From the NCBI GenBank assembly GCA_013115135.1, contig JABANP010000081.1, positions 97,482 to 161,481 on the forward strand: DNA of 64,000 nucleotides, read 5' to 3'. A model generated the notes under the pieces. The model was given only the letters and a program-made list of their open reading frames with translations, had not been told where the DNA came from and made no database searches. Origin of the DNA: Perkinsus olseni. Lineage: Eukaryota > Perkinsozoa > Perkinsida > Perkinsidae. A program made the position numbers and the translations under genes. Positions within the stretch are counted from its first letter, which is position 1. Every line of letters starts with the position of its first letter. Shown piece by piece: positions 1 through 64,000 of this stretch.

Positions 1-3000
1 GTGGCATCAGCGGCGACGGTTGAAGAGGAAGCACTCGATGGCGCAGCCGTATGAGGATGCTTTCGGGTCTTCCCACGACCCTTCTTCGACTTCCCACCAG
101 CAGATCCTATACAAGGAGACAGTAAGCTCGGCTGTCATGGGGCCGATAATGATCGTCACTGCGCCACGAAATTATTCAACCCCATCCACCCTCACCCGTC
201 GCCGTTGATGAGCCAGTCTTGGTAGATCGCTGTGGCGGAGGGGCTGGTGGTGGATACCTGATAGACAATACCGTGTGTGCAGCCATTGCTGATGACACGA
301 TGATGACGATATCACATTCGGAATAGATGTAGCCTGGTGATGTCCCTGAGCCGGGGCATCAAGGCTGGCATCACCTCATCCGTCAACTGCATCTTCACCT
401 ACCACACAACAACACCCTACCACCACCACCGATGATTTAGGGGAGGAGGTGCTCACCTTGAACGCAAGGGAGTTGGGGTCATCCGCCCGTCCATCGTTAC
501 ACCTCCGACGTCTTTGTGAGTGCCCTCCAACACTAACACATGATAATGAGCAAACACCAGCCACCAGCACTACTACTACCATAACGCAGTCTTGCAGTAC
601 TGGTAGAAGGGGAAGTCGTCCTTTAGAAGGAGGTCCTTCGAACGCCATGTATCAGGCAAACCGTAGATGATGAATAACACCAGTATGGCGCTGACGAGGA
701 TGAGGATAATTCTATCAAATAATCTTCGCTCCGCCTGCTTTCACCTGTCGTGTATTTCGGGCTTCCACCAGCGTAGTATCTTCCCCGAGGCTGCTCCTCT
801 CATTGATGGTAGCTCAGCAGCCAAGCCAACCAAACGCTTCACTCGGGCCTCAAACGCATCACGAGGATTCTCTGGCGACTGACACGATCACATCACAGTG
901 GACAACGATGAACCCGGCCGCCCCACCTGCTGGGCCTTCTTTGCCTTGCCTGTGGGGCCACGACCAGGCGAGCCACCATAGCATAAATATTGCCGTAGTG
1001 CAAGTAGCATCTACCACAACATCATCCCTAGGGACACCAACTCTTCCCTCCATCTCTACCTGAGGCGAATGACCTCATCCTTGGGCGTGTCACCATTGAC
1101 CGTCACCAGAGCAAGAGGAGATTTCACGTTCAACTCATGCGGCAGATCGTCAAACGTCATGTGCATCATCCTGCAGATGGACGGTGGGAGATGGCTGATG
1201 ACGGCCCGTAGGTTACTGATTCTGTATGAGGCCATTGGGCAACTCCGTCTCCTCCCTCACAGCCGCTCCCTCGGACACCATTACTTCATACGCCAGGTGG
1301 GTGAGATACCTGTCAAGACGAAAACGTCCATCAATCCTAGCGGAGCGAAGCACTTACATGTATCCAAAATCGAGAAGATCCTGTGGCTTGAGGGGAGGGA
1401 GCTCCTTCAATGCCTGCGCGTTGCCCAGCCTTCTGGACTTCTGAACCCTCGGCTCTTCGACCTTCACATCATCGAGGAAGGTGTTGGCCCACATCTTATT
1501 GGCCGTTGGCGGCACGAAGGATGCCAGAACAGCTTCCTCGGCGCCATCTGGGGCACAGGAGGAGGCAATCGTCCAGAGGGAGACTAGCCGAGACCTACCT
1601 TTCACATGAGCAGCCTTCTCCATCATACCCCATGCTGTATCAGCGTCCCACTGCACGTCCGGCTCGGTCAGAGGCTCATTCAAGGCCTTGGCGATCATCT
1701 CCTGACAACAGACCATCTTCCGAAGGCAGGCCGCCATGGGCATTGGCCTCCAGGAGGGGTAACCCCTATCAGAACCGCGTCCGCCGCAATTTCACACGAT
1801 AGAGATGAGAGACAGCGTGGCCTCTCACCTTATCAGACTCGTCCTCCTCATCCTCATCCTCAGCCGACTTCAACGCAGGCCCCTTATCCTCGGAGGTGAA
1901 GGACTCACCCAAGAGCCGGCGCCTCTTGTCACCGGAGATACCAAGCATGCCTAGGACTTGATCGAGGGTCCACGGTGTGACACCCTTCCATCTTATGAAC
2001 GACTTGGACGCCTCAACTCTGGCTGGGTGGCACCACTTCGCCTCGACTGTCGGCTCAGCCATCAACCTCTTCTGCTTGGCCTCTTGATTGCGCTCGTAAG
2101 TCTGCTTGTTAGTCAGACCATCAGCGAGTTTCCTACCCAGAGGTCCCCGGTTCAATCCCAACACTCGACATCCCCAGAACTCACTCCAAGATGGCCGCCA
2201 CTGTACTCCGTTCCTTCGCTGTGTTCATCCCGAACTTCAATGTCCTCAGCAGGACCTCCAAGATAGAGGCCGATGGGGGCTCCTCCATCCCACCCAGCTG
2301 GTACCTGCTACCATAACTCCTGGCCAATCAAAAGCCAGCGACACTTACAAAGTGTTGATTCTATTCACGATCGACCGGACGTAATTACCGTCAGGCGAAG
2401 GGACGAGGTCTCCCAAGCTACCCGTGAGGGAAGCATACCTGAGGATCGTCAGGTGGTAGTGAGAGAGGTATCACCAGGATCTGATCTCCTTACATATTAT
2501 ACTGCTGCATTTTGTCATTAGTACACAGGAGTTGGGTCCGTAGTAGGTTATGGCTCTGCAGTAACCGTATATGGTTCACTGAGGCCTGAGCGGCAGCAAC
2601 GTTAGGATGATACCAAAAATCCCCCACCTACCTGATAGGCCTTCCTCTGATCATCCGAGACGAAGGCAAAGCCAGCGTTGACGAACATATCCCGAGTAAT
2701 GTACTCAGCAGTAGCAGCGGCAGCCGTCGATGGATGATGCTTATCATGAGCCGCTTGCTGCTGCGGCTCAGCTACAAGGAAGGGACTGTCCATCCACTCT
2801 ACCTCATCAAGGACCAACTTACATTCGCTGCCGGAGGCGACTGCGGTGGTAGCAGCCTCGCCCTTGGAGGCAAGTCGAGACTTCAACTCATCCAAGTAGA
2901 CCGTCAAAACTCTACGAAGGTCGGATAGTTTAACCTACCACAGAATTTTAGAAATAGCAAGATTGCAAGATTGACGTCAAGACCCACCTTGTCTTGCAGC

Positions 3001-6000
3001 TCAGTGACCACACATTTGGATCGTAGCATGAGTAACCAGTGGTCCACCGAGGGGGGGTTGAGGCGTTCTAGATGCTTCTCGAGGATGGCCATACCTGCAA
3101 CATCAACCACCCTCACGCCCTATCAAAACTTGTCTTTACGCAGGGACAGTAGGGCAATGGTACTGGCAGCGACTAACGAGATGAGTGGTACCAAAGGCTA
3201 CTCCTATGGACTGCATACGACGGAGAGAGCCCAAGCAGCACTGCCGCGGCCTCATCATACAGTGGTCCAAATTAACTTTGAGTATCGCCTAGAAATTTAT
3301 TAACGCTTCAACAGTTGAAGTGCAACTACGAGGGTTCGATCCTGATCTTCTAGGACAGTATACCCAAGAATGACATAAACTCTCAGAAAACTGTGACCGT
3401 TCCACGCCTCTGCAACCATCATGCATATCCCAAATTAATTCGGAGCACTGTACTACGAGATGCTGCTACCACAAGTCCAACCTTCCCCCGACCAACTCCA
3501 ATGAGCCCACCTTCAAAGTGATCCCCAGGCTCTCTCTCCTCGGAGGCTTCCATCGCCCCTAACATGTGCATCATCACTCCAGGAGGGATGGTATTGGCAC
3601 TCACCAGGTTCCCCAGCCCCTATGCGTGTGTTGGGAGGCAATAGCAGCAGCGAGTCATCATCCTCACCACCACCATGATGAGCAGTGCTGTCCTCTTGTT
3701 TGATCATACTGCCCGATTCCAACCATCGTACGATGGCCTCCAACTCACGCTCATCTAACCAGGCAACAGGGCGTGGCGAGCTCGGTGCCATCACTCACAC
3801 CCCAGCCCAACGCCTTACTGTAACTCCGCCTCTCCTCCTCTCCCTTGGCATCATTAGCTCCGCGCTGCTGCTGATTGCCTCCCTCCTTACCTAAGTGGTG
3901 GGCTGAGTGAAAACCTGGATAAAGTAAAGAGGAACTCCCTACCATTATTGATGCTGAACTTCGCGAACGTCGTCCGAAGGCCAGTCTTCCTCAGTACTGG
4001 ATCGAGCACTGCTGGAGGCACACCAATGCTCAGGACTGTGTCCACGAAGGCCTGCAGGGAGCGGTACGTGTGCACGCGTGCCCAACGGTATCTCACCTTC
4101 ACCATGTCCTTGGCTACATCAGTATCTGCGGTCCAGAGGAGGGCTCGCTGCTGATTCTTCCACTCTTGCCACAGCGATCGAACACGGCCAAGACAGAAGA
4201 GGACGTTGGGACACTGAGGAACCCGTATTTGCCCATAGTCGACCTAAGATACCTCCAGCGGCGGTAGCCTACCTCTATCGTGTTAGAGTCCCCTTTTCCG
4301 TCATCTTTCGACCTGCCAAGCACTTTACTGGAAATAAACTCCGCAGGGAGAACTCACTTGGACTTCTTCCCTCGGCCGGTAGCGGCGGCTACCCTCTCTT
4401 GCTCCACTCGCAATTCCTCAATGCGCTCCAAGAAGTAAGTGTTATCAGAATCAGGGTCCATCATAGTAGCTAAGACCGATCCTTGCTTCTCACCCAGTAC
4501 CACACCCTCCCCTACTCGTCACTGTATGGAGGCCTCTCTTGACCCGGAGTATCCTGAGCAGTTCCTTATCATCCCTCGGAGTCCACCAAAGGCGACAGCC
4601 AGTGGTCTGAGTCGTCTTCCGAGGCATCGCCTGACCACACCACCATACCCGCCGCCGTCGCCGTCCTCTCCCCTCCCGCCTTACCCGGATCACCCAGGTC
4701 GGCAGACCCACATCCCCCCTGGGGGGCGGCAGATGCTCAAGTCGAGATTCTGGCAGGGTCTCAGGAGGGCGATCTACCCCCAACCATTCCACCTATCATC
4801 AATACCACTCATCGCCCACATCACATCAACGCTACCCTCACCCTCCACTGGACCCCCTCCTCGCCCTCCCCTTCTATTCTCCTCTTCAGTCTACATATGC
4901 TATACTCCTCGGCAGCACCATCCTCACTAGCTCCCTCTCCAAGGTTGACCCTAGCACGCTGGCCCAGCCTCCAGTCTGAGATCAGCTCTTATCGATCACT
5001 CCTGAGTACCCTCCCCTTACCATCACCATCAGCCGTCCCTGCCGCCTCTCTTTCATCCTCCTCTTCGTCGTCATCATTAAACAGATCCATCGTAGCCTGG
5101 TAATACAGTCCGTGCAGAGCATCAGCCTGGTTCAACTCTCTCTCGGCATTCTTCGCTCCCAGGACCAAGTCCTGAAGATCCCTGTTTTTATTATACCTAT
5201 ACTGAAAATGAGGGATCGCTTCGCTCCGCCTTTTATTACTTCCACATAGCAGTGACTGAGGTCTCGGCCACATGGCCGATGACGTCCGGCATGCCCGTCC
5301 ACATGAACAGCTCATCGAACTTCGCTGTGTCCGGGTTGGACCGATCCGCGTCCAACTCCGCAACGATCGCCTTACGGACATCCGCCGGCTCATCATCTGT
5401 CATGGTTTCTGAAATACGCCTCTGGCAGGGATCGAACCCGGGGTCTCAGCAATGCCTACCATCGCTCTCCCCTTCCCCCATGACCATCGCCTTCAACTGA
5501 GGGTCTGCCTTCACCTCCTCCAAAATCACATTCAGGAGTTCCACATCATAGATCCACTTCACATGAGTATACACACCTATCGCAATCTTGCTCATCTTGC
5601 ATTTCCTCAACGACACCCCACCCCTACCCGTTGCATCCTCAGCAGTGAGCATCTGGAAGTGGCTGTTGCTGCTATGATGATGGTGATGGGCAGGTTGTTT
5701 GTCCATCTCCGTCGGCGAGGGGGCATCCTCCACCGATGGGCTCTTGGATGGTGTAAGACCTCTACCACCCTCCGGAGAGGGGGAGGAGGAGGCTGACCCA
5801 TCACCACCCTCAGGGGACCTTAAAAAGGACAAAACAACGATTGCTTCGCTCCGCTGTGCCCGGAGTCCATCTATGAATTCTATTGCTCTACCAATTTCCT
5901 CATCCATCCGGTCAAGAAGCATGCGAAATGAATAAATTTTCCCCAATTTTTCTTCCACAGTCGAGTACCACAACATACCCATCATCCGGAGATTCCTTCA

Positions 6001-6335
6001 ACATAGCCTCTTGCCTTTCCTCCTCCTCTTGCGCTCTCTTAGCCTCGGCAGCTGCCCTCCTACGAGTAACCATACCTACACAACAAAAACAGCAATCAAC
6101 AGCGGAGCGATGCAGCAGCATAACCACCATAAGCACAGGTCATTATAGTCCTGTACAAGACTCCAATCCACATTATCATCAGACCCTTCAGCCGTAGTGG
6201 CGAGATCTCTGCATCAACTCCGGCCTCCTTCGTCTCTCCGCCGCCATCCTGAACGCACGACTCATTCTCAAGACGCTGGAGGCCACCCTCAAGCCCAATA
6301 TAGGGGTTCCGGAACTCCCCTGGGCAAAACTAATC
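1..6335 (-). CDS. unrecognised multi-exon gene or helicase C-terminal exons, partial
   Basis: A chain of minus-strand exons separated by short introns, running off the left edge. I do not recognise the product. Legible exons: about 5,620-5,818 (Ser/Pro-rich, then a histidine run); 5,460-5,620 (helical, KWIYDVELLNVILEEVKADP); 5,240-5,408 (TMTDDEPADVRKAIVAELDA); 5,045-5,171 (ending acidic, DLFNDDDEEEDERE); 4,370-4,500; 3,950-4,230 (basic, helical); 3,600-3,790 (WLDERELEAIVRWLESG); 2,600-2,934 (LTVYLDELKSRL); 1,830-2,132 (QTYERNQEAKQKRLM, then an acidic run); 1,605-1,743; 1,358-1,560; 1,210-1,309. It lies directly behind the CHD helicase on the same strand, so these exons may be its C-terminal extension or a separate gene; the sequence does not settle this. 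The charge and low complexity suit a nuclear protein (inference). Confidence 0.55.
691..744 (-). other. 54-nt intron carrying GCGGAGCGAAG
   Basis: Minus strand: GTGAAAGCAGGCGGAGCGAA ... CTCGTCAG. The motif GGCGGAGCGAAG starts 10 bases after the donor, sense to the host gene. Confidence 0.65.
1310..1357 (-). other. 48-nt intron carrying the motif in reverse
   Basis: Minus strand: GTAAGTGCTTCGCTCCGCTA ... TTGACAG. The motif AGCGGAGCGAAGC is antisense to the host gene. Splicing joins LLDFGYM to YLTHLAYEVM in frame. Confidence 0.75.
2133..2184 (-). other. 52-nt intron carrying a tRNA T-arm
   Basis: Minus strand GTGAGTTCTGGGG ... CTCTGGGTAG. On the plus strand it reads AGAGGTCCCCGGTTCAATCC, the variable region and T-arm of a tRNA. 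The next exon opens in frame (KLADGLTNKQTYERN). Copy B: 19,714-19,765. Confidence 0.8.
2935..2987 (-). other. 53-nt intron with doubled ATCTTGC
   Basis: Minus strand GTGGGTCTTGACGTC, then AATCTTGCAATCTTGC, ending TGTGGTAG. Splicing joins TELQDK to VKLSDLRRVLTVYLDEL in frame. Confidence 0.75.
5172..5239 (-). other. 68-nt intron carrying GCGGAGCGAAGC
   Basis: Minus strand GTAATAAAAGGCGGAGCGAA ... GATCTTCAG. The motif starts 8-9 bases after the donor. Splicing joins VTAMWK to DLVLGAKNAERELNQADAL in frame. A nearer acceptor (TTTTCAG) would give 38 nt. Confidence 0.65.
5409..5459 (-). other. 51-nt intron carrying a tRNA T-arm, sense orientation
   Basis: Minus strand GTAGGCATTGCTGAGACCCC, then GGGTTCGATCCC, ending GTATTTCAG. 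Here the T-arm lies on the coding strand, opposite to most others. Splicing joins GEGESD to ETMTDDEPADVRK. Copy B: 23,040-23,091. Confidence 0.8.
5819..5978 (-). other. about 160-nt intron carrying GCGGAGCGAAGC
   Basis: The donor GTATGTTG at 5,978 and the acceptor TTTTTAAG at 5,819 join AMLKESPDDG to SPEGGDGSASSS in frame. The motif lies at about 5,846-5,857. An alternative donor at 5,891 would give 73 nt. Confidence 0.5.
6076..6136 (-). other. short intron with a variant motif in reverse
   Basis: The acceptor TTGTGTAG is at 6,076; the donor is either 6,124 (49 nt) or 6,136 (61 nt). It contains GCATCGCTCCGCTG on the minus strand, one base away from the usual GCTTCGCTCCGCT. Confidence 0.5.
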
Positions 6336-6469
6336 CTCACAATCCCTTATACGCTGCATGCAGAAGTCGATGCCTAGTATGATGATAACTACTGTCATTG
6401 ATCACTGATAATCATCTTCCTATTGACGAAGAGGGCTGCCATAGACCAGTACAACTGAGTACCTTAGCA

Positions 6470-12283
<5,814 letters not shown>

Positions 12284-12545
12284 ACCTCCAACACAACACT
12301 ATACAGTTCACCACCCTTGTACATGCGTGCAGATCACCGTCATACCACTCCTTCGCTAAATCCCGTATAGCTAAACAACAACATGTATCCCCTGTTGCCC
12401 CCTTCCCGCCAGCCATCACAGAGAGCTCACATACACCACCACCATCAGCGATAACGATGTCATGAGACCAGCAGCAGCCATAGCCCTAAGGGCGGGCGAG
12501 ACCCGAGAGCTGCCTCGACGGTGGAGTGGCTACCAGAGCACTCTA

Positions 12546-12609
12546 CTGCATTATCATCGAGCAAGGGTTAACCGGGCACTCTGGTTCGATCCCCGGGTGA
12601 GGCATGTAC
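12546..12609 (-). other. short intron carrying a tRNA T-arm, boundaries tentative
   Basis: The plus strand reads CACTCTGGTTCGATCCCCGG, then GTGAGGCA like a tRNA acceptor strand. The donor GTACATGCC is on the minus strand at 12,609; the acceptor (TAATGCAG) at 12,546 is the likeliest of several. Confidence 0.5.
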
Positions 12610-13041
12610 GCTATGTATGAGCCATCCAAGGCATGGGGACAGATCAGCAGCAGTGGAGCACACAACGCAGGACCTCGAGGCGAACCCTCTGCCCAGCAAG
12701 CCTTCACCCCACTACACCTCCTACCACGGGGTACAGGAGCCCTGCTGGTAGCAACCCCACTGGACCTACCTCCGAAGATGTGATACCAACATCGGCAGAG
12801 ATATCCATTCATAAGCTCCATCTCCTCCATACTGGACTGCTCTGATCATACCCCTCCTGCTGGCCTGCATTTTGGGGTGTGTATGTACATGCGTGCTGCA
12901 CGCATGCACACGAATAGGAGATGTCACAGTGAGGCCGGGCATCATCGGAAAGGTCCTGCGGTATCCTTTTCGGAAGCTTTTGTACTCTCTGTGAGTCGAT
13001 CATATTCCTGCCAGTCCTCTCCCGATGCTAACGCGGCGCTC

Positions 13042-13092
13042 CTTAGAGGTGACAACCGCAGTCCCGAGGTCCCAGGTTCGATTCCTACACAC
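13042..13092 (-). other. 51-nt intron carrying a tRNA T-arm
   Basis: Minus strand GTGTGTAGGAATCGAACC ... CACCTCTAAG. The plus strand reads CGAGGTCCCAGGTTCGATTC. The downstream exon is open (SAALASGEDWQEYDRLTES). Confidence 0.65.
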
Positions 13093-13373
13093 GTCATTCA
13101 TTAACAACACCAAGCACAGCAAATCAATGCAAAGAGGTGAATGAGCATCACATAATCATCACAGTAGCCTCGAGAGCGTTGGTGCTGTTCCGCCGCCCTC
13201 TCCAATCGGTTATTACAGAATACATCATCAAATGGTAGCAAAAGTAGACATAGTACGGTTGTAGCGGTAGTATCATCATCACTTGTTATGGTTGAAAAAA
13301 GCTCCCCCGAAGAACGGACGCTCATGTCTGACATCCTCATTGAAGGCCCACTGTGTAGCCCTAACATTAACAC

Positions 13374-14860
13374 CTATCTCCCCACCGACGATAGGTACCG
13401 GAAGGACCATACATAATCGATCCGTCGATCGATTTGGTCCAACACCCACCTCAGTAAGAAGTTAGCATCGATTTTTCGTTGCAATTCCTCCTCTCTCCAC
13501 TTGTGGGTGTAGTAGTTGTATACCAAATACAAGCTCACGCTGCTGATGCCGACAAAACAAACTCTGACCACAACAACAGCATGAATGCAGCGACCGGGCC
13601 CATCCAAGAATACTACTTATTGAAGGGCTCTCCGAAAAACCTGTTGAACGAGTCGGCGAGGACCTCAATGGAGCTTTTTCGGCCGTTCGGGAGGGTCGTC
13701 AGTGTTACCATTGGAGTTCATCATAGTGTTGGTAGAGCTCTGATGCATGTTGTTGATGGTTATCGGAGCACCTACAGCAACACGTGGGGAGCCTTGAGCG
13801 GCGAGACGCGACTCACCTTCAGTTTTTGATGGCCGAGGCAAACTGTGATAGTTCAGCTATAACTTGCCGTCGCGTTTTGATCTGACCGAGTGTGACAACA
13901 TTAGCACATAATGAACCGAGAAGTCTTAGAGAAGGAATGAATCTTCTCCTGACCGAGTAAGTGCCGTACTACCTCTAATGTCCTGTTCTCTAACAATAAC
14001 AGCATCAACATTCATGGGTGGTAGCATCATCGAGGACGATCCTCCTGCATACTCATCATAAAGGGGACATCATGTCATCTCCTCCAGCACTGGTAGTAGT
14101 AGTAGCGATCTGAGGCGTTGCCTTGTGGGGCGTACGAGCCATGACGCTGCATGGCATCCGAGGCTGTCGAGGGCAGAGTTCCTGAGTAACAATATTATGA
14201 AAGTACTGTGGATGGTATCTTCAGGTCGATTGTTGCATGATACAAAATAATAGTCATGAAGATACTCGTCGGCAGAAACCGCAAACGCTGGGAGAAATCC
14301 TGCCAAATTATAACTTTTGCAGGGGTTGAACCAACAGGTCCACCATTACCATGATGATACTATTCATACTTATGCTATAGAAGGCCCGCATGAGTGGTTG
14401 GTGGTAAATATAGTAGTAAAAAAGCTTACAACGCATCAACACGACTGCCCCCTCAGCGTGTGCTCACCATCTTTCCCCTGTCTGTTGCTGCTTATCAGCT
14501 GCAGCAGCCTCACTACCATCAGTACTAGTAGTACTACCTCCACCGTTGGGTGCTGTTACATACCCGCCATCACTAGATGCCTCCGCTGGGGATCGATCCG
14601 ACATCCTCTGGCCGAACTGGTTGGGAAACATTGACCAGAGGATAACAACAACAAGAAAAAAGGACAATATAGCACTCACAGCGGCGAACCCCCGCTCTTG
14701 CACTGGAGGGTATACCCTATACAGTGATGAACAGCACCACCGATAGCAGCCAACAGCGCGGAATCCCTGCCGAACGATGTGGACTGCAAAGGCTATCACG
14801 CCATGAGCAGCCAGAAACTGAGACCCGTATAACATCCGACCCTTTGCGGGTATCAGACCC
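13374..14860 (-). CDS. unrecognised membrane protein, copy A
   Basis: Minus-strand exons with at least two hydrophobic segments. An early exon (about 14,470-14,780) holds SAILSFFLVVVILWSMF, followed by a Ser/Gly/Ala-rich tail with a glutamine run. A later exon (about 13,380-13,610) holds AVVVVRVCFVGISSVSLYLV, then a basic and acidic helix (YYTHKWREEELQRKI). A linker exon between them (about 13,990-14,190) is rich in Ser, Thr, Met and Gly. No family was recognised. Integral membrane location is inferred from hydrophobicity alone. Copy B has better frames in the middle exon (31,650-31,861). Confidence 0.5.
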
Positions 14861-15057
14861 GCGATGTTCTGATATAATAGTGATAGAAGCAATGGCTATA
14901 AATGTCGATGGTCATCAACGGCTACCGTGATAATACTTTTTCTTCCACCTCAGACTCCCCTCGCTTACTAGTTGAAAACGACCACCTGTTGGTAATACAG
15001 GATACCCCTGCATCAACGCTATGATGTAATACTGAGGTATTCCATCTCATGTCATCA

Positions 15058-15480
15058 TTAATACTTCAACGCAATCCTCAATTCCTTGACATCATCATGA
15101 GTCACTATTAGACACCCTCCCATCGCTGTCCACTGTGTCTGCCATTATCACCATCAATGACATCAGTACATCGATATCCGTTCATCAGAGCCTCCCAGCT
15201 TCGCTCCGCCCCCGATCCTACTACATCTTTCGTCGTATCCTCATGTCGGACCTGGCCTCTCATAAACATATGTTGCTGCCATACAAGATACTTGTGCCTT
15301 GCACAGAGGCTGAGGTCTTTACAGTGACTATGTGTATGAAGATACGGTCAGGGATGACATCCAGCGACGATTCTGATTAAAAATGGTAAAAACACCTGCA
15401 CTCCCACAAGACCACGTTCTTGATACACAACAAGAAGTGATGAAAGCGGAAACTGTTGCATAAAAAGATACCATCATGTT
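15058..15480 (-). CDS. small unrecognised protein, copy A
   Basis: The C-terminal exon (15,058-15,138) reads from the splice site to a TAA stop and ends with HDDVKELRIALKY. It joins in frame to the exon above 15,225 (ending RGQVRHEDTTKD) across an 86-nt intron that carries the GCGGAGCGAAGC motif. A 5' exon around 15,400-15,460 is possible. The product is short and no family was recognised. Copy B is at 32,728-33,150. Confidence 0.5.
15139..15224 (-). other. 86-nt intron carrying GGCGGAGCGAAGC
   Basis: Minus strand GTAGTAGGATCGGGGGCGGA ... TAATGGCAG. Splicing joins RHEDTTKD to TQWTAMGGCLIVTHDD and on to a stop. Confidence 0.7.
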
Positions 15481-15536
15481 AATAAATAGATCGCACCAAA
15501 CTCAGTCAAACTCAGCAAAGCCGGCTCGCACAGCTC

Positions 15537-17002
15537 TCATGACACCGTCGAGTGATGGCCTGGATGAATTCATGTTGCTGCAGCAGCGCTCCTGTGACAT
15601 GGCCTCCTCTAACCCATCTTATAGGGCAGTCAAGATACTCACTCAACCTTCGCGTATTCTCCCCAGTATGATAGCGTCATGCCGGGCGCCCAGCAGCTCC
15701 ACTCGACTCGAGAAAGGGTGGTAGGCTTAGGATAGGTAGTGATATCAGTAGCAGCAGTCGCTTCCTCGATGTAGCCTCTATCAAGCTTGGGATTGACGTA
15801 AGGCCGCATAGCACTGCGCTCGTGCGTCCAGGTCGAGCTAGCCGATGATGCTGGGAAGAAGGCACACAACGACAGACCAGCAGCGAGGTTCCGCAGTGTT
15901 ACTGCACTCATAGTGGCGATGGAGGCGCCGATGGACAGGCCACCCACGCAAAACCTATCAGGGGCCCGGATATTGGAGTCGATCCAGTGCAGCAGCGCTC
16001 GGGTGTCAGATACTGATCGAGCCGCAAAGGCCAGGAATTGGTCAACACTATGCATGCATTCCACATGGAGGGACATCGATGGCGGAGGGGCCCGCCTACC
16101 CCTGAGAGGGTTCTCGAGTAGTATCATACCACAAATCCCCGACTCGCCAGCGTAAGGGACATTGGCACTTGGCGGGAGGCGTAGTGCTCGGCAAAGGACG
16201 GTAGGAAGACTACGAGAGGGCAGCCGTCCGTGTGCGGTACCGTCTGGGGCGTCTTCGCTCCGCCACTGAACATAGCAAATATGAAATCAATAAAACGGTC
16301 GAGGCGTATCTTTGATTGACCTAAGATACCAAACCCTACCAGGTCCAACCTCGATAATAAAGATTCTCCATCAGGATTCATACTAGGCCGAACGGAAGAA
16401 TCTTTCACTTCGAATCTTCCATCGGTGACCTCTGACATCCTCTGTGCCATCTCAAGGCCCCTATCGTTACCCGGAAGTATTACAAGACACCAGCCTCTAT
16501 CGCATGCCGCTGGAAGGGGTCATCGCACGGCAAACGCGATGACGGGAAATGCCCAACCCGCCAGAGCACCTTCCCATACCGCAGCCAGGCGTCGGTCTCC
16601 CAGTGCATCGTAAAGGACGGATCAACCTCATCCGACTCGACACGAGCCTTAGCAGCTCCCCCTGATGTTCTGCAAGCCAGAATCCACGCCCCCTTCTCAC
16701 CGTAAAATGGCAGAGGTCACCATCCAACCCGAACTTTTGCTTTTGCTTTTTCGCAGACCTGTTAGACCACCAGTAATCTGCTAAGGAAAGATACCCTCCC
16801 TGGGAAGAAAAGCTCTGGAGCAAGGCATTACGCCGTATCTTGGGGTTAACCTGTGTATGCCATGCATACCCACCGAGCAAAGATACTCCTATAACGGCAA
16901 CCTTGATGGGGTGGAGAGCCTCCAGGACCCCCATCGTCGCCTCAGATTTGTCAGTACTCCCGCTGTGCCCGCCCGCAGCCATCGACTCTGTAGAGTGACC
17001 AT
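15537..17002 (-). pseudogene. ABHD18-like alpha/beta hydrolase, copy A, frame broken
   Basis: Same gene as the intact frame at 33,209-34,675. Here small indels break it: for example ACTCGAGAAAGGG near 15,710 against ACTCGAAAGGG in copy B, and AGGGGCCCGG near 15,960 against AGGGCGG. The nucleophile-elbow motif GGLSIGAS and the ENPLRGRRAP motif are still readable. The breaks lie in the part of copy A that is poor throughout, so they may be sequence errors and not true inactivation. Confidence 0.7.
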
Positions 17003-17324
17003 CACCGACGCACACTAGATCGGGCCGGCGAGGGTTACATCGGAAAAGGGAATCCTTGAGGGCAAGAAGCGCACGCCCAAGCAATCGATAACGAATGTAC
17101 GCGTTCCGTAGCAATTCCCGTGAGCGGTCCCCGAGGGGCAGGTCTTCGCATAGATCTTCTAAGGGGGCGTTCTCATGATGAGGGCAGAGAAGGCCGCAGG
17201 AAGGTAGTACCAACTGGAGCTGCGTTTTTTCTGACGATTTTTCGTATTTTTCCGTAAAAATAACGGTCGCGCGTCTGTAAAGACGAGGATTTTTGACGAA
17301 GTTGATCTCTTCTTCTCATGACAG

Positions 17325-18482
17325 GCTCGTGACGATGAGTGGGAGTACGACCGTGAAAGGCGTGAGAGGCGGTATCGAGACGCATCGTCCACAAGGAGGT
17401 CAGCGTCCAGATCATTTTTCCCTCCACCATCATCCTCTGCTAACCAACACGATGACAGAGTTCTTCACACTCACACAGCCAGCGGCAACCATGGCCCTAC
17501 AGCCCTCCGCCCTGTTAAGGACTTCCGACCACGAGTTAGGATTGAAAGGCACGAGAATAGACGAGAGGCGGTCCTGTTCCTCATGGCCTGGGACGATAAG
17601 AAACCTCATACCATACCGGAGGTTGATGCTGCTATCGAGTAAGCCGAGGGTAAGGTCGCATTGGAAGAGAATCTTTGTGGCATCTTAGTGAGTTCATGCG
17701 GAAGCTCCCTAAGGAACCCGAGTACTATATTTTTACTGAGGAGCTTCTCTCTGGTAATAACAACAGTTATGTACTTCTATTCCTAGCAAAGGTTCCTGCT
17801 GTTTCTCTCTCACAGGTATGGTACCCTAACCTGGTGTATTGTGATAGATGGATGAAATCAGTATACTGGATGAATCATTGCAGAAGTCGCTCAGCACATC
17901 GGAGCTGTCTATAATGAGGTCCTACACGGGATCACAACTGGGTGTTATGCTGTTGTTGGTGATAGTCAGGGATCTCCTTTAGTAGTGTATTTACTCTTCT
18001 TAAACATGACAGTCTCCCGAGCATGTCGAGACTCCGTCACCTTTGCAGCACTTTGATGTTCTCACTAATTCTGACACCTCTAGCTAATGTTACCCCTGGG
18101 CGTAGTTCGAGCAGCTCATTACGGGCATTCGGAGTCGTTCGTGACATCTTCCCCCATTTGCTGATCCCTACAGTTCCTACTAGTTAGCCATGTCAATGAT
18201 CGTCACCATCAACCCTTCACTGCACCCATCTGCCCTCCCTCACCTGGACGGCTGCCTTCGAGGCTCCCTCAATCATCAGCATATTCCAACAGCAGTTGGC
18301 ATCAATGAGGCCAACTCCCTCGCCAAGGAGTTCTGTCCCCGCTCTCAAACTCTGGTCCGTGCAGAGTGTCAGCAGGATGGTTGAAACACAGTACAGCGTC
18401 GGGCACCAGCTGAGGGAGGCCATGGTGCTGGTGAGCTGTCCTTCTCCCCAGCCCTCCCGCACAGTCCTGCAATCCAGGGTGA
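17325..18482 (+). pseudogene. NusB-like gene, copy A, frame broken at the 3' end
   Basis: Homologous to 34,994-36,159. The 5' exons are intact and match copy B (Arg/Ser-rich leader, then REAVLFLMAWDDKK and EFMRKLPKEPEYYIF). The last exon is damaged: copy A lacks about 20 bases just before the GACGGCTGCC acceptor region and has several substitutions and indels, so the NusB signature (IPTTVVINEANSLAKEF in copy B) reads only in part. See the copy B entry for function. Confidence 0.65.
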
Positions 18483-18484
18483 CC

Positions 18485-19425
18485 TAAGGAACAACTCTAA
18501 GCCGGCGACGCCTTTGGGGTCGGAGGCCGCTGCTGGCAACGGTAGTGACGGCCTCAACGGGAGTTTCGCTACGAACGGGCGGTGCGCAGCAGCTGAACAA
18601 CATGGACCCAGCGACACAGCTAGCTCTACTTCTCCATAGAAGGTAATCACTGGTCTACCTCTCACTGCCAGTTCACGCGGGACTTATCTCAGGGTGTCAT
18701 TTCCTAGGAATCGAACGCTCTGGACAATTTGGCCGGAGTCGGTCTTCGTTAATAGTGAACTTTGATTCGCTTTAGAGTCGAGTGGAAGTAGCCTTGATGA
18801 GTTCTGTCTACGGCTCTCCCGTGTGATTGGCTTTGACACCTGATAGGTACCTCCGCTTGTGCCCGCAGTGCTTTGCTGTATAGGAACGTAAAGGAGAGAG
18901 AGAAGAAGAAAGGAAGTCCCGCAGGAGGCATCATCGCAACAGATCCCGTTCGAGGTCCAGCTGATCTCGCAGCATCAGTAGCGATGCTTCCAGGAGCCCA
19001 TCCTTCAGGAGGAGTACGTCACAACGCTTCACGGTACGTGTAATACTAGCACGGGTTGGCTTGCAACTGCCCCGCCTCAGGCCTAGCAATTTCGCTGCGA
19101 TGGTACCACCAACACACCCGGACTACCGTCCAGCGAGGATCGAGTACCAGCCTATTGACCCCCTCCCAGCACGTCTTGCCCACAGCAGCGTCTTCTCCCC
19201 AGGTGAGTCATTTGGGCTGCCCAGGACTAGTGATGACAGTAGTTACCTTGCCGTCAGTCACCGACTGCGACACCTCCAGTGTGTACAGAGTGGCGGTATT
19301 TTGAACCCACCCGTAGCGCACGGGGTCTGCCGAGGAGATCGCGGATCCGAACGACTTCGTGAAGGCCGGTCAGGCGAGCAGCCGCCATGCTCATGACACA
19401 GGGTAGGCCAGGCGAGATATCTTAG
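18485..19425 (+). CDS. unrecognised plus-strand gene, copy A
   Basis: Exons match those at 36,180-37,092. Readable pieces are a Ser/Gly/Asn-rich exon, an exon with FAAMVPPTHPDYRPARIEY (about 19,090-19,200), and a final stretch where frame differences from copy B occur (CGGGGTCTGCCGAGGAG against CGAGGTCTACGAGGAG). Stop at about 19,423. No family was recognised. Confidence 0.4.
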
Positions 19426-19594
19426 CTTGACTATGGTAGTTTTATGGGGTAGGTTCAGGTCGGTCTAAGCCGGTGGTGTCGGGCCCCTATCAAGACTATA
19501 CCTCAGCGTCGTGTAGAGTTGTGCAATGCTGAATGCAGACTACTGCTCGTCCAGACCTCGAGAAGGATGTTGTTGTATGGAGGCTGCGACAAAG

Positions 19595-22500
19595 CAACTC
19601 TGGCTGGGTGGCACCACTTCGCCTCGACTGTCGGCTCAGCCATCAACCTCTTCTGCTTGGCCTCTTGATTGCGCTCGTAAGTCTGCTTGTTAGTCAGACC
19701 ATCAGCGAGTTTCCTACCCAGAGGTCCCCGGTTCAATCCCAACACTCGACATCCCCAGAACTCACTTCCAAGATGGTCGCCACTGTACTCCGTTCCTTCT
19801 GCGTGTGTGTGATCCCTGAACTTCACTGTTCCTCAGCAGGACCTCCAAGATAGAGAGGCCGATGGGGGCTCTCCATCCCACCCAGCTGGTACTCTGCTAC
19901 CATAACTCCTGGCCAATCTAAAAGCCAGCGACACTTGACAAAGTGTTGATTCTATTCACGATCGACCGGACGTAATGTCAGGCGAAGGGACGAGGTCTCC
20001 CAAGCTACCCGTGAGGGAAGCATACCTGAGGATCGTCAGGTGGTAGTGAGAGAGGTATCACCAGGATCTGATCTCCTTACATATTATACTGCTGCATTTT
20101 GTCATTAGTACACAGGAGTTGGGTCCGTAGTAGGTTATGGCTCTGCAGTAAACCGTATATGGTTCACTTGATATTGAGCGGCGCAACGTTAGGATGATAC
20201 CAAAAATCCCCCACCTACCTGATAGGCCTTCCTCTGATCATCCGAGACGAAGGCAAAGCCAGCGTTGACGAACATATCCCGGAGTAATGTACTCAGCAGT
20301 AGCAGCGGCAGCCGTCGATGGATGATGTCTTATCACGAGCCGCTTGCTGCTGCGGCTCAGCTACAAGGAAGGGACTGTCCATCCACTCTCACCCTCATCA
20401 AGGACCAACTTACATCTGCTGCCGGAGGCGACTGCGGTGGTAGGCAGCCTCGCCTGGAGGCAAGTCGAGACTTCAACTCATCCAAGTAGACCGTCAAAAC
20501 TCTACGAAGGTCGGATAGTTTAACCCACCACAGAATTTTAGAAATAGCAAGATTGCAAGATTGACGTCAAGACCCACCTTGTCTTGCAGCCTCAGTGACC
20601 ACCACATTTGGATCGTAGCATGAGTAACCAGTGGTCCACCGAGGGGGGTTGAGGCGTTCTAGATGCTTCCTCGAGGATGGCCATACCTGCAACATCAACC
20701 ACCCCTCACGCCCCTATCAAAACTTGTCTTTACGCAGGGACAGTAGGGCAAATGGTACTGGCAGCGACTAACGAGATGAGTGGTACCAAAGGCTACTCCT
20801 ATGGACTGCATACGACGGAGAGAGCCCAAGCAGCACTGCCGCGGCCTCATCATACAGTGGTCCAAATTAACTTTGAGTATCGCCTAGAAATTTATTAACG
20901 CTTCAACAGTTGAAGTGCAACTACGAGGGTTCGATCCTGATCTTCTAGGACAGTATACCCAAGAATGACATAAACTCTCAGAAAAACTGTGACTGTTCCA
21001 CGCCTCTGCAAACCATCATGCATATCCCAAATTAATCTGGAGCACTGTACTACGAGATGCTGCTACCACAAGTCCAACCTTCCCCGACCAACTCCAATGA
21101 GCCCACCTTCAAAGTGATCCCCAGGCTCTCTCTCCTCGGAGGCTTCCATCGCCCCTAACATGTGCATCATCACTCCAGGAGGGATGGTATTGGCACTCAC
21201 CAGGTTCCCCAGCCCCTATGCGTGTGTTGGGGAGGCAATAGCAGCAGCGAGTCATCATCCCTCACCACCACCATGATGAGCAGTGCTGTCCTCTTGTTTG
21301 ATCATACTGCCCGATTCCAACCATCGTACGATGGCCTCCCTAACTCACGCTCATCTAACCAGGCAACAGGGCGTGGCGAGCTCGGTGCCATCACTCACAC
21401 CCCAGCCCAACGCCTTTACTGTAACTCCGCCTCTCCTCTCTCCCCTTGGCATCATTAGCTCCGCGCTGCTGCTGATTGCCTCCCTCCTTACCTAAGTGGT
21501 GGGCTGAGGAAAACCTGATAAAAGTAAAGAGGAACTCCCTACCATTATTGATGCTGAACTTCGCGTGAACGTCGTCCGAAGGCCAGTCTTCTCTCAGTAC
21601 TCGGGATCGAGCACTGCTGGAGGCACACCAATGCTCAGGGACTGTGTCCACGAAGGCCTGTAGGGAGTGGTATGTGTGCACGCGTGCCCAACGGTATCTC
21701 ACCTTCACCATGTCCTTGGCTACATCAGTATCTGCGGGTCCAGAGGAGGGCTCTCGCTGCTGATTTCTTCCACTCTTGCCACAGCGATCGAACACGGCCA
21801 AGACAGAAGAGGACGTTGGGACACTGAGGAACCCGTATTTGCCCATAGTCGACCTTAAGATACCTCCAGCGGCGGTAGCCTACCTCTATCGTGTTAGAGT
21901 CCCCTTTTCCGTCATCTTTCGACCTGCCAAGCACTTCTTACTGGAAATAAACTCCGCAGGAGAACTCACTTGGACTCTTTTCCCTCGGCCGGTAGCGGCG
22001 GCTACCCCTCTCTTGCTCCACCTCGCAATTCCTCAATGCGCTCCAAGAAGTAAGTGTTATCAGAATCAGGGTCCATCATAGTAGCTAAGACCGATCCTTG
22101 CTTCTCACCCAGTACCACACCCTCCCCTACTCGTCACTGTATGGAGGCCTCTCTTGACCCGGAGTATCCTGAGCAGTTCCCTTATCATCCCTCGGAGTCC
22201 ACCAAAGGCGACAGCCAGTGGTCTGAGTCGTCTTCCGAGGCATCGCCTGACCACACCACCATACCCGCCGCCGTCGCCGTCCTCTCCCTCCCTGCCTTAC
22301 CTCGGGATCACCCAGGTCGGCAGACTCCACATTCCCCCCCTGGGGGCGGCAGATGCTCAAGTCGAGATTCTGGCAGGGTCTCAGGAGGGCGATCTACCCC
22401 CCAACCATTCCACCTATCATCAATACCACTCATCGCCCACATCACATCAACGCTACCCCTCACCCTCCACTGGACCCTCCTCGCCCCTCCCCTTCTATTC

Positions 22501-23975
22501 TCCTCTCTTCAGTCTACATATGCTATACCTCTCGGCAGCACCATCCCTCACTAGCTCCCTCTCCAAGGTTGACTCCTAGCACGCTGGCCCAGCCTCCAGT
22601 CTGAGATCAGCTCTTATCGATCACTCCTGAGTACCCTCCCCCTTACCATCACCATCAGCCGTCCCCTGCTGCCTCTCTTTCATCCCTCCTCTTCGTCGTC
22701 ATCACTAAACAGATCCATCGTAGTCTGGTAATACAGTCCGTGCAGAGCATCAGCCTGGTTCAACTCTCTCTCGGCATTCTTCGCTCCCAGTGACCAAGTC
22801 CTGAAGATCCCTGTTTTATTATACCTATACTGCAAATGAGGGATCGCTTCTGCTCCGCCTTTTTATTACTTCCACATAGGCAGTGATTGAGGTCTCGGCC
22901 ACATGGCTGATGACGTCCGGCATGCCTGTCCACATGAACAGCTCATCGAACTTCGCTGTGTCCGCTGGACCGATCCGCGTCCAACTCTGGCAACGATCGC
23001 CTTACGGACATCCGCCGGCTCATCATCTGTCATGGTTTTCTGGAAATACGCCTCTGGCAGGGATCGAACCCGGGGTCTCAGCAATGCCTACCATCGCTCT
23101 CCCCTTCCCCATGACCATCGCCTTCAACTGAGGGTCTGCCTTCACCTCCCTCCAAAAATCACATTCAGGGAGTTCCACATCATAGATCCACTTCACATGA
23201 GTATACACACCTATCGCAATCTTGCTCATCTTGCATTTCCTCAACGACACCCCACCCCTACCCGTTGCATCCTCAGCAGTGAGCATCTGGAAGTGGCTGT
23301 TGCTGCTATGATGATGGTGATGGGCAGGTTGTTTGTCCATCTCCGTCGGCGAGGGGGCATCCTCCACCGATGGGCTCTTGGATGGTGTAAGACCTCTACC
23401 ACCCTCCGGAGAGGGGGAGGAGGAGGCTGACCCATCACCACCCTCAGGGGACCTTAAAAAGGACAAAACAACGATTGCTTCGCTCCGCTGTGCCCGGAGT
23501 CCATCTATGAATTCTATTGCTCTACCAATTTCCTCATCCATCCGGTCAAGAAGCATGCGAAATGAATAAATTTTCCCCAATTTTTCTTCCACAGTCGAGT
23601 ACCACAACATACCCATCATCCGGAGATTCCTTCAACATAGCCTCTTGCCTTTCCTCCTCCTCTCTTGCGCTCTCTTTAGCCTCGGCAGCTGCCCTCCTAC
23701 GAGTAACCATACCTACACAACAAAAACAGCAATCAACAGCGGAGCGATGCAGCAGCATAACCACCATAAGCACAGGTCATTATAGTCCTGTACAAGACTC
23801 CAATCCACATTATCATCAGACCCTTCAGCCGTAGTGGCGAGGATTCTCTGAGACACTCCGGCCTCCTTTCTGTCTCTCCGCCGCCATCCTGAACGCACGA
23901 CTCATTCTCAAGACGCTGGAGGCCACCCTCAAGCTCCAATATAGGGGTTCCGGAACTCCCCTGGGCAAAAACTAA
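19595..23975 (-). pseudogene. copy B of the charged exons behind the helicase, cut at the junction
   Basis: Duplicate of 2,014-6,335. It lacks the exons at 1-2,013 because the repeat unit starts inside the gene, so the minus-strand gene here reads straight into the downstream end of copy A. Many one-base insertions in C or T runs disrupt the exons (for example CTTCTGCTCCGCC near 22,850 where copy A has CTTCGCTCCGCC). As annotated it cannot encode the full protein. Confidence 0.7.
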
Positions 23976-24109
23976 TCCTCACAATCCCTTATACGCTGCA
24001 TGCAGAAGTCGATGCCTAGTATGATGATAACTACTGTCATTGATCACTGATAATCATCTTCCCTATTGACGAAGAGGGCTGCCATAGACCAGTACAACTG
24101 AGTACCTTA

Positions 24110-27100
24110 GCATGTCCGTCCTCTCTGCCTTCACCACTCTCATCAGTTATAACCATACCAAACTCGTCTATCTCGCCAGCATCAACTCTGGGAAGAACAA
24201 CGCCATACCGTTGAGGAATTGCAAGATAGCAAGATAAGCACCAACCTGCTGTTCATATCCTCGCCCCCTCGTAATCCCTCTTCACTACTCTCCTCACTAG
24301 GCGATGGCGTTGCCAAGCTCACTGAGCCACTGCTGCCCACCCCTCGAGTGGACGATGCTGTTCTCTGTCGTAGATGGGGAACTGCAGCCTTCCGAGAGTT
24401 ACTCATGATGGGCAGTCTCATCCCTCTAATAGATAATCCCCGGAACGCCTAAATATGAAGTAAACCTTGTCGGAAGCGCGCGCCCGTTTGATCGATATGA
24501 GTTACCTCCCACTGGCCATAAACCCATATCTAAACATTTGATGGAGGTCCCTTCTCTTGCTCTTGCTAAACCAGAAGCCGAGCCTCTGTCGCTCCAACTG
24601 CCTGGCCGACTGGGTTGGGTAGGGCCATGGGCACCGCCTCCGCCACCCTGTGTCTGGCGTATCATCTCCGATAATGACGGTATCGCATAGGAGCCGGAGA
24701 ATTCGTACAAATGCATCAGTCCGAGGCGTGAGAAAGTGAACTCGAAGGACGATCAACAGCGATGTGGCTTTGAAACAACACGGTCATTCGAGTTCAGACC
24801 ATCGCCGACAACAGCAGCTGCGAATGGAACTCACTTTGATCGCCTTTTCGCCCATATCCTCATCAAAGGCCTCCCTCATCCATCAACTGCGCCAGGCTAT
24901 CATCCCCGACCAGCTTACGCCAAAAGTCAGTGTCCCTCGACAGATACCTGACGCGAGAGGCATCCAGGTTCGATCCCGGCCCCGACATCTTCTCCGTACA
25001 TTATTGCCATGTTCATCCTCTGTACTCGGTGAGGGTTGGCTCATCTTTCGGACTCTCAGGCTCCAAGTCCTTCCTCATTAGCCACGAACGTGGCCTTTGG
25101 AGAATGCCGACTTGCGCCCACCGGACACCACCGTACCGTACCTGATTACGATTAAAACCAATCACGGCGGCGTGTCCTCTATCAGAACATCAGAAACACC
25201 ATCCGATGATCCTTCTATCAGAGGGAATAAGGAGAAAAAGGCTCATCATAAAGGATACAGCCCAGTCAAGAAATTCCTGGATTGGACTGTACACTGAATA
25301 GCACTATGTAAAAATTTTCTATAGATACGTGTATGTAGTAGTTGATATAAATATATTGTTTCTTGTATTTTATTTTTATTATTCTCTTGAAAAATACACA
25401 TTCCTACCTACGATAAATTATAGGCTGATAAATTAAAGTATTCGTCACAAGGCCGTTTGGGATGTACTCATCGTCGTCGTGTCAACTTACGTAACAGTCC
25501 TGGCTCTATCCGATGAGAGGATGTCGTCAATAGTGGCCGATACAAACTGGTCAGACTTCTCTTGGTCCCCTGGAGCAATAGCAGCTGCTGCTTCGCTCCG
25601 CTAACGCCGTCCTTTTCCTCACCTTCCTCATTCTTGCTGAACGCAGCATACGCACCATTCTTAATCAAATTATTCAGCTCCTCCTTAGACAGATGTAGCG
25701 TCGAATTCTTAGTCACGCCCGACATCAACGCCTAACAACAGCAAGCACGACTCCTACCACCAGGCCCCCTTCCGCCGATGATACCGACCTGTTCCAAGCC
25801 TAGCTTCCTACTGGCTGTATCGAACATGTGCTGCTCGTAGCTGTCCCGTGTTATCAGGCGATACACTTTAACCGTCTTGGTCTGCCCTATCCGATGGCAT
25901 CTACCACCACAGGAGCAATAACACTGAGGGAGTGGCGACCATCCTCGAGGGTTCTCCTCACCTGGCTCTGGGGCCTGAGTATCGTTCTGAGGGTTCCAGT
26001 CCGAGTCGTATATAACGACAACACTGGCAGCGGTAAGGTTAATGCCAACCCCTCCTGCTCTAGTGGATAGGAGGAAGACGAAGGGAGAGTGGTCGAAGTG
26101 GGGGATCATCATCACACGGTGTATTGAACCGATCGATGGCCGCTTGACGATCAGTACTCGAGGAGCTGCCATCGAGCCGCTCTGACATGTACCTGGGGAA
26201 GGGTGGGAATCAATGCGTTGTGAAGACACGCTGGTTACTATGAATTGACATCAGTATTATCATTATACTAGATTTTTGATGCAAACACAAGCACAAGGGA
26301 GTTCACCACTACCATGACCTTGCAAACCTCTCAGGGGTTCGCGGGTTGGACTTTTCCCACAATGAGGGAGCACTCACACAGAATCCTACGGAATCCAGAA
26401 GATATCCCGGATATCTTCGTATATCCGTGAAAAATATTTCACTACTGGACGCTGACCACTTTGGAAGCTATCATCCGACACTCAGTTCACCATCTATGGC
26501 CGGCTATCCGAGCAGCTAACGATGATGACCACAATGCCCCTCCCTCCTCCCCACTCACCCTCTCCATCTGAGGTAGTCCTGTATGATATCAAGCATACGG
26601 GTCATCTGTGAGAAGATGAGCACCTTCTGACCATCCCTCCTTCAGCCTCGGGCAACAGCTTCTCCAAAAAAATACCATCTTGCCCGACATCTGCACCAAG
26701 TAGGTCATAACAGTATTCATATCATCTGCCATCAACAGCATCAGCAAGCTCCCACCGCAGGGTCGACCTACTCGGATCAGCTGCTCAGAGCTGAGCTGTG
26801 CCTCCTCCGTCCCTTTGTATAAGATAGGGATGGGCACAGCACTTCCTTAACTCCATGCTCACGTTAACGAACATCGCCTTGATAACCTGAGGAAGGGCAT
26901 TCCTGCAGCCACGAGAGGCCGAGGAGTGGCCAGTGAAAAATCGGCGACCAACTACCACCATGAAGATGATGAGCATGACAATGCTATAGATGCCCCCTTG
27001 CCTGATTATTAGCCAACTGCAATACGTTCTTTCTCGTAGATGGAGCGGTATATCTTCTTCTGCAGTCTAGTAAACTCCACTTCTATCACAACCTACCACC

Positions 27101-29958
27101 ACCGCAGCATAAGCACTCAGGCATCCCCTAATGACCAACCCACAACTACCTCCTCCTTTGGCGGCACCTTTCTTCATGACATCAGTCTTATGTCGTCTCA
27201 ATATATAAGGCTGTAGGACCGCCTGAGCTCCTCCGACTGATACGAAAAAGTTGGTATAGAAGTACGCATGCACACGACTCTACGGCACTTCCCATATCCC
27301 TCATCACTGTCTCTTGCCCTGCCCTCCCTCGGAGGCCATCGCCATGGAGAATGACTTTTCAAAGTCATCCCAACTATCAAACCTCTCATAATCCACCACA
27401 TTTAGAGGGACCAAAGCTCCTGCAGGTTGTTCTGTATCGGTGTGCCTGGCAGTCGGTAGAAAGGTCCCCGGTTCGATCCCCGGGCCCTCCATCCTCACCA
27501 GTCAGCAGCACATGATGGTCCACCTTCATGACCTTTCGATCACATATCTTCTGCTTCGCCAGTGAGTCCACACCCTTCAACCTGCCGACACGCCCACTGA
27601 CTACCCCTGCAGCCACAACCACCCCTACCGATGACCCTCGTCCATGATCAGGAGCCTCCAGTGGAAGCTACCCATATACTGTGACATAGCCAACAGCGTC
27701 TCATAGGAGGTCAGTAGCACGTCGAACTTAGGCCTGAGGGTAGCATCATACGGACTGCTCATAAACACGAGGCCGGCGCCGCTCACTTGTACTCCACCCT
27801 CCGTCGGACGCTACTCTTCTCGGAACACAGATGCACCAGTTTGTGTATCAACCCACGACAAGTCAGAGTCCATCATCATCTGCCTATCCTCAGCATTACC
27901 ATGGAGCAACACCGTCACCAACGATGGCGCCCACTGAAGCACGAAGGAGGTCTGCTGTCTTCCATCCCGACAGACGCCGGCCAACACACGATCGAACCAA
28001 CCCCATCGGAGTGGGGATGTCAAGCACCGGCGATCAACCGTCCCACGAGATGATAATTTTTTTGGAGAAGCCGGATCTGCAACTAGCGGTACGGCGTTCC
28101 TAATCCCGTGCAGTGGGCGAGACGATTCCTCCATTCTCCCCCTCGCGAAGGACTGTGGTCGGCGTGACACGGATGCAGGTCTCCTGCGTTCGGCCGATCA
28201 ACCCTCAACGATAAACCCGATACCCCCTGTCCGAATAGTCGGGGGATCTCACCTTCTGCAGTTCCCTCTTCCAATGGCCCAGTGTACTGAGTGGGGCTAC
28301 TACCAGGCATGGACCACCTCCACCAGAGTACTTCATAATGGCTGACAAGAGTACTGAGCTCTGCACAGTCTTCCCCAAGCCCATCTCGTCGGCTAGGATG
28401 GACCCTCGACGCTGGGACCAGTTATACAGCAACCATTGGACCCCTTCAATCTGATTATACCAACCTCAGCATCATTAATGGGTATCCCCCTTGACTCACC
28501 TGGAAGTCGAACAGAGTGTCCTCAGTGGGCCTGTATACATACTTCTTAGAACCATCCTTATCCTTCTGAACCTGAGGGGGCAGTGTGAGACCTTACCCAT
28601 GGAGCGCAATGCTGCTGCTGATACTCATTCAAACCAACAACACCAGCAGAGCATGAGGACCATCACGGCATCACCGCACCAAAAGCTCACCACACATCGC
28701 CATACACTCGAGCGTCCACTAGGAACCGCTATAACCCCGGTAGTACATCAATGAAGTCCTTAAGCCACTGCTCGGATGCCTTGGCTGGCCTCTCCGATTT
28801 GCACTGTAGCTTGGCCTTGCGGGATCGATCGTTTAATTCGTACCAGGCATCTATCAACTCCGTACTGATGCTGGCCTGAACGTACACTCCCATTATAACG
28901 TCCCCGGTACCACTCCTACCGTACTAAAGTAATTACGATTCACGAAAGTGATGGTACGGTTTTCGAGTGCTATCAGGCATACCACACCATTCTCATCCCA
29001 TCCCTATGACCTCTTCCTCCCATGTAGCATGGGTCATCTGCAACCCCTTCCATTTAACCATCCACTGCCTCTTCCCCTCATCTGCCCAGTCACCATCACT
29101 GGCGGCAATGCCCATGGACGCTTACCCTCCCGAAAGGTGATGAGACGTTCCATCTGCAGCCACTCCTCTTTGATGAGGCCTCGATCGACAAGCTCGTCCA
29201 ACAGAGCCGCCTGGGGTCCACTGGATGCATCATTAGTTGATCCTTGCAATAAACAAACAAGGTCACCGAGATGGTATCTTGATGTGCATGCGTGCAACTC
29301 CAACTCACCAGCTGAGCCCGATCGTTTCCGTCTAGGACTGTCCGCAGATGGCTGCATCAGTTGATCTCCCTCCCCGTCCACCGCAGCAGCAGCGGAGGTC
29401 GCCGAAGGAGGGGCCGCAACAAAGTCAACATTCTTGTCGATCTCCCGCGGATGCCGCTCCTCGAATTTTCGTATCTGCAACGCCCATCATCGGAATGCCA
29501 AAAAAAGGCCGACTCAGCGAGCCACCGTTCCACGCAGTGCGCGGGGTGCTCCCAGCATGCGAGAGTGGATTCATCCAAGACGTCGCCAGTGACCCAGTCT
29601 CTCCTCCCCTCTCCTCCCCCTCACCCCTGATGGTTGCCCCGTTATCATGCTCCAATAACGCTTCCATCGAGTGCCACGATACCCCTCGAATAAGGCTCAT
29701 TAGCCCATTTAATAAGATACTCATCAGCGTTGCTATCCTCTGGATGCAGCCGCCTCGCCAGTATTGCTCTCCATCTTTGTGCTCACCCCCTTCCACTGTG
29801 GTCGGGTGGTGGTGGTGGTGATGATGACGATGATGGTCAGACGAGGAAGACGACGACCGCTGATGGTCGTGTGAATCTGCTGTTGTTGCTGTCATTGGAG
29901 TGGCCAGTGGAAAGAGGCTTGGAGGCCCCTGCTGCTCAGGAAGGGACCAATTAAACAC
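24110..29958 (-). pseudogene. CHD-type helicase, copy B, several frame breaks
   Basis: Duplicate of 6,470-12,283 with the same exon order. Intact pieces include DEMGLGKT (about 28,390), [16 protein letters not shown] with [15 protein letters not shown] (about 25,840-26,080), and LSKEELNNLIKNGAYAAF (about 25,660). The helicase C exon is broken near 26,640-26,680, where extra C and A bases turn the frame that reads [19 protein letters not shown] in copy A. The right half (27.4-29.9 kb) is almost identical to copy A. Breaks cluster on the side nearer the junction, which favours sequence error over real decay. Confidence 0.75.
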
Positions 29959-31045
29959 ACCTCCAACACAACACTATACAGTTCACCACCCTTGTACATG
30001 CGTGCAGATCACCGTCATACCACTCCTTCGCTAAATCCCGTATAGCTAAACAACAACATGTATCCCCTGTTGCCCCCTTCCCGCCAGCCATCACAGAGAG
30101 CTCACATACACCACCACCATCAGCGATAACGATGTCATGAGACCAGCAGCAGCCATAGCCCTAAGGGCGGGCGAGACCCGAGGCTGCCTCGACGGTGGAG
30201 TGGCTACCAGAGCACTCTACTGCATTATCATCGAGCAAGGGTTAACCGGGCACTCTGGTTCGATCCCCGGGTGAGGCATGTACGCTATGTATGAGCCATC
30301 CAAGGCATGGGGACAGATCAGCAGCAGTGGAGCACACAACGCAGGACCTCGAGGCGAACCCTCTGCCCAACGAAGCCTTCACCCCACTACACCTCCTACC
30401 ACAGGGTACAGGAGCCCTGCTGGTGGCAACCCCACTGGACCTACCTCCGAAGATGTGATACCAACATCGGCAGAGATATCCATTCATAAGCTCCATCTCC
30501 TCCATACTGGACTGCTCTGATCATACCCCTCCTGCTGGCCTGCATTTGGGGTGTGTATGTACATGCGTGCTGCACGCATGCACACAGGTGGGGATGTCAC
30601 AGTGAGGCCGGGCATCATCGGAAAGGTCCTGCAGTATCCTTTTCGGAAGCTTTTGTACTCTCTGTGAGTCGATCATATTCCTGCCAGTCCTCTCCCGATG
30701 CTAACGCGGCGCTCCTTAGAGGTGACAACCGCAGTCCCGAGGTCCCAGGTTCGATTCCTACACACGTCATTCATTAACAACACCAAGCACAGCAAATCAA
30801 TGCAAAGAGGTGAATGAGCATCACATAATCATCACAGTAGCCTCGAGAGCGTTGGTGCTGTTCCGCCGCCCTCTCCAATCGGTTATTACAGAATACATCA
30901 TCAAATGGTAGCAAAAGTAGACATAGTACGGTTGTAGCGGTAGTATCATCATCACTTGTTATGGTTGAAAAAGCTCCCCGAAGAACGGACGCTCATGTCT
31001 GACATCCTCATTGAAGGCCCACTGTGTAGCTCCTAACATTAACAC

Positions 31046-32530
31046 CTATCTCCCCACCGACGATAGGTACCGGAAGGACCATACATAATCGATCCGTCGA
31101 TCGATTTGGTCCAACACCCACCTCAGTAAGAAGTTAGCATCGATTTTTCGTTGCAATTCCTCCTCTCTCCACTTGTGGGTGTAGTAGTTGTATACCAAAT
31201 ACAAGCTCACGCTGCTGATGCCGACAAAACAAACTCTGACCACAACAACAGCATGAATGCAGCGACCGGGCCCATCCAAGAATACTACTTATTGAAAGGG
31301 CTCTCGAAAAACCTGTTGAACGAGTCAGCGAGGACCTCAATGGAGCTTTTCGGCCGTTCGGGAGGGTCGTCAGTGTTACCATTGGAGTTCATCATAGTGT
31401 TGGTAGAGCTCTGATGCATGTTGTTGATGGTTATCGGAGCACCTACAGCAACACGTGGGGAGCCTTGAGCGGCGAGACGCGACTCACCTTCAGTTTTGAT
31501 GGCCGAGGCAAACTGTGATAGTTCAGCTATAACTTGCCGTCGCGTTTGATCTGACCGAGTGTGACAACATTAGCACATAATGAACCGAGAAGTCTTAGAA
31601 GAGAAGGAATGAATCTTCTCCTGACCGAGTAAGTGCCGTACTACCTCTAATGTCCTGTTCTCTAACAATAACAGCATCAACATTCATGGGTGGTAGCATC
31701 ATCGAGGACGATCCTCCTGCATACTCATCATAAGGGGACATCATGTCATCTCCTCCAGCACTGGTAGTAGTAGTAGCGATCTGAGCGTTGCCTTGTGGGG
31801 CGTACGAGCCATGACGCTGCATGGCATCCGAGGCTGTCGAGGCAGAGTTCCTGAGTAACAATATTATGAAAGTACTGTGGATGGTATCTTCAGGTCGATT
31901 GTTGCATGATACAAATAATAGTCATGAAGATACTCGTCGGCAGAAACCGCAAACGCTGGGAGAAATCCTGCCAAATTATAACTTTTGCAGGGTTGAACCA
32001 GCAGGTCCACCGTTACCATGATGATACTATTCATACTTATGCTATAGAAGGCCCGCATGAGTGGTTGGTGGTAAATATAGTAGTAAAAAGCTTACAACGC
32101 ATCAACACGACTGCCCCCCTCAACGTGTGCTCACCATCTTTCCCCTGTCTGTTGCTGCTTATCAGCTGCAGCAGCCTCACTACCATCAGTACTAGTAGTA
32201 CTACCTCCACCGTTGGGTGCTGTTACATACCCACCATCACTAGATGCCTCCGCTGGGGATCGATCCGACATCCTCTGGCCGAACTGGTTGGGAAACATTG
32301 ACCAGAGGATAACAACAACAAGAAAAAAGGACAATATAGCACTCACAACGGCGAACCCCCGCTCTTGCACTGGAGGGTATACCCCTATACAGTGATGAAC
32401 AGCACCACCGATAGCAGCCAACAGCGCGGAATCCCTGCCGAACGATGTGGACTGCAAAGGCTATCACGCCATGAGCAGCCAGAAACTGAGACCCGTATAA
32501 CATCCGACCCTTTACCCGGGTATCGAACCC
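31046..32530 (-). CDS. unrecognised membrane protein, copy B
   Basis: Same gene as 13,374-14,860, with a longer open frame in the first legible exon (about 32,131-32,450): DSALLAAIGGAVHHCIGVY, then the membrane segment SAILSFFLVVVILW. The next exon (31,650-31,861) reads LRNSASTASDAMQRHGSYAP, then an acidic Met/Ser/Gly stretch. The last exon has a second membrane segment. A tRNA-like T-arm core (GGGTTCGATACCC on the minus strand) sits at about 32,515-32,530 in a probable intron. Confidence 0.5.
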
Positions 32531-32727
32531 GCGATGTTCTGATATAATAGTGATAGAAGCAATGGCTATAAATGTCGATGGTCATCAACGGCTACCGTGA
32601 TAATACTTTTTCTTCCACCTCAGACTCCCCTCGCTTACTAGTTGAAAACGACCACCTGTTGGTAATACAGGATACCCCTGCATCAACGCTATGATGTAAT
32701 ACTGAGGTATTCCATCTCATGTCATCA

Positions 32728-33150
32728 TTAATACTTCAACGCAATCCTCAATTCCTTGACATCATCATGAGTCACTATTAGACACCCACTCCCATCGCTG
32801 TCCACTGTGTCTGCCATTATCACCATCAATGACATCAGTACATCGATATCCGTTCATCAGAGCCTCCCAGCTTCGCTCCGCCCCCGATCCTACTACATCT
32901 TTCGTCGTATCCTCATGTCGGACCTGGCCTCTCATAAACATATGTTGCTGCCATACAAGATACTTGTGCCTTGCACAGAGGCTGAGGTCTTTACAGTGAC
33001 TATGTGTATGAAGATACGGTCGGGATGACATCCAGCGACGATTCTGATTAAAAAATGGTAAAACACCTGCACTCCCACAAGACCACGTTCTTGATACACA
33101 ACAAGAAGTGATGAAAGCGGAAACTGTTGCATAAAAAAGATACCATCATG
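32728..33150 (-). CDS. small unrecognised protein, copy B
   Basis: Copy of 15,058-15,480. The exon 5' of the motif-bearing intron reads LCARHKYLVWQQHMFMRGQV; the 3' exon ends at the TAA at 32,728-32,730. A possible 5' exon (about 33,060-33,130) is hydrophobic (FPLSSLLVVYQERG). No family was recognised. Confidence 0.5.
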
Positions 33151-33208
33151 TTAATAAATAGATCGCACCAAACTCAGTCAAACTCAGCAAAGCCGGCTCG
33201 CACAGCTC

Positions 33209-34675
33209 TCATGACACCGTCCGAGTGATGGCCTGGATGAATTCATGTTGCTGCAGCAGCGCTCCTGTGACATGGCCTCCTCTAACCCATCTTATAGGGC
33301 AGTCAAGATACTCACTCAACCTTCGCGTATTCTCCCCCAGTATGATAGCGTCATGCCGGGCGCCCAGCAGCTCCACTCGACTCGAAAGGGTGGTAGGCTT
33401 AGGATAGGTAGTGATATCAGTAGCAGCAGTCGCTTCCTCGATGTAGCCTCTATCAAGCTTGGGATTGACGTAAGGCCGCATAGCACTGCGCTCGTGCGTC
33501 CAGGTCGAGCTAGCCGATGATGCTGGGAAGAAGGCACACAACGACAGACCAGCAGCGAGGTTCCGCAGTGTTACTGCACTCATAGTGGCGATGGAGGCGC
33601 CGATGGACAGGCCACCCACGCAAAGCCTATCAGGGCGGATATTGGAGTCGATCCAGTGCAGCAGCGCTCGGGTGTCAGATACTGATCGAGCCGCAAAGGC
33701 CAGGAATTGGTCAACACTATGCATGCATTCCACATGGAGGGACATCGATGGCGGAGGGGCCCGCCTACCCCTGAGAGGGTTCTCGAGTAGTATCATACCA
33801 CAAATCCCCCGACTCGCCAGCGTAAGGGACATTGGCACTTGGCGGGAGGCGTAGTGCTCGGCAAAGGACGGTAGGAAGACTACGAGAGGGCAGCCGTCCG
33901 TGTGCGGTACCGTCTGGGGCGTCTTCGCTCCGCCACTGAACATAGCAAATATGAAATCAATAAAACGGTCGAGGCGTATCTTTGATTGACCTAAGATACC
34001 AAACCCTACCAGGTCCAACCTCGATAATAAAGATTCTCCATCAGGATTCATACTAGGCCGAACGGAAGAATCTTTCACTTCGAATCTTCCATCGGTGACC
34101 TCTGACATCCTCTGTGCCATCTCAAGGCCCCTATCGTTACCCGGAAGTATTACAAGACACCAGCCTCTATCGCATGCCGCTGGAAGGGGGTCATCGCACG
34201 GCAAACGCGATGACGGGAAATGCCCAACCCGCCAGAGCACCTTCCCATACCGCAGCCAGGCGTCGGTCTCCCAGTGCATCGTAAAGGACGGATCAACCTC
34301 ATCCGACTCGACACGAGCCTTAGCAGCTCCCCTGATGTTCTGCAAGCCAGAATCCACGCCCCCCTTCTCACCGTAAAAATGGCAGAGGTCACCATCCAAC
34401 CCGAACTTTTGCTTTGCTTTTTTCGCAGACCTGTTAGACCACCAGTAATCTGCTAAGGAAAGATACCCTCCCTGGGAAGAAAAGCTCTGGAGCAAGGCAT
34501 TACGCCGTATCTTGGGGTTAACCTGTGTATGCCATGCATACCCACCGAGCAAAGATACTCCTATAACGGCAACCTTGATGGGGGTGGAGAGCCTCCAGGA
34601 CCCCCATCGTCGCCTCAGATTTGTCAGTACTCCCGCTGTGCCCGCCCGCAGCCATCGACTCTGTAGAGTGACCAT
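33209..34675 (-). CDS. ABHD18-like alpha/beta hydrolase, intact copy
   Basis: One uninterrupted frame of about 488 residues from the ATG at 34,675 to the TGA at 33,209. It matches the ABHD18 (DUF2048) family of alpha/beta-hydrolase proteins, whose substrate is not established. Seen: an N-terminal hydrophobic segment (KVAVIGVSLLGGYAW, residues about 34-48) that could be a membrane anchor; a beta strand GCPLVVFLPSFAEHY (about 255-270); LLENPLRGRRAPPP, the family's ENP-x-x-GRR motif; nucleophile elbow GGLSIGAS with the putative catalytic Ser; and GGHVTGAL near the C terminus with a candidate catalytic His. The gene is head to head with the NusB-like gene, about 320 bp apart. The true start may lie further upstream. 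The motif GGCGGAGCGAAG is present near 33,925. Confidence 0.8.
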   Translation of the reverse strand: MVTLQSRWLRAGTAGVLTNLRRRWGSWRLSTPIKVAVIGVSLLGGYAWHTQVNPKIRRNALLQSFSSQGGYLSLADYWWSNRSAKKAKQKFGLDGDLCHFYGEKGGVDSGLQNIRGAAKARVESDEVDPSFTMHWETDAWLRYGKVLWRVGHFPSSRLPCDDPLPAACDRGWCLVILPGNDRGLEMAQRMSEVTDGRFEVKDSSVRPSMNPDGESLLSRLDLVGFGILGQSKIRLDRFIDFIFAMFSGGAKTPQTVPHTDGCPLVVFLPSFAEHYASRQVPMSLTLASRGICGMILLENPLRGRRAPPPSMSLHVECMHSVDQFLAFAARSVSDTRALLHWIDSNIRPDRLCVGGLSIGASIATMSAVTLRNLAAGLSLCAFFPASSASSTWTHERSAMRPYVNPKLDRGYIEEATAATDITTYPKPTTLSSRVELLGARHDAIILGENTRRLSEYLDCPIRWVRGGHVTGALLQQHEFIQAITRTVS

Positions 34676-34993
34676 CACCGACGCACACTAGATCGGGCCG
34701 GCGAGGGTTACATCGGAAAAGGGAATCCTTGAGGCAAGAAGCGCACGCCCAAGCAATCGATAACGAATGTACGCGTTCCGTAGCAATTCCCGTGAGCGGT
34801 CCCCGAGGGGCAGGTCTTCGCATAGATCTTCTAAGGGGCGTTCTCATGATGAGGGCAGAGAAGGCCGCAGGAAGGTAGTACCAACTGGAGCTGCGTTTTT
34901 TTCGACGATTTTTCGTATTTTTCCGTAAAATAACGGTCGCGCGTCTGTAAAGACGAGGATTTTGACGAAGTTGATCTCTTCTTCTCATGACAG

Positions 34994-36159
34994 GCTCGTG
35001 ACGATGAGTGGGAGTACGACCGTGAAAGGCGTGAGAGGCGGTATCGAGACGCATCGTCCACAAGGAGGTCAGCGTCCAGATCATTTTTCCCTCCACCATC
35101 ATCCTCTGCTAACCAACACGATGACAGAGTTCTTCACACTCACACAGCCAGCGGCAACCATGGCCCTACAGCCCTCCGCCCTGTTAAGGACTTCCGACCA
35201 CGAGTTAGGATTGAAAGGCACGAGAATAGACGAGAGGCGGTCCTGTTCCTCATGGCCTGGGACGATAAGAAACCTCATACCATACCGGAGGTTGATGCTG
35301 CTATCGAGTAAGCCGAGGGTAAGGTCGCATTGGAAGAGAATCTTTGTGGCATCTTAGTGAGTTCATGCGGAAGCTCCCTAAGGAACCCGAGTACTATATT
35401 TTTACTGAGGAGCTTCTCTCTGGTAATAACAACAGTTATGTACTTCTATTCCTAGCAAGGTTCCTGCTGTTTCTCTCTCACAGGTATGGTACCTAACCTG
35501 GTGTATTGTGATAGATGGATAATCAGTATACTGGATGAATCATTGCAGAAGTCGCTCAGCACATCGGAGCTGTCTATAATGAGGTCCTACACGGGATCAC
35601 AACTGGGTGTTATGCTGTTGTTGGTGATAGTCAAGGGATCTCCTTTAGTAGTGTATTTACTCTTCTTAAACATGACAGTCTCCCGAGCATGTCGAGACTC
35701 CGTCACCTTTGCAGCACTTTGATGTTCTCACTAATTCTGACACCTCTAGCTAATGTTACCCCTGGGCGTAGTTCGAGCAGCTCATTACGGGCATTCGAGT
35801 CGTTCGTGACATCTTCCCCCCATTTGCTGATCCCTACAGTTCCTACTAGTTAGCCATGTCAATGATCGTCACCATCAACCCTTCACTACACCATCTGCCC
35901 TCCCTCACCTTACCGTTGTGTCTTCAGGACGGCTGCCTTCGAGCTCCTCAATCATCAGCATATTCCAACAACAGTTGTCATCAATGAGGCCAACTCCCTC
36001 GCCAAGGAGTTCTGTCCCCGCTCTCAAACTCTGGTCCATGCAAGTGTCAACAGGATGATTGAAACACAGTACAGCGTCGGGCACCAGCTGAGGGAGGCCA
36101 TGGTTGCTGGTGAGCTGTCCTTCTCCCCAGCCCTCCCGCACAGTCCTGCAATCAGGTGA
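34994..36159 (+). CDS. NusB-domain protein, intact copy
   Basis: Multi-exon plus-strand gene with the helical NusB fold known from bacterial transcription antitermination and rRNA-associated factors. Pieces in order: an Arg/Ser-rich leader from 34,994 (DDEWEYDRERRERRYRD); REAVLFLMAWDDKK, matching the REAALQALY-W start of NusB; EFMRKLPKEPEYYIFTEELL (exon 35,358-35,422); ILDESLQKSLSTSEL (about 35,525-35,575), matching the ID-x-x-I helix; and RTAAFELLNHQHIPTTVV followed by INEANSLAKEF, matching the family signature LR-A-YEL-IP-VAINEA-ELAK-F. It stops at TGA 36,157-36,159. The intron at 35,308-35,357 is 50 nt. Nuclear-encoded NusB proteins in plants and algae serve plastids; plastid or mitochondrial location here is inference, and the leader could be a targeting region. 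The 5' start codon was not found. Confidence 0.7.
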
Positions 36160-36179
36160 CCTAAGGAACAACTCTAAGC

Positions 36180-37092
36180 CGGCGACGCCTTTGGGGTCGG
36201 AGGCCGCTGCTGGCAACGGTAGTGACGGCCTCAACGGGAGTTTCGCTACGAACCCGGGCAGTGCGCAGCAGCTGAACAACATGGACCCAGCGACACAGCT
36301 AGCTCTACTTCTCATAGAGAAGGTAATCACTGGTCTACCTCTCACTGCCAGTTCACGCGGGACTTATCTCAGGGTGTCATTTCTAGGAATCGAACGCTCG
36401 ACAATTTGGCGGAGCGGTCTTCGTTGTAGTGAACTTTGATTCGCTTTAGAGTCGAGTGAGTAGCCTTGATAGTTCTGTCTACGGCTCTCCCCGTGTGATT
36501 GGCTTTGATGACCGAATTTTCTCCGCTTGTGCCCGCAGTGTTTGCTGTATAGGAACGTAAAAAGGAGAGAAGAGAAAAGAAAAGGAAGTCCCGCAGGAGG
36601 CATCATCGCAACAGATCCCGTTCGAGGTCCAGCCGATCTCGCAGCATCAGTAGCGATGCTTCCAGGAGCCCATCCTTCAGGAGGAGTACGTCACACAACG
36701 CTTCACGGTACGTGTAATACTAGCACGGAGTTGGCTTGCAACTGCCCCGCCTCAGGCCTAGCAATTTCGCTGCGATGGTACCACCAACACACCCGGACTA
36801 CCGTCCAGCGAGGATCGAGTACCAGCCTATTGACCCCTCCCAGCACGTCTTGCCCACAGCAGCGTCTTCTCCCCAGGTGAGTCATTGGGCTGCCCAGGAC
36901 TAGTGATGACAGTAGTTACCTTGCCGTCAGTCACCGACTGACACCTCCAGTGTACAGAGTGGCGGTATTTTGAACCCACCCGTAGCGCACGAGGTCTACG
37001 AGGAGATCGTGGATCCGAACGACTTCGTGAAGGCCGGTCAGCGAGCAGCCGCCATGCTCATGACACAGGGTAGGCCAGGCGAGATATCTTAG
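36180..37092 (+). CDS. unrecognised plus-strand gene, copy B
   Basis: Exons downstream of the NusB-like gene on the same strand. A first exon (about 36,180-36,320) is Ala/Gly/Asn-rich and ends DPATQLALLLIEK. A second (about 36,760-36,877) has PPTHPDYRPARIEYQPIDP. The last ends YEEIVDPNDFVKAGQRAAAM and stops at TAG 37,090-37,092. It could also be the 3' part of the NusB-like transcript if the TGA at 36,157 is spliced out. No family was recognised. Confidence 0.45.
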
Positions 37093-37644
37093 CTTGACTA
37101 TGGTAGTTTATGGGGGTAGGTTCAGGTCGGTCTAAGCCGGTGGTGTCGGGCCCTATCAAGACTATACCTCAGCGTCGTGTAGAGTTGTGCAATGCTGAAT
37201 GCCAGACTACTGCTCGTCCAGACCTCGAGAAGGATGTTGTTGTATGGAGGCTGCGACAAAGATGACTCTGTGTTTCAGCGACAAAGATATCATACGTGTG
37301 GATCCTTCTAGTGATGGCATCATCCGACTATTATTACCATTGTTATATTTACATAAACTCCCTCGGCCGCCGCCTTTGGCAACCATAACCGTCTTGGGTT
37401 GTTAGTTATCAGGGGGAGGGGGCTAAGCGGCAGTGGGGACCCCTACAGACATGCTGACGTGAAGGCCACACCTGCTGCGTGTGACTTTGACGCCAGTCGA
37501 ATACTAGCCCGTGCTGCTCAGTGGTGTCGTATCTTGTCGGCTGCCAGTCATGGCGGAGGTGCACAGTCTAGGGCGATGTAAACTCGTCGAGAGGACAGCT
37601 GGGTGCCCTCTGTCAGCCACTCTCCCCACTTACCTAATTAACTC

Positions 37645-40090
37645 ATGTTCCGTACCGTAGCCCCCCTTCTACGACCGGTGCAACAACATTGCCGTACATC
37701 TTATGCTGGCGCTGTTGATAGACACGTCCAGCTGAATATCCGCATCGCCAAGATGGACACCCTAGAGGACGTCGCCCAGTGTGTAGAGCGGAACCTAGGC
37801 TCAATGAACGTGGTCAACATGGTCACTTGCATGCACCGTGCTGCTCGACACAGCAGTCAAGATACCAAGAAAGCCACTGGTGAGTCTAACTGCTGTGCGC
37901 AGCTTCGGCGGTTGAGTGCTCGTTTCAGCTCTCATCTATCGACTAGCCAATAGGCTCACAGCCTTCATGACCAAGAGTGGCCCTGAGGGCATCGCTGAAC
38001 TTCGCCCGATGTCCTTGTCCAATGCAGTATGGGCCATCGCATCAGTCGGTGGATCCACGGACTGGAAAATAGAGGTCAGCTCTTATCAGGACTTTCACTC
38101 AAATGCTGTTGTTGTAGTAGGTCGTCGCGGCGATGAGAACGCTAATAACGCCGCACCTCCTCACCACTATGAAGCCTCAGTTGCTGGCTAACATAGCCTG
38201 GGGCATCGCCAAGATACATCAACAGCGGAAACTACAGCGGCATGAGAGGTGGTATCCTTGCGAGTGCGCTCCAGGATTCCCTCATGGTCGTCTCAGGTGC
38301 GACCCCTCCTCAGTAGCGGTCATCGAGTCTATCGCCCAGGAGGTGACGCGGCGAGGGAGGGGTCTGCGGTCATGGCCCGAGCTGCAGCCTCAGAACGTCA
38401 GCAACATCGTCTGGTCCTTTGGGGTCCTCCTCGATGCTGATGTAGTCGTAGTAGAGGCAGGGTTGAGGGAACTCTTGGTACTGCAGCAAGCGCTACAACC
38501 ACGGGCGAGAGACATCAGAGCCCAACACGTCAACAACACGACCTGGGCGATCGCGAGGCTTTACTCGAGAGAGGCTGACAGCCTCTTACCGCGGGAAGTG
38601 CAGGAAGCTGCTGATAGACTCTTCGACTCGGCCACTCGACGCCCTTCTGACTTCCGACCGGCCGACTGGGCTAACCTCTCCTGGAGTTATGCCAAACTGA
38701 AAGATTCCCACAAGCAGCAGATCGCCGACTGTGGCATAGTGGAGATGGCGCCAGAGGTGTTCGAACGGCGTACAGGCATCGACGCCGCCGCCGGGCCCAG
38801 GTCGGTCGACTTGGCCAACGTCCTGTGGGCTATGGCTAAGTTGCGGCTGTACTCCCTTAAGGACTTTGCCGAAAGATGTGTTGATCGATATCTTACTGAG
38901 GATAGGCTCTGGGCGGAGTGCTCGGCGCATCATATGTCGAGCCTGGCCATCTGTGCTGAGCAGATGTCCCTCCGCAACCTGGAGGGCATATTCGATAAGA
39001 TCGGTGAGTTGCCTGTCCATGTTACTGGAAGGATGGGGACCCTGTCCAGGTGGTGCCATAGTTGAAGCTTCTCACGGCTTTCATCGTGTTGATGGCCCGA
39101 CCATAGCCTCGCTGTTACCTGTCTTCGTCACAGCCGGCCAACACCTGCGCCATGAGCGGGCACTCCTTAAACTGAGATCCTTGTGTGATTCTGCGTCGTA
39201 ATACCGATGACCGTGCGGTCCACCCCTCCTCCTGACGTTGTGTACCTCAGACTGGAGCCAGGCGAGCTGGTTATCGTCAATCATGCCCTCAGTCAGCTGC
39301 CTTCACGCCCGGATCTATTCCGACCGATTGCCTGGGAGGACTATTCTCTCACCGTGATGACCGATATGTTCAAAGCCGACCAGAGCCTCTGTGAGGAGGT
39401 AAGCAGCACGCCTTAGGTTATGCCAACCACTCATACCCTGGGCTTTTCATTGGGAAACGCTTACCCTCGATCTCGCCTTCCTCTTCCATTGATCATCTGC
39501 TGGAGTGCTGGCATACCTCATCAATCTGCTATGTCATGTCTGTAGGCATTGAACGACCCATCATCGAAGATCGGTACAGTAGCAGTAGCAGCCGCCCGCA
39601 GTGGAGATCGAGAGGCTGATAGGAGCGATCGGGCTAGAAATGAAGTCCGCTTAGGTAGCTTGTAATGAAGGTGATGCTGTTGCGGAGACCCTCATCTCAG
39701 GTGCTGGCTTTTGGCAGCGAGTGGTTGACTTGGCAATGGACGGTCTGTTCAGTCGCACACCACTAGAACGAGCCCAACTCTTCCACGCGTTGGGGAAAAT
39801 GTGGTAGGTGTCGATCCCCAGGGGCCTCTCCATCCGTCAACAGTAGCTGTCTGATCTGTACCAGTTACCATCCCGGCACGCGGAAGCTGGCACAACTGGT
39901 CGATGCTGCGACCACTGCTGTTGAAGCTATGGACCCTGCCAGCGTCGCCTTCTGTATACACGGTATGGCGGCCCTCGACGTTACACCCTTGCCAGAGGAG
40001 GTCGCTGATGCTGCATGGAGGAAGTTGCCTGAGATGAACAGAATGGAGGTGAGGCAGCAGCAGCAGCTGATCGTCAATGCATGGCGCTAA
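37645..40090 (+). CDS. octotricopeptide-repeat-like protein, probably organellar
   Basis: About nine exons with short introns. The start MFRTVAPLLRPVQQHCRTS is basic and lacks acids, as a mitochondrial presequence would. The body repeats a helical motif of the type N-x-x-WA-x-AKL: SLSNAVWAIASVGG, LLANIAWGIAKIH, NVSNIVWSFGVLL, HVNNTTWAIARLY, DWANLSWSYAKLK, DLANVLWAMAKLR, all between about 38,000 and 38,850. Proteins with such repeats bind organellar RNA in algae and alveolates, and related FASTK/RAP proteins act in mitochondrial RNA processing. Exons: 37,645-37,878; about 37,928-38,071; 38,119-39,009; about 39,060-39,200; 39,253-39,400; 39,546-39,655; and further exons to the TAA at 40,088-40,090. 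No RAP domain was seen. Exons beyond 40,090 are possible. Confidence 0.75.
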
Positions 40091-40580
40091 CTTGAAAGAC
40101 ACTTCTCAGTCCATAAAGACAGCGTATTCGCTCATCCTGGGACGGGAGAGTCTCCGCGATAGTCGAGTGCTGGACACCCTCGCCCATGCCCTAGCAATCA
40201 GGAGCGAGTGCCCAGTGGATATGCAGTTTCAAGAGGTCCCGCCGGATCGTTGTTGTAGCGCTGGTAAGGTCGCTCGCCTTCACAGGCCATAGCAGCTCAC
40301 TGTGGAGTCACATTCGAGCCCGCCTGCCACTCGCCTGTCATTCGAAAGGAGTCCTCCGCACCCAAGCCGAGTGCTGGCCAGGGCGAAGTCGGACAGGCGC
40401 TGACAATGATGAGGGTACCTCATCGTGTCGAAGTTGATGTCGGCGTTGGCGGCTACAGTATCGACATGCTCATAACCTCTGCCGTTTCTAAACAATCGTT
40501 TCCGTATTATGACCAGTTTGTGTTCTGTGATGGGACACTGCAATGAGCTCAGAAGACGTTCTTCCACGATCTTTCAGACA

Positions 40581-40740
40581 ATGGTGTTCTCTCTACTCGT
40601 CTTCTCCGCGTTATTGCTACAAGTGGCGTTCGGACAGAGTAAGTGCGATCCCTCTAAACGCCCCTCCCCTGCCCTTAGAGGCCAAGAGCATGCTGAGAAG
40701 GGCCATACGATACCCAGAGAGTGAGCAAACGATTCATATC
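40581..40740 (+). pseudogene. N-terminal fragment of a GH19 chitinase
   Basis: ATG at 40,581 begins a signal-peptide-like stretch (VFSLLVFSALLLQVAFGQ), then SKCDPSKRP, parallel to the start of the intact chitinases (VAFGQDKCDPTKRP). A frame break follows within CCCCTCCCCTGCCC, after which LEAKSMLRRAIR continues the homology in another frame. Similarity stops near 40,740; no catalytic domain follows. It is a decayed or truncated third member of the array. Confidence 0.75.
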
Positions 40741-42212
40741 GGGAGAGGATCACGCTAATTGCTCTGCGAGATCCGCTATGCAATAGCCTGGGCACCTATA
40801 TCTCGAGTTAGGAACCGTCCTGGAGCCGGAAAAATGATTAACCGTGCATAGTCTCCGCATATAAGGGTTTGGCGCAGCTTACTCTCCGCATGCTTCACGA
40901 GAGAGGGTTATCGCTCCGAACCACATATTCTGATGCAGCCGAGTGGCTCCGAGTCGGAGCCTCCGACTGTCCCTTGTGGGATCTGCTAGAAACTATTCTT
41001 CGCGTGAGTAACGAAGTCCGACCTCGGAGGTCGCTGCTAAATAGCCTCAACACCAGACGCGGGCCCGATCGGAGTACCCACGCAGTGGGTCGATCGGGCC
41101 ACTCAAGAAGCATCGCCCATGAGCTTCCAGCTTCTCCGTGGACTGCTTGGTGATAGATATTGTGCCTACGGCACTATGACTCTATCTCCCTCAGATGCAG
41201 TGTGAGTCTTACACTGTGAGAGTCAGAAAACTTCTTTCATAATCACGCGACCTGTCAACCGCGAGACGTGGGAGGTGGTTTCTGTAAGAACTTTCACTTG
41301 CACTGTCCGAAATCCCTCGCTGGCATAGAAATTACGTTTAGTACGCTATGAAGTCCTCGTAAGTTACTACAGTCAAACACCGCAAGGCTATCCACCTCCG
41401 TCCTCGCTACCGGTTCGCCTTACCAGGCCGAAAGGTAAGGTTTTCTGGTCCACATCAAGTGTCTCGCTGCAATCCTCTTGATACCGGAGAAGCCGGCGAC
41501 GATGAAGCATGTAGACCTAGGGGGGCCACGATTCGTGGCCCACGAACGACTAAAGGCAGTCGATCCATTGACGCATGTACATACAAGCTACGCTTAAGAA
41601 CCTTGAGTTAAGACCCTCGCGCCCGCCAAATACTGTCTATCGCCGAGCCCGCACAGACGGGGCCGCACAGTTGAAAACAAAAGGCAGGTAGTAAGGCCGA
41701 ACGGAGTCGAATTGCATATAGCGAACAATCGATATTATGCAGCTAGAACACTGGCCAACAGGAGCAGGCAGATCCTCATACCACAGTATGTATTAGCCGA
41801 CGGCTAATAGCCGTCAAGCGCTACAGCAATCACCACTTATACGGGACATAGTTGAGGCGAACCCACAAGGGGTGTTGGATTTAAATGTCCCTCGTCTTCT
41901 TGATCTATAAGCTGCGTGAGGAAAGGATTCCCGGAATCATCACAACGCCCTCGAGAATCGTTGAGCGCGTCAATTTCGAGAGTATAACCCGAAATCGGCT
42001 GCAGTGAAGTCGAACACATCTTTATTGCTTCTCTGCTGCCGCTCATTAGCAACGTAGGATGAACAGGGCCGAGCTCACTATGTCGAGGGGAATGAGCTTA
42101 ACTCAGATACATAAGAAGGTGTCGGCGCATCATGATCAACAGTCTCTGAGCATAGCTGAGTAGTAATAGTCGTCTATTGACAGTCCTTGACTTTGTTGGA
42201 GTGTCCTCGTCA
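40741..42212. other. spacer upstream of chitinase 1, rich in palindromes
   Basis: No supported gene. The spacer holds many short perfect inverted repeats: 40,952-40,968, 41,019-41,033, 41,062-41,100, 41,198-41,216, 41,418-41,440, 41,523-41,541 and 41,791-41,815. The last 390 bases (about 41,820-42,212) are a diverged duplicate of the region upstream of chitinase 2 (about 45,085-45,581), with shared pieces such as GGCGAACCCAC and GCTGCGTGAGG. Confidence 0.6.
41062..41100. repeat. long hairpin-forming inverted repeat
   Basis: GGCCCGATCG (41,062-41,071) pairs perfectly with CGATCGGGCC (41,091-41,100). Inside, ACCCAC (41,076-41,081) pairs with GTGGGT (41,085-41,090) around a GCA loop; only GAGT is left as a bulge. 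Sixteen base pairs in 39 bases is far more than chance would give. Function unknown. Confidence 0.8.
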
Positions 42213-43322
42213 ATGTTCACTGGCCTGCTCATCATCCCCGCCTTATTACTGTATGTCGCCTTTGGACAGGATAAATGTGACCCCACGAAACGCCCTCACC
42301 TATCTCCAGAGGCGAAGGGCATGCTGACAAGGGCCATACGTTTGGATGGCGTCCCGACTGAGCAGGACATTACCGATGCTGCCAATTGTCAGAGAGTCAA
42401 GCGTCTGGTGAATGAGACTGCCTTCTCGTCTCTCTTCCCTTTGGCCAACATGGGTAAAGGTATGGGCCAGGGGCCTTACACCTACCACAACTTCCTCAAG
42501 GCAGTGGCGAAGTGGCCGAGGTTCTGTGATGACGCTGGTCCGGATAATGCCGACAAAGATGAAGTATGCTTGCGAGAGCTGACCACCATGTTCGCCCATT
42601 TCGTCCAGGAGGTTGGTGCTCACGACCCGAGCAGCAAATACCCTCAGTGGCAACAAGGGTTATACTACTACCGCGAAGTCGGTGGTTGGGACCACTGCGC
42701 TAGTAGCCCGCAATGGGTAGAAGACAGGTTCGCTTGCCGCCCTGGTCAAAAGTACTTCGGCCGCGGTGCCAAGCAAATCAGTTGGAATTACAACTACGGT
42801 CCGTTCTCAGTAGTCATCTACAACGATCCGGAGGTTCTACTCGCCAATGCCGACGGTGTCTTAAGGAACGAAGGCGGCTGGTTGTCCTTCGCCAGCGCTA
42901 TCTGGTTTGATATGACCCCGCAGACACCCAAGTCGTCTGTTCATGATGTTGTCACCGGCTGGTGGAAACCAAATGGGAACGATACCGCCGCCAACAGGAT
43001 CCCGGGCTTCGGGGCAACTATCATGATCACCAACGGTATCGAATGTGGTCATCAGAGTCAGCAAGCTGCCAACCGTGTGGAGTATTATAAAGCCTTCTGC
43101 AAACACTTCGGAATCTCTCCGGGGAAAGAGGATACTCTGGGGTGTGAGCACATGAAGCGGTTCGATGGCAGCTCCTCCTCTGCCGTCGCTGAGTATTGGG
43201 AGTATGCCGACTGGAAGAGCAACTGCCGTCTGGTGTCTTACCAGTCCGCTTTCTCTATCTTCGATGCCCCCGCCAAGCCAGATGACCCCTACTGCGGCTG
43301 TATAGAGATGTATGGCAAGTAG
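42213..43322 (+). CDS. GH19 chitinase 1, secreted, intronless
   Basis: One open frame of 369 residues. ATG 42,213 is chosen because it starts a typical signal peptide (TGLLIIPALLLYVAFGQ) and is shared with the second copy; longer starts read through unlikely sequence. Family 19 chitinases cleave beta-1,4-linked N-acetylglucosamine chains by inversion. Family motifs: FAHFVQEVGAH (the HETTGG region, first catalytic Glu), YYYREVG (region of the second catalytic Glu), YFGRGAKQISWNYNYGPF, AIWFDMTPQTPK, HDVVTGWWKPN, RIPGFGATIMITNGIECG, and a Cys-containing C terminus (GCIEMYGK). Cysteines along the protein suggest disulphides. The gene has no introns, unlike most neighbours. Possible roles are digestion of chitinous material or wall remodelling (inference). 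Confidence 0.93.
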   Translation: MFTGLLIIPALLLYVAFGQDKCDPTKRPHLSPEAKGMLTRAIRLDGVPTEQDITDAANCQRVKRLVNETAFSSLFPLANMGKGMGQGPYTYHNFLKAVAKWPRFCDDAGPDNADKDEVCLRELTTMFAHFVQEVGAHDPSSKYPQWQQGLYYYREVGGWDHCASSPQWVEDRFACRPGQKYFGRGAKQISWNYNYGPFSVVIYNDPEVLLANADGVLRNEGGWLSFASAIWFDMTPQTPKSSVHDVVTGWWKPNGNDTAANRIPGFGATIMITNGIECGHQSQQAANRVEYYKAFCKHFGISPGKEDTLGCEHMKRFDGSSSSAVAEYWEYADWKSNCRLVSYQSAFSIFDAPAKPDDPYCGCIEMYGK

Positions 43323-43324
43323 GG

Positions 43325-45581
43325 GGTGTCAATCACATGCTAGTGCTGGGGACAGACTCAGCTAATTTGGCTGGGCGATGAGTTGTACAAGTATCTCGTT
43401 TTCAATTATTCATTTATCGTTATCATCTCTCTTATCGCCAGCCCCTTTGGGGGCTTTTGCTTCTCATAGGTCGACATGCAGGTAGCAAGGAGTCTCATGA
43501 CCCACTGCAAAAGCATATGCGGTGTCACTTTCGGTGCCCTCTTCGTTACTTCCGCCCTCATCGGTCAACAACAGCCTGGGCGGATGACTATTCGACTTTC
43601 ATAGGATATTTATGGAGCTCGTAGCGCATTGGCGCGTCCACAGATTTTCAACGTTATCCAGTATTTTTGAGTTGGTCAAGCAGTGACCATGCTTACCTTC
43701 GCCAACTTGGCTATTCCGAGGAGTTCGGCCTCAAAAACATCGCAACGGCAAAGGGCACCTCTTCTCTTTCGTACTTCCCGGTTCTTGGTCAACGTTCGTT
43801 CGGTTCCGGGTCGAAGTGACGAAGGCCCGGTTGATTGCTTTGCGAGTCAGTAAGTTTCTAAGTGGAGCAATCAAGAAACTCAAGACCGGTCCTTGGACTG
43901 ATCATTACTCGTTCAAAGAGATCAGGGTCAATCCTGAGCATCGGTATTGGTCTGCTTAACGCCCTCACTGTCTGAGCCCGTCGAGCCCGTCGCGCACATT
44001 CAGCACGGCTCCTGCAGCCAAGCTTCAGTGCATGGACTGGAGTGCTGATGGCTGAGCCACGGCGTTTTATGGAGCTAGTGAATGTGCCTCCACTCCGCAC
44101 GCCATAGCAATCGGCTCAGCCGATCTGAGACGATCCAGAGTGGCGACATGTTACGGCGCAACCCTTGGCATGCCGAACGTTCGCACATGTATCAGGGGAG
44201 TCGTAGGAGCACTAACGATAGTAGCACCAGCGCACTATAACTCAGTACAGTGTGACTATTGGAGACCGGACTCGAAATGTGGCAAAACTGGACTCGAGAG
44301 GAGTTGCTTGATAATGAGATTCTATAGAGTAATCTAAAACGCATACTCATGCACGCGAGGCGCATGATGAGGTCGAACCGTCTGACCGTCTGACTGTAAC
44401 GGGTTCGAGGGAATGTAACGATAGAGGGTGTGATGGTATCCACTGGAACTCGGTAACGCAATAACAAGTGAACTTGTAGAAGTAGCTGAGCTGCGGAGAC
44501 TTAGGGCAGTGACTGTAGAGTAGAGTAAGGGCAGCGCGCGCAGGGCGACCATCATGTTGCAACTAATGCGGGCTAGAAAGCAAGTCAAACGTCCACTCTC
44601 CAACAAACAACAACGATTAGTTATGGATTCCCTGCTGCACGCAAGCACATGGATGTGCGCAGACTCCCGAAACAAGACAGTTATCTGAAACCAATGAAGC
44701 GCAGTAGGAGTAGAGGTGACTGCAGCGATGATAGTCCAACAGCCGAGGAGTATTCAAGCGGCTTATTGTCCCAGTAGAGAGCATGCCGCCTCCGTTCGTG
44801 CCTAATCACGTCGCGCGCTACGGACGCCACGGCTAGCACGCATGTGCAAGTATTTCGTCGGAACCGACGAGCTCTCCTGGCCTGGGCTACTAAGCCGGAG
44901 CCCCTTGGTAGAGGGGGAAGGGCTCTGTAGTATGCCTTATCTACTACATGATATAGACGACATCTACATCCAGCTGAGTGAACCGTCGATCCTAGAAGCT
45001 CCTCATATCCCTCCCAGTTCTAACGTTTACTCGCCAGGTGCTTCACACTGAGTGTGAGTCCCACATCCGTATGTTTAAGAGGGAACGCGCTACAACAATC
45101 ACCATTTGTGCCGGGCATTGATAAGGCGAACCCACGAGGGGATGTGGAGACAAATATCCCTCGGCTACTCCAGTGTGTCGAGCATCAGCACTGCCATCTA
45201 TTGATCTGGGTTCCCAGCCCGCCGGTGCCATGGGATGGGTCTCATCGGCTCCCTTTTGTGGCTGGATATCGGATTTGGTCTTCAGGCTGCGTGAGGGATG
45301 GACTCCCAGATAAGTTTCAAATCATCACCACACCCTCGGAAATCGTTGAGCAGTTGAAATTAAAACCTGATATCGGCTATACTGGAAGAGCTTACGTCCC
45401 TGTTGCCCCCTGCTGTCGCTTATCGGCAACATGAGATGAAGAGGGATGAGCTCACTGTTTCGAGAGGAGTGAGCTGGACATGCCCGCACAGAAAGGGACC
45501 GGTGCGTAATAGCAACGCGCCCTGAGCATAGCTGAGTAGTCATTTATTGACAGTCCACAGCTTGTTGGAGTGTCCTCGTCA
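43325..45581. other. spacer between the two chitinase genes
   Basis: No supported gene. Contains a terminator-like hairpin at 43,440-43,455 and palindromes at 44,110-44,124 and 45,043-45,057. The end (about 45,085-45,581) is homologous to the region upstream of chitinase 1. Several frames of 60-110 codons exist but show no domain or consistent composition. Confidence 0.5.
43440..43459 (+). terminator. hairpin followed by T-rich stretch after chitinase 1
   Basis: AGCCCC (43,440-43,445), loop TTTG, then GGGGCT (43,450-43,455), followed by TTTGCTTCTC. This is the shape of a bacterial intrinsic terminator, 118 bases after the chitinase stop. In a nuclear gene it may have no such role; it could be chance or a relic. 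Confidence 0.35.
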
Positions 45582-46698
45582 ATGTTTACTGGCCTGCTCA
45601 TCATACCCGCATTATTGCTGTATATCGCCTTTGGACAGGATAAATGTGACCCCACGAAACGCCCTCACCTATCCCCAGAGGCGAAGGGCATGCTGACAAG
45701 GGCCATACGTTTGGATGGCGTCCCGACTGAGCAGGACATTACCGATGCTGCCAATTGTCAGAGAGTCAAGCGTCTGGTGAATGAGACTGCCTTCTCGTCT
45801 CTCTTCCCTTTGGCCAACATGGGTAAAGGTATGGGCCAGGGAGCCTTACACCTACCACAACTTCCTCAAGGCGGTGGCGAAGTGGCCGAGGTTCTGTGAT
45901 GACGCTGGTCCGGATAATGCCGACAAAGATGAAGTATGCTTACGAGAACTGACCACCATGTTCGCCCATTTCGTCCAGGAGGTTGGTGCTCATAACTCGA
46001 GCAGCAAATACCCTCTATGGCAGCAAGGACTATACTACTGCCGCGAAGTCAATCCTGGAGGTAACTATTGCCAATGGGTGAAGGAGAGGTACACTTGCTA
46101 TCCTGGGCAAAGGTATTTCGGCCGCGGTGCCAAGCAGATCAGTTGGAATTACAACTACGGTCCGTTCTCAGTAGTCATCTACAACGATCCGGAGGTTCTA
46201 CTCGCCAATGCCGACGGTGTCTTAAGGAATGAAGGCGGCTGGTTGTCCTTCGCCAGCGCTATCTGGTTTGATATGACCCCGCAGACACCCAAGCCGTCTG
46301 TTCATGATGTTGTCACCGGCTGGTGGAAACCAAATGGGAACGATACCGCCGCCAACAGGATCCCGGGCTTCGGGGCAACTATCATGATCACCAACGGTAT
46401 CGAATGTGGTCATCAGAGTCAGCAAGCTGCCAACCGTGTGGAGTATTATAAAGCCTTCTGCAAACACTTCGGGATCTCGCCGGGGAAAGAGGATACTCTC
46501 GGGTGTGAGCACATGAATCGGTTCGATGGCAGCTCCTCCTCTGCCGTCGCTGAGTATTGGGAATATGCCGACTGGAAGAGCAACTGTCGTCTGGTGAACT
46601 ATGGGACTCCCTTCTCCATCTTCGATGCTCCTGCCGACCCTGATGTTTCCTACTGCTGCTGTATAGAGATGGATGAGCTACACTCGACGAAATGCTGA
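45582..46698 (+). pseudogene. GH19 chitinase 2, one-base frameshift
   Basis: Closely similar to chitinase 1 over its full length, with ATG at 45,582 and TGA at 46,696-46,698. One extra A (GGGCCAGGGAGCC at about 45,836-45,848; chitinase 1 has GGGCCAGGGGCC) shifts the frame. Before it the signal peptide and KCDPTKRPHLSPEAKGML are intact; after it the frame stays open through YFGRGAKQISWNYNYGPF and all later motifs. Substitutions are scattered (for example NPGGNYCQWVKERYTCY instead of GGWDHCASSPQW) with no second break, so either the A is a sequence error or the loss is very recent. The C terminus differs (CCCIEMDELHSTKC). Confidence 0.85.
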
Positions 46699-48971
46699 AT
46701 TCTTGGAGTGGATGCAAAGTTAGAGGCTGTGCCGCTCTCGAGGCGGGCGCCGGTCTCTGCCCCGAGAGGTTGGATCTACCACTATTGTACTACTTGTCTC
46801 TCTGACGGCTGCTGTAGGTTCATCAGACTCAACACGCTAACATACTCCGCACATGGATTGCGGAGGCTTATTAAGCGCCGGCTCTACCTGATGACTGGAC
46901 TAGCACTTTCATCAGATTTTATAGTCATATTGCCTTGATAGGCTTCGTATCGAACTACGCATTCTGATTCCATACCCGAGCCATTCTTTGGGTTGACGGA
47001 GCGGTGGTCTTGGTTCGCGAATCCCGGGTTACAGCCATCCACAGGTTGCTACTGATGGTAACTTTCCACTGAGTTCCGCGTCGACGACGGTATGCGACTT
47101 TATACGACACCCTTGCAAATTCTATCGAATAGCGCCTCCGCAGAAATTGTGGCGGAGCGTTCATCTTCGCTCTGGCATCGGTATAGTTCGCCTGGGACGG
47201 CTCACTGGATCACCAAAGACCAGCTCTCAGCTCACCTACCGCCAGAAGGGATCAGGTACCTCGTAAGTCGCAACATCCGGAATGCAGTCAGCATTTGAAG
47301 CTACCGGCGAGTAGACCGTTGGAGAAGCACTAGCACTGTAAATCTGTACGGGCTCGAGTCCATCTGCGATTAGAACGAACGTGAGAAGTTTGAGCGCGGA
47401 CCACCCGGCATGGCTGAGGAGAGCCCAAGCGAGCAAGATATAACTCGTCAATAACTCGAACACATCTTAGTGTTATCGCGGGAACTACAGTATTGTAGGC
47501 ACACCCTACGCCCGAGTGCCGCCCATTCTGTTGCACTCTCACCTCGCGATTGTGCTAACACAGGCCGACGGATTTGTAGAGATGCGTACTAACATACCGG
47601 TCGACGTCACCTATGCCGTGACCCGTGAGAAGCTGTCTGCTATGGTGAGCACATAGGCTTACGCCCGGCCCAGTCCGAGTCGATGTGAGATCGTAAGCGG
47701 CATAAGACGACACGCCGGCGGCAGTGCGTATCGCATGCGTGAATGGCAGCAGAGCTCACATTGGGGAGCGATTCGCCTCTCAAGGGACTCCCGAGCCGAG
47801 AGCCAGCTGCTACGGCACCTGTTAGGCGCTATTGGAGCCTATTACACCGTATCGGCGTCTTTTCTGTCATGTATATCTTTGCGCCAGAGTGAAAGCCGAC
47901 AGTGCTCCAGTCGTGTGCTTCAGCCAGTGCCGCTGCCGTTTTCCGAACTAAAGAAGAGTCCACGCACACGCGGAGGCACCACGTTGATCATGCAACCCCC
48001 CGAGGAGTTCTGCTATAGCACTTACCCGTGGCAAGTTACAACAGAAATGAAATGACCCTAACACGATGGTTTTACTATCAAGCCTCTGTGCCATGTCTGC
48101 GATGTGTGAGGGTTTCCGTCGTGCCGTGCTGGGCAACTTGCATAACTCCTCAACGGATACCGACTTCGACCTGTCCTCTCGAAGACGGGCTTTTCCGAAG
48201 CTAGGGGCAATCCAGAGAATAACGAGTATTTTTATCATTGCTAAGGGCGACCCCCATCCTCCTCGAGGAATAGCTATCGCTCAGGGTGGCGCAGTCCCTC
48301 CCTCTGGAGGCAACGCTGGGAGAATTATCGACCCTTCGTTGCCGTTTTGCCAGCCCTGTGTGTGTCAGTTCAAGGTCCAGCGCCGTCGCCGGCTCAGTTA
48401 GGTTCGATGCCGACGTGCCAGCGCCTTAACGATGAGCTCTCTTTTGCGTTATTCAGTTACACGCTCGAACGCTTCCACAACGACCCGACCGTCTCATTCC
48501 CTCCTGGCGGGCACCACTCCCCACCGCGGTGCTGTGCCCAATCGTAAATTAGCTAATTGCCGGGCTGTGCCCAATTGACCGTCGTTATTCAATTGGATGA
48601 TGGGGTAGGGAGGGCAGCTAACTACCAGAAGGTGCGTAGTAGCCAAGTCTAGCGAGGTGGGTCTGAGCTATCTATCAACATACAAAGTGTAAGAACTACG
48701 TAACACAACCTTCATATTTATGAAGCGCTCTGAACGCTCACTTTCCAGTATAGAGACCCTTTAACATGTACTGCAAGCAAAGCAATGGTCACTTAAAATA
48801 TCATCACTTCATTCTCTCCAACAACACCGTAGTGCAGCCCCTCAAAGACCATCCTGGATTCACAGTGTACTTGCTAGTGTTGCAGCTAAATACCGATTTG
48901 CAGCTACAATCAACTTGAAGTTCAAGTCGAGTATCTTCCGCGTGTGAATGAAAAATCAGGAAATTGCCAAA

Positions 48972-49165
48972 ATGTGATATAATTTTGTGAACGTACTGAA
49001 ATTGACGGTTTCACGAAATTTGCTTGGGCGAGCGAGTTTGTTACTGATTTTTATATATGTTTTTTCTTGAGGTCAGATAAGTTCATACATCAAGTTTCGG
49101 GCCCTGAGTCACAATCGCTACGGAGAAATGAGAAAAAAACTCCATGTGATATAATTTTGTGGACG
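48972..49165 (+). repeat. 18-base direct repeat 172 bp apart
   Basis: ATGTGATATAATTTTGTG occurs at 48,972-48,989 and 49,144-49,161, each followed by (A/G)ACG and preceded by an A-rich stretch. No element between them was recognised. Confidence 0.7.
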
Positions 49166-49576
49166 GGTTTAGCTCAATATGATTCAGAGATCTTTGAAAC
49201 TCTTACTGTGAAGATCTACTGGGTCTTACGACTATGTACCGTACATAATGTACGATGGCTTGCGTCTATAAGGGTCACATCAAACACTCATTGCTCAACA
49301 GCGCGGCGAGTCATGTGCGCGCCCGCATAAATGATGTTTACGCAGTAGACAAGGTTAGTTGCGGGTGCCGCAATGACGGTTTCTTACCGCGCACAGCGAA
49401 AAGATTCTCGGCGTTCGATGCCGTTGCGTTCGGGGACCGGCCTGTGTTTGTGACCAGTATGGCTGCCGTGTCGCTCCTCGACTTCCGCTAATGTTACCAG
49501 CGGCTCCCCTCTTCAGTAGCGGGACCTCGGCCTGTGGTTGTGATTTTTTTTTCCAACCCACCCGACCAAGGGTTGG

Positions 49577-49735
49577 GGGAAAAATCGAGAAAAGGGGAGG
49601 GGAAAAAAGAAAAAGAGGGAAAGGGAGGGAAAAGAAGGAAAAGAAAGAGGGAAAAGGGGAAGGAAGAGAGAAAGAAGAGAGAAAGAAGAGAAAAAGAAGA
49701 GCAAAGGAAGAAAAAATGAAGCCAAAAAGGAGAGT
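49577..49735 (+). repeat. polypurine tract
   Basis: About 160 bases that are almost entirely A and G on the plus strand, in irregular GGGAAAAAGAGG-like units. Lies between the spacer and the 3' end of the transposase-like gene. The lysine-, glutamate- and arginine-only translations here are artefacts of composition. Confidence 0.85.
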
Positions 49736-49909
49736 ATATACGTTTCATTGTATTTTTATTTTTTTCTCTCCGATATCATGTGCCGATGCGTTCTCGAGTG
49801 TAGCCAGCCGGGTGAAGAGTGTAACAAGTTATTCTCTGTTAATCACCCCCAGAGCCTCAACTGACAACGCAAGCGAATAACAACGAGAATAAAGGAGATT
49901 GTAGACAGA

Positions 49910-52900
49910 TCATTTGTCTTCAAGTGCATTATCTTGCAGATGAACTACTACTGCGGACCTGAAACAAACCTCGGAATTCGCCAGGAATCGCTCATCATTA
50001 CCCCCAGTCGCCTTCTCATCATTGTAACGTCGGCGCTTGTTGCTGTTGCGACGTTCCTTCTTCTCCTCAGCGCGGCGCTTCTTCAGAACCCTTAAGGCCT
50101 CCAACTCATCAGGCGGCACATTCTCGGCTAGGGGACAGAACCGCACATGCTTCCCTTGTTCATCGGCGAATTGTTCGTGCTTCGGGATCGAGCTTCCATC
50201 TAACCCCGTGATGACAGCTGTTAGGCGGATACCGCACATGCCACAGCTCCTCCCAACGCCGGACACAGCAACTGTCACACTCTTCGCTCGCTCCCTGGCT
50301 CTGGTTCTCATCGCTTTCGATTCAGCATCCATACCAGGCCTAGTATCAAGGGGACATCGGCCAAACTTACTGCCGTCGGGCACGTGGCTGTTATATCCAT
50401 CGACCAGAGGCTTACTGCAGAAACGGCATATCTTCTTAAGCGGGTCAGGCCGTGGTGTACCGCTTTTTGCTGTCGAGGGCCCTGGGGGAGATCAATGCCG
50501 ATAGAACTGAAGCGCGAACTTACTCTCTATGGCTGGGGGCTCGGCAACATCAACACACTCGTTGGACGAATGAGCCGCAGTTCCCCGTGACTGGGACGAT
50601 ACGATCTCTGTGGTGGCTTCGTGAGGAGTATGTGCAGTCACTGCACTGCACTGCACTGCACTGCACTGCAGTGCCCTGGAGAGCCGACCGCTTGACAATG
50701 TCGTCAATAACATCAGAACTAGTGACGGGTGTGGGACCAGTATCGAGAGGAACCGGTGATATCAACCTCTGAGTACCTTGAAGAAATAATGCCACATCGT
50801 AACAGGGAGAGTGTCTCTCCGAGGGACGAGGCTTACCTGGCCGAGGTTCCGGAAAGACGAGTTTCACGGCAGAGCGGAGATCCAACTCCAACCGCGCAGC
50901 GGCCTCTTGACCCCTCACTGTGGCGGGAATGGCAGAGCTGCGAATGTGGTTCAATCGCTTGAGGTATGTCTTCACGTCGTCAAGAGAGATGGAGTGTAGG
51001 GGAAGGGGCGCCTTGACTGCACAGTCCCTCATTGCAGAGTCGACCTCGTCAAGTACTCTCTTCACATAGAGTCGATAGATGGTCTCGGAATTTTGATCCG
51101 GAACTTGACTTATCAGCTCTCTCAACACGCTCGTCACATAAGGAGACCAATTTTCGAGTTTGATGATGCAGTTCGTAGCGTGCAGTCCTCGCAGCCTACA
51201 GAATTTTCTCCTCGCCTTTCCCCCCGACCTGATCTCCTCAAAAGCTCCATTTCTTGGCACATCCTCAGCCGATTCCACGTCGAACTCGACGTCCTCTTCT
51301 CCGTCACCCGAGGCGTGTTGGAGGATCTCCCTCTCGAGCTCGGCATCTCCGGTATCTTCCTCTGCATCTAGGTTCAAGCATCCCTCTGCAGCTAGTTTCT
51401 CCTCCTCCCACTCCCGGCAGATGGCGCTATACCTCTCTTCGTCGATAAGGCGAAGATACTCGTGACCGAAGACGATCTCAGGAGGCTCAGAGCTCACCAG
51501 GATCGAGTTTCCTCCCAGATTTGCGAGTTGATACTCGCGGCAGCTCAGTGGAATCGGTATGGTCTCCTTCCCGTCTATCTCCCCGCCCAACTTCATTTTC
51601 AGCCTCCTATTCGAAAATATCATACGCCATAATAGCTTGCAGTCGTACAACTCGCCCGACACTCTCGATGTCTGAGAGAAATCCTTTTTTATGCAGGCAT
51701 GCCGACATTCGCTTCGGGAGCTGCCTCGTATGTGACGCAATCCCCCTTGCCCGTCTCTGATGAATGTGACACTGTCCTCGCTATCAGAGACGCAATTACC
51801 GTCCACATGAACAAGGACGCTTCGAAAAGCGGACCAGAATCCTTCCTTCAATAATGGAGCCCCCACGCTGCCAGGGAGTGGTTCACCAGTGGAGTCGTTA
51901 CGCTGAGATGGGTGGGTGCTCGCCTCTCCTTCACAGTCTAATTCCCAAAAAGTCCGTACGCATGCCTCTAGCCGGCGCCTCAGCTCGACGGGAGGTGGTA
52001 TCATGCGCCTCACGTGCCGGCGGACTTCCTCGCGGGATGCGGGCTTATCCACCAGACCGGCTTTGGCCCGCTCAGCACGGAAAACCGCAACATCCATATT
52101 GTTGTCGACGAAGAAACACTTTGAGAGGGCCGACGCAAAGCGGGTTTGGCGACTATGATTGTCTGTTGTGTTTCGCAACAGACGAAATATGATATGTAGT
52201 GCATCGACTTTGAGCTGAATGGAGTTGGGCTCTCTCTCGAGGGCCGCAGCTATCATGGCCCTGTTGTTTGCCCCCGCAGTGCCGCAGCAGTCTCGATCGA
52301 CGTAGATTGTGAGCATATCGGTGTCTATATTACCCCGCAATTGGCGCAACGCGGGAACCAATTCAGCCATCGAAGTTGAGGTGGTGGACACGGCGTTGAG
52401 GATAGTGCCAGCATCGGCCACAAAGACTACCAAGTACCCATTTCGATTTGTTGTGACCCTCTTGGGCACAGAGCGAGTATGGTCAATGGAGAGGGAATGC
52501 TGGATCTTATACGATCCGAGCTCCCGAAGGAGGTCCAGCTTGTGAATCTTGAGATCCTTTAAGAGAGCTCCCCTCAACACCGCGACTGTCGCCGTGACAG
52601 TCTGTTCTGGGATTGCGTCGGCCGCAGATACCTCGCATATGTCTCTTGCTGCCGTCGACACGGTGTTGGCAAGCGTCCCTTGAGCACAGCGGCGTTTATG
52701 CTCATTAAAAAAAGCCCGCCTCTTACCCAGAGCCATTCTTTCCAATCCAGATAATATCTCTGCTTCTCTTCCCAACATACCACCATCCCTCAGACGTCTT
52801 ATTATAGAGATAGGGACAATGCACTGGTTCGATAGGACGAACATATTCAAGATACTATCCGCGACCAACACCGGCAAGGTCTTGATGAATTTGTAGCTGA

Positions 52901-53763
52901 GACTGCTGAAGCTGTGGCGACACTGAGGGTTGCCACAGCGCCGCCGAGTGGACGCCAGCCGCCCGTGCCACCCTCCTTCGGGTCCATCGGAAAGTACTAC
53001 TTTCACCGGTAGTAGTTGTTTTATAGTTATATCGGCTTCATTACACTTCGGACAGCGTCCTCCAAACGGACTCCACACCCAGAGATCTCGCCCAGCGAGC
53101 TTTTCTGGTACGGATGACAGGCATGGGCTACGGATAGCTTCCTCCGGCGACGGGCACTTGAAGTGATAGAGCCCAGGACGAGTATTGTCCACCTCACACA
53201 GTCTCCCAACCAGAGCCTCTAGGTCTTGTACAGTGGATGGATTATGAAGCCACGGTTTACGCACATCAACCATGACCGGTTGAGCGCGTTTTTCCCCAGT
53301 GAACGCTTCCCTCTTGGATTCGTCCCCACCCTCTTCTACATGAGCCACATCCGAACTTGACCCGGGATTATCTCGAGGTGACTCCGACGAGTGATGGTCA
53401 GAACTCCCATCTCCGACACTTGTGGAAGCTTGACTCCTAGACGACCCTCCGGCGAGACTCGTGCCTGGAAGACGAGAGGTTGCCAGACTGGCAATGCCAG
53501 TGTAGGAACTATCACGGGTCAACAAGACGCAGTCATACTGGATGAGTTGGTGAACTCGCGGGTTTCCTACCTGATTCAACCGACAGATGTTTGGTGAACC
53601 AGCTCCGCTTCTTCGCTGCTTCCGCTCTTTGACACATTATAGCTTCCTTTATCTTCAAAATTTCTTTCGGAAGGCGGCCTAAAATAGTCAGCGTGACACT
53701 ACGCGAACCCCTCGCTTGATATGACCAGATCTCTGAGGGCGGGGGTCCTCGCCCTTTCTCCAA
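49910..53763 (-). CDS. transposase-like protein with zinc-binding ends
   Basis: A long frame (about 50,700-53,579) plus a 5' exon (about 53,574-53,763) and a 3' exon (about 49,910-50,480). Near the N terminus are paired-Cys motifs: WSPFGGRCPKCN (about 53,050), then CGNPQCRHSF (about 52,920). The core has IYVDRDCCGTAGANN (about 52,290) and LKVDALHIIFRLLR (about 52,200), the pattern of an RNase-H-like core in large uncharacterised DUF6729 or KDZ-type transposon proteins; the subfamily is not certain. The 3' exon adds two C-x2-C fingers, CRFCSKPLVDGYNSHVP and CGMCGIRL...FCP. Nuclear DNA-binding and transposition roles are inferred. Terminal inverted repeats and target duplications were not found. 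The long frame and few introns contrast with neighbours. A CTGCA repeat lies at the junction of the long frame and its 3' exon. Confidence 0.65.
50640..50672 (+). repeat. (CTGCA)n microsatellite
   Basis: About six perfect copies of CTGCA. On the minus strand it reads as repeating TGCAG and falls just after the last conserved codons of the long transposase frame, in what is probably an intron. Confidence 0.9.
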
Positions 53764-53769
53764 GCTTCT

Positions 53770-56610
53770 ATGAGGTGTTTGTACTTCGCGTGAGCCTGTT
53801 CCTTAGTAAGCTTGACTTTTGTCATAGTAGAACATACTGTACTAAGAGCGAATTAATAAAAAGACGAACAGATTTTAAGGCGAGCGAGACTCATCGGCAC
53901 CCGGCTAAGGCCATCGACCCCAGACCAACAGCACGGTTGGCCGGGTGGCCAGAACTAATAACGCAAACACAGCATCAGCAAGGAGAGAATGTATAGAAAG
54001 GAGAGTAAACAGAGGCAGATTAAGGGGTCCCGAAGGCCCTTGCCGGTGGCCGGCTGCGCCGGTGGAGGTGATGCGCGAGTCAGCGTTTAGCTGCGCGACT
54101 CGCCATCATCTCGCAGTACTGGCTTATAGACCTCACCACACCTCGCGGTCCTGTCACGGTACTGGACGTCGGTCTGCGGCCTCCGCCGAGATCGTCTCCG
54201 GGGCCAGGTTTACGGGCCGCGGGTTGCAATTTGGTGATTCGGTCTAGCCATCTGCTGCGCTATCCCAAACTCCGTGGTGTAGGAAGAGTGCGGCTTCCCC
54301 AACTAATCGATTGCTCTTCTGCGCAATGCGCAACATTGCCCGTCTATTCACAGCTTTGTTTTCATGTCTCCCTTAGACGCTAGAAGCTACTTCCGCAGAG
54401 TGCAGGTACCTAGCGATGCCCCCGAGTAAGCCGGGGCCGCGTTGGAGGAGAATATACTACCGCCGCCTGCGAGGTGACTTCATGCCGCTCCAGATGGTAC
54501 GGGTTGAACCAACCTGCCGTAAGAGGTGAGAGCGCTCGCCCGAAAAGCCGAGCGAGTTTTGTTAGTTCGAGTATTTTTCGGGAAAATTCCCGAGTATTTT
54601 TCGGTAATTTTCCATTTCGGGAATTTAGTCAGATGCCCGGGCACATCGAACACCCTGATTGCAAATTCGAAACTCGGCTGCTTCTATCAGTGACACCGCC
54701 AATCTTGCATACCAAAGTTTAAGCAGGAGTATGTACATTAAAGACTAGTAAATCTCCCCATCTCCGCCATTCATCAAACCTATGACTCACTACTCGTTGA
54801 TGTATGCAGAAAGCCTAACTGACGCTAACGCTTCACCCTCCAATACCGTGCTGAAAAAACGACGATTGACGATTATAAGAATCATACATCAGGAATTCAT
54901 CCCTCATCCGAGGCGTTCTCTCCACATCGAACAGTGACTTCGTACTAAATTACTACACTCTGACAGTTCAATAGACTAAACTTAACTGCCTAGTAGGCAG
55001 TTCCTACATAATAACATGCTCTTCGACTCAGCCAAATCACCAACGAAGTTCGTCTACCTGCCCACTAATGCATATGCCCCAGCTTCTATATCTTACTCCC
55101 ACTAATTCACTTCTAAGCCCCGCTATCTAGCCACGAGTATAATATGCTTACAAAAAGACCCTCATTATCAGCGGGTAAAGCATTACTTTGCGACGTGCAG
55201 ATACTCCGACTTTTCGTTACGTGCGCCGCTCATTCACTTCAAAAACGTCGCGGCCCGTCACAACCCTTTCACCGTTGATAACGGTCCGTTGCGCTTTTGC
55301 AGTTTACGATGCGAACTTACGGGCCGGCCAGTATTTGCTTCATCTTCACGTTGCATCAGCTTTGCTGCCTCGCCTTCCATATGTTTGATACGCAACTAAC
55401 GTAACGCAACAAATGCCTTTTTTGTCAAATACTCATTGATTACTAGTGTACATCCTCAGCTCAGCTGCAATTCCAGTCATTCGAGGGCAACAAGCATACA
55501 GGCAACTGAAACACCAAGTTAGATCACATAACAAACTTACTATTCATTACGGTTCAACGCCAACTTTCTTCGTTCGTCCGACCGATGTGTAGCCCAGGAA
55601 TTTCGCGTTCAAGTCTTTCACTTCAAAAATAACGACACATGACCAAAACTTCATTTCCCATGCTTTCCGTACTATGCTGAATCAGCATTGCTGATAGGTT
55701 TCTCAGGATGCACCGTGTATGATTTGTTCTAAACTGAGTATCCCGCGTGACAGAAAAATTGCTATAATCTCAAGGATTGTTTACAATGCTTCGCACACAG
55801 CAAACAGAACCTTCGATTTTCTATACTCTATACTTTGAGAAAAATTCAACATCCCGCATGGCTACAAAGAGTATTACTCTTAGAGTACACCAACAGCCCT
55901 GCATCTTCAATACCCAACAACCGACAACAATATTCCACTACAACTTACACTCATTCTTCTGTATCGCTTTTTCAACAACTTATTGAAATACACTGTCATA
56001 AAATTACACCAACACAGCAGCGTCTCACAAACAGGTCAACGACCACGCGAAAACAACCCTTACAAGGCTTCGACTGCACTATTTTGCGTACAATGTAAAC
56101 AACGTCAAAGTACTTACTCTTCCGTGACATGCATGTACGATCAAGGTGAAAACCCAAAGAACTTGGCCAAACTGATTGGGACCCCTATAACAACCTGTCA
56201 GCGAAGCTCGCCACTGCGCACAATGCGTCCTACCCACATCGACATCAATTTGATAACTACATGCACATTCCCAACTGCACATGAGAGATAAAAAAATGAA
56301 CACCCTCTCTCAATCACACATGTAATATAATTGAGCCCAAGAACTGTGAAAACGTCAAACCCTTCAACACATGTGGTGAGATCCGCTATACCAAAATAAA
56401 GTTCTCCCAACATTACCTCAGTCAAAACCAGCATTGAACAATACGTATTTGTATCGCTGCGTGGAAGAGTAAGTCGCCCGATCATGGTACAACAATCTCA
56501 ACTTGAACTATAGCCAAAAAGCCCTACGCAGCTAGATTCGGAGTTTTGCTCAGCGAAACTCTGAAGGCGAGCAGCAATACCACCGTGCAAGGCATCCCTA
56601 CCACACTTTC
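53770..56610. other. gene-free, partly AT-rich stretch
   Basis: No exon chain or domain was recognised. From about 54,760 to 56,560 GC is clearly lower than in the rest of the window, codon-like structure is absent and open frames are short. A 23-base unit is repeated twice at 54,568-54,613. Confidence 0.5.
54568..54613 (+). repeat. 23-base unit, two tandem copies
   Basis: 54,568-54,590 and 54,591-54,613 both begin CGAGTATTTTTCGG and end in TTCC; they differ at only a few bases (GAAAATTCC against TAATTTTCC). Function unknown. Confidence 0.75.
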
Positions 56611-56629
56611 AACTTTTCATCGTTGGCGT

Positions 56630-58340
56630 TCACTTCCCTCTCCAGAGCAGTGAGTTCGCTTTCTTGTACATCCTAAGTGGTAAAGTGACCGCGAGAAGGG
56701 GCATTGTATCACCCACCATTGTGTCGCTCCCTGTTCCCCTGCTGCTCTGACTGCTGCTACGGCTACTTCGGGACCCTTCGCTAGCACAAACCTTTCGTTG
56801 CAGCTCGTCAAGCCTCAGGCCCAATGCTGATATATCCTACAGGGAATGATACACACAAAAAACCGGGCGACTGTCGCTATGATTCCTCATAGAGAGTTCT
56901 GTCAACTCGAGATTGTTCACTCAGATTCGGAGACTAACTTACCCCTACGGCCGAGGCCCGCTATACAAGGCATCAGCTGGGCGGGTGGCAGACAGCGACC
57001 CCTCACCTGCTTCTCAACTTGAAGGCCCTCCATCCGAGCAGCCACCTTGCTACGTCGACTCTCCAGCCTTCTGCGCTGATCGTCCAACTCTTCCCTCTCC
57101 AGGACGTGGTTATCGAGGCTCTTTCGACATGCTGCTATCTGAAATACCGTCAGACGCCGGGCTACGAGTAGCTCTCGCTGTGGGTCAGTACTTCCTCGGT
57201 GACTGCGGTTTGGTTCGATTCCACTTCGCACAGTATCGACGGTATCTGCCGACAGGCGACGTTAGCAAGAAGAGTCGCTCCTTACGGACAACGAGGGACA
57301 CAGTCAGCATTATCTGCCCGAGGGTGCAGATAGCACAGCAAGGACGGCAAGTGGATAAAGTACCAAGGAAACGCACTGTTGCTGGCATCTTTCTAACGAC
57401 CCCCTTTACCATATAGCGCCACCCCGCGCTAGCGAGTTTGAGCGCGGTATTGAGGGGTCCTTGAAAGAGTCCAGCTGTAAACATCATATGAGCGAGAAGA
57501 AGAGAGGTTATTGAACGGAGAGGATGGACTCGCCTCTCGTCGTGGAGTGCCCGACAGGATACGAGGAGCGATATCAGCAGTGATGATCGTCATCGGTACT
57601 ATCTCATGGGCCCGTTCTTACTTCTTCTAGTATGCCCTTGAGGACCTCCCCATCATGAGCAGCTGCCTCGAGAGCTTCCTCATCAGCCACTAGACGTTCC
57701 CGCACCTCCGACAGACTCTCTCGTATACCCTCCATCATGGACGACACCTAGTGGAAGTTATCGTGCACTGGGCAGACACGAGGTACCTCCCGTTCGGTGG
57801 CCTTAGCCGCGGAAAGCTCCTCCCTCAACCTTCGATACTCCTTCCTAGTCTCCCCTATGAGCTCATCGACCTGACGCTCTCTGGAGCGGACTCGCTGCCG
57901 TAGATCAGAGGTCTGATGAGAGAAAGAGGTCGCGGGTTCGATCCCGGCGATCGGCATCCCACCTCTTCTCGTCGCCGCGTCAAAGCTCCTTCCCTAGTGA
58001 TAAGCCAGGAGTCCTGCTCTCTAAGCTCTCCTGAGCAGCTCAAACCGATCGTCTCCGGCCACAACCCCGATCGCTCTCCATCCTGGCTCACCCGCGGTCT
58101 TCCGAGCATCCTCCAAGGCGAGGTCCCATCCACTATGCTTGCTTCTAGCATCCCTTCGTGCAGAGTCCAGTTCCCGACTCAGGCTCTGTACATCTTCCAG
58201 CCTACAACAGGAGCCTGGGCTTGTCAATCGGCCCCCCCCCCTCACCCTCGAGCAGCCCTGTCCCTGCGCTGCATCGCTGCTCGTATCTTCCGTTCCATCT
58301 CTCGACCAGACTGTTCCAGCCGTGCCTGGCCACATGACTG
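56630..58340 (-). CDS. coiled-coil protein, multi-exon
   Basis: Exons rich in Glu, Arg, Leu and Ala with heptad-like spacing. In protein order: QARLEQSGREMERKIRAAMQ (about 58,250-58,320); RLEDVQSLSRELDSARRDAR (about 58,090-58,205), joined to the former by a 43-nt intron; DLRQRVRSRERQVDELIGET (about 57,770-57,912), preceded by the tRNA-like intron 57,913-57,962; SSMMEGIRESLSEVRERL (about 57,625-57,750); LEREELDDQRRRLESRRSKV (about 57,020-57,130); and a C-terminal exon with LGLRLDELQRKVCASE and a Ser-rich stretch ending at about 56,630. A structural or cytoskeletal role is likely but unproven. No named domain was found. The gene could extend further upstream into 58.4-60.2 kb. Confidence 0.6.
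57913..57962 (-). other. 50-nt intron carrying a tRNA T-arm
   Basis: Minus strand GTGGGATGCCGATCG, then CGGGATCGAACCCG, ending CTCATCAG. The plus strand reads AGAGGTCGCGGGTTCGATCC. The downstream exon begins DLRQRVRSRERQVDEL. Confidence 0.8.
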
Positions 58341-60225
58341 TGTGGCATCGCCCACAGGCAATCAGGAGTCACCCGGCATTTGAGGAGTTGGTGCCGCGCC
58401 CCGCAGTTGCAGGCAGCATTGAGCAGCTTGTCCTCTCCAGTGGTAGAGGCAGGGCTGCCGTCGTGAGGGGCGCTAGCGTCCAGCCCTCCCGAGCAGCCGG
58501 ACGCCGAGAGGAAGCTCCGAGAGGTGGTGCCTGCTAGGTCGCTGACGAAGGGCTTTATTATTGAAACGCTGACCCTCCCCTCCGCCAGGCCTGCTGCTGC
58601 TGGTGTATACAGCCTCGGCTGCCCTCCACGCCGCGAAGCGTCCTGTCGCCTGGGTACTGGCTACGCTCTCGGTAGCGTCCATGCGGTATCTTCAGGCGGG
58701 AAGTGAGCCGATATTAGCACGTGCTCCACGTAGAAGTCTCTCTCAACCCGAGAACATCATTCTAGAGTCTCGTGTCGAGACGCTACTAAGAACGGCAGGA
58801 GGTCCTCTACCACAGGGGTTGGTGCAATGGGTGTTTGGGTGACCCAATCCGGTCTCCCCTCCTACCCATTGCTCCCTCCAGTCTTGCTGCTCAGAGTCGA
58901 TGATAATGTTGATGATAATGGGCGACACATCTCGGCCGCCCCTAGGGACCTAGGAGTGCGTACCACTGGCTGCTGCTGATGCTGCTGCGGGCCTCTATCG
59001 TTTACCCTCCATAGTGCTGCTGCTGCTCCTTCGCCGTACCAACACTGCTCGACTGCGATGTCGACCTATTGTGATGGTGATGATGCCTGAGGTCACTACT
59101 TTGTTGCTGTTAAGAGCTCAGGACACCAGCACACGCTAGCCGCCAGGGACAGGCCTCGAACATTGCGCTGTTCGTGCAGAGCCGTCTCTCTTACCCCGGC
59201 AAGGCCAGATCAGTAGGTACGGCCGGAGAGCGCCGCACGGTCGTGTAACGTATTGGGCCGCTGTTGAAGAGATCAGCGGACGGCATTGACTCTACCGTAA
59301 CTGGCGACCGATGGAGGCTGGTCCGGCGAGTGACTGCGGCTCTACGAGAGAGGGTTGGGTGATGAGCACCCTCGGCCGTCGGAGGACTCACTGGGTACAC
59401 CCTGTTCGCATCTCTACAGGCGCTGATGTGACCACCCCTGTGCCCTGAACTTAGGCCTGCTCCTTACGCATGCCAATAGGGGCGACTTACGTGAACGGGG
59501 CTGTCTCTGAAAATGTTTTGGTAGACGGCGGGCATCTCGGAAGAGCGCCGGATACCGTCGGCGTTGTCGGTACCATTGGTAATGATCGGTGGGCGTCGCC
59601 GCCAGTCCATTGCAACACCACTGTACGAGCCAGCCAAGGGCACGGAAGGCAGAGTAGCAGCCCTCATCAACGCTCCCCCCTTATCGATCACAGCTTGGCG
59701 TCGCTGCACGATAGAACCAGCCCAGTTGATGGTACTGTAGTGCAAGCGAGAACCCCATGGATAAATTGACTAGACGCAACAGTAGAGGGGCACAACAATG
59801 ACCGTGGCATGCGACTCAACGGAGGGACCTGGCGAGGTCCCCAAGCTGCGATATCTTCTTATACCTGGGAGTCAGCGTGATCACACTGCAAGCATCAAGG
59901 CAGGTTACATCTCCTGTATGCCGCTTATCGCCGAGAGCAAATGGTCTCGGGCTGCAGTGGTCAGCCTTCCACCCGAGTTGGCGGCCTCCTGTACGGCTGA
60001 CGTAACACGCTGTGCGATGGTAACTAAAACCCGCAGCAGCAGGATGGAGAAGTCATGGCCGGGCAGGAAACACGCTCGGTTGGGTGTTCTCATTCCAAAG
60101 CCCTGACCTCGAACCGCGATCAATATGGTGGAAGATGCTCGCCGGGGTCATGAACGCTCCCTAAGTATATTCTATGACTTGCCACCGGAAGTATGTACAG
60201 GGGTATCATGCTGAGTTATCGCGCG
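58341..60225 (-). other. scattered possible exons, gene not resolved
   Basis: Open minus-strand pieces that could be exons: about 59,920-60,020 (RVTSAVQEAANSGGRLTTA), 59,500-59,740 (INWAGSIVQRRQAVIDKGG) and 59,195-59,400 (Ser/Thr/Arg-rich). Their composition suits a linker between the astacin-like gene and the coiled-coil gene, both on this strand. I could not join them with confidence. Confidence 0.3.
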
Positions 60226-60229
60226 TCCA

Positions 60230-62203
60230 GTGAAGATGGCTCGGCACTCGCTGTTTCGACTCGCAGCAAGCCAACAGTGCGGGTCACTCCACAGGTTCTC
60301 ACCCTCATCAGCCCTCAGCCTCTGCTCGACCACCTCTAGCTCAGCCAATCTGGCATCATCTTCACCTGTCGAGACGAGTACCGACGCTACCAGAGTGACT
60401 GCTTACTTGTCGATCGACTTGTGGTAGAAGGTTGCTGCCGTACTACAGTCTGCGGTGGAGGGGGCGTAGTGGCGGATGATACTCGACATGAGTACAAGGC
60501 GTTGATCTCAGCAACGTCCAGGTCCGACAGGTGCTCTCGTTGGCCGACCTAAAAATGATACCGAGGCTGCTGCCGTCATGCATAGTCCGTCATAGTGAAT
60601 GACCTCGCTTATCCCAGGCTCGTACTGTCCCTTCAACGTAAATACCCCGGGGTTAGTCCGAGGGTCGTACTTCTCGGCAATCATGCCTTGCGTTTTCGTG
60701 TAGTGCATAATACTACCATAATCGTAAGGGGAGTATTGCCCATTAACTCCCTGGTACCTGTCTGGTGGTGATGGCGCTCGCCCAGACGATCGATTTTGCA
60801 TTGATGGGAGCACTTACGAGTAGTGTCTGATGGCAAAGTTCTTCATGGTTGTCGGCTTTACGTTATCATAGATCATATCCAAGTACTTATTGCGGTCTCC
60901 TCGCATTTGCGTGTGAACCACTACGAAGTGGGAGAAGAATCTTTCCGTCACGCGCCACGAAATTACTGTATTACTTCCGAGGATGTGACCGAGTTCATGA
61001 ATAACGCTGCCAAGCCTGGAGAGGTCGGAACAGGAGCCGAGATTGATGAACGCTTGGCCCCCCGAGGGTATCCTAGCGGCCCCGCGCTGCACCCTGACGG
61101 CAGTCCAGAGCTCGAACGTAGCACCTGAGATGCAGGGGAGGGTGCGATACGAGAAGGGAGGGTAGGTGCCGAGAGTTCGCTTTACTAGGACCTGGACGGG
61201 GCGAGAGTACTCATTCTCAGTAGCCCTCCAACTCAGCGTAGAATGGCAGCAGCAACCACGGTATGGGAGATCTCTTGTTATATGGGACCCGTTCAAATTT
61301 CTTTGCCTTAAAAACTTTAAAAATGTACGAAATGAGCTCAGTTACTGAGACGGTGCTGCGCAGGGAAGTTGCCTCGACTGGAGCCAGTTCGCCTATCGCA
61401 TGCTAGGATGCTCCCTCATCACAAGGCCGCCCTTGTCACCTTCACAACAACACAACAACACACAACACACTATTGCCAATGGCAGTCGGTGAGGCCTCGT
61501 AAAAGTTTACCTGACAACGACGGCCTCGAAAAGTCATGAGACCATGATTCGCTTCGCTCCGCTAGAGGATTCCCCGTTGATTACACAAGTCTTTTCTCGC
61601 CACGCTGCCGCTGCCTCCCGCATGACAGTCCTCCTGCTCGAGTCGATGTTAGTATCACCAGGATCGAACATGTACGGTATCGATACTTGCCCATCCGCAC
61701 CCTAACGGAGCATCGTCATACTCGGCAGAGCATGGCCCGACCAACCTTGTTGGGCAGCCACAGAGGGACATCAGCACCGTTCTGAGGGCTTCGGTTATAA
61801 AGACGACATTTACCACAGGTGATAGGGCACTCGTCCGTCTCCTAGCCGAGGGCAATCATATATTACGCGAAGGTTCGATCCCGGCAGCCGATATTATTAC
61901 CTGCCGCCCACACCATCTTCTTCGGTATTTAGTATCGAATTCCAACACCCCACAAGTCTCGCCGCATCCAGTAGCTTTTGTGGCTCGCTGCCAACAACTC
62001 ATATGCTCAGTAACTCCTCGGCATTCACCCTGCACGCATGCACAAAAGATACCCCATAGCGCAGCAGGAAGATTCCCCGACCTTGGCTGCATATGGCACT
62101 CCTTGTTCATCTTTCTCCATCGGCTGCAACCGCCTCTGAATCCGTCGTCGGACCAGCCGAGTTCGATCTGATGAGAGCAAACAACTGCCATCGCTGTGCC
62201 CAC
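60230..62203 (-). CDS. astacin-like zinc metalloprotease with Cys-rich N-terminal region
   Basis: Secreted or surface M12A-type peptidase (family knowledge). After splicing of introns that restore the frame exactly: a Cys-rich region (about 61,900-62,170) ending DECPITCGKC (61,801-61,841 side), which resembles the end of a ShK domain; REAAAAWREKTC joined across 61,511-61,584 to VNFYEASPTA; HELGHILG joined across 60,921-60,974 to MVHTQMRGDRNKY, giving the complete HExxHxxGxxH zinc site; YDYGSIMHY, the Met-turn with the conserved Tyr, after intron 60,758-60,817; and VGQREHLSDLDVAEINALYS after intron 60,549-60,603, the classic astacin C-terminal helix. A Thr/Pro/Ser tail follows. Across intron 60,366-60,406 the frame continues into a charged helix (ARLAELEVVEQRLRADEG). 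No propeptide or signal was identified; the 5' end is uncertain. Confidence 0.85.
61511..61584 (-). other. 74-nt astacin intron carrying AGCGGAGCGAAGC
   Basis: Minus strand GTAATCAACGGGG ... GTTGTCAG, with the motif at about 61,551-61,563. Splicing joins AAAAWREKTC to VNFYEASP, the astacin TC-x-x-F motif. Unspliced, the frame stops. Confidence 0.85.
61634..61686 (-). other. about 53-nt intron with GTTCGATCC and a CTAAC branch-like site
   Basis: Minus strand GTATCGATACC ... GTTCGATCCTGGTGATACTAAC ends in CTCGAGCAG. The acceptor is followed by the astacin exon RTVMREAAAAW. The donor is uncertain and may lie further upstream. Confidence 0.5.
61842..61900 (-). other. 59-nt intron carrying a tRNA T-arm
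   Basis: Minus strand GTAATAATATCGGCTGCC, then GGGATCGAACC, ending CCTCGGCTAG. Splicing joins RRRWCGRQ to ETDECPITCGKC in frame. Confidence 0.8.
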
Positions 62204-62399
62204 GACGAGCCCATAATAGAAGTCACAGTGGAGATCACGACAAGGGCCTCACCTTTAAGGGCTAAACTAACACCACCGCCCAACTCTCGGGAGATAAGGC
62301 ATTTATCTCGTCTGCTCCTCACAGCCTCTGTTCGCCTGATAGAGACCACACTGAGAAACGGTTCTCCCGCTCGTTTTAGCCGTCACGAGATGTAGCCGA

Positions 62400-63960
62400 T
62401 TCTGACACCTCTAGCTACTATTAACTCCTTTCGGCGCCCTCCAGAGCACGCCGGAGCACACTTACATATCATCATCATCAGGCGCACTGTCTTCGATCTC
62501 GCCGACATCATCAGCCCCAATAATAATGGCGAGCTGATACTCGACGTCCTGGCAGAGTTGATGATAGTAATCACTAGCACCCTATCCACTGCCGACCTGA
62601 GCGTTGACGTCCACGAGTGACAGAGGTGGCGTGCCGTCCAACGGGCTCTCATCCTCGAACTGCCATGCTTCGATCTGGCATCCTTCTTCCTGACGAGGAT
62701 GCTGCTGCTGCCGACTACGTCCGATGAGTCCAGCAAACCGACGAAGGGAATGGTACTTAGAAGGGGCAGAGAAGCGATGAGACCACCGGTAGATGATTCT
62801 TCGGGAATGAGAATGGTACAAGAGCCCTTCGCAACCACCAGTGGCAAGACAACGATCCGAATACACCAATCTCGAGACCCACTATACGTCCTCACCCAGG
62901 AATCTTTCTCAAGTTTATCCGGCGGCAGTAGATAGCGTATCGTATCAAATTCAACACTATGATCAGAAAGTTGATGCCAATTCTTCCAGACAGCCAGCCG
63001 TTGCGAGGCACCACACCTAGCAGGGACTGAATGCGACAGCGAGGAGGGAGGCTAGGAAGAGCACCTGCATTCCTTGGGGACGTCAGCTCGAATCCCATCC
63101 ACTTGGTCGTACACCAAAGCAGCAACATCGAGGCCTTTGATCAGGCATTGTAGCTTACAAGAGGTCCCACTGAGACAGTCCCTTTGGAGGCAGCTGTCCG
63201 ACCGCCAGAAGCGATAAAAGGGGAAGCCGCTACGGCACCTGTAGTGGGGTGTAAGATCGCATTACCGTCCACTCCAACGACCTCATCGTCATCAGTGCTG
63301 CGAGAACGGCGGATACTGTAGAGGTTCGAGCGGCGACCGCGGGCTGTAGGCAGCTCCCATCCGATCGCCGAGGCGAGCTTGTTACGGTCCCACGCCGAGT
63401 ATTGTACGATCGTTAGGAGCACTCCGCCTCCACCCAGTACCCGATTTACTTCGGCATCTCGTTTGCCGCTTTACCGGCATCACAGCCAGCCTTGACGCAG
63501 GTCCTATCGAGGACATCCTCTCCCTTATCCCCTCTCATAACAACATCACCATCAGCCAGAGCATAGCAGCCCAGCAAGGACCAACGATGGAGATCGACAG
63601 ACGAGCGGTAGATGTCATCACCTACAACTAGCCCTGCCAAAGGGAGGACGGCAAAGCCCTACCTTGGGGGACTTCCTTATCGGGCATGTCTACTGTTATG
63701 GTAGTATTCTCTAGGGTGGAGGCCTCGCCTAGTAGACGAAGCACGAGGGCCACCTGAAAGAGGGGATTATCGACTGAGGAAGTGAGTATGATTGGATCTC
63801 ACCCGAAGCACCATTGGTTAGAGACGTCAGGAGGGTCGTAACGAATTGAATTAAACGAATTAAGGGGTAATGGCTGAAGGCAGGTCATCGACAGTTGCCA
63901 CCTTCACGACCTTCAAATACTGCGCAGATGAGCTTCGCTCCGCCACTTTTCGCGCGCCCG
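62400..63960 (-). CDS. possible SAM-dependent methyltransferase, partial
   Basis: Minus-strand exons continuing off the right edge. The piece VVMRGDKGEDVLDRTC, then GKAANE and VNRVLGGGGVLLTIVQYS (about 63,360-63,560), resembles the DKG-x-LD ... E-x-x-RVL-x-GG-x-L pattern of METTL13/EEF1AKMT-type class I methyltransferases. A one-base frame jump lies between AANE and VNRVL (near 63,455), as error or tiny intron. Motif I (the glycine-rich SAM loop) is not in the window. The preceding exon (ALVLRLLGEASTLE) joins across a 29-nt intron at 63,634-63,662. Later exons around 62,480-62,700 end acidic (EIEDSAPDDDD). The assignment is weak, and the later exons may be a different gene. Confidence 0.35.
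63634..63662 (-). other. 29-nt intron in the methyltransferase-like gene
   Basis: Minus strand GTAGGGCTTTGCCGTCC, then CTCCCTTTGGCAG. Removing it joins VDMPDKEVPQ to GLVVGDDIYRSS in frame. No shared motif inside. Confidence 0.5.
63920..63946 (-). other. possible 27-nt intron made mostly of the motif
   Basis: Minus strand GTGGCGGAGCGAAGCTCATC, then TGCGCAG. Removal gives an open reading ARKYLKVVKVATVDDLPSA; left in, the frame stops soon after. Very short but similar in length to the intron at 63,634-63,662. Confidence 0.4.
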
Positions 63961-64000
63961 CCCGCAACGACGCCTGCGTTTGGCCTACTGCCGTATTAGC

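What the first reader, a model, noticed from the sequence alone, without database searches (positions are those of the whole stretch)
2133..61900. A family of about 50-nt introns that each contain the 3' half of a tRNA
At least eight distinct minus-strand introns (2,133-2,184; 5,409-5,459; 7,298-7,349; 9,772-9,824; 13,042-13,092; 57,913-57,962; 61,842-61,900; probably 12,546-12,609) carry the core GGTTCGATCC, the tRNA T-loop and pol III B-box consensus. Several also carry GAGGTCC before it and a tRNA-like acceptor strand after it. Most are antisense to the gene (5,409 is sense). Exon joins are exact, best seen at HHVLLTG/TPIQNN in the helicase. Unrelated genes share the core, so common descent from inserted tRNA-derived sequence (introner-like, SINE-like) is the simplest reading. 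I know of no description of tRNA-derived introners in such a genome, but could not search.
Basis: partly seen in the sequence, partly recalled or inferred. Interest (0 to 1): 0.92.

Follow-up and report, generated by a model that had tools for sequence, protein, structure and literature searches.

The report
Tiny introns built around tRNA ends
In a close relative of the shellfish parasite Perkinsus olseni, more than a thousand short repeats that look like the last third of a tRNA gene are scattered through the genome; in the DNA examined most sit in tiny introns, in either direction, and the part that in tRNA genes binds a transcription factor is kept almost unchanged, which hints at an undescribed way of making or using introns.

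Summary
The observation largely holds and is genome-wide. The genome is a Perkinsus close to P. olseni. GGTTCGATCCC occurs 1,189 times against 27 for the reversed control. Homologous proteins support seven exon joins across element introns. The repeat is the last third of a tRNA gene: variable loop, B box, varying acceptor strand, C72, A73, T run. No A box is enriched and T-stem pairing is mostly not maintained. Sense and antisense copies are equally common (25 and 27). The B box is protected: changes at G53, C56 and A58 are near background, while 57, 59 and 60 vary. Some unrelated genes share acceptor variants, so copies spread. Of 29 element introns, 19 would leave under 38 nt without the element. 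Best reading: a tRNA-3'-end-derived, introner-like family whose B box is under selection, probably through TFIIIC. No empty site, target duplication or RNA evidence was obtained; mobility and TFIIIC binding are inferred.

The parts
2133..2184 (-). 52-nt intron, element antisense to the gene (core GGTTCAATCCC at 2149-2159, + strand)
   Evidence: HMM intron; core
5409..5459 (-). 51-nt intron, element in sense
   Evidence: HMM intron
7298..7349 (-). 52-nt intron, element antisense
   Evidence: HMM intron
9772..9824 (-). 53-nt intron of a CHD1-like helicase gene, element antisense; exons join as HHVLLT|GTPIQNN
   Evidence: Pfam SNF2 match 418-665 spans the join
57913..57962 (-). 50-nt intron, element antisense
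   Evidence: HMM intron
13066..13101 (+). element (variable loop to T run); possible intron 13042-13092 not called
   Evidence: profile score 34.6; no HMM intron
61863..61898 (+). element; possible intron 61842-61900 not called
   Evidence: profile score 28.0 (listed as W2 25372); no HMM intron
   Evidence: profile score 27.2
   Evidence: flank score 10.4; profile score 27.0
19714..19765 (-). second copy of intron 2133-2184 in the duplicated stretch
23040..23091 (-). second copy of intron 5409-5459
24948..24999 (-). second copy of intron 7298-7349
27446..27498 (-). second copy of CHD1 intron 9772-9824 (bounds by comparison with the first copy; the HMM extends it to 27420)
30248..30283 (+). second copy of the element at 12574-12609
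   Evidence: core at 30257
30739..30774 (+). second copy of the element at 13066-13101
   Evidence: core at 30748

Best explanation
A family of about 36-42-nt elements descended from the 3' end of tRNA genes (variable loop, T arm with B box, acceptor strand, C72, A73, T run) has spread through this Perkinsus genome and makes up most of many ~50-nt spliceosomal introns, in either orientation. Proposed mechanism: a copy inserts into an exon; its edges supply or readily become splice signals (sense: GT next to AGGTC, T run upstream of YAG; antisense: GT next to the complement of CATTTT, as in GTAAAATG); the piece is spliced out and tolerated. Afterwards acceptor and stem positions drift towards intron composition, while the B box is held by selection on the DNA, most likely because TFIIIC binds it. 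Shown: intron position with exon joins supported by protein homology, both orientations, tRNA-like features at tRNA spacing, sharing between unrelated genes, B-box-type constraint. Inferred: insertion as the origin of the introns, TFIIIC binding, the copying machinery.
For: 1,189 cores against 27; only 1 of 51 exact local hits is a true tRNA gene. After removing one true tRNA and three mirror-image double counts, 32 of 53 profile hits lie in introns, which are 16.7% of the bases (p 1.1e-12), 14 are intergenic and 7 in predicted exons. Joins: CK2-alpha 37 of 37 residues gap-free; SEC63 gap-free; RPN1 identical to the P. marinus protein around the join; PP5-like, joins at residues 363 and 394 inside a gap-free PP5 alignment, 4 of its 9 introns carrying the element; kinesin and CHD1 joins inside Pfam domain matches. 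Conserved block about -9..+26. CATT at fixed spacing 263 against 0. T run of 3 or more in 16 of 25 sense, 10 of 27 antisense, 11 of 27 non-intronic copies, against 7% of intron 10-mers. The upstream part resembles the genome's tRNAs beyond a column shuffle (z 5.6; 7 of 84 with 12 or more of 15 against 0.9). 12 identical 9-mer pairs among 93 copies against 0.33 or 1.7 by two nulls, 7 of them with unrelated flanks by eye. 19 of 29 element introns would leave under 38 nt without the element; 5.6% of 593 other introns are that short. Mutated/control: G53 99/54, C56 62/33, A58 86/89 against R57 513/60, N59 1047/102, Y60 612/57.
Against: No target-site duplication (45 element introns; the only z above 2 in any element subset is 2.5 at one position of the 22 sense introns). 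No empty site for 9 element joins, nor for 30 control introns of the same genes; the CHD1 intron is shared with two paralogues on C13. The downstream part does not match the tRNAs held better than shuffle (z -2.1), and both parts together give z 1.4 (at most ten isoacceptor types were held). T-stem pairs 51-63 and 49-65 are not above shuffle (24 against 26, 20 against 27); only 50-64 is (45 against 40, p 0.02). Element introns are somewhat longer than others (median 59 against 51, p 0.0006), as insertion into existing introns would predict. The donor lies within 10 nt of the element edge in only 9 of 29. Splicing is inferred; no RNA was seen. Counts at 57, 59 and 60 include true tRNA genes, and N59 double-counts a palindrome.
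Confidence: 0.5

Rival explanations
1. TFIIIC-binding sites (extra-TFIIIC-like, extended B boxes) that arose and are kept in introns and intergenic DNA by selection, without descent from tRNA genes and without making introns. Other short cores in the same kind of introns would be sites of other DNA-binding proteins.
For: B-box-type constraint, copies in both orientations; stem pairing mostly not kept; [quoted passage not shown] a second core, GCTTCGCTCCGC, is also repeated (1,749 against 6), and its 11-base part lies in 12 short introns in both orientations.
Against: Does not predict the T run after A73, the shared variable 9-mers in unrelated genes or the excess in introns over intergenic DNA (32 against 14 on 41 and 95 kb, p 5e-8).
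Confidence: 0.22
2. tRNA-end fragments inserted into introns that already existed; selection for short introns then trimmed the rest.
For: Element introns are slightly longer than others, and several are 78-102 nt. No target-site duplication or empty site was found. Introns are the safest place for insertions.
Against: 19 of 29 would have had a remainder below 38 nt; in 9 of 29 the donor lies within 10 nt of the element edge.
Confidence: 0.2
3. Recent, neutral tRNA gene fragments from many different tRNA genes; the core looks constrained only because the copies are young and their sources functional.
For: Allowed changes are those of tRNA T loops; different copies resemble Leu, Arg, Ile or Ser tRNAs upstream.
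Against: Young copies of working tRNAs should keep T-stem pairing and known acceptor strands; mostly they do not (with an incomplete tRNA set). Variable positions differ with orientation in the gene (G 0.37 and T 0.30 in sense, C 0.38 in antisense), which suggests age.
Confidence: 0.08
4. An RNA-level role, such as a T-arm mimic in the pre-mRNA.
For: T-loop invariants are kept.
Against: Equal use of both orientations; stem covariation in one of three pairs only, weak; reading the core as a palindrome that works both ways is at odds with the asymmetry of tolerated changes, G53 +45 against its partner Y60 +555.
Confidence: 0.04

Closest known systems
Introners (Micromonas, Aureococcus, Symbiodinium, Amoebophrya and others)
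   Same: Repeated short sequences that are introns in unrelated genes; varied splice-site recruitment at the element edges; gene enrichment in 161 of 175 genomes (PMC9860276 and PMC7789003, passages).
   Different: Resembles a tRNA 3' end and carries a constrained B box; no TSD seen here. The main text of PMC9860276 has no occurrence of tRNA, SINE or Perkinsus.
Extra-TFIIIC (ETC) sites
   Same: B box without A box, with extended conservation (PMC12409998, PMC11724288, PMC5391098, passages).
   Different: Here they are repeats found mainly in tiny introns, with a tRNA-like end and T run; binding not tested.
tRNA-derived SINEs
   Same: tRNA-related sequence, B box, dispersed copies.
   Different: No A-box excess, no tRNA 5' half in nearly all copies, conserved over 36-42 nt only. 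SINE features are recalled.
Dada DNA transposons in Perkinsus marinus
   Same: Same genus; tied to tRNA genes (PMC3706591, passages).
   Different: Kilobase elements that insert into tRNA genes; the passages read report no role in making introns.

Membership tests
Introner | Similar introns in unrelated genes | tested here: met
   GGCATGTTG in L034, L071, L072; GGCATGTGT in L080, L081, L082; TGGCTGCGG in L085, L086, flanks unrelated by eye, each with a predicted intron
Introner | Element extends over the intron, not just a motif within it | tested here: inconclusive
   About 36-42 of ~50 nt conserved; outermost bases vary
Introner | Presence/absence between alleles, strains or paralogues | tested here: inconclusive
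   No empty site for 9 joins; no other strain available
Introner | TSD (many but not all families) | tested here: not met
   45 introns, no excess match across junctions; not a required feature (PMC9860276)
Introner | TIR (many but not all families) | not tested
   no dedicated test; not a required feature (PMC9860276)
Introner | Spliced out, by RNA-seq | not testable with these tools
   Protein joins only
ETC site | Intact B box without A box | tested here: met
ETC site | TFIIIC bound, TFIIIB and Pol III absent | not testable with these tools
   no chromatin data
tRNA gene | Full cloverleaf with paired stems | tested here: not met
   1 true tRNA among 51 exact local hits
tRNA-derived SINE | A and B boxes of a Pol III promoter | tested here: not met
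   A box in 4 of 84 against 2.4 shuffled and 5 on the reverse strand; tRNA 5' part in 2 of 82, control 1

The most novel reading that the evidence does not exclude
A tRNA-3'-end-derived introner family whose B box is kept by selection, so that over a thousand sites, many of them in Pol II introns of Perkinsus, are TFIIIC-binding sites: intron gain here doubles as the seeding of Pol III factor sites throughout genes.
Probability: 0.35. Interest if true: 0.92.

Novelty: new variant of a known kind. Interest (0 to 1): 0.8.

Why it matters
Where new introns come from is an open question; introners so far are linked mostly to DNA transposons (PMC9860276, passages). An intron family from tRNA ends would be a new source, and a core that stays fixed while the rest drifts would show introns being used as DNA-level sites. 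With over a thousand copies in a compact genome, both points can be tested by comparing strains and species.

Tried and rejected
Full tRNA genes or pseudogenes: rejected (ARAGORN and Rfam on the window; Rfam at E up to 10 on 19 and 6 loci; an acceptor partner upstream with 7 of 7 pairs in 1 of 68 elements against 1.3 expected). A-box or tRNA 5' remains: 4 of 84 (2.4 expected) and 2 of 82; only L039 near 7379 looks convincing. T-stem covariation: not for 51-63 and 49-65, weak for 50-64. A palindromic site (GGWTCGAWCC): disfavoured by the asymmetry of tolerated changes. Target-site duplications: none; AG|GT target preference not significant, exon +2 T enriched, 27 of 45 against 198 of 539, p 0.004 uncorrected. 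Empty sites: none. My first impression that degenerate cores are rare was biased, because most of the DNA was fetched around exact hits; I replaced it by genome-wide counts. The first gene-finder run was over-fitted and was redone with a lower order.

Rows dropped before counts: the duplicated window stretch (19,561-36,500) in the local tests; two true tRNAs (L032 +, L057); segmental-duplicate loci L074, L075, L076, L084; 7 of 100 nine-mers as duplicates (3 checked by flanks, 4 presumed from neighbouring places in the listing). In one search, 57 hits included one true tRNA and three mirror-image hits of elements already listed; one search recounts without them (53). Orientation calls for loci L051-L086 come from fragments of 166-201 bases and are weaker than those for the 10-kb loci.

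Literature: ten searches used. 'Introner' with 'tRNA' listed 13 papers, 'Perkinsus' with 'introner' one (PMC7789003), 'tRNA-derived' with 'spliceosomal intron' and 'intron gain' one unrelated paper, and the four-term search none. I read passages of PMC7789003, PMC9860276, PMC12409998, PMC5391098, PMC3706591 and PMC11724288, no whole paper; the rest are listings. The library holds open-licence PMC papers only.

Full report
Source. The window is contig C790:97482-161481 of an unnamed 61.5-Mb assembly in 968 contigs. A predicted RPN1 protein from locus L040 is 74% identical to Perkinsus marinus over the whole query and 97% to a partial P. olseni protein over 24% of it, so the organism is a Perkinsus close to P. 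olseni.

The motif. GGTTCGANNCC: 15 in the window against 0.40 expected. In the genome the exact core GGTTCGATCCC occurs 605 times forward and 584 reverse, the reversed-word control 14 and 13 times. In 70 hits aligned without gaps (two of them true tRNAs, removed in later tests), conservation begins at about -9 and ends at about +26 from the first G. In tRNA numbering this is variable loop (RAGGTC), T arm with B box, a variable acceptor strand, C72, A73 and a T run. With CATT exactly nine bases after the core there are 263 copies, control 0.

The introns. I trained a gene HMM on 247 kb (window without its duplicated part, plus L031-L050). It gives 622 introns, mostly GT(A/G)(A/G)G to YAG, median 52 nt. 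Seven exon joins across element introns are supported by homologous proteins: CK2-alpha, 37 of 37 residues aligned without gap; SEC63, gap-free; RPN1, identical to the P. marinus protein around the join; a PP5-like phosphatase with joins at residues 363 and 394 inside a gap-free alignment to PP5; kinesin GQT|GSGKT and CHD1 HHVLLT|GTPIQNN, each inside a Pfam domain match. Three are sense (CK2-alpha, kinesin, PP5 394) and four antisense (SEC63, RPN1, CHD1, PP5 363). The PP5-like gene carries the element in 4 of its 9 predicted introns; its other two joins, at 257 and 321, lie outside or at the edge of the alignment.

Location. Of 53 distinct profile hits, 32 lie in predicted introns (15 sense, 17 antisense), 14 are intergenic and 7 in predicted exons; introns are 41 of 247 kb, p 1.1e-12, and against intergenic DNA alone p 5e-8. 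With the short loci added, 25 are sense, 27 antisense and 33 other; of the 33, 23 have no gene call and 10 lie in predicted exons, 8 of these antisense, one being a true tRNA. Some of the exon cases may be missed introns. The DNA was fetched around exact hits, so absolute densities are biased. Hits are clustered: 10 of 78 neighbouring gaps are under 2 kb against 3.0 expected, segmental duplicates included.

Did the element make the introns? Element introns have median 59 nt (n 29) and the others 51 (n 593). Without 36 nt of element, 19 of 29 would be under 38 nt, a length that 5.6% of other introns have. In 9 of 29 the donor lies within 10 nt of the element edge; GTAGGTC in L071, L085 and L034 and GTAAAATG in antisense L077 show how an edge can become a donor. 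This favours introns made from the element over insertion into old introns, but later trimming cannot be excluded. There is no target-site duplication signal and no empty site for 9 element joins, nor for 30 control introns.

Spread by copying. Among 93 copies after removal of duplicates, 12 pairs share the variable nine bases; independent columns predict 0.33 and a first-order model 1.7 (maximum 10 in 2,000). I fetched flanks for five groups; seven of the 12 pairs sit in unrelated sequence, judged by eye, while L073/L074, L075/L076 and L083/L084 are segmental duplicates. Flanks of the other five pairs were not compared.

Relation to tRNAs. Upstream of the core, copies resemble tRNAs of this genome beyond a column shuffle (z 5.6); for instance elements of L039 and L034 resemble tRNA-Leu and one of L040 tRNA-Ser. 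Downstream they do not (z -2.1), and both parts together give z 1.4, with at most ten isoacceptor types held. T-stem pairs 51-63 and 49-65 are at or below shuffle and 50-64 weakly above (p 0.02); a paired 5' acceptor strand is not enriched. A boxes and 5' halves are not enriched. T runs of three or more after position 73 occur in 64% of sense, 37% of antisense and 41% of non-intronic copies, against 7% of intron 10-mers. So the element is tRNA-3'-end-like but not a tRNA.

Constraint on the B box. Up to one mismatch the genome has 4,791 sites, control 751. Mutated at one position against control: G53 99/54, C56 62/33, A58 86/89; R57 513/60, N59 1047/102, Y60 612/57; positions 52, 54, 55, 61 and 62 were not counted singly. 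If the one-mismatch excess (about 2,880) were spread evenly, each position would carry about 260; three B-box invariants carry 45, 29 and none. In 12 local one-mismatch copies with supporting flanks the changes are at 52, 54, 57, 59, 60 and 62 only. True tRNA genes add to the counts at 57, 59 and 60, and GGTTCGAACC is palindromic, so those counts are upper bounds; the near-absence at 53, 56 and 58 is the robust part. Because stems and acceptor are mostly not held and both orientations are used, a DNA-level reader of the B box, TFIIIC, is the likeliest cause; this is inference. That a C56G change abolishes TFIIIC-dependent targeting, and that solo B boxes bind TFIIIC, is stated in PMC5391098 (passages); tau91 contacts downstream bases conserved in ETC loci (PMC11724288, passages). 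The CHD1 intron of the window and that of its paralogue L075 differ at four of 53 bases, none in the core.

Drift of the rest. Acceptor positions 66-71 are G/T-rich in sense copies and C-rich in antisense ones, that is G-rich on the gene's strand in both, as expected if they have drifted within introns.

Known or new? PMC9860276 (passages) does not mention tRNA, SINE or Perkinsus in its main text; PMC7789003 (passages) describes inverted-repeat introners in Amoebophrya. Among the titles and abstracts listed by ten searches and the passages read, none describes tRNA-derived introns; the library lacks most subscription journals. I file it as a new variant of introner-like introns, with the ETC reading as the main rival and possibly the second half of the same story.

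Noticed in passing
window 724, 5219, 5844, 7934, 15199, 16253, 61552, 63933 (+) and 1340 (-); genome-wide: A second short repeat, GCTTCGCTCCGC: 1,749 copies in the genome against 6 in the control; its 11-base core lies in 12 short introns, 35-87 nt, in both orientations in the DNA held. Nature unknown.
   Followed up: partly
window 162, 60953; L031-L034, L038, L040, L044, L048: A further core, CGCCACGAAA: 12 copies in 247 kb against 0.6 expected, 8 of them in predicted introns.
   Followed up: partly
window 18074, 62405; L034, L043, L049: TTCTGACACCTCTAGCT, a ~16-nt repeat; of 8 ACACCTCTAG copies 6 lie outside predicted introns.
   Followed up: no
window 9592, 12900, 62034 (+) and 11623 (-); L033, L046, L048: ACGCATGCACA, part of a nearly palindromic repeat; 4 of 8 copies in introns, 4 intergenic.
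   Followed up: no
window 2014-18899 and 19595-36570: About 17 kb is present twice, 97.98% identical with 226 gap openings; genes in the second copy are more broken in the HMM call, so it may be an unmerged haplotype or an assembly error.
   Followed up: partly
G000 C778, C823, C179; L014-L017, L019, L029, L030: Tandem arrays of tRNA-Ile, tRNA-Arg and tRNA-Thr genes with spacings of about 170-190 bases, including mutated copies.
   Followed up: no
L050 3056-4665: A repeat with units of about 140-154 bases containing TGAGTTTCCA, with one larger gap.
   Followed up: no
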